Source: a virus. From it: DNA of 34,012 nucleotides. This document shows, in pieces, positions 1 to 34,012 of this stretch (position 1 is the stretch's first letter; each line of letters starts with the position of its first letter). The stretch lies in the IMG/VR virus record IMGVR_UViG_3300046683_000439, positions 1 through 34,012 of that record. One strand, 5' to 3'. The notes beneath the pieces are model-generated. The model was not told where the DNA came from. It searched no databases and worked only from the letters and a program-made list of their open reading frames with translations. Position numbers and translations under genes: made by a program.

Positions 1-698
1 TTGGAACGCTGCTCCGCGGTACTGACACTTTCCTTGTCTTCCAAGTCGTCCCAAACTTGCCAGTCCGGCCTGCGCCCATTATGGTTCAACCCTCTAATCT
101 GGCCCCCTCTGCCCCTACTCGCGACCACACATCCTGTCATGGTCTCGATTAGGTCTGCATTCCAGGGCCTGCCACTACGATACTCCGGCTGCAGTTTACC
201 GAAGACCGCGTGGATGGACTGATTCGCCTCGAGTTCGCGCTTGATATTCCCTAGCTGCATGGAGGCGTGAGTGTCGGTCTCCGAGATGTAGATAATGAAC
301 TCCTTTTCTACGAATAGGATGGAGAAAAGGACCGCTGCGTTGGTGGTAGTGGTCTTCGAATAAGATCTCGGAATCATTGCCAGGGTATATTGGCCGATTT
401 CGAGGTTTATCTTAACAACCTGCCCGTCGCTGTTGAAGACGAGTTCAAACATGGACCGCTCTTTACTCTCCGGGTCAGAAGGGTCCACTTTGTAGGTAAA
501 GTTGCTGACGATCTTCTCCAGATCACCGTACTTGAGGAGGAAGTCAGTCTTCCGAAGAAGGATCGCCAGCAACCCCCTGTGGAGCCATGCGATCTCCCCA
601 GGGAACCAATGGGAGAGGAACGTATGGCAGAAGAACACCGGGTCAAGATAGGCCCGCTTCGCCACTTCCTCCGCCTCGATTTTAGAAAGAGTGGTCAT
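1..698 (-). CDS. terL: terminase large subunit, N-terminal part (cut by left edge)
   Basis: This ATPase/nuclease would drive DNA packaging at the portal. About 232 residues are visible. The ATPase region carries a degenerate Walker A reading MIPRSYSKTTTT (the phage TerL form with R/S in place of GxGKS), followed by hydrophobic strands and ISETDTHA. A Walker B-like WDDLEDKESV lies near the edge, where the acidic pair would bind Mg-ATP. The N-terminus has the usual TerL lead-in, FLSHWFPGEIAWLH. The frame stays open to base 1, so the nuclease domain lies outside the window. The start ATG (698) overlaps the TGA of the upstream gene as ATGA, which suggests translational coupling. The family assignment is from motif pattern and is fairly secure. 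Confidence 0.85.
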   Translation of the reverse strand, partial: MTTLSKIEAEEVAKRAYLDPVFFCHTFLSHWFPGEIAWLHRGLLAILLRKTDFLLKYGDLEKIVSNFTYKVDPSDPESKERSMFELVFNSDGQVVKINLEIGQYTLAMIPRSYSKTTTTNAAVLFSILFVEKEFIIYISETDTHASMQLGNIKRELEANQSIHAVFGKLQPEYRSGRPWNADLIETMTGCVVASRGRGGQIRGLNHNGRRPDWQVWDDLEDKESVSTAEQRS

Positions 699-919
699 TC
701 AGCCCTTGGTGCTCCATCAGCATGGCGAGTAACTGCGACGTTGACCCACATAGCGTTCGATCTGTGGGCTCGAAGGATGAAAGTCTTATCCGGCCCGTCA
801 GGGAGTTCAACATCGAGCACTTCCGCGTAGATCTTCGCTGCTTCGCGGAGCCTCGTCATCCTCTCCAACTGCCCATCCGTTGGCTTCAGGTATTCGAAGG
901 TTGTTGAGTCGAGTGGCAT
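695..919 (-). CDS. small Acb2/Tad1-hairpin-like protein (possible cyclic-nucleotide sponge)
   Basis: This is a 74-aa protein with a clear ribosome-binding site (AGGAGAAGAAA just before ATG 919). Its stop overlaps the terL start. Residues about 17-66 form two helices with the pattern RLREAAKIYAEVL, LPDGPDKTFILR, AMWVNVAVTRH. That spacing (helix, LPDGPDKT turn, then MWxNxAxxR) is what I recall for the Acb2/Tad1 hairpin family (formerly DUF7681). Known members bind cyclic oligonucleotides and block CBASS or Thoeris signalling. Many relatives in phage genomes are uncharacterised, so binding activity here is inference. Position directly before terL, in a late operon, is unusual for an anti-defence gene, and a housekeeping packaging role is the alternative. 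Confidence 0.6.
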   Translation of the reverse strand: MPLDSTTFEYLKPTDGQLERMTRLREAAKIYAEVLDVELPDGPDKTFILRAHRSNAMWVNVAVTRHADGAPRAE

Positions 920-928
920 TTTCTTCTC

Positions 929-1510
929 CTAGTATGTTGGGTGGCCTCCATGCGAACCAGCGCCGATGTCGCCACCACCTGATCCACCGGCGAAGCTCCC
1001 TCCGTGACCGCCTGGATAACCGCCGCGGCCTCCAGCAATTCCTCCTCCACTCCGGTCGGCAGGTTCTGCCCAAGAGGGCATCCTGTTCCGATTCTGGAGC
1101 CATGAAGTGTATTCGGGGCTCCCCGGCCCAATGGGAGGGAGACCCAATTTGGACCTCAGATTGTTGTGACTATTGAGGTCGAATTGGCCTTGGACATCAA
1201 GGCCAGGGACCCCTCCCCCTCCTGCCACCGGCGGAGTTACTGGTGGCGTCACTGGCCCATACGGGTGAGGGTTGACACCACCAGGATTCAACGGACCAAC
1301 ATCTCCCGTCATGGGAGTGGTGATCCCTGGCTGAGCTGTGTAGCCCGCCTGCCAGGGGAGGCCAAAGGTTGAGCCGGTCCCGTGGAGACCTCCCATTATG
1401 GTCTGGAGATCATTCCGAGGCGGTGGCCGATAGTTGAACTGGCTCGCCGTCGGACCCATCGAAGGGAAGGAAGGGGTATAGGGCTGATAACCCTGCGGTG
1501 GCATTGTCAT
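929..1510 (-). CDS. Pro/Gly-rich low-complexity virion-region protein
   Basis: This 193-aa product was not recognised. It starts MTMPPQGYQPYT. I chose ATG 1510 because AGGAG lies 9 bases upstream; the frame is open farther up, but that stretch overlaps the preceding gene. The first two thirds are rich in Pro, Gly and Thr (VTPPVTPPVAGGGG), and the last 45 residues are almost only Gly with Ser, Ala and His (GGRGGYPGGHGGSFAGG). A short less biased stretch (RSKLGLPPIGPGSPEYTSWL) sits between. Such disordered proteins are common among phage virion and assembly genes, but no function can be read. It ends 9 bases before the Acb2-like gene. Confidence 0.7.
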   Translation of the reverse strand: MTMPPQGYQPYTPSFPSMGPTASQFNYRPPPRNDLQTIMGGLHGTGSTFGLPWQAGYTAQPGITTPMTGDVGPLNPGGVNPHPYGPVTPPVTPPVAGGGGVPGLDVQGQFDLNSHNNLRSKLGLPPIGPGSPEYTSWLQNRNRMPSWAEPADRSGGGIAGGRGGYPGGHGGSFAGGSGGGDIGAGSHGGHPTY

Positions 1511-1529
1511 CTTAGGGTACTCCTGGTGG

Positions 1530-1886
1530 CTACCATGGTGATCTCCCACTGAGAAGTTTGTGCCAGAAGGCAGCGGAGTAGATATTGCCTGAATCACTCG
1601 CGCCAGCGGCAGCGGTAGCAGAATCTGGGTTGAGGTTGTTGTAGAGGGTGTCTTGGACAGGCTCCCCTCGGGGGATAGTGTCGCTGGTGTAGGTCGGCCC
1701 TTGCAAAGCTCTGAGAACATCAGTCATGGCACTATGCCCTGTATCTAGTGGCCCTGAATGAGCACCCTGCCCCGGTATTGACCTTGGGTCGTAGTAAGGA
1801 TACTGTGCTGTAGCATCCTGTGGCTGCCAAGATTGGCCCTTAGCGGTTAGCCATAATCTTGTGAGAAGGTCAGGAGTGTCTACCAT
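1530..1886 (-). CDS. hypothetical late protein
   Basis: This is a 118-aa protein of unknown function starting MVDTPDLLTRLWLTA. Its ATG shares one base with the TAA of the upstream gene (TAATG), which is typical of coupled phage genes. Composition is polar and rich in Ser, Thr, Pro, Tyr and Gly, with no membrane segment or Cys motif. It ends with the short aromatic/basic run FWHKLLSGRSPW. It belongs to a run of five small late genes between the 450-aa gene and the Acb2-like gene, and they probably share one transcript. Confidence 0.65.
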   Translation of the reverse strand: MVDTPDLLTRLWLTAKGQSWQPQDATAQYPYYDPRSIPGQGAHSGPLDTGHSAMTDVLRALQGPTYTSDTIPRGEPVQDTLYNNLNPDSATAAAGASDSGNIYSAAFWHKLLSGRSPW

Positions 1887-2104
1887 TATCGAACTCCCAT
1901 CGGCTGACCCACTCCAGAGATTCGAGTCGGTGGGGTCAGGTTACCTGCTTGGAACGGTGTTGGCCTTCCCATTGAATCGAACTGCCCAGAGAGGCCTCTG
2001 AGAAGAGGCATCAGGGCCGTTGCCGTGGAACCCGTAGGTTTGCCACCCTGCATCAGGCCATGCAGAATAGCTTCCAGTCCAGGCAACGGCCCTGAAGGGT
2101 TCAT
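1886..2104 (-). CDS. hypothetical small late protein
   Basis: This 72-aa protein of unknown function starts MNPSGPLPGLEAILHGLMQGG. Both ends overlap neighbours: its ATG overlaps the upstream TGA (ATGA) and its TAA overlaps the downstream ATG. The N-terminal 35 residues could form amphipathic helices (GLEAILHGLMQGG, TALMPLLRGLSGQF). The rest is Pro/Gly-rich and probably unstructured. The strict overlap at both ends is the main support for it being real. Confidence 0.6.
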   Translation of the reverse strand: MNPSGPLPGLEAILHGLMQGGKPTGSTATALMPLLRGLSGQFDSMGRPTPFQAGNLTPPTRISGVGQPMGVR

Positions 2105-2253
2105 TTCTTCGAGGCCTCATGCTGGCCGCTCTGGGTGGTTCTCACTCCCTGAGTGGCCTCAGCCTTCGGCTTCTCGATCTTGTCGTGCTGCGGAGGATCT
2201 GGCGCGATAGCCGCACCCTCCTTCGGCTTTACCGAGTCTGCGTATTTTCCCAT
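2101..2253 (-). CDS. very small charged late protein (50 aa)
   Basis: The protein starts MGKYADSVKPKEG and ends QHEASKK. GAGGAAG lies immediately before ATG 2253, and the TGA overlaps the next ATG as ATGA. It is very rich in Lys, Glu, Ala, Pro and Gln and surely disordered. No function is recognised. It is supported by its ribosome-binding site and by filling exactly the gap between two other overlapping genes. Confidence 0.55.
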   Translation of the reverse strand: MGKYADSVKPKEGAAIAPDPPQHDKIEKPKAEATQGVRTTQSGQHEASKK

Positions 2254-2258
2254 CTTCC

Positions 2259-2459
2259 TCAAAGCTCCTGTGCAGCTGGGGTTTTACCGAAGGATCTCCG
2301 CTGCCGAGAGATCTTCCGGATACCAGTCCCTTTATCAGCCTGGTTGAACTCCTTCGCCACTTTGAGCGGAATCCTCCCGATCTTGCTCCCCTTCTTTGGC
2401 TTCCACCCGTGGGCGAGGGCGGCCATGGTGCGAGCCTGTTTCGGGGTACTACTGGGCAT
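2259..2459 (-). CDS. small basic phage protein (KQ-AALAHG type)
   Basis: This is a 66-aa basic protein. Its start, MPSSTPKQARTMAALAHGW, and the later KIGRIPLKVAKEFNQADKG resemble a widespread group of short phage proteins with the pattern KQxRxMxAxAHG...IPxKVxxEFxxADKG. They usually sit among structural genes and have no assigned function. The C-terminal 18 residues (IRKISRQRRSFGKT) are strongly basic, so nucleic-acid contact is possible but unproven. The start overlaps the end of the 450-aa gene by 11 bases. Confidence 0.7.
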   Translation of the reverse strand: MPSSTPKQARTMAALAHGWKPKKGSKIGRIPLKVAKEFNQADKGTGIRKISRQRRSFGKTPAAQEL

Positions 2460-3801
2460 CGATTGACCCTTTCTTCAAGTAGCTCTCCATCAATTGGTTG
2501 TAGAAAGGATCTGCTATAGGCTCTTCACCGTAAAGACCTTTTAACAAATTATGCAGATACATAGCATCTTCACTTGGTCCCTGATTGCCCAGGGATCTCT
2601 TTATTACAGAGGGAGTTACCTTTATGCTGAAATCAGATCCCCCTCCATGCTCCCCGCCGTAGAAGCCTCCTGACCTTGCACCTGAGATACGAGTAGCAGT
2701 TATCTCCTTGACCATAGGATAGTCGCGGATTGCAGCCTTACCAAAGGCAGTCCTTACTCCAGTAGTACCCAGCATTCCTTTCTGAGGAGCAAGATCAGTA
2801 GATCCATAAGCTCCCGATACGAATAATTCCTCTGGCGTTCTGGTGTTCCAGGTCGTATCGAAGCGAGCTATAGGATCATTATCCTTATTTAGAATCTGGT
2901 AGGATGAGAATCTAGAAAGGTGCCCCGAGCCATACGGACTATCAAAATGGTTAGTAACTGTACCACCAAGTTCCTGTTGTGGAACTCTCTCGACCATTTC
3001 ACCAGAACGAGGAGAATAATCTTGAGAAGTATGGCCACCACTAATAGGAGGAAGTGGAGCGTTACCTTCATGAGAGGCAGAGTGTTCTTCCTGAATAGAC
3101 TCATACCAACTCCGTACGCTTGGATGAGCCATCTGCCAACCAGCAATGTAGGGAGGATCTGAGCCAGGATTTTCTTGCCAATCCCTCATTCTATTATGGA
3201 GATCCCTCAAACTAGCTACTCTAACATCACGATTAGCTGGTGGAGTCAAATCCTCCTGAGCCGGCTCAAAAGGCCGATGATTTTCCCAAGACTGTAAAGC
3301 CTCATGGTGATCTAGGGTTGGCTGTCCATCAGCACGGACGTAGATGGATCTGCCATCTGGCATCTCCCCCATCCGATACTGCTCAACTCTACTTGGTTCG
3401 TAGGGCTGGGCGTCTTCAAAGGAAAGAGGCTGTGATTTCTCAGGAACTCCTGCCTTAGCTCCACCTAATCCAAGGGCTATCAGACCAGCAGAGATAGTCT
3501 TGTCGGCGTTCCACTTCCCACCACTAGCAAGGGCTGCAGGGTCGGAAGAATCGGAGAGGGGCTGTGGGTCCATCAGCCCCTTAAGACCCTGGAGCCACCC
3601 AACGATGGAGGGGGCTATATCGGTTATGTTCCCCTTGGCATCAGACTTGGTAGCGATTGGGAGCACCGAGCCGTAATTCCAGCCCTCATGTGGGCTTATC
3701 ATGTTGCTGGAATTGTATTTCAGATTCTCAATAGCTTGAGTTAACCAGGGCGGGAAGTCTGGCTGCGGAGAAGGCTGGCCCTGGGGAGTATAACCTACCA
3801 T
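2449..3801 (-). CDS. 450-aa hypothetical protein with possible GNAT-like C-terminal segment; AT-richer than neighbours
   Basis: Function unknown. Residues 1-130 look like a Gly/Pro-rich virion-protein lead. The middle (about 130-260) is polar, with repeated Trp/Tyr and charged runs. Residues about 325-400 read GMLGTTGVRTAFGKAAIRDY then ITATRISGARSGG. This pattern of a Gly turn, a helix and a strand ending in R-x-SGARSG recalls GNAT-like modules seen inside large phage polyvalent proteins; I hold this loosely. Bases from about 2460 to 3450 are visibly richer in A/T and in A/T-ending codons than the genes on both sides, which suggests separate acquisition. It starts 7 bases inside the transglycosylase gene end. 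Confidence 0.7.
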   Translation of the reverse strand: MVGYTPQGQPSPQPDFPPWLTQAIENLKYNSSNMISPHEGWNYGSVLPIATKSDAKGNITDIAPSIVGWLQGLKGLMDPQPLSDSSDPAALASGGKWNADKTISAGLIALGLGGAKAGVPEKSQPLSFEDAQPYEPSRVEQYRMGEMPDGRSIYVRADGQPTLDHHEALQSWENHRPFEPAQEDLTPPANRDVRVASLRDLHNRMRDWQENPGSDPPYIAGWQMAHPSVRSWYESIQEEHSASHEGNAPLPPISGGHTSQDYSPRSGEMVERVPQQELGGTVTNHFDSPYGSGHLSRFSSYQILNKDNDPIARFDTTWNTRTPEELFVSGAYGSTDLAPQKGMLGTTGVRTAFGKAAIRDYPMVKEITATRISGARSGGFYGGEHGGGSDFSIKVTPSVIKRSLGNQGPSEDAMYLHNLLKGLYGEEPIADPFYNQLMESYLKKGSIDAQ

Positions 3802-4430
3802 CCACCCAACCCTCCCAATAACAACTGGAGGGAGGATAGCAGGAGTGCTTGGGACCTTTTGTTATCAGGGTTCTCCCCCTCTGCTGGTGGAGGGGGAGTA
3901 GGATCGGGAAGTGGTCCCAACTCACGCTGCATTAAGAGGGGGATTGGAGTCGGCCTCTCCACCGTCTGGGCCAAGGCGGTATCTTCGAAAGGCTTCCCAT
4001 GGTAAGAGGAGACATAATCAGAGCCCTGCCTACTCTGGCCAAGGCCGGTCTTCATATATTGCTGAACCCCTCCAGGGAAGGGTTTTTTCATCTTCAGATA
4101 GGATTGGACATTCCCTGGACCGAAGTTGTAGGCAGCATAGGCGAGGCCAGGATCTCCAAAGGTGTCGAACATCTGCTTCCAATACTTAGCCGCCCCTTGC
4201 ATTGCACTCTTATCATCGGAGAGATTAACTCCGAGGTCCTTCGCCGTGGTGGGAAGGATCTGGAATTGGGTCTGCGCCCCAGCGGAAGAGGTCACGCCAG
4301 GGGCGGTATTCTCCGCCGAGACGATTCCCTTCAACGTTCCACGAGGTATTCCAAGAGCGTCCTCTGTTTGGGCATAATACGGCTCGAGAGGATCGCCCCC
4401 AGTAGAAAACCAGTAGCTATTGCCTGCCAC
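3795..4430 (-). CDS. lytic transglycosylase (SLT/goose-lysozyme-like fold)
   Basis: This enzyme would cleave peptidoglycan glycan strands, either as a virion-borne cell-entry enzyme or as the endolysin. The SLT pattern is clear over residues 25-115: KGIVSAENT with the likely catalytic Glu at residue 40, then SSAGAQTQFQILPTTAKDLG (residues 48-67), then AYAAYNFGPGNVQSYL, matching the usual AYNAGPG block. The C-terminal 90 residues are Pro-rich, without a recognisable binding domain, and end in a short Leu-rich helix (LLLSSLQLLLGGLGG). It starts 14 bases inside the preceding disordered protein gene, so the two are coupled. No signal peptide is seen. Confidence 0.88.
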   Translation of the reverse strand: MAGNSYWFSTGGDPLEPYYAQTEDALGIPRGTLKGIVSAENTAPGVTSSAGAQTQFQILPTTAKDLGVNLSDDKSAMQGAAKYWKQMFDTFGDPGLAYAAYNFGPGNVQSYLKMKKPFPGGVQQYMKTGLGQSRQGSDYVSSYHGKPFEDTALAQTVERPTPIPLLMQRELGPLPDPTPPPPAEGENPDNKRSQALLLSSLQLLLGGLGGW

Positions 4431-5253
4431 GACCCAATCCGAGGAGGGCTGCGATCATTCGAGGGTCCATCCCGGCAAGGAACTCCGGGCCAAGGGTGCC
4501 CTGACCTGCGGCGCGGGGGTCGATCGGAGGAGGCGCCACCATTGGGGAGGCAACCGAAGGAGAGACTGGCGAGGCGATCGCAGATGGTTGTGGCCCCGCA
4601 TCTGGCCGGAAAGTCGGAGGCGGCACCCCACCACGAGGCGGACCATAGTCGGGACCTGCCGGTGGGATAGGAGGTCCATTGACCGACGCAGCCGCAGGGG
4701 TAGAGCCGGCCGGAGGTGGAGTGAAGAGAAGCTTCGCAATCTCCTCTGGGCTCAATTGGGGACCAGCTCCTGGGATGCTAGGAGGACCTGCTCCAACAGG
4801 CGGGGGAGTAACAATCCCAGAGGAGGGTGATCCGGTCAAGCCAGACGGAACGGAGAAAAGGCCAGGTCCATGGATAGCAGGCCCAGGTGGATAGGGCTGA
4901 GCCGTTGCGGCGATATCTGCCCCACGAGGGTTGACTGGGATAGGGATGGACCTCGTCCCGGCAGGGGGTCTGTTCGGATGGCGAGGCCCCCGACCTGGCT
5001 GGGAGGATTCGGGTGGTTTTGGCCCTGGTCCACGGGTCCTGGCAGAGGGTTTGCTGGTGGCCTCGTTCCGAACTTCCTGGATAATCCGGGAAACTAGGTC
5101 GAAGCCGGGGGCATTCTCTCCGGAGGTGGGACCTGTACCAAAACGGTTAGGCGGCCCCGCACCAGGACCTGGAGCCCCGGAAAACATTCCAGAAAGAGCG
5201 ATGCGAATCCTGTCGAGGAGGGGTTGAGGGGCGTAGTTTGAGACATCAGTCAT
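4417..5253 (-). CDS. Pro/Gly/Ala-rich disordered protein upstream of the transglycosylase
   Basis: This is a 278-aa protein. I chose ATG 5253 (MTDVSNYAPQPLLDRIRIAL) because AAGAGGAAG precedes it, and because its ATG overlaps the TGA of the 74-aa gene. Residues 1-30 could be helical. From 35 onward it is dominated by Pro, Gly and Ala with few hydrophobics, apart from short islands (LSPEEIAKLLF near 180, and the end, MDPRMIAALLGLGRG). It is probably a flexible virion or scaffold-like component; no family was recognised. Confidence 0.7.
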   Translation of the reverse strand: MTDVSNYAPQPLLDRIRIALSGMFSGAPGPGAGPPNRFGTGPTSGENAPGFDLVSRIIQEVRNEATSKPSARTRGPGPKPPESSQPGRGPRHPNRPPAGTRSIPIPVNPRGADIAATAQPYPPGPAIHGPGLFSVPSGLTGSPSSGIVTPPPVGAGPPSIPGAGPQLSPEEIAKLLFTPPPAGSTPAAASVNGPPIPPAGPDYGPPRGGVPPPTFRPDAGPQPSAIASPVSPSVASPMVAPPPIDPRAAGQGTLGPEFLAGMDPRMIAALLGLGRGRQ

Positions 5254-5474
5254 GGGAACTTCCTCTTGTGGGTTTCGGTTTTGCACTCCCACCCCTTTCG
5301 GGGGAGGAAGATGGGCAGGACTGGACGATGGACACGCTTAGCGGCGCCAAATTTTAACACTCCCCGTATGCAGCCAGGGGTCATGCAGACCCGACGCCTC
5401 GGCCCTGTACTCAGGACGCCGCTTGCGGAGGGCTGCCAACCACCAACGGCTCCAGTGGCGGTGCTTGTCCCCAT
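5250..5474 (-). CDS. hypothetical small basic protein
   Basis: This is a 74-aa product beginning MGTSTATGAVGGW. GGGAGG abuts an ATG at 5483 with no spacing, while the ATG at 5474 is 9 bases downstream of it, so 5474 is preferred. The stop overlaps the next start (ATGA). The protein is basic (RRRVC near residue 27, ending KTETHKRKF) with three Cys, two of them in CMTPGC. No family was recognised. It is supported by gap filling, the coupled stop and GC-rich third positions. Confidence 0.45.
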   Translation of the reverse strand: MGTSTATGAVGGWQPSASGVLSTGPRRRVCMTPGCIRGVLKFGAAKRVHRPVLPIFLPRKGWECKTETHKRKFP

Positions 5475-5503
5475 GGGCGGCATCCTCCCGGACTAACCCG
5501 GAC

Positions 5504-5698
5504 TTACGCTAGCGGTCGGAGCGGGAACCCGGGGATAAGGCCTAACACCCCGAGCAGCACAACCACGAAGACTATGAACAGGATGAGGTAGCCGATGTTC
5601 TTGATTGGAGCGTCGAGAGCCACGTAGTAGTTATAGACGTAGAAGATCGCTGCGAATACCACGAGGACTATCAAGACGTAGATCAGGAGAGTAATCAT
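5504..5698 (-). CDS. small two-segment membrane protein, holin candidate
   Basis: The 64-aa product has two hydrophobic segments: residues 2-26 (LLIYVLIVLVVFAAIFYVYN) and 36-57 (IGYLILFIVFVVVLLGVLGL). They are separated by a short charged loop, and the tail is short (PLRPLA). The ribosome-binding site is strong (GGAGGAAGG before ATG 5698). It overlaps the lipoprotein gene as ATGA. Small two-segment proteins next to a small lipoprotein and a murein enzyme are often holins or antiholins. Phage membrane proteins of this size with unknown role also exist, so lysis function is inferred from context only. Confidence 0.75.
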   Translation of the reverse strand: MITLLIYVLIVLVVFAAIFYVYNYYVALDAPIKNIGYLILFIVFVVVLLGVLGLIPGFPLRPLA

Positions 5699-5853
5699 CG
5701 CCTTCCTCCGCCGTCTCCCCCGTCCCGGTGGGAGGGGATCTCATTGTAGTGCCTCTCAACGTGGATAGTTACGTTGCCTAGGCCTCCGCTATGCCCCGAC
5801 GAACAGGCCGCCAGCAACAAGAGCATGATTGCCAGTGGCCTGGTATGGCGCAT
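5695..5853 (-). CDS. small lipoprotein, possible o-spanin (Rz1-like)
   Basis: This is a 52-aa protein too short for most gene callers. It begins MRHTRPLAIMLLLLAACSSG: a basic N-terminus, a hydrophobic core and a lipobox LAAC with Cys at residue 17. This predicts export and lipidation. The mature part is only about 35 residues, polar and Gly/Arg-rich at the end. Rz1-type outer-membrane spanins are short lipoproteins of this kind, but they are usually Pro-rich and paired with an inner-membrane coiled-coil partner; none is visible nearby. The ATG lies inside the 39-bp dyad at 5840-5878 and has no good ribosome-binding site, so translation may depend on that element. Confidence 0.65.
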   Translation of the reverse strand: MRHTRPLAIMLLLLAACSSGHSGGLGNVTIHVERHYNEIPSHRDGGDGGGRR

Positions 5854-5878
5854 AGCCGTGGGACATCAGCCAGACCAG
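5840..5878 (-). repeat. 39-bp dyad element, copy 1
   Basis: Read on the minus strand, the left arm is CTGGTCTGGC and the right arm GCCATACCAG, around a 19-bp spacer ending CGGCTATGC. It lies between the stop of the 84-aa gene (5880) and the start region of the lipoprotein gene, whose ATG falls within the spacer. Three other copies with the same arm and spacer lengths occur at 9206, 16531 and 28792. No T-run follows, so it is not a standard terminator. Confidence 0.8.
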
Positions 5879-5879
5879 T

Positions 5880-6134
5880 CTACCTCCCGATCGCCCCTGG
5901 GTGGTGCTTCGCCTGGTAGGCCCCGCCCGTTGCCCCGGTTGCGCCGGTATCCCCTCCAGTCGGAGGCGGCGGCATACCCTCCACCACCACCCCTGGATGA
6001 CGAAGGGCAGCGGCAGTCGCTTCCCGGGTCTCCGGCTTGTCGGAGAGCGGCGGGCGGTGATAGGAATCGAGACCGATTCCCGAATCGTCTGTGGTGGGGG
6101 TCGGATCAGGGACAGTCACTTTCACTTCAGCCAT
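5880..6134 (-). CDS. hypothetical Pro/Gly/Thr-rich late protein
   Basis: This 84-aa product starts MAEVKVTVPDPTPTTDDSG. Start 6134 was chosen for the very strong AAAGGAGGAA upstream; an ATG at 6218 lacks one. The N-terminal ten residues could be a strand, the rest is disordered and includes a GATGATGGA repeat. No function was recognised. It overlaps the preceding gene's stop by 8 bases and ends directly before dyad copy 1. Confidence 0.65.
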   Translation of the reverse strand: MAEVKVTVPDPTPTTDDSGIGLDSYHRPPLSDKPETREATAAALRHPGVVVEGMPPPPTGGDTGATGATGGAYQAKHHPGAIGR

Positions 6135-6546
6135 GGGTAGTTCCTCCTTTGGAAGGCTTGGGTTTGGTCTTCGTTCTGTGCTTCGTTTTCCGCCTCGCAT
6201 GAGCAGCGGCTCCGACACTCGGGGACCCCGTCATCTCCCGCAGCCCGGCCAGGGTCGGATCGGCGCCTGGCAGCCCATCGGAAGGCGGCGGCATACCGAT
6301 CCCTCCCGAGAGGCCGAGTTCCGGCGGGACGCCCCCTGGCGGGATGGGGCCTCCCCCGGTCGAGAGGGATTCCCCGCATTGGGGGCAGAAGTTTGGGTGC
6401 TTGATAGCATTGGCAGGGTTGGGGCCGATCGGGGCCGCACCCCCGGAGGAGGCAGCAGAATGGGTGTGGTGGGGCTTGTGGCCGACGGAGGTTGGGATGG
6501 TGGACTTCTCTCCGTAGGCGGAGGATCTTGCGTTCTGGAGGGTCAT
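6127..6546 (-). CDS. Pro-rich protein with one zinc-ribbon-like CxxC
   Basis: This is a 139-aa protein with AAAGGAGCC upstream of ATG 6546. Residues 48-58 read PNFCPQCGESL, the first half of a zinc ribbon; no second CxxC follows, so a metal site would need a partner. The remainder is Gly/Pro-rich, then a strongly basic C-terminus (HARRKTKHRTKTKPKPSKGG) that could bind DNA. Unknown function; it sits between the nuclease gene and the 84-aa gene in the late operon. Confidence 0.65.
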   Translation of the reverse strand: MTLQNARSSAYGEKSTIPTSVGHKPHHTHSAASSGGAAPIGPNPANAIKHPNFCPQCGESLSTGGGPIPPGGVPPELGLSGGIGMPPPSDGLPGADPTLAGLREMTGSPSVGAAAHARRKTKHRTKTKPKPSKGGTTHG

Positions 6547-6570
6547 CGGTGGGGCTCCTTTGGTGGCCCG

Positions 6571-7074
6571 TCAGGGGCGGTCCGGCCAATGCCAGACAAG
6601 GGGTCGGAGGCCCGCCCTTTCGAAGGCCTGGAGGGGAGAATCGAGGAACTCCTCGGTATCTTGGGGCGGTCGCCAGATATTCCGGAAGACCTGGACTCCA
6701 ACCACCGGCCTTTTAAGAACCGCCACAAGGACTGGGACATATAGTGCCAATTGCTGGAGAGCATCATCCGTCTGGGTGAGCTTGACTTCCAAGCAGAGGG
6801 CTGGAAGCCCGATAGCCAGCGGGACCACCAGGATATCTGGCTGGCAGTAGTTGGTTCCTCGTTGGTCGGCGAAGCGGACCCAAGGGCCGTGGTGTACCTT
6901 TCCAGGAGTGCCAGAGTCTCCGAGGAGTCGCCCGACCCGTCTCGCCACTCGCTTCTCATATCGGAGTCCCTCCAGCCGGACGCCCTTGAGACGGGGGATC
7001 TGATGGCTTGGTGGAGGACTCGTAAGCGTCGCGTACAGAATCGGCGGGACTAGCTCTCGGTACGATGTCCTCAT
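6571..7074 (-). CDS. PD-(D/E)XK-type nuclease next to the small terminase gene
   Basis: In the 167-aa form (ATG 7074) a nuclease core is visible: Glu40 in LRYEKRVARR, then HHGPWVRFAD, Asp80 in NYCQPDILVV, and Glu96/Lys98 in CLEVKLTQTDDA, followed by a conserved-looking QLALYVPVL helix and VVGVQVFRN. The E...D...ExK order fits PD-(D/E)XK nucleases such as VRR-NUC or resolvase-like phage enzymes that trim branched DNA before packaging. The start is uncertain: 7074 gives a 119-base overlap with the small terminase gene and has no clear ribosome-binding site, while a GTG near 6946 is the alternative but would lose Glu40. The frame downstream of 6955 is secure. Confidence 0.7.
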   Translation of the reverse strand: MRTSYRELVPPILYATLTSPPPSHQIPRLKGVRLEGLRYEKRVARRVGRLLGDSGTPGKVHHGPWVRFADQRGTNYCQPDILVVPLAIGLPALCLEVKLTQTDDALQQLALYVPVLVAVLKRPVVGVQVFRNIWRPPQDTEEFLDSPLQAFERAGLRPLVWHWPDRP

Positions 7075-7783
7075 CGGGTACGTCGATGATGCCACTTGCC
7101 GATCCAAGATCGGGACTTGGTTTGGAGTTTTGATTGGTGGGCTCCTCTGGAGAAATGGTGCGGACAGCGACCTTGCCTTCTTGGGTTGCCGCCTCCTTGA
7201 GCCGGGCGAGGACCGCTGGCCCGATGAAGTTAACATCGATAGTTTGCTTGGTCCCATGGCCGAGCCGGTCCAGGCCAGAGTTGACCGCCCGTTGGAGTTC
7301 GTCGGTGGAGATGAGGTCAGGGTTGTCAACAAGGCGCTCGTGGAGGACCGTCAGGGCATCGAGGGTCGCGGAGGTGAGGCGGGAGGTGAGGTCCGCCCCG
7401 ATCTCATCCCGCCTCCCCCGATAGAAGGAGACAAGGTCAGCAAAAGAAGGATCCCTTTGGAGGATGCTAATCCTCGACTGCGAGAACCCAACAATCGCCG
7501 AGATCTCCACCGCCCGGATCCCCTGTGCGAGGAGGCGAGCAATTTGATGATGGATCTCCCGTACTCTTGCCAGTGGGATCGGCTTGACGCCCAGGTTCCG
7601 CTGATCGGCACGAGTTTCCTCCCCTTGTTGGAGGTCCCTCACCACAGACCAGTAGAGAGGGACGTCGGCCAGCTCTGGCTCGGGGCCTGTGCGAAGGCCA
7701 AGAGAATTCTCCCATAGCCCCGCTTGGGGCCCCCTAGCATCAGACACTCGTTGGTTGAGGAGGTCTTCCGCTCTTTGGTCCAT
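6956..7783 (-). CDS. small-terminase-like HTH protein
   Basis: This 275-aa protein is the first gene of the minus-strand late block. Residues 76-112 read EIHHQIARLLAQGIRAVEI then IVGFSQSRISILQRDPSF, a helix-turn-helix of the type found in phage small terminases and related DNA-binding proteins. Beyond it are a helical segment (LTSRLTSATLDALTVLHERL) and a polar tail. The role proposed is recognition of phage DNA for packaging by TerL, inferred from the HTH, the neighbouring nuclease and terL in the same operon. The ATG is only 7 bases downstream of a consensus-like -10 box, so the mRNA may be leaderless. The frame runs upstream to 8125, but that stretch overlaps the promoter and has noncoding composition. 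Confidence 0.72.
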   Translation of the reverse strand: MDQRAEDLLNQRVSDARGPQAGLWENSLGLRTGPEPELADVPLYWSVVRDLQQGEETRADQRNLGVKPIPLARVREIHHQIARLLAQGIRAVEISAIVGFSQSRISILQRDPSFADLVSFYRGRRDEIGADLTSRLTSATLDALTVLHERLVDNPDLISTDELQRAVNSGLDRLGHGTKQTIDVNFIGPAVLARLKEAATQEGKVAVRTISPEEPTNQNSKPSPDLGSASGIIDVPDEDIVPRASPADSVRDAYESSTKPSDPPSQGRPAGGTPI

Positions 7784-7790
7784 GGCCTGA

Positions 7791-7819
7791 ATAGTACGCC
7801 GCCCTGGGGGGAAAGTCAA
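7791..7819 (-). promoter_or_regulatory. sigma-70-type late promoter
   Basis: On the minus strand, TTGACT (7819-7814) is followed after exactly 17 bases by TACTAT (7796-7791), five of six consensus bases in each box. Transcription would begin about 7 bases downstream, at or next to the small-terminase ATG (7783). This would start the whole leftward late operon with host RNA polymerase, in line with the absence of a phage RNA polymerase gene in the window. Confidence 0.7.
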
Positions 7820-8152
7820 GGGAGTTCTTAGGCTGCTCCTTGGGGGTGACGGTATGGGGGGAACCAGGTTAGTGGAAGTCCAGGGAAAGCGGTGAAATTT
7901 TCTGAAGAAGATAGTGCTTGGAGCGGCCCGCCCCAAGGGGGGTGGCGGGAGGGGCTCGATGCGAGTGCGAGTCATTCGCAGGGGACAGGAGGCGCATTGA
8001 ATAGCAGGGGGCGCAATAATATTCCAAAGAAAATTAGCAGGGTACCCTTGAAAGCATGGGGACTCGATACCATCTCCACGGTGTCGGTCGGGTTTCGGCC
8101 CGCCGGTGGCCAACGCGGTCTCCACCCCCGCTAGTTGTTACTCATTGTCAAC

Positions 8153-8195
8153 GAGTCCAAAGGGCGCAGGCATCCCGCTTGCGCGCGGCGGACTC
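8153..8195 (+). promoter_or_regulatory. structured 5' leader of the first early gene
   Basis: GAGTCC (8153-8158) can pair with GGACTC (8190-8195), enclosing an inner hairpin in which GCGCA (8164-8168) pairs with TGCGC (8180-8184). A 14-base stretch, GGCATCCCGCTTGC (8169-8182), recurs exactly at 12283-12296 in another gene leader. AGGAAG follows and ATG is at 8218. It could be an RNA-level control element; no known riboswitch was recognised. Confidence 0.5.
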
Positions 8196-8217
8196 CTAGC
8201 AGGAAGTCAAACCTACC

Positions 8218-8799
8218 ATGGATAAGACTCATACACTTGAGGCGACCCTTTCCTTTACCATCCGCGCTTTCCCGGGGCGGGTCTTCAATTTGGAGACCGA
8301 CAAGATGTCGAACTACGCTGTGGAACGCGGCCTCGTTGTAGCGGCCCGGCAAATCGTGGGCGACGCTATCGGCGGGAAAAAGAGCCCGGAAAAGAAATTG
8401 GCAATCGCTTATCGGAAGATTGCTCGGCTTCAAACCGGCACTCTTGGCGAAGGAACATTCGGGGCGAAGATCACAAGACTCGAAAAAGCTCTACGGACCA
8501 TCCTGATAACGAAGCTCGAAAACGAAGGTATGAAGACCGCGAAAGCGACTAAACTAGTCGCACAGCAACCCGTCGAAATGGTCTATCGGGGCTTTTACGA
8601 AAAAGATGGCCTCTCTCTCGAAGAGGCCAACAAGAAATGGAACGCAGTTGTCGAACGCGGCAGGATGATGGTCAAAATCGCGAGTGATGATGGCAATATT
8701 GACCCGGACGAAGAAGTGGACGATGACGCCAATGACGAGTCGGAAGATGCCGATGAGTCGGAGGAGGCGCCAGAGTCCAATACCGAAAGCGCCGCGTAA
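8218..8799 (+). CDS. first early gene: 193-aa protein with acidic tail
   Basis: This protein of unknown function begins MDKTHTLEATLSFTIRAFPG. Residues 1-60 look like mixed strand/helix with VFNLETDKMSNYAVERGL. Residues 70-130 are helical and basic (KSPEKKLAIAYRKIARLQ, KITRLEKALRTILI). The last 35 residues are almost entirely Asp, Glu and Ser. An acidic tail on a basic body is seen in ssDNA-binding proteins and in DNA mimics; neither is established here. It is the promoter-proximal rightward gene, with a structured leader before it and a hairpin terminator directly after it, so it is probably made in large amounts early. Confidence 0.8.
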   Translation: MDKTHTLEATLSFTIRAFPGRVFNLETDKMSNYAVERGLVVAARQIVGDAIGGKKSPEKKLAIAYRKIARLQTGTLGEGTFGAKITRLEKALRTILITKLENEGMKTAKATKLVAQQPVEMVYRGFYEKDGLSLEEANKKWNAVVERGRMMVKIASDDGNIDPDEEVDDDANDESEDADESEEAPESNTESAA

Positions 8800-8811
8800 T
8801 TCCCAACAATC

Positions 8812-8841
8812 CCCGGGGGCATAATGCCCCCGGGCTCTTTT
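8812..8841 (+). terminator. Rho-independent terminator after the first early gene
   Basis: A 9-bp stem, CCCGGGGGC / GCCCCCGGG, surrounds loop ATAAT and is followed by CTCTTTT. It lies 13 bases after the 193-aa gene stop and only 15 bases before the next ATG. It may act as a partial terminator that lowers expression of the next gene. Confidence 0.75.
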
Positions 8842-8855
8842 AGGAGTCTATCCCA

Positions 8856-9071
8856 ATGAAGTTCCACAATGGCGAGCCGGTCCTGGATCATTCCGCAATT
8901 CTTTCCTATGTCCGGGCACTTCAAGCCGTCAATCGGGCACAACGGAATGTCGAGTCTATCGAACGTACGTTCCCCAAAATTCGCCAGTACGCGAAGGAGA
9001 CGATCGAGTCTGATATCGGCAGATTACTTCAGAAATGCGACGAACTTCGAGCAATGGCCGAGTTGCTCTAA
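8856..9071 (+). CDS. small helical early protein
   Basis: This 71-aa protein of unknown function starts MKFHNGEPVLDHSAILSYV. TAGGAG lies upstream of ATG 8856. It appears entirely helical and amphipathic after residue 12 (VRALQAVNRAQRNVESIE, IGRLLQKCDELRAMAELL), consistent with a coiled coil or small helical bundle. It is bracketed by two strong hairpin terminators, so with the preceding gene it forms a short separate transcription unit. A second helical protein of equal length lies at 9983-10198; I see no clear sequence identity. Confidence 0.7.
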   Translation: MKFHNGEPVLDHSAILSYVRALQAVNRAQRNVESIERTFPKIRQYAKETIESDIGRLLQKCDELRAMAELL

Positions 9072-9076
9072 CGATC

Positions 9077-9108
9077 AGCCCCGGGCAGCAATGCCCGGGG
9101 CTTTTCTT
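9077..9108 (+). terminator. Rho-independent terminator ending the first early unit
   Basis: An 11-bp perfect stem, AGCCCCGGGCA / TGCCCGGGGCT, has loop GCAA (a GNRA tetraloop) and is followed by TTTTCTTT. It is the strongest terminator in the window and begins 6 bases after the 71-aa gene stop. Confidence 0.88.
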
Positions 9109-9205
9109 TGCCTCCCAGTATCCCAATTCGTGGGAGAGGAGCGCCCGTAGGAGGGGCAAGGGAGGGAAGGAGTATTAAAGTTCGTGAGGGTGCAGCGCCC
9201 ATTGG

Positions 9206-9244
9206 CTGGTATGGCCGATGATCCTGGTAGATGAGCCATACCTT
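9206..9244 (+). repeat. 39-bp dyad element, copy 2
   Basis: The left arm is CTGGTATGGC and the right arm GCCATACCTT (last two bases off), with a 19-bp spacer, CGATGATCCTGGTAGATGA. It is the most divergent of the four copies in both right arm and spacer, and it lies in the long 9.1-9.5 kb gap about 100 bp after the terminator. Confidence 0.7.
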
Positions 9245-9415
9245 AAGGTTAGTGTCAGTCAGTCAGTCATACTACCCGGCACCTTAAGCGGGACCGTACT
9301 CTATCCTTTATTCAGTTTTTTTTTTTTTTACTGAAAGGGCTCTCTTAGCCTGGTCCCCCTAACCTCCAGTCCCCTCATAATGCCGGGTGCCCCTACTGAC
9401 TCACCCCCTTTCCTA

Positions 9416-9444
9416 TTGACAACTCCATCAATCCGTGATACAAT
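9416..9444 (+). promoter_or_regulatory. sigma-70-type early promoter
   Basis: TTGACA (9416-9421, perfect) and TACAAT (9439-9444, five of six) are separated by 17 bases. The next gene starts at 9474, after AGGAGG, giving a leader of about 20 bases. This is the best promoter match in the window and would drive the rightward cluster from 9474. Confidence 0.85.
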
Positions 9445-9473
9445 CTTATGATGGTAACAACAGGAGGCATTCG

Positions 9474-9986
9474 ATGATCCTCATCAATGGGCACCAAGCA
9501 CTAGGGGAAGGCCCTGGCATAACATTCGACTGGGCTCACCTAGTCAGGCTCAATCCGCCAAAGGCTGGGAGAGCAGGGAAGCTGGCCAAGATGCCGGACC
9601 TCCTCAAGAGAGTGGTCTCGAAAGTGGATGGGCCAGTGAGGGCCTGTTTGGTCCCTGACCAAATCTATATCGACCTCCATTGGAATTGGACTGGCTGGAT
9701 ACGAAGAGGCTCTCCTATCGTGGGCTTCTCTGGCCACGAGCACCATGTCGCCTTGGCGATCTGGTCTCTCTGGCAGAACTGGCCGATCGTTGGGAAGGGC
9801 CCTTGTAAGAGGCTCTGCAAATGGGAAGGCTGCTGCAACCCACATCACTTCGTCTTCCCAATGGAGCCGACGCCAGCTCCAATGACCTTCTCCCTAACTG
9901 GTGACCCTGGGGAAGAAGCTGCAGCGGAACTAATGAGAAGACACAAAGAGATGGAGAGGCTGATAGCGGAAGGACCCTCAGAATGA
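9474..9986 (+). CDS. 170-aa early protein with Cys/His cluster (HNH- or zinc-finger-like)
   Basis: ATG 9474 follows AGGAGG. An upstream in-frame start would lie inside the -10 box and is excluded. Residues 55-75 look like strands (RACLVPDQIYIDLHW) and 82-100 hold a GHEHHVALAIW helix. Residues 111-125 read CKRLCKWEGCCNPHHF, giving Cys111, Cys115, Cys120, Cys121, His124 and His125. The C-x-N-P-x-H-F pattern resembles the zinc-binding knuckle of HNH-type phage proteins, but a full HNH catalytic set is not evident. First gene of its transcript, so an early regulatory or host-takeover role is possible. Confidence 0.75.
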   Translation: MILINGHQALGEGPGITFDWAHLVRLNPPKAGRAGKLAKMPDLLKRVVSKVDGPVRACLVPDQIYIDLHWNWTGWIRRGSPIVGFSGHEHHVALAIWSLWQNWPIVGKGPCKRLCKWEGCCNPHHFVFPMEPTPAPMTFSLTGDPGEEAAAELMRRHKEMERLIAEGPSE

Positions 9987-10198
9987 AAGACAGGATGGCA
10001 CTCGTCGAGGCGCTGCTATTGCTACACAAAGCTGAAGAGAACATTAGCGCTGCACATAGGGTTATGATCGAGGGGGAAGTGGATACAGCTGTTAGATACT
10101 TCCTGCTGGATGGAGTATCAGACTCTATCCTCGATATAGGCTCAGAAATAGAGCTGGCGTTGGGAATACAGAGGTTGGAAGAAATATCAACAGTTTGA
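9983..10198 (+). CDS. small helical early protein
   Basis: This 71-aa protein of unknown function starts MKDRMALVEALLLLHKAEENI. Its ATG overlaps the upstream stop (ATGA), indicating coupled translation. It is mostly helical, with heptad-like Leu/Ile spacing (ALVEALLLLHKAEEN, SEIELALGIQRLEEI). No Cys and no membrane segment. The following 89-base gap has two short palindromes (CTTGTCCCAACAAG near 10218 and GTCTTAAAGAC near 10246). Confidence 0.65.
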   Translation: MKDRMALVEALLLLHKAEENISAAHRVMIEGEVDTAVRYFLLDGVSDSILDIGSEIELALGIQRLEEISTV

Positions 10199-10287
10199 AA
10201 TAAGTTTGCACCAGGGATCTTGTCCCAACAAGCAGCGCAACCCATGTCTTAAAGACTAACTATTTACACCAGAAAGGAAGCCCTCTA

Positions 10288-10578
10288 ATGAAGAAAGGAC
10301 TAACCTCCGCCAGAGAGTGTGCCCCCAAAAGGTGCACTTGCGGAGCCAAGCTAGGCAGGCCCTCCTACGGCTATCCCTGGCTCAACGCCAAGGAGACTAC
10401 CTATTTCGGGTATGAGTGGTGCGCTTTTGATGCCCCCATCAAAGAGAAGGTCTGGCATATCAAATGCACCTGTGGCCTCCGCCATATCTGGTCCTTCCAC
10501 CAGTCCTCGAACGGCTGCTGGAAGGTGCGGAGCGACCTCCCCCTCTTCGACAGCCATCAAATCCTCGTTGTAGCATAA
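10288..10578 (+). CDS. 96-aa zinc-ribbon-like early protein
   Basis: This starts MKKGLTSARECAPKRCTCGAKLG after GAAAGGAAG. Cys residues are spaced as RCTCG near residue 17 and KCTCG near residue 60, each followed by a hydrophobic or basic strand (KLGRPSYG, LRHIWSFHQSS). This is a typical two-knuckle zinc ribbon. The 40 residues between are aromatic and charged. It probably binds nucleic acid or protein through a structural zinc; no named family was recognised. Confidence 0.72.
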   Translation: MKKGLTSARECAPKRCTCGAKLGRPSYGYPWLNAKETTYFGYEWCAFDAPIKEKVWHIKCTCGLRHIWSFHQSSNGCWKVRSDLPLFDSHQILVVA

Positions 10579-10591
10579 GGAGACAACGCCA

Positions 10592-10834
10592 ATGGAACTC
10601 ACCCAACGCGAAATAATCCTCATCTGTGCCGATGCAATCCTGCACACCGTCGAAGAAGCGGGAGAGCAAGGTGCACCTTCCGGGGTGTTATACGCAGCGA
10701 CCATGACGATGGGCCTAAACTACCATCAATACCAGGCCCTGATCGATCTCTTCCTCAAGAAGGGCATCATGAGGATCGCCAACCACGTCCTCTTCTACAC
10801 CGGTCCTGCCCTCCCAAAAGGAGGGTCCTGCTAA
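10592..10834 (+). CDS. small winged-helix-like early protein
   Basis: This is an 80-aa protein starting MELTQREIILICADAILHTV, with AAGGAG upstream. The pattern is helix (residues 3-22), turn, short helix (APSGVLYAATMTMG), helix (LNYHQYQALIDLFLKKG), then strands (IMRIANHVLFYTG). This is the order of a winged helix-turn-helix, with the LIDLFLKKGIMRI unit as recognition helix plus wing. A DNA-binding regulator of phage or host genes is plausible. Its stop overlaps the next start (TAATG), and AGGAGGG for the next gene lies within its end. Confidence 0.65.
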   Translation: MELTQREIILICADAILHTVEEAGEQGAPSGVLYAATMTMGLNYHQYQALIDLFLKKGIMRIANHVLFYTGPALPKGGSC

Positions 10835-11415
10835 TGGAAGTCCGGACAGTTCTCGCCACTTACCTCTCGGAAGCGCTGGGGGAGGAAAGGAATCCTCTCC
10901 CGATGGTCAAGGCGAAAAAGGACCTCCCGCCTCCGGTCCTCGCGATCCTCCTCTCCGAATACCGAGCGGCCGCCAATTTAGAAGGCCGGTTCGATTACGC
11001 CACCCCACAAGAATTTCTAACTCCCGCGGAGATAGAGGACCTAATCGCGAGGCTCAAGCGTCCCAAGGCTCCATTCAAAGACGCCAGGACCCAGGTGACA
11101 TTCTATCCTGAGACAGGAACCGCAAGGGTGTCTTTCATGAGCCAGGGCTATTCAATAGGCGACACCATCGTCAAGAGCGGGGAAGAACTCTGGAAGCTGC
11201 TCCGCCGTGCGGCGAGTGATGGGATTGACTTCCAGGCCCCCAAGCCTGCCCCATACTTCACGGAGAGTGCGGATGACTGGCTCAAAACCCACAGGCCTAC
11301 CAAACTAGCCCAGAAGAAAATCTTCCAGCAGGGCTCCATCACAATCACCCCCACCAAGAAGAAGAAGCCCTCCATGGCCCTCCAGGAGATCCTGGCGCTT
11401 GATTTGAAGCTCTAA
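10834..11415 (+). CDS. 193-aa early protein ending in an ILxLDLxL tail
   Basis: Function unknown. Residues 1-85 are helical (VLATYLSEALGEE, AILLSEYRAAANLEG, LTPAEIEDLIARLKR). Residues 88-125 form strands (TQVTFYPETGTARVSFMSQG) and a helix (GEELWKLLRRAASDG). A Lys-rich linker follows (TPTKKKKPS), then the C-terminal MALQEILALDLKL. A very similar tail (ALATILSLDLDL) closes the unrelated-looking protein at 15890-16183, suggesting a shared docking peptide. Start at 10834 overlaps the upstream stop and has AGGAGG. Confidence 0.72.
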   Translation: MEVRTVLATYLSEALGEERNPLPMVKAKKDLPPPVLAILLSEYRAAANLEGRFDYATPQEFLTPAEIEDLIARLKRPKAPFKDARTQVTFYPETGTARVSFMSQGYSIGDTIVKSGEELWKLLRRAASDGIDFQAPKPAPYFTESADDWLKTHRPTKLAQKKIFQQGSITITPTKKKKPSMALQEILALDLKL

Positions 11416-11423
11416 CAACAACC

Positions 11424-11461
11424 GGGGCTGACAGCGTAGCGTTCTATGGGCCGTCAGCCCC
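11424..11461 (+). other. intergenic hairpin
   Basis: GGGGCTGAC (11424-11432) pairs with GTCAGCCCC (11453-11461) over a 20-base loop that contains the dispersed motif AGCGTAGCGT (11433-11442). There is no T-run, so it may protect or process the transcript rather than terminate it. Confidence 0.6.
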
Positions 11462-11489
11462 AGTGACCCCCAAGAAGGAAGCTACCCTC

Positions 11490-11666
11490 ATGAGACCACT
11501 TGCCGCTATCTACGCCCTCGCAGCCCTCCTAGTGGTTGCCGCCGGCATCAACAGCATCGTTACCCCGAAACTGACTTTCGAGGAGTGCATCGGATTGGAG
11601 AGTGCCCGGGCTGGAAAAGGCCTAGGCTTCCACAAAGAGCACTGTTATTATACGATCCAACCCTGA
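11490..11666 (+). CDS. small single-pass membrane or secreted protein
   Basis: This is a 58-aa product from ATG 11490 (MRPLAAIYALAALLVVAAG), with AAGAAGGAAG upstream. The first 20 residues form an uncleaved signal anchor or signal peptide. The remaining 35 residues carry two Cys (EECIGLES and KEHCYYTIQ), which could form a disulfide outside the cytoplasm. A membrane role such as superinfection exclusion is possible but not shown. Confidence 0.6.
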   Translation: MRPLAAIYALAALLVVAAGINSIVTPKLTFEECIGLESARAGKGLGFHKEHCYYTIQP

Positions 11667-11686
11667 CCAACGAAGGAGCCACCCCC

Positions 11687-11926
11687 ATGAACTACTCCCT
11701 AATAATAACAGGGAAATCTTCCCATCCCACCCTCCACCATGTCTTCGAGTCCACTTCCAACACGATGGCCCTCGAATACGCGGTTCGGCAGAGCAAACTG
11801 ATCGCCAGCCCCAAGTATTGGGAGTTCGTCCTCTTCCGGACGGAGGGGGAAGATCAGGAGGTCCTCCGCGCTTGGGACGTGCACCTCCACGAGGTGGTCA
11901 AGCTGACGCCTGCGAAGAAGGACTAA
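11687..11926 (+). CDS. small early protein, unknown
   Basis: This 79-aa protein starts MNYSLIITGKSSHPTLHHVF. Start 11687 was chosen for GAAGGAGCC upstream. Strand and helix alternate (NYSLIITG, MALEYAVRQSKLI, YWEFVLFRTEG, EVLRAWDVHLHEVVKL), giving a compact alpha/beta fold of no recognised family. It sits in a tightly spaced run of similar small genes, with 5 bases to the next ATG. Confidence 0.65.
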   Translation: MNYSLIITGKSSHPTLHHVFESTSNTMALEYAVRQSKLIASPKYWEFVLFRTEGEDQEVLRAWDVHLHEVVKLTPAKKD

Positions 11927-11931
11927 CCCCA

Positions 11932-12228
11932 ATGGCATCTCCCAAACTACGCAGAGTGAAGTGCCTGTCCAGTATCGTCCGCCTCATCGAGATGGAGCAG
12001 ATGGAACACAGGGACTACTTCGAGTTCCTTCCGGAGGAATTGATCTCGATCAAGAGAGAGGTCCGGAACTACAATCGCTGGTGCGCTCAATGGGGCATCC
12101 AGCGGGAAGGGAGGGTCATCACCAGGGGTCTCCACTTGGTGGTAGTCCTCCAGAAGGAGAGGCCTCTCCCTATCGAGGCCACTATCAAAAATGCCCTCCA
12201 AAAAGAATCTCCCGAGGGAGACGAATAG
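11932..12228 (+). CDS. 98-aa early protein, unknown
   Basis: Starts MASPKLRRVKCLSSIVRLIE. Start 11932 is preceded by AAGGACTAACCCCA, with the SD-like AAGGA inside the previous gene's end. Helices predominate (IVRLIEMEQMEHRDYFEFL, ISIKREVRNYNRWCAQWG), followed by strands (VITRGLHLVVVLQKE) and a helix (IEATIKNALQKE). Not recognised. A hairpin of the type AGGGG...CCCCT overlaps its stop. Confidence 0.65.
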   Translation: MASPKLRRVKCLSSIVRLIEMEQMEHRDYFEFLPEELISIKREVRNYNRWCAQWGIQREGRVITRGLHLVVVLQKERPLPIEATIKNALQKESPEGDE

Positions 12229-12243
12229 GGGGTCGAGGCCCCT
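12227..12243 (+). other. short GC hairpin at the end of the 98-aa gene
   Basis: AGGGG (12227-12231) pairs with CCCCT (12239-12243) around GTCGAGG. Its core resembles the larger hairpin at 17247-17268 (GGGGTCGAG). It is weak as a terminator because only two T follow. Confidence 0.45.
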
Positions 12244-12271
12244 TGACAATTTCCCCGACTCGTGCCATGCT
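12243..12271 (+). promoter_or_regulatory. possible promoter with consensus -35 and weak -10
   Basis: TTGACA (12243-12248, perfect) is followed after 17 bases by CATGCT (12266-12271), only three of six consensus bases. The sequence after the -35 starts like the promoters at 9416 and 19907 (TTGACAA). If active it would feed the 145-aa gene at 12318. Confidence 0.4.
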
Positions 12272-12317
12272 CGTTTTGGGCCGGCATCCCGCTTGCCCTC
12301 TTAAAAGGAAGCCAGCT

Positions 12318-12755
12318 ATGACAACCACCATCCAGCTCGACGACACCACAGAGGTCCGTATCCAGCGGAAAGTCTACGATCGTTGGAACTCTCTCGCCAT
12401 CGCAGTCACCTCCCAAGATGGCAGCCGCATCTACTTCAACCTGACCGGCGCAGGGTACACCCTGGATCACAAGCCTATCCCCGTCACTTGGGAGGCTCCC
12501 GAGCATGAGAGGCTCGCCGGAACGGCAGCCCACCGCCTGCCGCGGGAACTCTTCAACATCACGCACCTCAACCAACCGGAACCAAAGGCCCTGACGGAGA
12601 TCAGGGAACTCCTCATGTCCTACGATGAGGAGAAGGAGACCCCCAACGAGATGCTCCATGCGATCCACGAGATCATCTTCGGGAAGGAAGTTGACAGCGT
12701 AGCGTCCTCCTTGCCCGAGCCGGTCTCGGTGGAAGACGACGAGATCAAGTTCTAA
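12318..12755 (+). CDS. 145-aa early protein, unknown
   Basis: Starts MTTTIQLDDTTEVRIQRKVY after AAAAGGAAG. The N-terminal 65 residues look like a beta-rich fold (IQLDDTTEVRIQRKV, SLAIAVTSQDGSRIYFNL). The rest is helical and acidic (LTEIRELLMSYDEEKE, EMLHAIHEIIFGKEVD), with an acidic end (SVEDDEIKF). No family was recognised. Its leader contains the 14-base repeat shared with the first early gene (12283-12296), suggesting common RNA-level control. The dispersed motif AGCGTAGCGT lies in its coding region at 12696. Confidence 0.7.
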   Translation: MTTTIQLDDTTEVRIQRKVYDRWNSLAIAVTSQDGSRIYFNLTGAGYTLDHKPIPVTWEAPEHERLAGTAAHRLPRELFNITHLNQPEPKALTEIRELLMSYDEEKETPNEMLHAIHEIIFGKEVDSVASSLPEPVSVEDDEIKF

Positions 12756-12768
12756 CCCCGCCCCTCCC

Positions 12769-12852
12769 ATGGAGAAGAGAGACCTCTTCCCGATCCTCTT
12801 GGTGGTGGCGATCTTCGCCATCGTCGCCTATTTACAATGGACGGCGCTCTAG
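12769..12852 (+). CDS. possible 27-aa membrane peptide
   Basis: This short frame reads MEKRDLFPILLVVAIFAIVA and seven more residues: a charged start followed by one hydrophobic segment. It sits 13 bases after the upstream stop and 18 bases before the HIRAN gene. There is no good ribosome-binding site (CCCCTCCC upstream), which lowers confidence. Single-segment micropeptides are common in phage early regions. Confidence 0.4.
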   Translation: MEKRDLFPILLVVAIFAIVAYLQWTAL

Positions 12853-12870
12853 CGTCGGAAAGGAAAGACC

Positions 12871-13149
12871 ATGATCACCCTCAAGATTGCCGGCACCAAG
12901 TACTACCCGGTAGAGCAGCCCCCGGTAGGGACGGTCCTCGCCTTGGAGGCAGACCCGGAAAATCGCTTCGACTCCAACGCGATCAAGGTCCTCGACGACG
13001 AAGGGGACCAGCTGGGCCACGTCCCGGCACCAGCGGCAGCGGTGATGACCCTCTACGCGGGAAGGGTAGGCTACCCAGTCGGGAAGCTCTTCATCGCCAA
13101 GATGGAGGAGGGAGAGAGTTTCACCCTCGATATGGTGGACGAGCTATGA
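12871..13149 (+). CDS. HIRAN-domain protein
   Basis: The 92-aa product is essentially one HIRAN domain: TKYYPVEQPPVGTVLALEAD, then NRFDSNAIKVLDDEGDQLGH, then VPAPAAAVMTLYAG. The NxxDxNAI(K/R)V core and the following G-x-VP are the hallmarks. HIRAN domains bind 3' ssDNA ends or damaged DNA and are often joined to SNF2-type helicases. Here it stands alone, one gene upstream of a UvrD-like helicase, so the two may act together at stalled or broken replication forks. AAAGGAAAG precedes the start, and its stop overlaps the next ATG. Confidence 0.8.
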   Translation: MITLKIAGTKYYPVEQPPVGTVLALEADPENRFDSNAIKVLDDEGDQLGHVPAPAAAVMTLYAGRVGYPVGKLFIAKMEEGESFTLDMVDEL

Positions 13150-13283
13150 CAATCTCCCCAGCAGAGTGGCGGAAGGGAAGAAGGCTGGGCTATTGCATGG
13201 TCTGGGATACACACCGGTATCTCCGAGTAGGGAAGACCTGGTATCCGGTGAAGGTCCTCTTCAACGTTAGCAGAGACTACTAG
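13146..13283 (+). CDS. 45-aa early protein, unknown
   Basis: Starts MTISPAEWRKGRRLGYCMVW and ends VLFNVSRDY. The ATG overlaps the HIRAN stop (ATGA), indicating coupling. Aromatic and basic residues dominate, with strand-like segments (YLRVGKTWYPVKVLFNV). It could be a small beta protein or partner of the HIRAN protein; no function is recognised. Confidence 0.55.
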   Translation: MTISPAEWRKGRRLGYCMVWDTHRYLRVGKTWYPVKVLFNVSRDY

Positions 13284-13295
13284 ATTTTTGCGGTG

Positions 13296-13362
13296 GAGGG
13301 CCCAAGTAGGGCCCTCGCCCGCAGCAATCCTGCTGCGCAACGAGGGAGTGGAAAGCACTCCC
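13296..13362 (+). promoter_or_regulatory. three tandem hairpins in the helicase leader
   Basis: Hairpin 1 is GAGGGCCC/GGGCCCTC with loop AAGTA (13296-13316). Hairpin 2 is CGCAGCA/TGCTGCG with loop ATCC (13320-13337). Hairpin 3 is GGGAGTG/CACTCCC with loop GAAAG (13344-13362). All three stems are perfect. The ribosome-binding site GGAAGGAAG begins right after the third and ATG is at 13374. The third hairpin lacks a T-run. An RNA structure controlling translation or stability of the helicase message is likely. Confidence 0.75.
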
Positions 13363-13373
13363 GGAAGGAAGTC

Positions 13374-14903
13374 ATGACACACCAGATGACGCCGGAGCAG
13401 GCTGCCGTGGCGAAAGCTATCGCAGATGGGGACTCCGTGGAAGGAAACGCAGTGGCAGGGAGTGGCAAGACTGCCACCCTCGTTGCGGGGGCTTCCGCCA
13501 TCCCGCAGTCCCGGAGGACCTTAGCCTGCGCTTTCGGGAAGGCCAACCAGCTCGATCTCGAGGCGAAGCTCCCCGAGACTATTGATTGCCGAACCTTCAA
13601 TGGTCTCGGCCACAGGACCTGGGGGCGGCACACTGCCCGCCGGCTCGAGCTCGACGCGAAGAAGGTCGGCAAACTCACCACTGACTTCTGCAAGAGGTAC
13701 CAGGTACAGGACCTGTGGGTCCCGATCAAGGACCTCGTCAACAAGGCCAAACTAAACGGCCTGGTCCCCGCCGAGATGGCTCACTTGGCAATGGGCCTGA
13801 CCCGCGATACCGATGAGAATTGGAAGGAGATGGCCTTCGACTACGGCATCGACTTCTCCCCCGATATCCTCAACGTGGCTCGGACAGTCCTCCGGGAGTC
13901 GATAGCCCTTGGCTTGAAAGGAGTGGTGGACTTTGATGATCAGCTTTACCTACCAGTCATCTTCAAGTCCCGATTCCAGACCTACGACCAGGTTCTTGTT
14001 GACGAAGCCCAGGACCTCAACGCAATACAGCATATTATGGTGGAAAGAAGCACAGGGGGAGCAATTGCCTCTCTTGGTGATCCTCACCAGTCCATCTACG
14101 GATTTCGAGGCGCTGTGGCTAACAGTATGGAAGCCCTCGCCAGCAAATTCTCCCTCCGAACCCTCCCAATGACGTTCAACTTCCGCTGTGGGAGGACGAT
14201 CATCGAGCAGGCCCAAGCCTACGTGCCTCACATCCAGGCCTGGTCTGGCGCCTCCGATGGGAGTGTCGGGTGGGTGAAGAGGTGGTCGCCGACGATGTTC
14301 AAGCCCGGGGATGCCATCCTCTGCAAGAACAACGCCCCACTCATTACCCTCGCCTTCCGCTGCATTCGGGACAGGATAGGCGTCAGCATTGCGGGGAGAG
14401 ACATCGGGAAGGCCCTTGGCACTCTCATCAAGTCCCTCTGCCCAGGAGGGGAGATGCTGACGGTGCCACTTGATGTCTTCACGGGGCTTCTTTCCGAGTG
14501 GGCCTCGATCGAAACCCTCAAGGCTCGGGCGAAGGACGATGAGGCGAAGTGCGAAGCGATCCTCGATCGTTCGGAATGCCTGTTCGCTATCATGGATGGG
14601 ACTCTGGAGGCACGCACAGCCCTCGATCTCTTCGAGGCAGCGGCCCATCTCTTCGACAAGGCCAACGGGATGGTCACTCTAAGTACTATCCACAAGGCGA
14701 AGGGGCTAGAATGGTCCAGGGTCTATTTCTTGGACTCCTGGCGCCTCCCGTCCAAGTTCGCGAAGATAGCCTTCGAGGCGGGAAACCCGGAGCCGCTGCG
14801 GCAGGAGAACAACCTCTCCTACGTGGCGATCACTCGGGCCAAGCACGAGTTGATCTTCATCGACATGAAGGGTTGCAACGGAAAGGAAGCCCACGATGAA
14901 TAG
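13374..14903 (+). CDS. UvrD/Rep-like superfamily 1A DNA helicase
   Basis: This 509-aa ATP-driven 3'-5' helicase would act in replication, repair or recombination. All key motifs are present: motif I AGSGKTAT (residues 28-35), motif Ia region, motif II VDEAQD near 208, motif III GDPHQSIYGFRGA, motif IV-like FNFRCGRTI, motif V TIHKAKGLEW near 450 and motif VI LSYVAITRAK near 490. At about 510 residues it lacks much of the 1B/2B insertions of 720-aa UvrD/Rep, as phage versions do. Start 13374 follows GGAAGGAAG; an upstream in-frame start would run through the three hairpins. It overlaps the following HTH gene by 8 bases. Confidence 0.93.
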   Translation: MTHQMTPEQAAVAKAIADGDSVEGNAVAGSGKTATLVAGASAIPQSRRTLACAFGKANQLDLEAKLPETIDCRTFNGLGHRTWGRHTARRLELDAKKVGKLTTDFCKRYQVQDLWVPIKDLVNKAKLNGLVPAEMAHLAMGLTRDTDENWKEMAFDYGIDFSPDILNVARTVLRESIALGLKGVVDFDDQLYLPVIFKSRFQTYDQVLVDEAQDLNAIQHIMVERSTGGAIASLGDPHQSIYGFRGAVANSMEALASKFSLRTLPMTFNFRCGRTIIEQAQAYVPHIQAWSGASDGSVGWVKRWSPTMFKPGDAILCKNNAPLITLAFRCIRDRIGVSIAGRDIGKALGTLIKSLCPGGEMLTVPLDVFTGLLSEWASIETLKARAKDDEAKCEAILDRSECLFAIMDGTLEARTALDLFEAAAHLFDKANGMVTLSTIHKAKGLEWSRVYFLDSWRLPSKFAKIAFEAGNPEPLRQENNLSYVAITRAKHELIFIDMKGCNGKEAHDE

Positions 14904-15156
14904 CAAGCGGCCAGCGAAGCGTACGCCTCAGAGGAACTGGACCCCTGCCTACCATCGGCAGGATCCGGACCTCGCCCAGGTGGTAATGATCCTCAAGAAC
15001 TCGCCAGAGAAGAAGCGGGCCATCGAACAGAGTAGGGGCGTCACCACCCAGTGCCTCAACAACTGGGTCTCTGGGAGGACCAAGCGCCCCTACAACGTGA
15101 CCCTGTCCTTCGTCATGGAAGGGCTGGGCTACCGTCGGAAGTGGGAGAAGATCTGA
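14896..15156 (+). CDS. small HTH protein
   Basis: This is an 86-aa basic protein. Residues 26-80 read AQVVMILKNSPEKKRAIEQS, GVTTQCLNNWVSGRTKRPYN, VTLSFVMEGLGYRRKW: a helix-turn-helix in which the second helix ends in W-x-SG-x-TKRP, followed by a helix ending LGYRR. This is the usual form of small phage HTH proteins of the Cro/XRE kind. It probably binds DNA to regulate phage transcription. It starts inside the helicase gene end (GGAAGC upstream) and its stop overlaps the next ATG. Confidence 0.78.
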   Translation: MNSKRPAKRTPQRNWTPAYHRQDPDLAQVVMILKNSPEKKRAIEQSRGVTTQCLNNWVSGRTKRPYNVTLSFVMEGLGYRRKWEKI

Positions 15157-15467
15157 TGAGATACCCCCAATGGAAGCCTCTCCACAAGCGGGCAACCTCT
15201 GACATGCTGGGGTACTTGCCGGGGTTCTTGGACCTGGACGATCCACGCCCAGCGAAGGAGCAACTCAACTCCAACTACATCGCAGGATGGAGCCCGTTCA
15301 AGGGCTTCACGATGGGGCTGGATGGGAACCTCGAGTACCCCAACGACCCACCCACCCTCGCCCTCGCCGAGTGCAAGCTCCGGGAGGAAGTAGTCCGCCT
15401 CTACCAACACGCCTGGGTGGCGATCATCCAGCCGGATGGTAGCTTTGAAGTCTGTCGGATGGATTAG
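15156..15467 (+). CDS. conserved-type phage protein, unknown function
   Basis: This is a 103-aa protein starting MRYPQWKPLHKRATSDMLGY. The pattern YLPGFLDLDDPRPAKEQ, YIAGWSPFKGF, LEYPNDPPTLALAE, and the end HAWVAIIQPDGSFEVCRMD match a small protein type I have seen repeatedly in podophage early regions without assigned role. The last 18 residues form a beta hairpin. The start overlaps the upstream stop (TGATG). Confidence 0.72.
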   Translation: MRYPQWKPLHKRATSDMLGYLPGFLDLDDPRPAKEQLNSNYIAGWSPFKGFTMGLDGNLEYPNDPPTLALAECKLREEVVRLYQHAWVAIIQPDGSFEVCRMD

Positions 15468-15476
15468 GAGGAACCA

Positions 15477-15863
15477 ATGTCGTTCAAGAAAATCCTCGTA
15501 GTGGACTTCGATGGCGTTCTCCACTCCTATTCTAGTGGTTGGCAGGGAGCTACGAAGATCCCTGACCCACCAGTGGAGGGTGCCATCCAGTTCCTGAAGA
15601 AGGCCGTGGAAGAGTTCCAGGTGATGATCTACTCTTCTCGGTCGAAAGAGCCTGGTGGTATCCTTGCCATGCAGGAATGGCTTGGGAAGTACTGCTCTTC
15701 CTGGGAGCCGGAATACACTCCCAATCCCTGGTGGGGGCTTATCGACTGGCCAACGGAGAAGCCTGCCGCGTGGGTAACGCTCGATGATCGGGCGATCTGC
15801 TTCACGGGAGAGTTCCCCTCCATGGAGACTCTCTTGGAGTTCAAGCCTTGGAACAAGAGGTAA
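15477..15863 (+). CDS. HAD-superfamily phosphatase
   Basis: This is a 128-aa protein. Motif I is VVDFDGVLH, with nucleophile Asp10 and acid/base Asp12. Motif II-like Ser lies in MIYSSRS (about residue 55). A Lys in PTEKPAAW and acidic residues in TLDDRAI give motifs III/IV. With no cap beyond about 40 residues, it resembles short phage HAD enzymes related to polynucleotide 3'-phosphatase or nucleotidase activities. Substrate unknown; nucleotide or DNA-end phosphate is plausible given the neighbours. AGGAGG precedes the start. Confidence 0.85.
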   Translation: MSFKKILVVDFDGVLHSYSSGWQGATKIPDPPVEGAIQFLKKAVEEFQVMIYSSRSKEPGGILAMQEWLGKYCSSWEPEYTPNPWWGLIDWPTEKPAAWVTLDDRAICFTGEFPSMETLLEFKPWNKR

Positions 15864-15875
15864 GCTTCGCAGTCG

Positions 15876-15900
15876 AGGGGGAGCGCCTGATGGCGCTCCT
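15876..15900 (+). promoter_or_regulatory. hairpin with start codon in its loop
   Basis: GGAGCGCC pairs perfectly with GGCGCTCC around TGAT, placing the likely ATG (15890) of the next gene at the loop and its ribosome-binding purines (GAGGGGGAG) in the 5' arm. This would hide the start until the structure is opened by a ribosome or a protein. Confidence 0.6.
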
Positions 15901-16183
15901 CTTCGTCCTCAATTCCGAAGGCTTCTTCGTCAACAACCTCTTCCAGTTGGAGGGACAATGGCAAGCAAACCTAACGGACCGGAAAAAGTACTGGGATTTT
16001 GGGAGAGGCGAGTCACCTATCGTCGCCCTCCAAGCAGCGTACGACAAGATCAAGACGGGGGAGGGCCTCCCGGCGATAGTGGGAGTGACAGCGGAGCGTT
16101 CTCCTCAGATCGCGAAGCAGCCCGCGAAGCGGGCTCAGCCCTCGGCTCTGGCCACAATACTCTCCCTGGATTTGGACCTTTGA
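15890..16183 (+). CDS. 97-aa early protein ending in an ILxLDLxL tail
   Basis: Starts MALLFVLNSEGFFVNNLFQL at ATG 15890 after GAGGGGGAG; a TTG at 15848 would overlap the HAD gene and lacks a site. Residues 1-45 look like strands, then a helix (IVALQAAYDKIKTGEG), then a basic Pro/Ala linker and the end SALATILSLDLDL. This tail matches the end of the 10834-11415 product (LQEILALDLKL), though the bodies do not look alike. The first 60 residues (strand, Gln/Trp-rich turn, YDKI helix) suggest a small ssDNA- or protein-binding fold, unproven. Confidence 0.65.
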   Translation: MALLFVLNSEGFFVNNLFQLEGQWQANLTDRKKYWDFGRGESPIVALQAAYDKIKTGEGLPAIVGVTAERSPQIAKQPAKRAQPSALATILSLDLDL

Positions 16184-16311
16184 ACGGGGAGCGCCTTGGT
16201 CTCCACGTAGCTCGTGCGACCCCAGATGTCCGCTTGGGGAAGAGCCACCTGCGGATATTCTGGACAATAGTAGTGGCAGTGGTGGTGGTTGCTGCCCTTT
16301 CTTTTTGGTAG
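16180..16311 (+). CDS. possible small C-tail-anchored membrane protein
   Basis: This frame of 43 residues ends HLRIFWTIVVAVVVVAALSF plus Trp: a clear membrane segment at the extreme C-terminus after a basic patch. The only reasonable start is TTG 16180, overlapping the upstream TGA as TTGA, and there is no strong ribosome-binding site. It fills the gap to the next gene exactly (8 bases before ATG 16320). The hydrophobic end is the only support. Confidence 0.35.
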   Translation: MNGERLGLHVARATPDVRLGKSHLRIFWTIVVAVVVVAALSFW

Positions 16312-16319
16312 GAGGACCT

Positions 16320-16526
16320 ATGAATATCAAGCTAACCATGACATTCTCTCGAACCCTCTCCCTCGAGGCCATCAAGGAGGAGTATGGGGAGAGGCTGGCA
16401 CTCGAAGAAGGGGACGACCCTATGGAAGTGTTGATCGAGTACATGAACGACAACGGGCTCGAGTTCTTCGAGGAGGAAGACCAGGCCCAGTGGGATCATA
16501 CCCCGGACGCAGTGCCGGTTAAGTGA
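16320..16526 (+). CDS. 68-aa acidic early protein
   Basis: Starts MNIKLTMTFSRTLSLEAIKE with TAGGAGG upstream. A short strand (IKLTMTFSRTL) is followed by a helix (EAIKEEYGERLAL) and an acidic helix (DDPMEVLIEYMNDNGLEFFE). Strongly negative overall (ends EEEDQAQWDHTPDAVPVK). Function unknown; acidity would allow DNA mimicry, but nothing specific supports that. Dyad copy 3 starts 5 bases after its stop. Confidence 0.65.
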   Translation: MNIKLTMTFSRTLSLEAIKEEYGERLALEEGDDPMEVLIEYMNDNGLEFFEEEDQAQWDHTPDAVPVK

Positions 16527-16530
16527 TGGG

Positions 16531-16569
16531 CTGGTCTGGCCTTTGGCGTGGGGCTATCGGCCAGACCAC
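16531..16569 (+). repeat. 39-bp dyad element, copy 3
   Basis: Left arm CTGGTCTGGC, right arm GCCAGACCAC (last base off), 19-bp spacer CTTTGGCGTGGGGCTATCG. The GGGGCTATC portion of the spacer is shared with copy 4. It lies directly after the 68-aa gene stop. Confidence 0.82.
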
Positions 16570-16686
16570 TCCCTCCCAAACAATCTTCGCCAGGGGGCAA
16601 AATACTTCTTGATCCCTCCCCCAATGTGTGGGAAGATCTTCTCGTCAACAAACCGGCCCATCAGGGCCCAAAAAAGGAGCGACACT

Positions 16687-17241
16687 ATGAACTTCACTGC
16701 TGATACGCCCACCACTACCTGCACCGTCTATGGGCTGACCTTCTCCATCCCCCAGCCCTTCAAGGAGGGGGACGCCCTCAAGCCGAACGAGGCGGATGCA
16801 ATGAATCAGTTGTTGATCGAGAACTGCCGCAACAACTTCAACTCCACCATCTACGACCTGGTGAAGGAGCGGGGCCTGCAGGTCAACAACGAGCCGGCCG
16901 ATTCCGCCAACCTCCCGGAGGAAGACAAGCAGAAGCTCCAGGCGGACTTCACCCAATACGTGGCGGAGTACGAGTTCGGACAGCGGAAGGGTGGACAGCG
17001 GTTTGCTGATCCTGTCGTCCGCGAGGCCCGGGATATCGGGAAGTCCAAGATCCGGCCCGCCCTGTTGAAGGCCGGTGTCAAGGCCGGGGATATCACTTCC
17101 GAGGTGATGAATACCCACCTCGACAAGTACTGGCCTGTCCACGGCGAGAAGTGGATGGCGCAGGCCCGGCAGATCATCGCCCTCCGCGAGGCTGCGGCGG
17201 CGGAAAGCCTGGAAATCACCCCGGCGGAAGTTGCGGCATAA
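16687..17241 (+). CDS. 184-aa early/middle protein, unknown
   Basis: Starts MNFTADTPTTTCTVYGLTFS; AAAAAAGGAG precedes ATG 16687. The N-terminal 50 residues contain strands and a helix (NEADAMNQLLIENCRNNF). The body is helical (KLQADFTQYVAEYEFGQR, VVREARDIGKSKIRPALLKA, WMAQARQIIALREAAAAE). The order FGQR, RDIGKSKIRPAL, ...KY...EKW.AQA suggests an RNA- or DNA-associated helical protein but no family was identified. The hairpin terminator following directly, and dyad copy 3 upstream, make it a single-gene unit that is probably highly expressed. Confidence 0.75.
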   Translation: MNFTADTPTTTCTVYGLTFSIPQPFKEGDALKPNEADAMNQLLIENCRNNFNSTIYDLVKERGLQVNNEPADSANLPEEDKQKLQADFTQYVAEYEFGQRKGGQRFADPVVREARDIGKSKIRPALLKAGVKAGDITSEVMNTHLDKYWPVHGEKWMAQARQIIALREAAAAESLEITPAEVAA

Positions 17242-17246
17242 TTGGG

Positions 17247-17275
17247 AGGGGGGTCGAGAGGCCCCCCTTTCCTTT
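17247..17275 (+). terminator. GC-rich hairpin terminator
   Basis: AGGGGGG (17247-17253) pairs with CCCCCCT (17262-17268) around TCGAGAGG, followed by TTCCTTTCC. It starts 5 bases after the 184-aa gene stop. The U-tract is interrupted, so termination may be incomplete. Confidence 0.65.
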
Positions 17276-17289
17276 CCCTGGAGGGAACG

Positions 17290-18156
17290 ATGGATTACCG
17301 ATTCTCTGGAGACTTCTCGAAGGTCCCACTCGGGGCCTTTACTGTCAGCAACAAGAAGGCAGTTTGGAATGACCCGGCCTCTGCCGGGGTGACCACCGAC
17401 TCCGACCCGAATGGGCAGTTCTTCGAGATCGTCGAGGATGACCGCTTCCCTGGAGGCCGGGCTTGCCGCCAGAAGTACCCGAAAGGTGAGCATGGCACCA
17501 ACTCCAAGCAGTACTACGTCCGGTATAAGAAGCCCGGCACGATCGCGAACCTCGAATACACTATGTGCTTCGAGGACGGCTTCTCCTTCATGACCCCCAA
17601 CACCAGCAAGGTTTGCGTGGGCAAGATCGGCCCACAGATTAACTGGGGGGAGGTTGGAGGGCCCACGGAAGGGCGGGGCTCCCGCTCGATGTGGATCTTC
17701 AACGGGGGAGGGAGTAACTACCCGAACCCGAAGCTTTGCCCCGCTGGGCAGGACCAACGGACGGGCAATCCTCTAATCTCCCCTCCTGTCTACGGACCGA
17801 AGATCGTCACCGAGACGCTCTACAAGCTTCGGAGCCAGTTCCGCGGCGGGCCTGGTGGAATGATGAAGTGGTGGATCGACGATGCTCTGGTCGCGGAAGA
17901 GCATGGGGACTATCAGGTCACCTCCACCGACGACGTGATCTACGACTTTTCTTTCTGGCATGGTGGGGCCAGCGCCGACTACGCCCCGGAGTGGGATTCC
18001 TACGCCCTCTGTGGCGGGGTGAGGATGTGGAGCGGGGAGGAGTATTGGGAGGAAAAGGAGCCTGCTCCGCCCATCCCTGCCACTCCTGGCGTAACCGTCG
18101 AAATCGAAGGGGTGATCTACGAGGTGAGCGGAGCGTTGAAGCTCACCCGCCGATGA
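17290..18156 (+). CDS. jelly-roll polysaccharide-lyase-like protein (PL14/concanavalin-like)
   Basis: This is a 288-aa protein starting MDYRFSGDFSKVPLGAFTVS after GGAGGGAACG. It is beta-rich throughout. The signature blocks are YYVRYKKPGTIANLEYTMCF, FMTPNTSKVCVGKIG, SRSMWIFNGGG, a late helix-free core LRSQFRGGPGGMMKWWIDDA, and the end YDFSFWHGGASADYAPEWDS, YALCGGVRMWSG. This layout (Gly-rich core strand, W-W-DD strand, F-HGG-x-A-P-x-WDSY, then xxVRxW) resembles family 14 polysaccharide lyases and related concanavalin-like sugar-binding folds. A C-terminal 45-residue extension holds Pro-rich linker and a short hairpin (VTVEIEGVIYEVSGALKLTR). No signal peptide. Presence in the early block, away from tail genes, is unusual. 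Confidence 0.6.
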   Translation: MDYRFSGDFSKVPLGAFTVSNKKAVWNDPASAGVTTDSDPNGQFFEIVEDDRFPGGRACRQKYPKGEHGTNSKQYYVRYKKPGTIANLEYTMCFEDGFSFMTPNTSKVCVGKIGPQINWGEVGGPTEGRGSRSMWIFNGGGSNYPNPKLCPAGQDQRTGNPLISPPVYGPKIVTETLYKLRSQFRGGPGGMMKWWIDDALVAEEHGDYQVTSTDDVIYDFSFWHGGASADYAPEWDSYALCGGVRMWSGEEYWEEKEPAPPIPATPGVTVEIEGVIYEVSGALKLTRR

Positions 18157-18371
18157 GCCAGAACGAATTCGATATGAAGGCTCTTCTCGCGGAGGTAGTC
18201 CTCGGGTCGAACAAGGCCGTCTCGGTTTCCAACCCCGAGAAGTTCAAGGCCTTGTTCTATCGAGTCCGCAAGGTCCTGATCTCCGAGGGAGTGGAGGCGG
18301 CAGGGAAGATAGCCTGCCGCACTTCCCCTGACAACCCACAAGGTGAAGTATGGCTAGTCAAGGAAGATTAG
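18153..18371 (+). CDS. 72-aa early protein, unknown
   Basis: Starts MSQNEFDMKALLAEVVLGSN; the ATG overlaps the upstream stop (ATGA). Helical N-terminus and a helix KFKALFYRVRKVLISEG, then strands (IACRTSPDN, GEVWLVKED). The FKALFYRVRK...EVWLVKED layout resembles small phage DNA-associated proteins but no name can be given. It overlaps the next gene by 22 bases. Confidence 0.65.
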   Translation: MSQNEFDMKALLAEVVLGSNKAVSVSNPEKFKALFYRVRKVLISEGVEAAGKIACRTSPDNPQGEVWLVKED

Positions 18372-18616
18372 CAGGCAATCCTCCCTGCCCGTCCTGCGGG
18401 AAGATCCTCGATATGGCATCTGCGGTTGGCCATATCAACTCCCTGAAGAAGGGAGACGTCTCCGTTTGCGCCTATTGCGCGCAGCCGCTGCAATGGAACG
18501 GGGAGGGTTGGGAGAAGTTGGAGGGGCCTTCCCTGGTATTGGCTCGCCTCAACGAGGACTTCCTCTGGGCGGAGCAGTTAGCTAGGCAAACAAGGGAGCA
18601 TTTCCGTGGTCGATGA
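18350..18616 (+). CDS. 88-aa zinc-ribbon protein
   Basis: Residues 13-16 are CPSC and residues 40-43 are CAYC, making a four-Cys zinc ribbon with 23 residues between knuckles. The remainder has a strand (PLQWNGEGWEKL) and an acidic/basic helix (ARLNEDFLWAEQLARQTREH). Zinc ribbons of this size in phages often serve in protein or nucleic-acid binding. An inverted repeat GATATGGC/GCCATATC (18411-18437) lies inside the gene. Confidence 0.72.
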   Translation: MASQGRLAGNPPCPSCGKILDMASAVGHINSLKKGDVSVCAYCAQPLQWNGEGWEKLEGPSLVLARLNEDFLWAEQLARQTREHFRGR

Positions 18617-19154
18617 TCTGGTGGTGCAGATTGATTTTAAGGCTGCTCAGGATGAGGCAGAATATGATCTGAGACAGCACCAATTTCCGGACGGGTTTGT
18701 GTGCGATTGCCCACAGTGTAATGCGGCCCGCGCCTACCTCGACATGGTGGCGGAGCGGGATCTCTATACGAAGCTGGCCGAGAATGGGACGCAATATCTC
18801 CAAGGGCTTGAGGCTCAAATAGCTGCCATGTCGGCGGAGCAGGATGAGGCGCAGAAAGCTTACGCGAGACTGCTCAAATACACAGACGGGATCGAGGATC
18901 ATCTTGCTTGGCATTACGCCCAACTCGCCGCCAGCGAGGCCACTCTCACCGACATGCGTATGAAATGGAGCGCAGCAGAAATCGTGCGGGATCAAGCTAT
19001 TGATCGACTGAACCGCAGCGGAGTTGCGCGGGGGAGGCTGCGGGAGGCGTTGGAGAAGATGAGCAAAGAGCCTGGGATTGGTGTAATGGCCCAGCGTATG
19101 GCCCGCGAAGCCCTTTCAAAAAAGGAAGTTGACAGCGATGCCAAGGAAGAATGA
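18606..19154 (+). CDS. coiled-coil protein with N-terminal CxC-x2-C motif
   Basis: This is a 182-aa protein from GTG 18606, supported by AAGGGAG seven bases upstream. Residues 30-41 read GFVCDCPQCNAARAYL, a Cys cluster that may bind metal. From 45 to 170 it is one long helical, coiled-coil-like region (AAMSAEQDEAQKAYARLL, ATLTDMRMKWSAAEIV, RLREALEKMSKEP). Probably an oligomeric scaffold or tether; function unknown. It overlaps the zinc-ribbon gene by 11 bases and the next gene by 17. Confidence 0.68.
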   Translation: MVDDLVVQIDFKAAQDEAEYDLRQHQFPDGFVCDCPQCNAARAYLDMVAERDLYTKLAENGTQYLQGLEAQIAAMSAEQDEAQKAYARLLKYTDGIEDHLAWHYAQLAASEATLTDMRMKWSAAEIVRDQAIDRLNRSGVARGRLREALEKMSKEPGIGVMAQRMAREALSKKEVDSDAKEE

Positions 19155-19362
19155 AATAGGGCTCGAGAAGGTCACGATAAGGATCTTCAAAGGCGACCTC
19201 GATGCGATCAACCGCTACTACCCCACGACAGGGCACAACGTCGTGATCAGGAAGTTGATCCGGAAGCACTTGCGAAAGATGGAGGAGCTTGACAGCCAGA
19301 GGCGAGCCCTTCTCGACAAGTCTGGCGAGATAGAGATAGAAGTGGAACCAAAACATGAGTGA
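19138..19362 (+). CDS. ribbon-helix-helix-like small DNA-binding protein
   Basis: This is a 74-aa protein from ATG 19138, with AAAAAGGAAG upstream. Residues 8-50 read LEKVTIRIFKGDLDAINRYY, then GHNVVIRKLIRKHLRKMEEL: a beta strand followed by two helices, the usual ribbon-helix-helix order of CopG/Arc-like regulators. The tail is acidic (KSGEIEIEVEPKHE). Likely a DNA-binding regulator of early genes. Overlaps the next gene by 8 bases. Confidence 0.68.
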   Translation: MPRKNEIGLEKVTIRIFKGDLDAINRYYPTTGHNVVIRKLIRKHLRKMEELDSQRRALLDKSGEIEIEVEPKHE

Positions 19363-19615
19363 CGTAGTTGTCTCGCCTCTCAGCGAGGCCCAGTCCAAAT
19401 CCCTGGAAGAGTTGTTCCGGAGGATGCAGGACGACCCGATGACCATCACTGATGGGGAGTTGGACCTGATGATCGATGGGCTCCAGCACCTTCGGTTGTT
19501 GTTCGAGGCCGAAGAAGCCGCCTCCGCAAAGACCGGGAAGCCCGTCAAATCCAGCGTCGCCAAGATCGCAGACAAAGCGGCGATCAAGGCCCTCGACCTT
19601 TCGGGAGACCTCTGA
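19355..19615 (+). CDS. 86-aa early protein, unknown
   Basis: Starts MSDVVVSPLSEAQSKSLEEL. Helical and acidic up to residue 52 (LEELFRRMQDDP, GELDLMIDGLQHLRLLFEAE), then a Lys/Ala-rich helix (SSVAKIADKAAIKALD). No family recognised. Start and stop each overlap neighbours (ATG within the upstream end; TGATG at its end). Confidence 0.65.
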   Translation: MSDVVVSPLSEAQSKSLEELFRRMQDDPMTITDGELDLMIDGLQHLRLLFEAEEAASAKTGKPVKSSVAKIADKAAIKALDLSGDL

Positions 19616-19884
19616 TGAAAGTGGAACTTGGAGACGGCCCGATCGAGGCCGAATACCGAGAACAGATGAATACCCTGGCTCAGGCCATCGATCAGTACTT
19701 CAACGGAACTGCGACGGGCTCCCACCGTGGGACAGGCTTCGTCCTGATGGTCTTCCCCTTCGGAGAGAAGTTCGGGAGATGCAACTACATCTCCAATGGA
19801 GCTGATCGGAACGATGTCAAGACCCTCATGAAGGAGATGGTCGCGAGATTCGAGGGGCAGGCAGAAGTCAAGGGACACGCCTAG
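19615..19884 (+). CDS. 89-aa phage protein, unknown
   Basis: Starts MKVELGDGPIEAEYREQMNT. Helix (EQMNTLAQAIDQYFNG), then strands (GFVLMVFPFGEKFGRCNYIS), then NGADRNDVKTLMKEMVARFE. The FGxxxGRCNYISNGADR...LMKEMVARFEGQ pattern matches a small protein type common in podophages and prophages without function. It ends the early block; a promoter follows in the 77-base gap. Confidence 0.75.
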   Translation: MKVELGDGPIEAEYREQMNTLAQAIDQYFNGTATGSHRGTGFVLMVFPFGEKFGRCNYISNGADRNDVKTLMKEMVARFEGQAEVKGHA

Positions 19885-19906
19885 CAACCACCTCTCTATT
19901 TGGCTC

Positions 19907-19935
19907 TTGACAACTGGAAGCGATTGTGTTAACGT
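19907..19935 (+). promoter_or_regulatory. sigma-70-type promoter for the replication module
   Basis: TTGACA (19907-19912, perfect) and TAACGT (19930-19935, three of six) are 17 bases apart. The spacer start, TTGACAACT, equals that of the promoter at 9416. AGGAG follows at about 19947 and the nuclease gene starts at 19962. Confidence 0.6.
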
Positions 19936-19961
19936 GTAGACGGAATAGGAGATGAAAGCCA

Positions 19962-21119
19962 ATGGCACTCCCAACAGACCCGCTCTCCCCACACCTTCGG
20001 AGGGCGACCATTGCAAGACACACCAAGGGGAATGGGGCCTTCAGCACAAAGGTCCCAGGCCTCCAGCTGATGTGGGATTCCACTTCTCTTGGGGTGCTGA
20101 AGACCTGTCCCCGCAAGTACTTCTTCTCTCAAGTTCTTGGTATGAATGGGAGGGGGGAGAACGTCCACCTTATTTTTGGTATAGTCCTTCACTCTTCCCT
20201 GGAAGCCTACGATCATGCCCGTGCGAAGGGGAAGACATGGAGAGAGGGAGTCCGAGCGGCTCTCACCGTGGCTCTCTTGAACTCCGGTGCCCGGGTCCCT
20301 GCCGTGAAAGGCTGTATCCACTGCTCCCACCCGGATGAGGTAACAAAGGGGACGGCCAGCGAATGCACGATCGAGCCCTTCTCCGGCGAAGCTGGGTGGT
20401 GCTGGAAGTGCAAGATTTGCGGGAAGATCACTCCCGGAGAGGGAGTACCTCCAACCCGGTGGGTCCCCTGGCAATCAACCGACAAGTATAAGAACCGAGA
20501 CAACCTAGTCAAAGCGGTTGTCTGGTACTTAGGAAAGTTCTCCGATGATCCCACCAAAACAGTCATCCTCGAAAATGGGAAGCCGGCGGTCGAGCTCTCC
20601 TTCAAGATCGACACGGGGCTTCCGAGCCTATCTGGAGAGCACTACGTCCTATCTGGCCATCTGGATAGACTCGTCAAGTTCGGAGAGTCAGTCTATGTAC
20701 AGGATCGAAAAACCACCAAGTACGCCCTCGACCAGAAGTACTTCGAAAAGTACTCCCCCGACAACCAAATGACCCTCTACTCGTTGGCTGGGAAGATGGC
20801 GTTTGCGAAGCCTATCGCTGGGGTGATGGTGGATGCGATGCAGACACTGACCTACGCTGTCAGGTTCCGCAGAAGGATCATCTCCCGCACTTCTTCCCAG
20901 CTCGAGAGTTGGTGGAGAGACTTCCATATCCTTCTCGGCCAGAACGAGCAGTATGTCAAGCTGGGCCACTGGCCGCAGAACGATACCGCCTGTGGCAACT
21001 ACGGGGGCTGTGAGTATTTGAAGGTCTGCTCGATGGACGAAGACAGCCATTGGAATATCCTGTCCGGAGAGTTTGCCTTCCGTCAGTGGGACCCGTCAAT
21101 AGCCCGAGGAGGCGATTAA
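19962..21119 (+). CDS. Cas4/RecB-like PD-(D/E)XK exonuclease with probable Fe-S cluster
   Basis: A 385-aa DNA exonuclease. The core shows CP-RKYFF at 49-55, GIVLHSSLEAYDHA near 73-86 (the GxxxHxxLE helix), Glu211 in AVELSFKI, HLDRL with Asp235, and VQDRKTTK with Asp248 and Lys250 (the D-x-K). Cys49 together with three C-terminal Cys (TACGNYGGCEYLKVC) suit a 4Fe-4S cluster as in Cas4 and AddB. An unusual insert at 118-153 adds five Cys (CIHC and WCWKCKIC), likely a zinc knuckle. In phages such enzymes resect ends for strand annealing; the Sak4-like ATPase two genes downstream fits. No CRISPR genes are near, so a CRISPR role is unlikely. Confidence 0.85.
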   Translation: MALPTDPLSPHLRRATIARHTKGNGAFSTKVPGLQLMWDSTSLGVLKTCPRKYFFSQVLGMNGRGENVHLIFGIVLHSSLEAYDHARAKGKTWREGVRAALTVALLNSGARVPAVKGCIHCSHPDEVTKGTASECTIEPFSGEAGWCWKCKICGKITPGEGVPPTRWVPWQSTDKYKNRDNLVKAVVWYLGKFSDDPTKTVILENGKPAVELSFKIDTGLPSLSGEHYVLSGHLDRLVKFGESVYVQDRKTTKYALDQKYFEKYSPDNQMTLYSLAGKMAFAKPIAGVMVDAMQTLTYAVRFRRRIISRTSSQLESWWRDFHILLGQNEQYVKLGHWPQNDTACGNYGGCEYLKVCSMDEDSHWNILSGEFAFRQWDPSIARGGD

Positions 21120-21352
21120 TGGAGGGAGTCAACCAGAGTAAGAGGGTCCGCGCGGTCCTCGCCTCGGTCTGCACGAAGGGGGCGGAGCGGGAGAACTGGC
21201 AGCCTGGGGATGTAGGGGTTGCCTGCCTCACTATGTTCTTCGGAATGTCTCTCAACTTGGGGGTTGAGCCCCGGTTGGTCAAGGAGATGTTGGACAAATT
21301 TTATGGGGAGTATGCGAAGGAATTCCCCGGCAGCAGAGAGGGCACCAGCTGA
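21119..21352 (+). CDS. 77-aa protein between nuclease and Sak4-like genes
   Basis: Starts MEGVNQSKRVRAVLASVCTK; overlaps the upstream TAA by one base and shares its last base with the next ATG. Mostly helical (VACLTMFFGMSLNLG, LVKEMLDKFYGEYAKE). No family recognised. Tight packing in the recombination module suggests a partner of the nuclease or the ATPase. Confidence 0.68.
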   Translation: MEGVNQSKRVRAVLASVCTKGAERENWQPGDVGVACLTMFFGMSLNLGVEPRLVKEMLDKFYGEYAKEFPGSREGTS

Positions 21353-22242
21353 TGTCAAGCATGTCTGATTGGGTGGGTGGCAAGCCATTCAAGGGTCTCA
21401 TCATTGGAGACTCCGGGAGTGGGAAGACCGCCGCGACAGCCTACCTCGCGAATGAGGGGTACGAACTCTTTTACGCTGACTTCGACAACGGCCTCTCTAT
21501 CATCCCTAAGATTATCAAATCAAAGGAGGCCCGCGCGAGAATTCGCTACAAAACTCTCACAGATAAACTCCATACAGTTTCCGGTGGGGTGTTCTGTGAC
21601 GGTATGCCGGAGGCAGCGAGTACGTTCACTGCCATGCTCTCCGGCTGGATGGATGGGAATACCTCCTACGGCCCGCTCCATACTTGGGGTCCGGAGCGAG
21701 TCCTGATCCTCGACAGTATGACCTTCTTCGGCAATGCTCTTCTCCGTTATCACCTCTTTCTAAACGGGAGGAATGGGAAGAAGCCATACCTCGCCGACTA
21801 TGGGGACGCTATGGCAGGAATGGAGGCCGTTCTCTCCCTCCTCTATTCCGAGACTATTAAGTGCAATGTGATCGTTACTGCCCACGTCACTTATATCTCG
21901 AAGGACACCGGGGAGACCGACAAGAAAGGGGAGGAGATCACGGTAGAGAAGGGCTATCCATCGGCCCTCGGCACCAAATTGCCTCCCAAAGTTGGTAGAT
22001 ATTTCGACACCATCCTGATGATGAAGTCCACCACTACTGGTCCCGTCACCGTCAGGCAGATCATCACCCAGTCTGATGGGCTGGTCGAGTTGAAATGTGC
22101 CGCAATAGAACTCCCTCACGCGCTCCAGTTAGAGACCGGGTTGGCTCAGGTTTTCCGGGCGCTTGAGGTACCAAGACCGGGGGCTGTTAAGATGGTACCC
22201 TCGTCCGCGCCGGCGGCTCCGGCAGCAGCAGTGTCCGCATAA
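21352..22242 (+). CDS. Sak4-like RecA-fold ATPase (single-strand annealing/recombination)
   Basis: This is a 296-aa protein. Walker A is GDSGSGKT (residues 19-26). Walker B is VLILDS near residue 118, followed by a sensor-like NVIVTAHVTY near 170. The strand FYADFDNGL at 40-48 matches the AAA_24/Sak4 group of phage RecA-type NTPases (about 250-300 aa). Members promote annealing or strand exchange with a ssDNA-binding partner, which is plausibly the next gene. The last 30 residues are Ala/Pro-rich linker. The start overlaps the upstream stop. Confidence 0.85.
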   Translation: MSSMSDWVGGKPFKGLIIGDSGSGKTAATAYLANEGYELFYADFDNGLSIIPKIIKSKEARARIRYKTLTDKLHTVSGGVFCDGMPEAASTFTAMLSGWMDGNTSYGPLHTWGPERVLILDSMTFFGNALLRYHLFLNGRNGKKPYLADYGDAMAGMEAVLSLLYSETIKCNVIVTAHVTYISKDTGETDKKGEEITVEKGYPSALGTKLPPKVGRYFDTILMMKSTTTGPVTVRQIITQSDGLVELKCAAIELPHALQLETGLAQVFRALEVPRPGAVKMVPSSAPAAPAAAVSA

Positions 22243-22276
22243 AGCGGAGGCTGTACCCTACAAGGAAACCTACAAG

Positions 22277-22753
22277 ATGTCAGCACCAAATTACAATACC
22301 TTACTCGACAGGACCGTCGGCTCGGCAGAGCGTCCGAAGGCCGTGCCCGTCGGTATCTACACCGGGATCATCGCAGAGATGGGGTTCGATGTCTCGACCA
22401 AGAAGAAGACCCCCTATGTGCGGTACTCGGTCAAGCCGTTGCAGCCGGTTAGCGGAGTCGATCACGATTTGTTCTCCGCAGCTGGCGGCGCCGAGAGACT
22501 TTCCAAAATGAAGCTCGGTCTGGACTTCTACCTGACTGAGGATGCGATGTGGAGGCTCCGGGAATTTCTCGAGGACTCCCTCCGCATCGACTGCACCACG
22601 CGGTCCTTCAAGGAGGCAATCCCTTACGCTGTCAACCAGCAGATCACTTTCGTGATGGACGTGGCTGTCAGTGACGACGGGAAGGCTTCCTACAATCAGA
22701 TCAAGAGCGTCTTGAAGCCCGACGAAATTGCGGCCCTTCAATCCGCCGCATAG
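22277..22753 (+). CDS. probable ssDNA-binding protein accompanying the Sak4-like ATPase
   Basis: This is a 158-aa protein starting MSAPNYNTLLDRTVGSAERP after AAGGAAAC. Strands GIYTGIIAEMGFDVS and TPYVRYSVKPLQPV suggest an OB-like barrel; the second half is LGLDFYLTEDAMWRLREFLE, then QQITFVMDVAVSDDGK and a polar end. The beginning (KPVPxGxYxGxI, followed by a YVRY strand) resembles phage ssDNA-binding proteins that replace SSB. The standard acidic SSB tail is missing (ends PDEIAALQSAA). Role inferred from fold pattern and position behind the ATPase. Confidence 0.6.
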   Translation: MSAPNYNTLLDRTVGSAERPKAVPVGIYTGIIAEMGFDVSTKKKTPYVRYSVKPLQPVSGVDHDLFSAAGGAERLSKMKLGLDFYLTEDAMWRLREFLEDSLRIDCTTRSFKEAIPYAVNQQITFVMDVAVSDDGKASYNQIKSVLKPDEIAALQSAA

Positions 22754-22771
22754 TTCGGCAAGTCAACAGGG

Positions 22772-22796
22772 GGAGGGGGGCATCTTGCCCCCCTCC
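22772..22796 (+). other. strong intergenic hairpin
   Basis: A 10-bp perfect stem GGAGGGGGGC / GCCCCCCTCC surrounds ATCTT. It sits 18 bases after the ssDNA-binding gene and 20 before the methyltransferase gene. No T-run follows (AATAGGGGAG), so it may be a stabiliser, pause site or weak terminator. Confidence 0.7.
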
Positions 22797-22815
22797 AATA
22801 GGGGAGTTTCCACCA

Positions 22816-24270
22816 ATGTCTACTGCCTACGTTCCTATCGACTCGATCAGGATTGAAAGCCGCCAGAGGAAAATTCTCGATGATGGGAAGGGGAATGATC
22901 TGATAGAGACTTCTCTTGCGGCACTCAAGGAATCCATTAACCGAGTAGGTTTGATTAATCCTATTACCATCACGAAGAGTCATTTCCTGATCGCAGGGGA
23001 GCGCCGACTGACGGCCTGCCGCGAATTGGGGCACCAGGAGATCTTCGTTAGGTACTTCGAAGACCTCGCCCCCCTGGAGAGGAAGAAAGTCGAACTCGAT
23101 GAGAACATCCGGCGGGCCTCCCTAACCTGGCAGGAACGCGCGATCGCCATCCTGGAATACTATGCCCTTTCCGGCGGGGACTCGGAGCCTTCCTACACCC
23201 AGGACCGTTGCGCGGAGGAACTAAACATCTCCGCTACCAACGTCGGACGGAGCATAACAGTGGCGAAGGTGCTCGTCGAGCAGGAGGATCTCCCGGAGGG
23301 GAAGAGAGACCTTCCCATCTTGATGAGCACTACTCTCAACGAAGCTTACGGGCTGTTAACCAAGCGGCGCGATCGGAAGATCGAGACCGAATTGGCACAG
23401 CTCGACGATGATCCTGTGGGTGGCTTGGCTTCCTCCCCACAGGTGGCGGCGGAGGCTGATACTCCGACCATCAGCCTTGGGGAGGGAGAGGCTTCGCCCC
23501 CACGTTCCCCTCTCCCTCCCACGCCGGCCTTCCGAGAAGGTCCGAGAAGTCCCTGGCTCGACCTCCAACAGTCTGATTTCATCCAATGGATCTCCGACTA
23601 CGATGGGAGGAAATTCAACTTCCTCCACTGTGATTTCCCATACGGCCTCAACATTGGGGAGAGTGCACAGGTCCGCACCGAGACTGGGAGGAACGATGCC
23701 TACCATGATTCTGAGGAATTATACTGGGCACTCTGCCAATGCTTGGCAGCTAATCTTGATCGAGTCCTATTCCCTTCGGCTCATGTCATGTTTTGGTTCT
23801 CGCTCAAGTACTACCAGGCCACGGTTGATTTCTTCAGGACAAATACGGACCTGGTTGTTCAAGACTTCCCCCTCATCTGGCATAAGTCAGACAACAAGGG
23901 TGTCGTACCTGACGCTCAGAGACAGCCGAGAAGGGTCTACGAGACTTGTCTTATTATGGCCCGAGGAGATAGGAAGATCATTCGAGTCGTAAGCAATTGT
24001 TATCCGGCCCCGACCGGGGATCTCCACACCTCCGAGAAGCCGGAACCCATGCTCCGACACTACTTCGGGATGTTCGTAGATGAGTTGACGGAGATGCTGG
24101 ACCCAACCTGTGGGTCTGGCGGAGCCCTCCGCGCTGCGGAATCGTTGGGAGCAAAGCGGGTATTCGGCCTTGACACTTCGAAAGAATTCCTCGATGTCGC
24201 GGCCCAGCAGCTTCTCAATTCCCGTCGGCTTCGCCTAGCCCACGAGCTGCTCAATGCTCGTCAAGCCTGA
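22816..24270 (+). CDS. ParB-like domain fused to DNA methyltransferase
   Basis: This is a 484-aa protein. Residues 5-100 form a ParB/Srx-type domain: VPIDSIRIESRQRKI, VGLINPITI, and LIAGERRLTACRELG (the GERR box). Residues 104-155 contain a helix-turn-helix (CAEELNISATNVGRSITVAK). A Pro/Glu linker spans about 200-245. The methyltransferase part has motif IV CDFPYGLNI (residues 272-280; DFPY is a D/N/SPPY variant) and, later, motif I as DPTCGSGGALRAAE with GLDTS: the IV-before-I order of beta-class amino-methyltransferases (N6-A or N4-C). ParB-methyltransferase fusions occur in phages and probably modify phage DNA against restriction. No restriction partner is seen. Confidence 0.88.
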   Translation: MSTAYVPIDSIRIESRQRKILDDGKGNDLIETSLAALKESINRVGLINPITITKSHFLIAGERRLTACRELGHQEIFVRYFEDLAPLERKKVELDENIRRASLTWQERAIAILEYYALSGGDSEPSYTQDRCAEELNISATNVGRSITVAKVLVEQEDLPEGKRDLPILMSTTLNEAYGLLTKRRDRKIETELAQLDDDPVGGLASSPQVAAEADTPTISLGEGEASPPRSPLPPTPAFREGPRSPWLDLQQSDFIQWISDYDGRKFNFLHCDFPYGLNIGESAQVRTETGRNDAYHDSEELYWALCQCLAANLDRVLFPSAHVMFWFSLKYYQATVDFFRTNTDLVVQDFPLIWHKSDNKGVVPDAQRQPRRVYETCLIMARGDRKIIRVVSNCYPAPTGDLHTSEKPEPMLRHYFGMFVDELTEMLDPTCGSGGALRAAESLGAKRVFGLDTSKEFLDVAAQQLLNSRRLRLAHELLNARQA

Positions 24271-25369
24271 CCATCCAACGGAGGCCTTCTGTGGGATCGC
24301 GATTGTCGGGGAGGCTCCTGGCAGAGAAGAAGAGATGTTCGGCCGACCTTTTGTTGGGACGACAGGTCGGGTCCTTGACAAGATGCTCGAACACGCAGGG
24401 ATTGATAGAAAGGCTTGCTTCCTCACAAACCTCTTCAACGAAAGGCCAGCCAACAATGACCTCAAACTCTTCTGTTCCGACAAGCGAACCGCCCACGGAA
24501 GCTACCCGGCTCGACGTGGCGATCTCGTTCAAAACTATCCAACCTACCCGTGGCCCGCGAAGTACAGCTGGCCCTCACTGGTCCCTGGCGGGTACTGTAG
24601 TTCCGACAAGCTCGGATGCCTTGCCAGACTTCACGCGGAGCTTACAGCGATCGCTCCGACAGTTATTATTGCAGCTGGGAATACGGCCTGCTGGGCGGTC
24701 CTTGGTAGGACAGGAATTAGCAAGCTTAGAGGGTCCGTCGCTTTCGCTAACTATCTCAGTGGGACAAAAGTCCTTCCTACTTTCCATCCATCCGCAGTCA
24801 ATCACGACTGGGCGCTCCGGCCGACGGTCATCGCGGACCTCCAAAAAGCTCTCCGAGAGTCCACAACAAGAGAGCATGTCAGCAAACGGAGAAGAATCAT
24901 CCGAGTCCCAGAGTACATCTTCGAGGCACAGTCCCTCATCAACGAGCTCTGGGGAGCCAAGTCCCTCTCCATCGATATCGAAACCAAGCTCAAAACTATC
25001 GAGTCCATTAGCTTCAGCCCTGATCCTGACCGATCCAGCGTCTTCGTCTTCTACGACAAGGCCAAGCCTGGACGAAGTGCATGGACAAAACAAGAGGAGT
25101 TCCAAATAGTCAAGGGGCTCCGTCAACTCCTAATGAGCCCTATCCCAAAGACGTTCCAGAACGGACTCTACGATCTCCAATACATCTGGTCCTGCTGGAA
25201 GTGCCCGACCAAGAACTTCGAGCATGATACTATGCTACTCCACCACTCCCTGCAACCCGAGCTTCCCAAGTCGTTGGGCTTCATGGGGAGTGTCTACACT
25301 GACGAGATATCCTGGAAATTGCTTCGGGCCCTCGTCGATTCCGAGACTACAAAACGAGAGGATGAATAG
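24254..25369 (+). CDS. uracil-DNA glycosylase fused to DnaQ/PolA-type 3'-5' exonuclease
   Basis: This is a 371-aa two-domain protein. Residues 13-205 are a family 4/5-like uracil-DNA glycosylase: IVGEAPGREEEMFGRPFVG, ACFLTNLFNERPANND and, near 177, FHPSA. From about 220 a DEDD exonuclease follows: SLSIDIETK (ExoI, D-x-E), FQNGLYDLQYIW (ExoII, N-x3-D) and HDTMLLHHSLQPELPKSLGF (ExoIII). The exonuclease looks like the proofreading domain of family A polymerases. The polymerase itself is a separate gene, 540 bases on. Uracil removal and proofreading joined in one chain would act at the replication fork. It overlaps the methyltransferase gene by 17 bases. Confidence 0.82.
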   Translation: MLVKPDHPTEAFCGIAIVGEAPGREEEMFGRPFVGTTGRVLDKMLEHAGIDRKACFLTNLFNERPANNDLKLFCSDKRTAHGSYPARRGDLVQNYPTYPWPAKYSWPSLVPGGYCSSDKLGCLARLHAELTAIAPTVIIAAGNTACWAVLGRTGISKLRGSVAFANYLSGTKVLPTFHPSAVNHDWALRPTVIADLQKALRESTTREHVSKRRRIIRVPEYIFEAQSLINELWGAKSLSIDIETKLKTIESISFSPDPDRSSVFVFYDKAKPGRSAWTKQEEFQIVKGLRQLLMSPIPKTFQNGLYDLQYIWSCWKCPTKNFEHDTMLLHHSLQPELPKSLGFMGSVYTDEISWKLLRALVDSETTKREDE

Positions 25370-25371
25370 TG

Positions 25372-25599
25372 ATGAAACTCCGAACCATCTGCCTACTCTT
25401 GGCAGCAACCCTTTCCCTGGGAGCAACGACAGATGCCCAAAGCACGAAGCACTGCCGACATCTTGCGGTCCCTGCCACCCGTCAAGGTGGATACCTTGCA
25501 GCAGTTTGTTGTTGCGCCGACTCCGCAGGAAATCTCTGCTGTGTTCAGCAAGGTTACTGCGGAAACGTACTCCTCGCCTGCCCGAGCTGTAATTACTAA
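25372..25599 (+). CDS. small exported Cys-rich peptide (overlaps next gene in another frame)
   Basis: This is a 75-aa product starting MKLRTICLLLAATLSLGATT: a typical signal peptide, cleavage expected near residue 22 (TDAQ). The mature part holds nine or more Cys (VCCCADSAGNLCCVQQGYCG, ACPSCN), a density found in metal-binding or disulfide-rich peptides. GAGAGG lies ten bases upstream. Bases 25433-25599 are also read in another frame by the DUF7768-like gene. I recall similar short Cys-rich phage proteins with CCC...CC...C endings, but cannot name a family. The unused 63 bases at its start would otherwise be noncoding. Confidence 0.55.
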   Translation: MKLRTICLLLAATLSLGATTDAQSTKHCRHLAVPATRQGGYLAAVCCCADSAGNLCCVQQGYCGNVLLACPSCNY

Positions 25600-25912
25600 G
25601 CTGCCCTTGGTTGTGGTGGAGTCCCCTCTCAAGGGGCTCCATCGCCACATCGCGGAGAGCTACGCAGAGGCAGCCTGCTGGGACTGCATGACCCGAGGAG
25701 AAGCCCCATTCGCCAGCCACCTCATCTACACTCGCTACCTCGACGACAACAACCCTGAGTCCCGTCAGATAGGGATGCACTGTGGAAGGGCCTGGATTCG
25801 CGCTGTGGACTACATGGTGGTCTATACTGATCTTGGGGTCTCGGAGGGGATGGCGATCGCGGTAGGCATCGCCGAGAAGCTCAAAAAGATAGTGGAGTTC
25901 CGTACCCTGTGA
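25433..25912 (+). CDS. DUF7768-like (nucleoside deoxyribosyltransferase-fold) protein
   Basis: This is a 159-aa protein from ATG 25433. Residues 57-159 match a small phage family: LPLVVVESPLKGLHRHIAES, CWDCMTRGEAPFASHLIYTR, YLDDNNPESRQIGMHCGRAW, AVDYMVVYTDLGVSEGMAIA and the end KIVEFRTL. It resembles the DUF7768/DUF4406 type, related to nucleoside 2-deoxyribosyltransferases. Conserved ESPLKG, GEAPFASH and DLG-S-GM lie near the presumed nucleotide pocket. A nucleotide-handling role beside the polymerase is plausible. The N-terminal 56 residues are an extension; a shorter start is possible. Confidence 0.7.
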   Translation: MPKARSTADILRSLPPVKVDTLQQFVVAPTPQEISAVFSKVTAETYSSPARAVITKLPLVVVESPLKGLHRHIAESYAEAACWDCMTRGEAPFASHLIYTRYLDDNNPESRQIGMHCGRAWIRAVDYMVVYTDLGVSEGMAIAVGIAEKLKKIVEFRTL

Positions 25913-27504
25913 AAGTCTTCGACACAACGAGGGACAACGCCTGGGCCTTGACTGGCGCTATGGCGGGAGCAGTCTACAATGGGCTCGATTCCGCCCTGAC
26001 AGCGGAAATCCGGGACGTGCTCCTCCCTCAATTGGAGCCCCACTCCAAACTAATCTACGATTTCGAGAGGGCCTGTCAGGCCCCAGCCCTTTACATGATG
26101 CTCCGGGGCCTTCGAGTAGATCCCTTCGCGAGAGGTGCTGCGATCCGCCACTACGAGAAATCTATCCTCCGGTGTCAGTGGATGCTGGACAGGTTGGCCT
26201 CGGTCTTTGGGATGACTGGACTTAACCCTAACTCTCCTAAGCAGTTGAAGGAGTTCTTCTATGGCCGTCTTAAGATTCCCGAGCAGACTACCTATTACAG
26301 GGGAGAGCGAAAGGTTACTACCAACCGGGATGCCCTCGAAAAGATCCGAGACCACTATTTCGTCGCAGTCCCCTATATCTCTCTCATCCTGGCTATTAGA
26401 GACTTTGTTAAGACTCGGAGCGTCCTCGTCTCAGGGGTGGACCCTGACGGTAGAATGCGGACCTCCTACAATATTGGAGGCACAAACTCTGGAAGGTGGA
26501 GCTCTTCCGCCAATGCGTTTGGAACTGGTACTAACTTCCAGAACCTCCGGGAAGACCTGCGCCAGATATTCATCGCTGATGAGGGGAAGAAGTTCGCGTA
26601 TATTGATCTCGAAACTGCTGAAAGCCGTGTGGTCGGTGCGAGGGGATGGCAAGTAACGAGGGCGAAAGGGCCGGGGAGGGATGGATATTGGAGGGCCTGT
26701 GAAGATGGCGACCTCCATACCTATGTGGCGAAGATCGTCTGGCCGAATTTCTCCTGGACGGGGGACAAGGTTGCCGATAGGAGGATCGCCGATCAAATCT
26801 TCTACCGGCACCATTCCTACCGACAAACGACAAAGGTGGGAGGCCATGGGAGCAACTATCTCGGGAGGCCTCCCACCATGTCCAAGCATACCAAGATCCC
26901 GGAACCTATGATGGCGGCCTTTCAGGCCTCATACTTCAAGGGCTTTCCAGAGATACCAGAGTGGCACATGGCAACCATCCGCACGTTGATGACGGAGGCT
27001 GCTATCACTACTCTCCTCGGCCGGAAGAGGGTTTTCTTTGGTCGCCTTGACGACGAAGCAACCTGGCGAGAGGGTGTCGCCTACGAACCACAGTCAGTGG
27101 TGGGGGATACTCTTAACCTTGGCGCGTGGCGGATCTGGTACTACTTGTTCCCGAAGGTGGAGTTGGTGGCCCAGATCCACGACGCGGTGCTTGTCCAATA
27201 TGATGAGGCTGATGAAGCGGAGGTGCTGCCGCAGGCTCGGAAACTGATGGAGGTTCCAATCCAGGTCGATGAGAGGTTGCTCATCATCCCCACGGAGGCC
27301 CTAGTTGGATGGAACTGGAACAAGGCCCACGACTCCAACCCCGATGGGCTCAAAAAATGGACAGGGACAGATGGTAGAACCCGTACCAATAACCAGGGCC
27401 TCTCCCTCTTGGATAGACCTGTTCATCAAATACTGCCGGGACTTACCCACTCCACCAATCTTCAAAGAGTGGGGAGCGTTGGCAGCCCTCTCGGCAGTCG
27501 TTGA
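25909..27504 (+). CDS. family A DNA polymerase lacking its exonuclease domain
   Basis: This is a 531-aa protein from GTG 25909 (GTGA overlap with upstream stop). Polymerase motifs: TNSGRWSS at 192-199, FQNLR at 210-214, motif A AYIDLETAE (Asp233, Glu238), motif B YRQTTKVGGHGSNYLG (Arg305, Lys309) with His313 where E. coli Pol I has Phe762, and motif C AQIHDAVLVQ, with Asp425 but Ala426 in place of the usual Glu. The palm metal ligands (D233, D425) remain. There is no 3'-5' exonuclease; that domain is the C-terminus of the glycosylase fusion just upstream. The last 45 residues are odd, run 134 bases into the helicase frame and have no polymerase features. Confidence 0.88.
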   Translation: MKVFDTTRDNAWALTGAMAGAVYNGLDSALTAEIRDVLLPQLEPHSKLIYDFERACQAPALYMMLRGLRVDPFARGAAIRHYEKSILRCQWMLDRLASVFGMTGLNPNSPKQLKEFFYGRLKIPEQTTYYRGERKVTTNRDALEKIRDHYFVAVPYISLILAIRDFVKTRSVLVSGVDPDGRMRTSYNIGGTNSGRWSSSANAFGTGTNFQNLREDLRQIFIADEGKKFAYIDLETAESRVVGARGWQVTRAKGPGRDGYWRACEDGDLHTYVAKIVWPNFSWTGDKVADRRIADQIFYRHHSYRQTTKVGGHGSNYLGRPPTMSKHTKIPEPMMAAFQASYFKGFPEIPEWHMATIRTLMTEAAITTLLGRKRVFFGRLDDEATWREGVAYEPQSVVGDTLNLGAWRIWYYLFPKVELVAQIHDAVLVQYDEADEAEVLPQARKLMEVPIQVDERLLIIPTEALVGWNWNKAHDSNPDGLKKWTGTDGRTRTNNQGLSLLDRPVHQILPGLTHSTNLQRVGSVGSPLGSR

Positions 27505-28597
27505 GAGACGAGCGTGGGTCCACTCTGGCCATGGGAATATCTGGCCGAACATCTTTGTCCTTCTGGCGGCACCACCAGGAGGGGGGAAGACCATCATCAC
27601 TCGCGCCATCACCGATCTGATCCACGACATGAAAGTCGACGATTCCCAGAAGCCCAGGCTCGCCGCCAACTCCATGACAAAGAGTGCAATGGTGGATACG
27701 CTCGAGGAAGCAATCCGAGTCCGAGTGATCCCCGGGGAGGGGATCGAAGAGTGGCACTCGATGGCAATTATCAACTCGGAATTCGGGGTGGTCTTCCCGG
27801 CTTATGATCAGGCCTTCCTCTCCCACCTCTCCCACTTCTGGGACTGTGAGAGGCAGTTCGAGGAGCGGACGAGGACCAACAAGAGCAAGTTCATCGCCAA
27901 CCCTCACGTGATGATGTTAGGGGGTATCCAGCCCAAACTCTTGAACGATACCTTTCCTGAGAGTAGTTGGGGCCAGGGCTTCTTTGCCCGCACTACGATC
28001 GTCTACGTCTCGGAGATGCCGAAGGTCAAGTTCTTCCGCAAGACCCTCCCCGACTTCACCGTCAAGACGCAATTAGTCGCAGGTCTTGAACAACTCTCTG
28101 AGAGATGGGGGGAAATATTCTTCTCCCCACTTACCATAGAAGCGTTTGAGACATGGGAGGCAAATGACTTCCAGCCCTTCCCAACTCATCCGCGATTGGC
28201 TGGGTACGTCGAGAGGAGAAAGATACACGCAATTAAACTTGCGATCCTCTTTTGCCTTTCCTCGGGCCACGAGCTGATCGAACTCGAAGACCTCAAGCGG
28301 GCAAGGTCCCTTCTCGAGAGGACGGAGGAAAACTTGGCCGACCTGTTCGTTGCGATGGGGAGTCATGAATTCTCCGCAGTTATGGATGAGACGGTACACT
28401 TCGTCCTGAGAGAGTACGCCCGGACCAAGAAGGCCGTCGGGCAGCAGGCATTGATGGCATTTGTCTCTCGTCGGGCGCAGCCCCTCCACGTCGAGCCGAT
28501 TATCAATACCCTGATTGGGAGTGGCCGACTGCGCCTTGCAACCCCGGAGAACATCATGACAGATCAGCGGGCCTTTGTGCCAGGGACGGAGCTATGA
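27371..28597 (+). CDS. DUF3987-like replicative helicase/ATPase
   Basis: This is a 408-aa protein. Walker A APPGGGKT at 67-74, Walker B-like MAIINSEFGVV near 128, an arginine-finger-like FFARTTIV, and the lead SPSWIDLFIKYCRDLPTPP, EWGALAALSAVVERRAWV all match the group annotated DUF3987, found in mobile elements and phages where it replaces DnaB-type helicases. It probably unwinds DNA for the family A polymerase. No TOPRIM primase was seen in the window. Start is uncertain: ATG 27371 (AGGGA upstream) is preferred over ATG 27344 and TTG 27305; all lie within the polymerase gene. Confidence 0.8.
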   Translation: MVEPVPITRASPSWIDLFIKYCRDLPTPPIFKEWGALAALSAVVERRAWVHSGHGNIWPNIFVLLAAPPGGGKTIITRAITDLIHDMKVDDSQKPRLAANSMTKSAMVDTLEEAIRVRVIPGEGIEEWHSMAIINSEFGVVFPAYDQAFLSHLSHFWDCERQFEERTRTNKSKFIANPHVMMLGGIQPKLLNDTFPESSWGQGFFARTTIVYVSEMPKVKFFRKTLPDFTVKTQLVAGLEQLSERWGEIFFSPLTIEAFETWEANDFQPFPTHPRLAGYVERRKIHAIKLAILFCLSSGHELIELEDLKRARSLLERTEENLADLFVAMGSHEFSAVMDETVHFVLREYARTKKAVGQQALMAFVSRRAQPLHVEPIINTLIGSGRLRLATPENIMTDQRAFVPGTEL

Positions 28598-28785
28598 AAG
28601 TCCTCCACTACATTCCGCTTGATGATCATATCCAGGATATGGTTTGCGTCAAGTGCCTTACACCAGTCAACCAAGTTGGGGGCTCATTCACCACGGATCT
28701 CTCCTACTGGCTTACCCCTCCCGAAGGGTATGAGCGCTGTCTCTTCGATGCTCGGGTTTCTCGGCCGGTGAGACATGGGATATAA
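28594..28785 (+). CDS. 63-aa protein with one CxxC
   Basis: Starts MKVLHYIPLDDHIQDMVCVK; ATGA overlap with the helicase stop. Residues 18-21 are CVKC, and a third Cys lies near residue 49. Strand-like segments (VLHYIPLDDH, GGSFTTDLSYWLT) suggest a tiny zinc-ribbon-like fold. It is the last rightward gene; dyad copy 4 fills the gap to the convergent virion gene. Confidence 0.6.
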   Translation: MKVLHYIPLDDHIQDMVCVKCLTPVNQVGGSFTTDLSYWLTPPEGYERCLFDARVSRPVRHGI

Positions 28786-28791
28786 CTTAGG

Positions 28792-28830
28792 CTGGTATGG
28801 CCTATCAGCCGGGGCTATCAGCCATATCAG
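28792..28830 (+). repeat. 39-bp dyad element, copy 4, in convergent junction
   Basis: Left arm CTGGTATGGC, right arm GCCATATCAG (one mismatch), spacer of 19 bp CTATCAGCCGGGGCTATCA. Together with its edges it makes up the whole gap between the rightward 63-aa gene (stop 28785) and the leftward 1348-aa gene (stop 28832). No T-run on either strand. Confidence 0.85.
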
Positions 28831-28831
28831 T

Positions 28832-31800
28832 CTACTCCTGCAACGAAGGTACATTCACCCCGGTCATGGCCTGGATAGCGGAAACCCTCGCCTTATCGAG
28901 GTTGTTGGAGAGACCATTCTCATTGAACCTCCGAGAGTAGCCCTTGGCGCTGGCCATCACCCTGGTAATATCAATCCCCGAGACCATCGCTTGTCGGAGT
29001 ACCCTCTGCATCATCTCATCACTTCCCGAGTCCTCCGCGAGGGCCCACTCCTTGCCCATCTTTGAGGTGAGGGCTTTCTTATCCGCCTGATCCTGGGAAA
29101 GAAGGTTCTTGGTGTCGTAGTAGAGGGCAACTTTCGAGGGGTTGACTCCCATCATGTAGTAGAACCTCTCCATCGGAGTGAGGTCCGTCATCATGGGCTC
29201 GAGGGTGGTGGCCGAGTTAATCATCCCGGTATTCGCAGCATTCATCATTCGGTAGAAGATCTTGGGGAGGAAGGCTCTCCCCATTTGGGACCAGGCATCG
29301 GGGGTCATCCCTCCAGTAGCATCGTAAGAGAGGCCGATATCGGAGAAGGCCTTCCCGGCCAACTTCCCTTGATTCCACATAGCAGGGGTAGCCATCCAGA
29401 GCAGCTCACTCCCTGGGTTCCCCATGGGGAGGGAGAGGGAATTCGTCAGCGACACTCCTGGCATACCCATCAGCTTCGGGAGGTATCCTGGGAGGCCCTG
29501 ATACATGAGGTCCGCCGGGGAAGCGTCGTCAGGGTTGTCTGCCCCAAAGCTCTCATAGATTCTCTCCATGAGGGACTTATTGTTCCAGATACGGGAGATC
29601 TTATCTGCCAAGTAATAGAGCCCACCAGTCGCTGGTAGGCCGCCAGCCATAGCGGGGAGTGCCGCAGCCAGCATGAGTGGCTTGAGATTTCCCCTCGTTG
29701 CCTCCCCCGCATACTTCATAGTGTTCCAGAGGTAGTACATCATCCAGTTCTTAAAGAGGCCGATCCCCTGCCCGAATGGGCCTGCAAACACTTTCGACCT
29801 GTCTGCCGTGCCGAAGCGGAACATTGAGTTGTCAGTAAATTCCCGGACGAACCTTTCCAGGTCTGCCCCCTTAAGCCCCTGGACATCCCTTCCCCAAAGG
29901 AAGCCAGTTGCTATCGCATGGGCCCTCGACATCCGTTCCGTCACCTCCGCCGGCCAGTTCCCTACCTGCTCAATGAAGTTCGCAACCGCGGCGCCTCGAT
30001 TATCCCCGCCCTTGAGGATGGTCTTCAGATTGTCCCGAATGGTAGCCTTGCTCCCGATGAATTCCTTTGCGATCCTCGGATCGACTGTCCCATCGGAGAG
30101 CATCTTCTGGAAGAGGGAGCGGAACTCCGGATCGGAGTTATCCCCTAAGAGCTTAGCAGCTTGCCCCATTATCTTCCCTGCATTGAGGGTCGCCATCTGC
30201 CCCTTTATCTTCCCAGCCCCGTCAATAATCATCTGATGGGAGTAGAACTTGGCGACTTGCTCCGGAGATCCATTCGCGAGGAAGGACAGCTCTGGCATTA
30301 GGGTCTGAGTGAAGTTGAGGAGGTTCGTCACCGGGAGGCTGGTATTAAACATCCCCAGCTGAAGGCCATAGATACCTCTCCCCACCGCATTCACTATTTT
30401 CGAGGCTGAGTTTTTCCCAATCATCGGGGCTAGCGCCCGGTCGAAGAACTCATTGGTGAGTTTCCCGAAGGCCCCTTGGTGCCCCATTAGCTGGTGCATC
30501 CTCTCCATGAGCTGGCGATGGAGACCAGGGGCACTCTCCGCCAACGCCTCCATCTGCTTCCCGTAGATGGTGTTGAAGGCGGCCTGGGACTGGAGCTTGC
30601 TCATCGCCGCGTCGTGCTGAGTTATCTTGTCGATGAACTCCTGCCGAGTGAAGCCCCGCTCCCCTTCATACCCTCCCAATCCCTTCCTTCTCTTGAAGAA
30701 GCCAGGCCTTCCCTTTGCCTCCGCAGCGTCGATGATTCTCCACTCCTCCGCGGAGCGGGCCTTGAGTTGCTTGGTGGCTGCGATGTCGTCCCAGACATCA
30801 TGGAGCTTGGGCTTGGGATCAGCAGTCCAGGACTTTCCCTGTGCAAGCGCCTCATCGACGAGATTCTTTGCATTCTTGATTGCACTGCCACGATCCTTCC
30901 CAGCCCCCATGGAGACCATATCCCCTGTCTCGGAATAGACCGGAACTCTCCAGTCTCCCTCCCAGGTCCGACTGATGCCCATGTGCCCTGCCAAGTGTTT
31001 GAGGGGCTCTTCTTCCCCGGCAAGCCTATTCGCGGTGTTGACTCCATTCCAGTTTCGGAGATCACTTTCCTGGAGAGCTCCATGAAGGGCAGCCACTTTC
31101 GGAGAAACGTTGAGGTTCTTTTGAAGCTCCTCTGGCGTCATCACCCGATACTTCTGCTCGGAGAAGACCTTGTTATACTCCTCCAGCTCGGCGTCGGTAA
31201 GGTCCTTGAACATCGGCGCTAGACCACCCTGGCGCTGCCCACCGGAGATCGCATGTTTCCAAAGGTTTCCCTCTAGCGGCCCGACCTCCCCATGCATTGC
31301 TCGGAGGGTGTCGGCATCCCCTATATCGAACGCCGATCGGAGCCCTGTGTAGATCTTCCTCGCGAAGGGATTCCCTCCGAATTGGAACATGCCAGGGGCG
31401 AGATGTTCAGTTACAAATGCCTTCGCTGTGTCGAGGGCAAAGCCTCCATCACCCCATCCCTGCACTTTGGCGAAGGCCCTTGCTATCCCTTCCGCCCACT
31501 TTGCAGGGTTGGCCTTCGCCCCAAATCCCAGGAACCCTTGCTTCCCAGGGGCATAGACTCGGACAGGGGTCCCTTCATTCACCTTGTCCAAGAGGTTGGT
31601 GTACTGATAGTCCTGGATAGCCTTTTGCCTTGCTGGGTCCTCCATGGGGTCCCAGGCATTCCGGGAAACCTGGTCCGAGAACCGCTGCTCTCCCGGCTTG
31701 AAGAACCCTGGCTTGTCGGTCTTGAAGACAATCCATTGGTCAGCCGCATTTCCGACAGGCTTCCCTGCCACGAACTTGTTCGGCCCACCAACCTTCTTCG

Positions 31801-32878
31801 CCATCACATACAGGCCCCCCGTGTCGGAGACCGTTCCGTCGATCAGGCCCGGATCTTGCTCCCTCGCCAAATACCAGCCATCCCCGATATCGAGCATATT
31901 ATTCTTCACGACCTTATTAATATTCGCCGCCGCTCCTTGGTTGGTGAAGGAGATATGCCGGAAGTGCTGCCCATTGAATTCGTAGCCAAGGGGAAGTTGG
32001 GCGTCTCCGGTTGTCTTCGCCAAGGCCTGCTCATCGGAGAAGTTCCCCGTTCCGACAATCAGCCGCTTCTTCAGGGTTGCTGGGCCTTCCCCTGGGAGGG
32101 GCTCCTCCCCAGGCTTACTAATAGCAAACAGCCTATTAAGGGACCGATTGTCACTCTTGACTGGGGTTGCCATATCCCCCAGCGTATCGACCATCGGCCG
32201 AGTCATGAACCCTTGCACAGGCCTCGCCTGCCTCGGAGCGGTCTCTGCCCGAATGGCCTGGCTCCACTTTGCCAGTTGATCATTCGCCGCCTGGAGCTGT
32301 TCCTGAGGGATACCACCTCCGGCAATCTTCGCTTTGAGTTCCCTCGCTCGAGCCTGCAGTGGGCCGTCGATATTCTCGCTCCCAAAGGTAGGCTCGGCTT
32401 TGTAGGCTGGCCCATACTTCGCCAGCACCCCTCCTATCCCACCCAGCCCCGCCTGCATGGCAGTATCAACAATGGAGGACTGGATCACATTCGAAGTGTC
32501 ACCCCCAACCAGCATCGACCCAGCGATCCTGGCGGCATCCACCCCTCCCATTCCGAGGGTCCCCTTCAAGATTCCTCCAATAACCGGAGAGGCCTCTTCC
32601 AGCGCCTTCAGCCTCGGGATCATCTTGAACGCCGTGGTCCCCAGCTTGGCCGCTAGACCAAACTCCGGGACGGGGGAGATCATCCCCGAGAGGAATCCAC
32701 CCACTGGATTCTGCATCCTCCAATCGAGGGTCTCATCGGAGGGAGCTACCCCGATCAATTCTGGGAAACTCTCAACCGCAGATTTGAGGAAGCCAGCCCC
32801 GTAATCGAAGACGTTCGAGATACCGCCAGGGGCAAGTGTCGGAGGGCTTATCTCATTCGGACTGCTGAACAGTGGCAT
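28832..32878 (-). CDS. large internal-virion-type protein (1348 aa)
   Basis: This is the longest gene in the window, beginning MPLFSSPNEISPPTLAPGGI. Residues 1-190 are Gly/Ala-rich with hydrophobic helices (GFLSGMISPVPEFGLAAKLG). Residues 250-420 are mixed alpha/beta with GYEFNGQHFRHISF and QWIVFKTDKPGFF. A long helical middle (about 640-1000) includes LMERMHQLMGHQGAFGKL and ITQHDAAMSKLQSQA. Near 1050-1150 there is GIGLFKNWMMYYLWNTMKYA, then PLMLAAALPAMAGGLPATGG, a membrane-active stretch as seen in podovirus ejection proteins. Such proteins leave the capsid with the DNA and help it cross the envelope. No enzymatic motif is visible. It overlaps the upstream gene by 26 bases. Confidence 0.78.
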   Translation of the reverse strand: MPLFSSPNEISPPTLAPGGISNVFDYGAGFLKSAVESFPELIGVAPSDETLDWRMQNPVGGFLSGMISPVPEFGLAAKLGTTAFKMIPRLKALEEASPVIGGILKGTLGMGGVDAARIAGSMLVGGDTSNVIQSSIVDTAMQAGLGGIGGVLAKYGPAYKAEPTFGSENIDGPLQARARELKAKIAGGGIPQEQLQAANDQLAKWSQAIRAETAPRQARPVQGFMTRPMVDTLGDMATPVKSDNRSLNRLFAISKPGEEPLPGEGPATLKKRLIVGTGNFSDEQALAKTTGDAQLPLGYEFNGQHFRHISFTNQGAAANINKVVKNNMLDIGDGWYLAREQDPGLIDGTVSDTGGLYVMAKKVGGPNKFVAGKPVGNAADQWIVFKTDKPGFFKPGEQRFSDQVSRNAWDPMEDPARQKAIQDYQYTNLLDKVNEGTPVRVYAPGKQGFLGFGAKANPAKWAEGIARAFAKVQGWGDGGFALDTAKAFVTEHLAPGMFQFGGNPFARKIYTGLRSAFDIGDADTLRAMHGEVGPLEGNLWKHAISGGQRQGGLAPMFKDLTDAELEEYNKVFSEQKYRVMTPEELQKNLNVSPKVAALHGALQESDLRNWNGVNTANRLAGEEEPLKHLAGHMGISRTWEGDWRVPVYSETGDMVSMGAGKDRGSAIKNAKNLVDEALAQGKSWTADPKPKLHDVWDDIAATKQLKARSAEEWRIIDAAEAKGRPGFFKRRKGLGGYEGERGFTRQEFIDKITQHDAAMSKLQSQAAFNTIYGKQMEALAESAPGLHRQLMERMHQLMGHQGAFGKLTNEFFDRALAPMIGKNSASKIVNAVGRGIYGLQLGMFNTSLPVTNLLNFTQTLMPELSFLANGSPEQVAKFYSHQMIIDGAGKIKGQMATLNAGKIMGQAAKLLGDNSDPEFRSLFQKMLSDGTVDPRIAKEFIGSKATIRDNLKTILKGGDNRGAAVANFIEQVGNWPAEVTERMSRAHAIATGFLWGRDVQGLKGADLERFVREFTDNSMFRFGTADRSKVFAGPFGQGIGLFKNWMMYYLWNTMKYAGEATRGNLKPLMLAAALPAMAGGLPATGGLYYLADKISRIWNNKSLMERIYESFGADNPDDASPADLMYQGLPGYLPKLMGMPGVSLTNSLSLPMGNPGSELLWMATPAMWNQGKLAGKAFSDIGLSYDATGGMTPDAWSQMGRAFLPKIFYRMMNAANTGMINSATTLEPMMTDLTPMERFYYMMGVNPSKVALYYDTKNLLSQDQADKKALTSKMGKEWALAEDSGSDEMMQRVLRQAMVSGIDITRVMASAKGYSRRFNENGLSNNLDKARVSAIQAMTGVNVPSLQE

Positions 32879-34012
32879 CGTCAGTGGTGTCCTGGGTTTG
32901 AGTTGAGAATCCCTTCACGGTCTTCTTTGTTCCAGTGAGTTGCCCAAGGTTGACAAGCTGATCAACCCCAGCCTGTCCGCCACTTTGCTGAATGAAGGAG
33001 TAGATAAGTTGGTAGAGATGCTGATGCCAAGTAGTGGCGAAGTCCTTCCCAGTCAAAGCTCCTTGGGCTCTAAGCTTGGAATCCCCCTGGGTTAGCTTGG
33101 TGGCCTGGGTAGCGAGCTGCTTGTAGATGGTGGGGGAAAGGAGGAACTTGGTTGGCTCACCAGGCGCTTCCTGACCATAGAGCGTTCCAGAATGTTCCCT
33201 GGCGTCAATCGCGGCATAGGCTGCGGAGAGGGGGACATCTGCTCGGTAATCACCACCTGCGGTAGTGTAGTAGGGAACGTTGGAAGAGGTTCCACCAGCA
33301 CCATTCCCCATAGTGTGGATCTCCAACCCTCCAGAAGGATTCTTGGTGGCGAAGGTAACGATCCCATTCTTAGTGGAAAGCACCTTCGGTTCCTGTTGCG
33401 CGAGGAGAGACTTGTTGTACTCCCACTGCAACTCGGCGTTCTTGTAGTCCGTCTCCTGGTTGGCCCTCTTCTCCTCGGCAGTCTGCCCAGCGATGGTCAG
33501 TTCCCCACTCGCGATCTTCTCCTTGTAGGTCTGCTGAGCATCATCGTAGGCCTGCATAGACCTCTTGTAGTTGGCGTGCTCGCCAGCCAGCCCAGACAAT
33601 GCTCCGAGCCCCAAATTAAGAAGAAGATTCCCAGTATTCTTCCCTCCTCCTGGGACGTTCTGCAGCCCAGCGGCCAAGCCAGAGAGGATCCCCATCAGCT
33701 TGTCATCCTGGGTCTCTGTTGGACTCTTCGGAGCGGAAGCAGCAAGGGCAGTTCGATAGGCGGAGTAGTCAGTGGGTGGGACGTGGGGGAGGGTAGGAGG
33801 AGGTTCTCCTGGCCCAGGTCCGGGCAGCGTCACCACCGAGTCCCCTCCGGAGGGTAGAGCGGCTGTCATATTCGGATCTGCTACTGGCGGTCCGGCAGGT
33901 CCCGGCGGTGTCGCCGCCTCTGGGTGGAGGAGAGATTGGAACTGATCGTAGGCTGACCTCGGGTCCTCCGGAGGCATGTTCGCCTGAAGCTGCCGGAAGA
34001 TTGGGCTGGATA
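32853..34012 (-). CDS. virion-region protein, 5' end cut by right edge
   Basis: The frame is open to the last complete codon at 34010 and the residues before the first ATG (33977: MPPEDPRSAYDQF) read PIFRQLQAN, which look coding. So the gene probably begins beyond the edge; a start at 33977 (374 aa) would lack a good ribosome-binding site. The first 100 residues are Pro/Gly-rich. Then comes a hydrophobic Gly/Leu segment (MGILSGLAAGLQN, LLLNLGLGALSGLAG), a charged coiled coil (KRSMQAYDDAQQTYKEKI, EEKRANQETDYKNAELQW), and a C-terminal mixed domain (WHQHLYQLIYSFIQQSG). Internal virion or DNA-ejection component is likely from position before the 1348-aa gene. Confidence 0.7.
   Translation of the reverse strand, partial: SSPIFRQLQANMPPEDPRSAYDQFQSLLHPEAATPPGPAGPPVADPNMTAALPSGGDSVVTLPGPGPGEPPPTLPHVPPTDYSAYRTALAASAPKSPTETQDDKLMGILSGLAAGLQNVPGGGKNTGNLLLNLGLGALSGLAGEHANYKRSMQAYDDAQQTYKEKIASGELTIAGQTAEEKRANQETDYKNAELQWEYNKSLLAQQEPKVLSTKNGIVTFATKNPSGGLEIHTMGNGAGGTSSNVPYYTTAGGDYRADVPLSAAYAAIDAREHSGTLYGQEAPGEPTKFLLSPTIYKQLATQATKLTQGDSKLRAQGALTGKDFATTWHQHLYQLIYSFIQQSGGQAGVDQLVNLGQLTGTKKTVKGFSTQTQDTTDDATVQQSE

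Follow-up and report, generated by a model that had tools for sequence, protein, structure and literature searches.

Repeated palindromes at gene borders of an uncultured phage record and their replacement in relatives: candidate sites for a small RHH-like protein

Why should a virus record carry the same 39-bp dyad at four separate gene borders, and what would read it? The record, of 34,012 bp, was analysed over its whole length and is called here the window. A first-pass annotation had reported four dyads with a spacer of exactly 19 bp in each of them, and had left two readings side by side, a palindromic binding site for a protein and a conserved RNA stem-loop. All four dyads are present where it had placed them, with this spacing. 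To choose between the readings, we considered the sequence and place of the copies, the corresponding junctions of related phages and the proteins encoded nearby.

The four copies in the window

A rightward block of genes (8218-28785) diverges from a leftward block (1-8125) and converges on another leftward block (28832-34010). The rightward block encodes a UvrD-like helicase, a PD-(D/E)XK nuclease, a Sak4-like protein, a ParB-N/methyltransferase, a uracil-DNA glycosylase, a family A DNA polymerase and a DUF3987/primase-helicase protein; a transglycosylase and a terminase are encoded in the leftward block 1-8125. A stand-alone HIRAN-domain protein (12871-13149) adjoins the helicase gene, and the frame immediately upstream of the terminase fragment (695-919, minus strand) resembles the Acb2/Tad1 hairpin domain weakly, at a level below the cutoff (E 6.6e-5). 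The Caulobacter podophage Kuura has a layout like that of the window with an undivided structural block (PMC9959647), and because Kuura has this block in one piece, the window probably lacks a middle piece of it. A second record of the same phage, L118, shares 12.8 kb with the window and is identical to it there, except that about 40 bp at 25394-25433 of the window are absent from L118 (at 11819-11822). This stretch, which is not a copy of the dyad, is close to where a small frame starts, and the frame begins like a signal peptide. The difference is either true variation or an assembly error at a short repeat. Beyond the right end of the window, L118 carries Gly-X-Y (collagen-like) repeats (570-930) in a probable tail fibre gene.

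The four copies are placed as follows.

5840..5878, no strand assigned: copy 1, in the leftward block, starting 1 nt past the stop (TAG, 5880-5882) of gene 5880-6134 on the minus strand
9206..9244, no strand assigned: copy 2, intergenic in the early region, with a terminator (9077-9102) on one side and a promoter (9416-9444) on the other
16531..16569, no strand assigned: copy 3 ('site B'), starting 4 nt past the end of gene 16320-16526 (stop TGA), with the p184 operon downstream of it
28792..28830, no strand assigned: copy 4, filling the 46 bp that separate two converging genes; it lies 6 nt past the stop of 28594-28785 (plus strand) and 1 nt past the TAG stop of 28832-32878 (minus strand)

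The placement at gene borders is thus as first described: all four copies are in non-coding DNA, outside predicted genes, and copies 1, 3 and 4 start 1-6 nt past a stop codon. No further copy was found when the window record was scanned; the next best dyad, at 10447 with a spacer of 24, was rejected as a fifth copy because it lies in an apparent coding frame. Near copy 2, in the early region, a T14 tract flanked by TTCAGT/ACTGAA is found at 9305-9345.

The number of copies exceeds what was obtained by simulation, since 40 Markov simulations twice produced a family of 3 dyads with the same gap and the same arms and otherwise families of 1 or 2 at most, compared to 4 in the window. Exact half-sites occur 6 times in the window against 0.3 expected, and five of the six are inside the dyads. 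Outside the window, a scan of IMG/VR for exact arms with a 19-bp gap returned four other contigs. When gaps from 5 to 35 were scanned, gap 19 gave 5 hits (self included) and gaps 17, 22, 23 and 25 gave 4-6 each; because there is no excess at gap 19, three of the four contigs were taken as chance matches and only one, G014, as real. A pattern including the inner AT matched only two contigs, one of which was again G014, already matched by the exact-arm pattern at another place. In a scan of 1.6 Mb with a position weight matrix (PWM) the sites score 30-41 and everything else at most 19, bar one pattern-selected archaeal locus (27). Searches of 84,980 genomes with gaps of 18, 19 and 20 gave 8, 8 and 3 scattered single matches, respectively, and pointed to no host family, and blastn of the consensus site against named phages gave half-site chance matches only.

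Repeated sites in related phages

The first-pass annotation had let the element stand or fall with its recurrence in relatives, and it does recur: G014 (IMGVR_UViG_3300027749_000192) has four copies, at 59-97, 7676-7714, 16947-16985 and 36296-36334 (mismatch search and PWM), all with a spacer of 19, and two of them are at junctions orthologous to those of the window. The two phages are not close, with 44% identity for the DNA polymerase, 36% for the ParB-methyltransferase and 34% for the helicase; they share about ten genes in conserved order. The copy at 7676 corresponds to copy 3, being just past a stop and directly upstream of a homologue of p184, and the copy at 16947 corresponds to copy 4, since, at the convergent junction that ends the replication block, it overlaps the stop codon of DUF3987 (in the window, copy 4 follows a small gene after DUF3987). 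It is plausible that the copy at 59 is syntenic with copy 2, both being in an early region by a poly-T tract. The copy at 36296, which comes after a stop codon and belongs to the structural block, is a candidate counterpart of copy 1 by block only. The T-rich tract of G014, of about 39 nt (1-40), is beside the copy at 59; together with the T14 tract of the window, it possibly marks an origin or early control region. Among all the phages compared, Kuura is the only cultured one, the remaining records being uncultured and several of them fragments. With the 1348-aa protein, gene 17290-18156 or the terminase as query, no closer relatives of the window were found.

The gene that allows the junction of copy 3 to be followed from phage to phage is the first one downstream of it:

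16687..17241, plus strand: p184, first gene downstream of copy 3, recognized by sequence in G014, G003, G004 and G005

In G006 and G007, p184 is seen in the same slot. The palindrome motif itself is absent from Kuura, G003, G005-G008 and others (PWM scan), and several relatives have other repeated sites at this junction instead. G003 (IMGVR_UViG_3300009176_000035; L102-L104) carries another palindrome, odd-centred and ~39-41 bp long, in ten copies; these are of the GGTTCGA-TGT-TCGAACC type with the invariant core GGTTCGATGTTCGAACC, mostly at gene borders and one of them upstream of p184; another of its dyads, with a gap of 21 (37544), was discarded as coding or chance. Four sites of the type GGCCAY-N17-RTGGCC occur in G005, one upstream of p184. 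Upstream of p184 in G004 (IMGVR_UViG_3300050821_012443; L105) there are tandem GAATTCGGA units; the sequence [AC]GAATTCGGA has 22 copies in 20 kb of this record, all on the early-gene strand and none on the other, many of the units are at gene borders, and the repeat, being oriented, looks stoperator- or SAS-like. G007 has a 39-bp palindrome upstream of p184, with partial repeats elsewhere, and G006 a weaker 30-bp palindrome there, with one related copy. Palindromicity upstream of p184, taken alone, is a weak statistic in the window, G003, G005, G006 and G004. A more distant relative, L011, has AT-rich palindromes around TTCAAAATTTGAAC at 1546, 13652 and 21082, possibly another site family. 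For the window, G014, G003 and G005 together, 13 of 22 sites are between -5 and +12 nt of a stop codon, against 0.5 expected anywhere and about 3 expected in non-coding DNA.

DNA palindrome or RNA stem

The degenerate arms first proposed, CTGGTMTGGC and GCCAKAYCAG, fit copies 1 and 4 fully, but copies 2 and 3 only with mismatches in the right arm (two in copy 2, which ends in CCTT, and one in copy 3, which ends in CCAC). The paired changes that had been read at arm position 6 turned out to be weak evidence of pairing: A or C occurs in either half and in copy 1 the pair is broken, one half having C and the other A. The other deviations in the arms are uncompensated, with the sole exception of a G-U on one strand in copy 4. 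Nor does copy 1 have the minus orientation ascribed to it, as no orientation is preferred, its spacer giving 59/114 identities with the others on either strand. The partial conservation of the spacer held up well: its identity is far above that of shuffles (p < 5e-5). Alignment of the eight halves gives a half-site TnGnCTGGTMTGGCYnATnnnCC, i.e. each copy consists of two half-sites of ~19-23 bp around one central base, with AT at positions 13-14 and CC at positions 18-19 in most halves, and G at position -2 in 7/8. The 'spacer' is conserved symmetrically and so belongs to the site.

If the dyads were kept for pairing in RNA, then the two halves of a copy should agree better with each other than with the halves of other copies. 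They do not. In the window, halves of the same copy agree at 51/76 positions, and the 105 possible re-pairings average 52.1. With flanks included, the corresponding values are 58 against 59.0 in the window, 57 against 55.9 in G014, 145 against 150 in G003 and 46 against 45 in G005, which for the four phages pooled gives 306 matches against 310 expected; the test has little power in the window or G014 alone, with four copies each, and the ten copies of G003 carry most of it. Covariation of the arms, which the first-pass annotation had suggested, is thus found neither in the window phage nor in G014 or G003, where agreement within copies equals that of random re-pairing.

A conserved RNA stem-loop behind stop codons, acting as a processing site, a 3'-end stabiliser or a factor-dependent terminator, would account for several observations. 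Copies 1, 3 and 4 start 1-6 nt past a stop, in sense; copies 3 and 4 out-fold their shuffles as RNA (z -3.9 and -3.1, respectively); pairing in copy 4 extends to 14 pairs; and TCTTTTT follows the copy at 36296 of G014 on the minus strand. Against this, copy 1 folds no better than its shuffles (z 0.0) and, as noted from the start, no T-run follows any of the four window copies. None of them is included in the list of intrinsic terminators of the window, and Rfam covariance models gave no match at any copy, with E up to 1. The inner positions 13-14 are conserved although the adjacent positions 15-17 are mostly unpaired, which is not what a stem would lead one to expect, and the TGT core of the G003 sites, invariant and asymmetric, faces in either direction relative to the genes and fits DNA better than RNA. 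Because there is no covariation, the halves agreeing no better than when re-paired, we regard the RNA stem-loop as rather unlikely. Of the two readings initially left side by side, the conserved half-sites and the symmetric 'loop' argue for the protein site, and the pattern of conservation favours a DNA palindrome read as two half-sites.

Candidate binders and known systems

The operon behind copy 3 consists of p184, a protein of 70-90 aa, a protein of 65-75 aa, often a short acidic protein, and then the PD-(D/E)XK nuclease. Two candidate binders besides p184, and two promoter-like stretches near the copies, have to be considered.

19138..19362, plus strand: RHH-like protein of 74 aa, conserved in seven syntenic phages (that of the window included) and encoded in each of them in the slot that precedes the PD-(D/E)XK nuclease
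22816..24270, plus strand: fusion of a ParB-N domain with an N6-N4 methyltransferase, an alternative candidate DNA-binding protein, conserved in relatives
9416..9444, plus strand: TTGACA-17-TACAAT, a strong sigma-70-like promoter where the early block begins; copy 2 lies 172 bp before it
16609..16637, plus strand: weak promoter-like stretch, TTGATC-17-GAAGAT, downstream of copy 3, read from sequence

Homologues of the 65-75-aa protein are found in the seven phages with hmmsearch E values of 5e-39 to 0.02 (weakest in G005), the profile having been built from three of the seven members. An AlphaFold model from the seven sequences, with pLDDT of about 90 or more in blocks 11-50, predicts a strand-like segment followed by two helices; in a two-sequence model the strand is explicit. 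VIA-align superposes the model on the ParD1 antitoxin at 1.5 Å over 48 residues with a Z of 4.8, a score that alone is not decisive. Foldseek with the model gave no strong match, and Pfam, PHROGs and PDB sequence searches gave no RHH match (Pfam and PHROGs were negative for all seven members); the label 'RHH-like' comes from the model and the sequence pattern, with no family match behind it. Because its gene sits behind the conserved site, because of its predicted class and because it is conserved alongside changing site families, this protein would most likely be the binder of the palindromes.

The reading that we favour, with somewhat better than even confidence, is that a phage-encoded dimeric or tetrameric protein, most likely the RHH-like one, binds the dyads as half-sites of ~20 bp, with an effect on transcription. 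A dimer, or a dimer of dimers, would occupy each palindrome. The phage keeps one copy at each of four junctions: in the early control region, ahead of the operon of the RHH-like protein, within the leftward (structural) block, and at the end of the replication block, where genes converge. From copy 3 the protein would repress its own operon. A promoter of the type TTGACN-17 lies between the site and p184 in G014, G003 and G005 and is also readable in G004 and G007; the sequences at the place of the weak stretch of the window are TTGACA-17-CATTAT in G014, TTGACG in G003 and TTGACC in G005, G007 and G004. Copies 1 and 4 have no promoter-like match alongside, so that simple promoter repression does not explain them, and an enrichment of promoters beside sites is not clear overall. 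Copies other than copy 3 may act as an operator, a transcription roadblock or insulation just behind stop codons. Each phage lineage would then have its own variant of the protein and its own matching site family. A fast-evolving operator or roadblock network is in our opinion the best explanation of the sites, and both its binder and its effect are what we infer.

The palindrome could also be bound by another protein, such as the ParB-N/methyltransferase, p184 or a host factor, perhaps in segregation or packaging. The first of these, which joins a ParB N-terminal domain to an N6/N4 DNA methyltransferase, is kept in most of the relatives examined, and p184 is conserved in relatives as well; p184 is, in addition, the first gene after copy 3, and the spread of the sites around the genome would suit such a role. 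However, the gene of the ParB-methyltransferase is away from the conserved site in the window, and the sequence of the sites is wholly changed between relatives, which a small fast-evolving phage protein fits better than a host factor. We therefore find a different binder improbable. Harmless insertion behind stop codons of a small palindrome that moves or recombines (a REP/MITE-like element, or a linker for module exchange) would agree with the gene-end location, the two core orientations in G003 and the presence of copies in more than one phage, but is very unlikely, as there are no target duplications, flanks are unshared, the same junctions are kept at about 40% protein identity despite divergence of the DNA around them, and the palindrome is not enriched in cellular or other viral genomes.

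How would binding by the RHH-like protein compare with what is known? T7-type RNase III processing hairpins are intercistronic dyads repeated along a podophage genome, and in this they are alike; they differ in being RNA structures. For the sites described here, covariation was tested and not seen. The operators of RHH repressors (Arc, ParD, NikR, omega) are palindromic or repeated and are bound by small beta-alpha-alpha dimers, which usually autoregulate their own operon. The window sites share their palindromic character, but RHH operators are shorter and local, and we know of no genome-wide set of them at phage gene ends. The ESAS of Cluster K mycobacteriophages consist of inverted repeats of 17 bp, separated by a spacer of variable length, and immediately precede the 13-bp SAS at start codons (PMC3203893). 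Like the window sites, ESAS are imperfect inverted repeats of unassigned function that related phages retain at the same genes; unlike them, the window sites have a spacer fixed at 19 and mostly follow stop codons, and so do not match the definition of an ESAS.

The nearest known system is that of the Cluster A mycobacteriophage stoperators (L5, Bxb1, TipsytheTRex), 13-bp asymmetric sites that occur more than 20 times per genome, oriented with transcription; they bind a monomeric, HTH-containing repressor, which blocks the elongation of transcripts (PMC9283540, PMC6550527). In both cases one motif is repeated in short intergenic spaces (the window and G014 have four copies each, those of the window in non-coding DNA). 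As far as sequence comparison can tell, one site fronts the transcription unit of the regulator, here a candidate one, and the motif is lineage-specific and diverges along with a syntenic regulator gene, again a candidate here. By contrast, the sites described here are palindromes of 39-47 bp, 4 per record and without fixed orientation, with a candidate binder that is RHH-like; a Pfam scan of the predicted proteins gave no match to a repressor or HTH family in a record that is incomplete and whose small frames were only partly covered. Since stoperators have an asymmetric sequence, follow the direction of transcription and are recognized by a monomer that contains an HTH, the window sites, on this comparison, are not members of that system. 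More tentatively, and with somewhat less than even confidence, we propose that in a podophage-like clade an RHH-like regulator and gene-end palindromes co-evolve fast, the junctions being kept and the words replaced, as an independent invention of the stoperator principle. If true, this would be an undescribed network, differing from stoperators in the fold of the binder and the symmetry of the site. Uncultured phages are mostly without known regulators, and sites that are stable in position and change in sequence, together with a conserved small protein, would offer a handle on the timing or silencing of gene blocks. Should the RHH-like protein indeed bind these sites, the seven phages would provide seven natural protein-site pairs for studying the rewiring of DNA recognition, and genome-wide networks of gene-end operators would have arisen outside actinobacteriophages too.

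Follow-up and report, generated by a model that had tools for sequence, protein, structure and literature searches.

The window analysed here is the whole 34,012-nucleotide stretch of the virus record IMGVR_UViG_3300046683_000439. Two of its genes, UDX and Pol, together encode a UDG domain, a DEDD-type exonuclease and a PolA domain, which phrog_17 matches and sequence motifs place in collinear order across the pair, as in PHROG 17 (Table 1). Pfam matched UDG to UDX residues 15–191 (4.7e-21) and DNA_pol_A to Pol (3.1e-25). Along phrog_17, annotated as 'DNA polymerase', UDX covered positions 482–788 (UDG and exonuclease) and Pol covered positions 809–1239. A single polypeptide is the usual state of PHROG 17, but the window carries two ORFs. 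A preliminary description of the sequence had reported separate UDG-exonuclease and polymerase ORFs with a gene between them, and this was borne out: Pfam and PHROG recovered both ORFs and identified the intervening gene as DUF7768, whose stop overlaps the GTG start of Pol by 4 nt.

Table 1. Features of the split polymerase locus and its neighbours (window coordinates).
Feature	Coordinates	Strand	Evidence
Upstream neighbour: ParB-N and DNA methyltransferase in one gene	22816..24270	+	Pfam
UDX: UDG domain and N-terminal part of PolA-type 3'-5' exonuclease, 371 aa	24254..25369	+	Pfam, PHROG, AF2
UDX family-4-like UDG domain, residues 1-207	24254..24874	+	Pfam UDG 4.7e-21, motif table
Exonuclease motif I, D-x-E (D241, E243), on UDX	24974..24982	+	motif table
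Exonuclease motif II, N-x3-D (N303, D307), on UDX	25160..25174	+	motif table
UDX charged C-terminal tail KREDE, encoded by purine-rich Shine-Dalgarno-like GAGAGG; stop TAG 25367-25369	25356..25373	+	
Intervening gene DUF7768, nucleoside 2-deoxyribosyltransferase-like, 159 aa	25433..25912	+	Pfam DUF7768 1.9e-23; phrog_355 3e-18
Pol: exonuclease motif III and family A polymerase domain, GTG start, 531 aa	25909..27504	+	Pfam, PHROG
Exonuclease motif III, Y-x3-D (Y23, D27; YNGLD), on Pol chain	25975..25989	+	motif table
Pol motif A aspartate D233	26605..26607	+	motif table
Pol motif B, R-x3-K-x7-Y (R305, K309, Y317)	26821..26859	+	motif table
Pol motif C, H-D (H424, D425)	27178..27183	+	motif table
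Downstream neighbour: DUF3987 / phrog_14296 primase-helicase	27305..28597	+	Pfam, PHROG

A neighbour of the ParB-N/methyltransferase kind is also found 5' of the polymerase in several relatives, and a DUF3987/primase gene lies directly 3' of the single-chain polymerase in several fused relatives. A further ORF of 76 aa (25369–25599), whose start resembles a signal peptide (MKLRTICLLLAATLSLGATTDAQS), lies between UDX and Pol. It comes after the Shine-Dalgarno-like stretch in UDX and overlaps DUF7768 in another reading frame; it may have arisen by chance. Both proteins are 100% identical to those of the window in the IMG/VR contigs L009 and L010, and the strain variant L009 carries a 44-bp deletion (window 25390–25433) upstream of and into the DUF7768 start codon.

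The exonuclease domain itself is broken, because UDX carries only motifs I and II and motif III is on the Pol chain. Motif III lies near the Pol N-terminus, where Y23 and D27 are the counterparts of E. coli Y497 and D501. A profile of the family aligned to Klenow over both exonuclease and polymerase (1.4e-82), with the three motifs collinear with those of E. coli PolI and motif III on the second chain, and Foldseek ranked Klenow above RNase D, confirming that the exonuclease is of the PolA type. The earlier statement that the UDG ORF carries the proofreading exonuclease holds for motifs I and II but not for the domain as a whole, and the statement that the polymerase gene has no exonuclease domain fails in this respect, as the Pol N-terminus retains motif III.

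The UDG half of UDX retains GEAPG, PFVG, TN and HPS intact. With these motifs preserved and the exonuclease being Klenow-type, both domain assignments of the preliminary description stand. The AF2 model of UDX had a mean pLDDT of 91.6 and a pTM of 0.87; its tail (residues 359–371) was disordered and was the only region below 50. Its UDG half resembled Thermotoga maritima UDG 1vk2 (Z 20.6, rmsd 1.6), and with this fold and the GExPG/HPS motifs it is family-4-like, although UdgX entries scored like family 4 in the structure comparison. No CxxC for the family-4 Fe-S cluster precedes GEAPG in the window ORF, and the structural match begins at residue 29 of 1vk2. The solved phage polymerase phiLo (PDB 9qhs) matched the UDX model from its N-terminus; one PDB match list contained UDG entries only and was therefore uninformative on the exonuclease half. 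All four UDG residues checked (E, F, N, H) were retained in 61 of 82 clade members. Since the motifs are degenerate in the others, glycosylase activity is not universal in the clade, and these sequences suggest that some lineages may have lost it while keeping the domain, recalling poxvirus D4 (PMC10253040).

We surveyed relatives for the state of the three domains. Among 129 complete loci, nearly all distinct, 93 were fused. In the split ones, the break lay between exonuclease motifs II and III in 21, within the polymerase domain in 10, where exonuclease meets polymerase in 3, and between the UDG and exonuclease domains in 2. Single-chain UDG-Exo-Pol was found, for example, in Microcystis phage Mel-JY34, phage MW202489, a Desulfofustis phage and archaeal virus vir526. 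The joining of UDG and exonuclease in one chain, first presented as the novelty of this locus, is thus the usual arrangement among relatives, and it has been published for PaBG (PMC7412058). The survey tree required at least 12 changes of state. A single clade (SH-aLRT 99) takes in 19 of the 21 loci broken between motifs II and III, among them the window and Caulobacter phage Kuura, and the other two, L104 and L078, fell outside it as cuts of separate origin. Stop-codon reassignment was considered for L104 and rejected, as all three stops are in use and its stop is TAA followed by CCC ATG. Polymerase-domain cuts between LQN and motif A had at least four origins. Breaks at this second recurrent site were noted in L005, L096, L101, L110, L117, L119, L122, L136 and L145, often with overlapping stop and start codons. 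Other irregular loci were L160 and L162, where UDG is an ORF separate from Exo-Pol and close relatives (L115/L116) are fused, and L029 (5812–8199), where a Pol fragment has an insertion of ~300 aa in the polymerase domain, possibly an intein.

Scanning again with clade members, and including one genome contig (L168), brought in another 74 exonuclease-cut loci and not one fused member. Fused loci in this second set were limited to L169 and L170, both retrieved by the genome scan, which used a broader alignment. The contig L168 is binned in a Sphingomonadales MAG, which together with Kuura hints at alphaproteobacterial hosts. After removal of duplicates, 82 distinct clade members, including the window and the isolate Kuura, were compared. 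Every complete locus of the clade was split at the point between motifs II and III, none was fused, and the UDX and Pol genes were neighbours in each. As most records are metagenomic, the split could be suspected to be a broken gene, an assembly error or a strain artefact. However, the isolate Kuura, repeat assemblies and 82 distinct relatives all show the same cut, with invariant catalytic residues, and this clade-wide conservation refutes the artefact reading, leaving it virtually no probability.

Both halves are strongly constrained. Each of the six exonuclease residues (motif I D and E, motif II N and D, motif III Y and D) was invariant in 82/82 members across the two chains, as were the motif A aspartate, the motif B arginine and lysine, and the motif C aspartate of the polymerase. 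Pairwise distances of the UDX and Pol halves were correlated, with r of 0.79 in the clade and 0.92 in fused relatives. A search for PolA and PolB that covered 14 split or window records, among them the whole genomes of Kuura and Vibrio phage VS-ABTNL-3, recovered neither an additional PolA nor any PolB. Within this search for PolA and PolB, the split pair is the only detected DNA polymerase of the window phage. These data also bear on whether the two proteins have ceased to form one enzyme, with UDX acting on its own as a uracil-repair exonuclease and Pol as a polymerase devoid of exonuclease. The two genes are separate, and a stand-alone, soluble PolA-type exonuclease from a viral metagenome, ExnV1, has been crystallised (PMC9629493). 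Yet the exonuclease residue set is incomplete in either chain and all of it is invariant in both, the motif III residue present in ExnV1 is absent from UDX, and the two genes adjoin or lie near each other in every complete locus, making such independence improbable.

The junction between the halves varied in length: in some members the two genes overlap or abut, and in others up to 1.7 kb separates them, occupied by one or more unrelated genes. Gaps of about −74 to 15 nt were found in L276, L279, L294, L295, L297–L300 and L302. Where the genes abut, the typical sequence was like AAGAGGGATGAnTAATG, with a Shine-Dalgarno-like stretch in the UDX tail and a stop/start overlap, which was TAATG in several clade members. 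The KREDE-type tail with its Shine-Dalgarno-like coding stretch recurred in most members. We dropped the conserved charged tails (KKDE) as a candidate protein motif and did not count them as functional evidence, because in most members they coincide with the Shine-Dalgarno-like stretch for the next gene. Joining of the two products by programmed frameshifting or ribosome bypass, which the tight stop/start overlaps of some members could permit, is extremely improbable, as many members have gaps of up to 1.7 kb holding intact genes and the junctions carry a Shine-Dalgarno-like sequence and a start codon.

The inserted genes varied: DUF7768 or DUF1937 deoxyribosyltransferase-like genes, HNH endonuclease, DNA methyltransferase, a metallophosphoesterase-like gene (by inspection) and unknown genes. 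A deoxyribosyltransferase-like gene was scored in the junction of 9/19 first clade loci and 19/74 later loci under the rule of the script, which scored five more as far because their offsets were negative, the genes overlapping the 5' end of a Pol ORF that had been extended too far. Such a gene (DUF7768/DUF1937 type) also abuts the UDG-Exo-Pol gene in L046, L064, L085, L102, L110, L156 and L166, most of them fused, and this recurrent proximity suggests a functional link in nucleotide metabolism. HNH genes occupy the junctions of L018, L119 and, by inspection, L138. Together with the status of phage polymerase genes as known intron sites and the suggestion of an intron by the authors who described the split polymerase of OM43 phages (PMC10580990), these HNH genes could point to an intron or intein-like element whose removal splices the halves into one polypeptide. 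This is very unlikely. Rfam, which covers described families, gave no group I or II intron match, either for the window or for 11 split loci. Pfam found only UDG and DNA_pol_A and no intein/Hint domain in the fragments, whose extra ends comprise only ~15–25 residues. The inserts are ordinary unrelated genes, and the stop/start overlaps of several clade members leave nothing to splice out.

Taken together, these results favour the reading, to which we assign a probability of roughly 85%, that UDX and Pol are two subunits of one phage replicase that derive from a single-chain UDG-Exo-Pol ancestor, associate non-covalently and share a proofreading site. It is supported by single-chain relatives that hold the same parts in the same order and in the same place by DUF3987, by the clade-wide split with invariant residues over both chains and correlated distances, and by the TAATG coupling and the missing second PolA or PolB in the 14 records. 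Structure prediction, for UDX alone and for the fused relative L034, lends further support: the L034 model (pLDDT 93.5) had its two lowest 10-residue blocks at 341–350 and 551–560, which coincide with the two recurrent split sites. The assembled complex that the preliminary description proposed instead of one polypeptide is therefore the best reading of the data, and the physical association of the chains is what we infer from them.

In the mechanism we propose, an ancestral single-chain enzyme would have broken in a flexible loop that separates motif II of the exonuclease from motif III, and each subunit would now be translated separately from a translationally coupled operon, the two then associating non-covalently. 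Both chains would contribute to a composite 3'-5' exonuclease site: UDX would supply the metal-binding residues of motifs I and II, and the N-terminal helix of Pol the motif III Tyr and Asp. Proofreading would then need assembly, since the site is shared by two chains. The UDG domain probably equips the polymerase with a uracil-binding, uracil-excising or DNA-holding module. Against the two-subunit reading, UDX might instead have a separate role. The junction would accept extra genes, most often nucleoside-deoxyribosyltransferase-like ones such as the DUF7768 gene of the window. More doubtful is the idea that the two chains are functional rather than neutral, with Pol alone non-proofreading, UDX a replaceable subunit that brings proofreading and uracil sensing, fidelity set via the subunit ratio and the junction a slot for nucleotide-metabolism genes.

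If the two-subunit reading is true, a proofreading site divided over two gene products and fixed in a clade is a natural experiment in turning a single-chain enzyme into a complex, and it offers a natural cut point for engineering two-part proofreading polymerases. Phage polymerase genes break repeatedly at two loops (motif II/motif III and LQN/motif A), which then accept extra genes. Gene annotation suffers from the split, as in Kuura, whose UDX is annotated as hypothetical.

In T4-like phages with a split gp43, the gene of the family B replicase is in two parts with a gene between them. A split family B polymerase has also been described in MIJ3, with a split intein (PMC6892783). Both resemble the window in having a replicase gene in two with a gene between, but the window polymerase belongs to family A, and no intein was found in it. 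The OM43 phages MEP401 and MEP402 have a PolA divided over two ORFs that flank a small gene (PMC10580990). Their PolA has no UDG, however, and the MEP401 break separates LQN from motif A within the polymerase domain. The polymerase-domain cuts of the surveyed UDG-Exo-Pol relatives fall at this site too, although MEP401 is unrelated to them, whereas the window is cut before exonuclease motif III. Precedents in the literature for a UDG fused to a phage polymerase or for a split PolA were limited to PaBG, MEP401/402 and MIJ3, and no description of a cut between motifs II and III was found in the literature searched, subscription papers being mostly outside reach.

UDX resembles ExnV1 (PDB 7r0t, PMC9629493) in that the latter is a PolA exonuclease fragment that folds without a polymerase domain, but ExnV1 lacks a UDG and includes the motif III residue, whereas UDX has the UDG and no motif III. 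The poxvirus D4 UDG (PMC10253040) is likewise attached to a viral replicase and also acts in processivity, in an unrelated replication complex; by analogy, the UDG of UDX may work like D4, though it is not a member of that system. The PHROG 17 polymerases, the published UDG-domain DNA polymerase I of jumbo phage PaBG (PMC7412058) and phiLo (PDB 9qhs) have the same order of UDG, Klenow-type exonuclease and PolA as UDX and Pol, but in one chain, whereas the window has two chains cut within the exonuclease domain. The joining of UDG and exonuclease is already known; what is new is that the break falls within the exonuclease domain.
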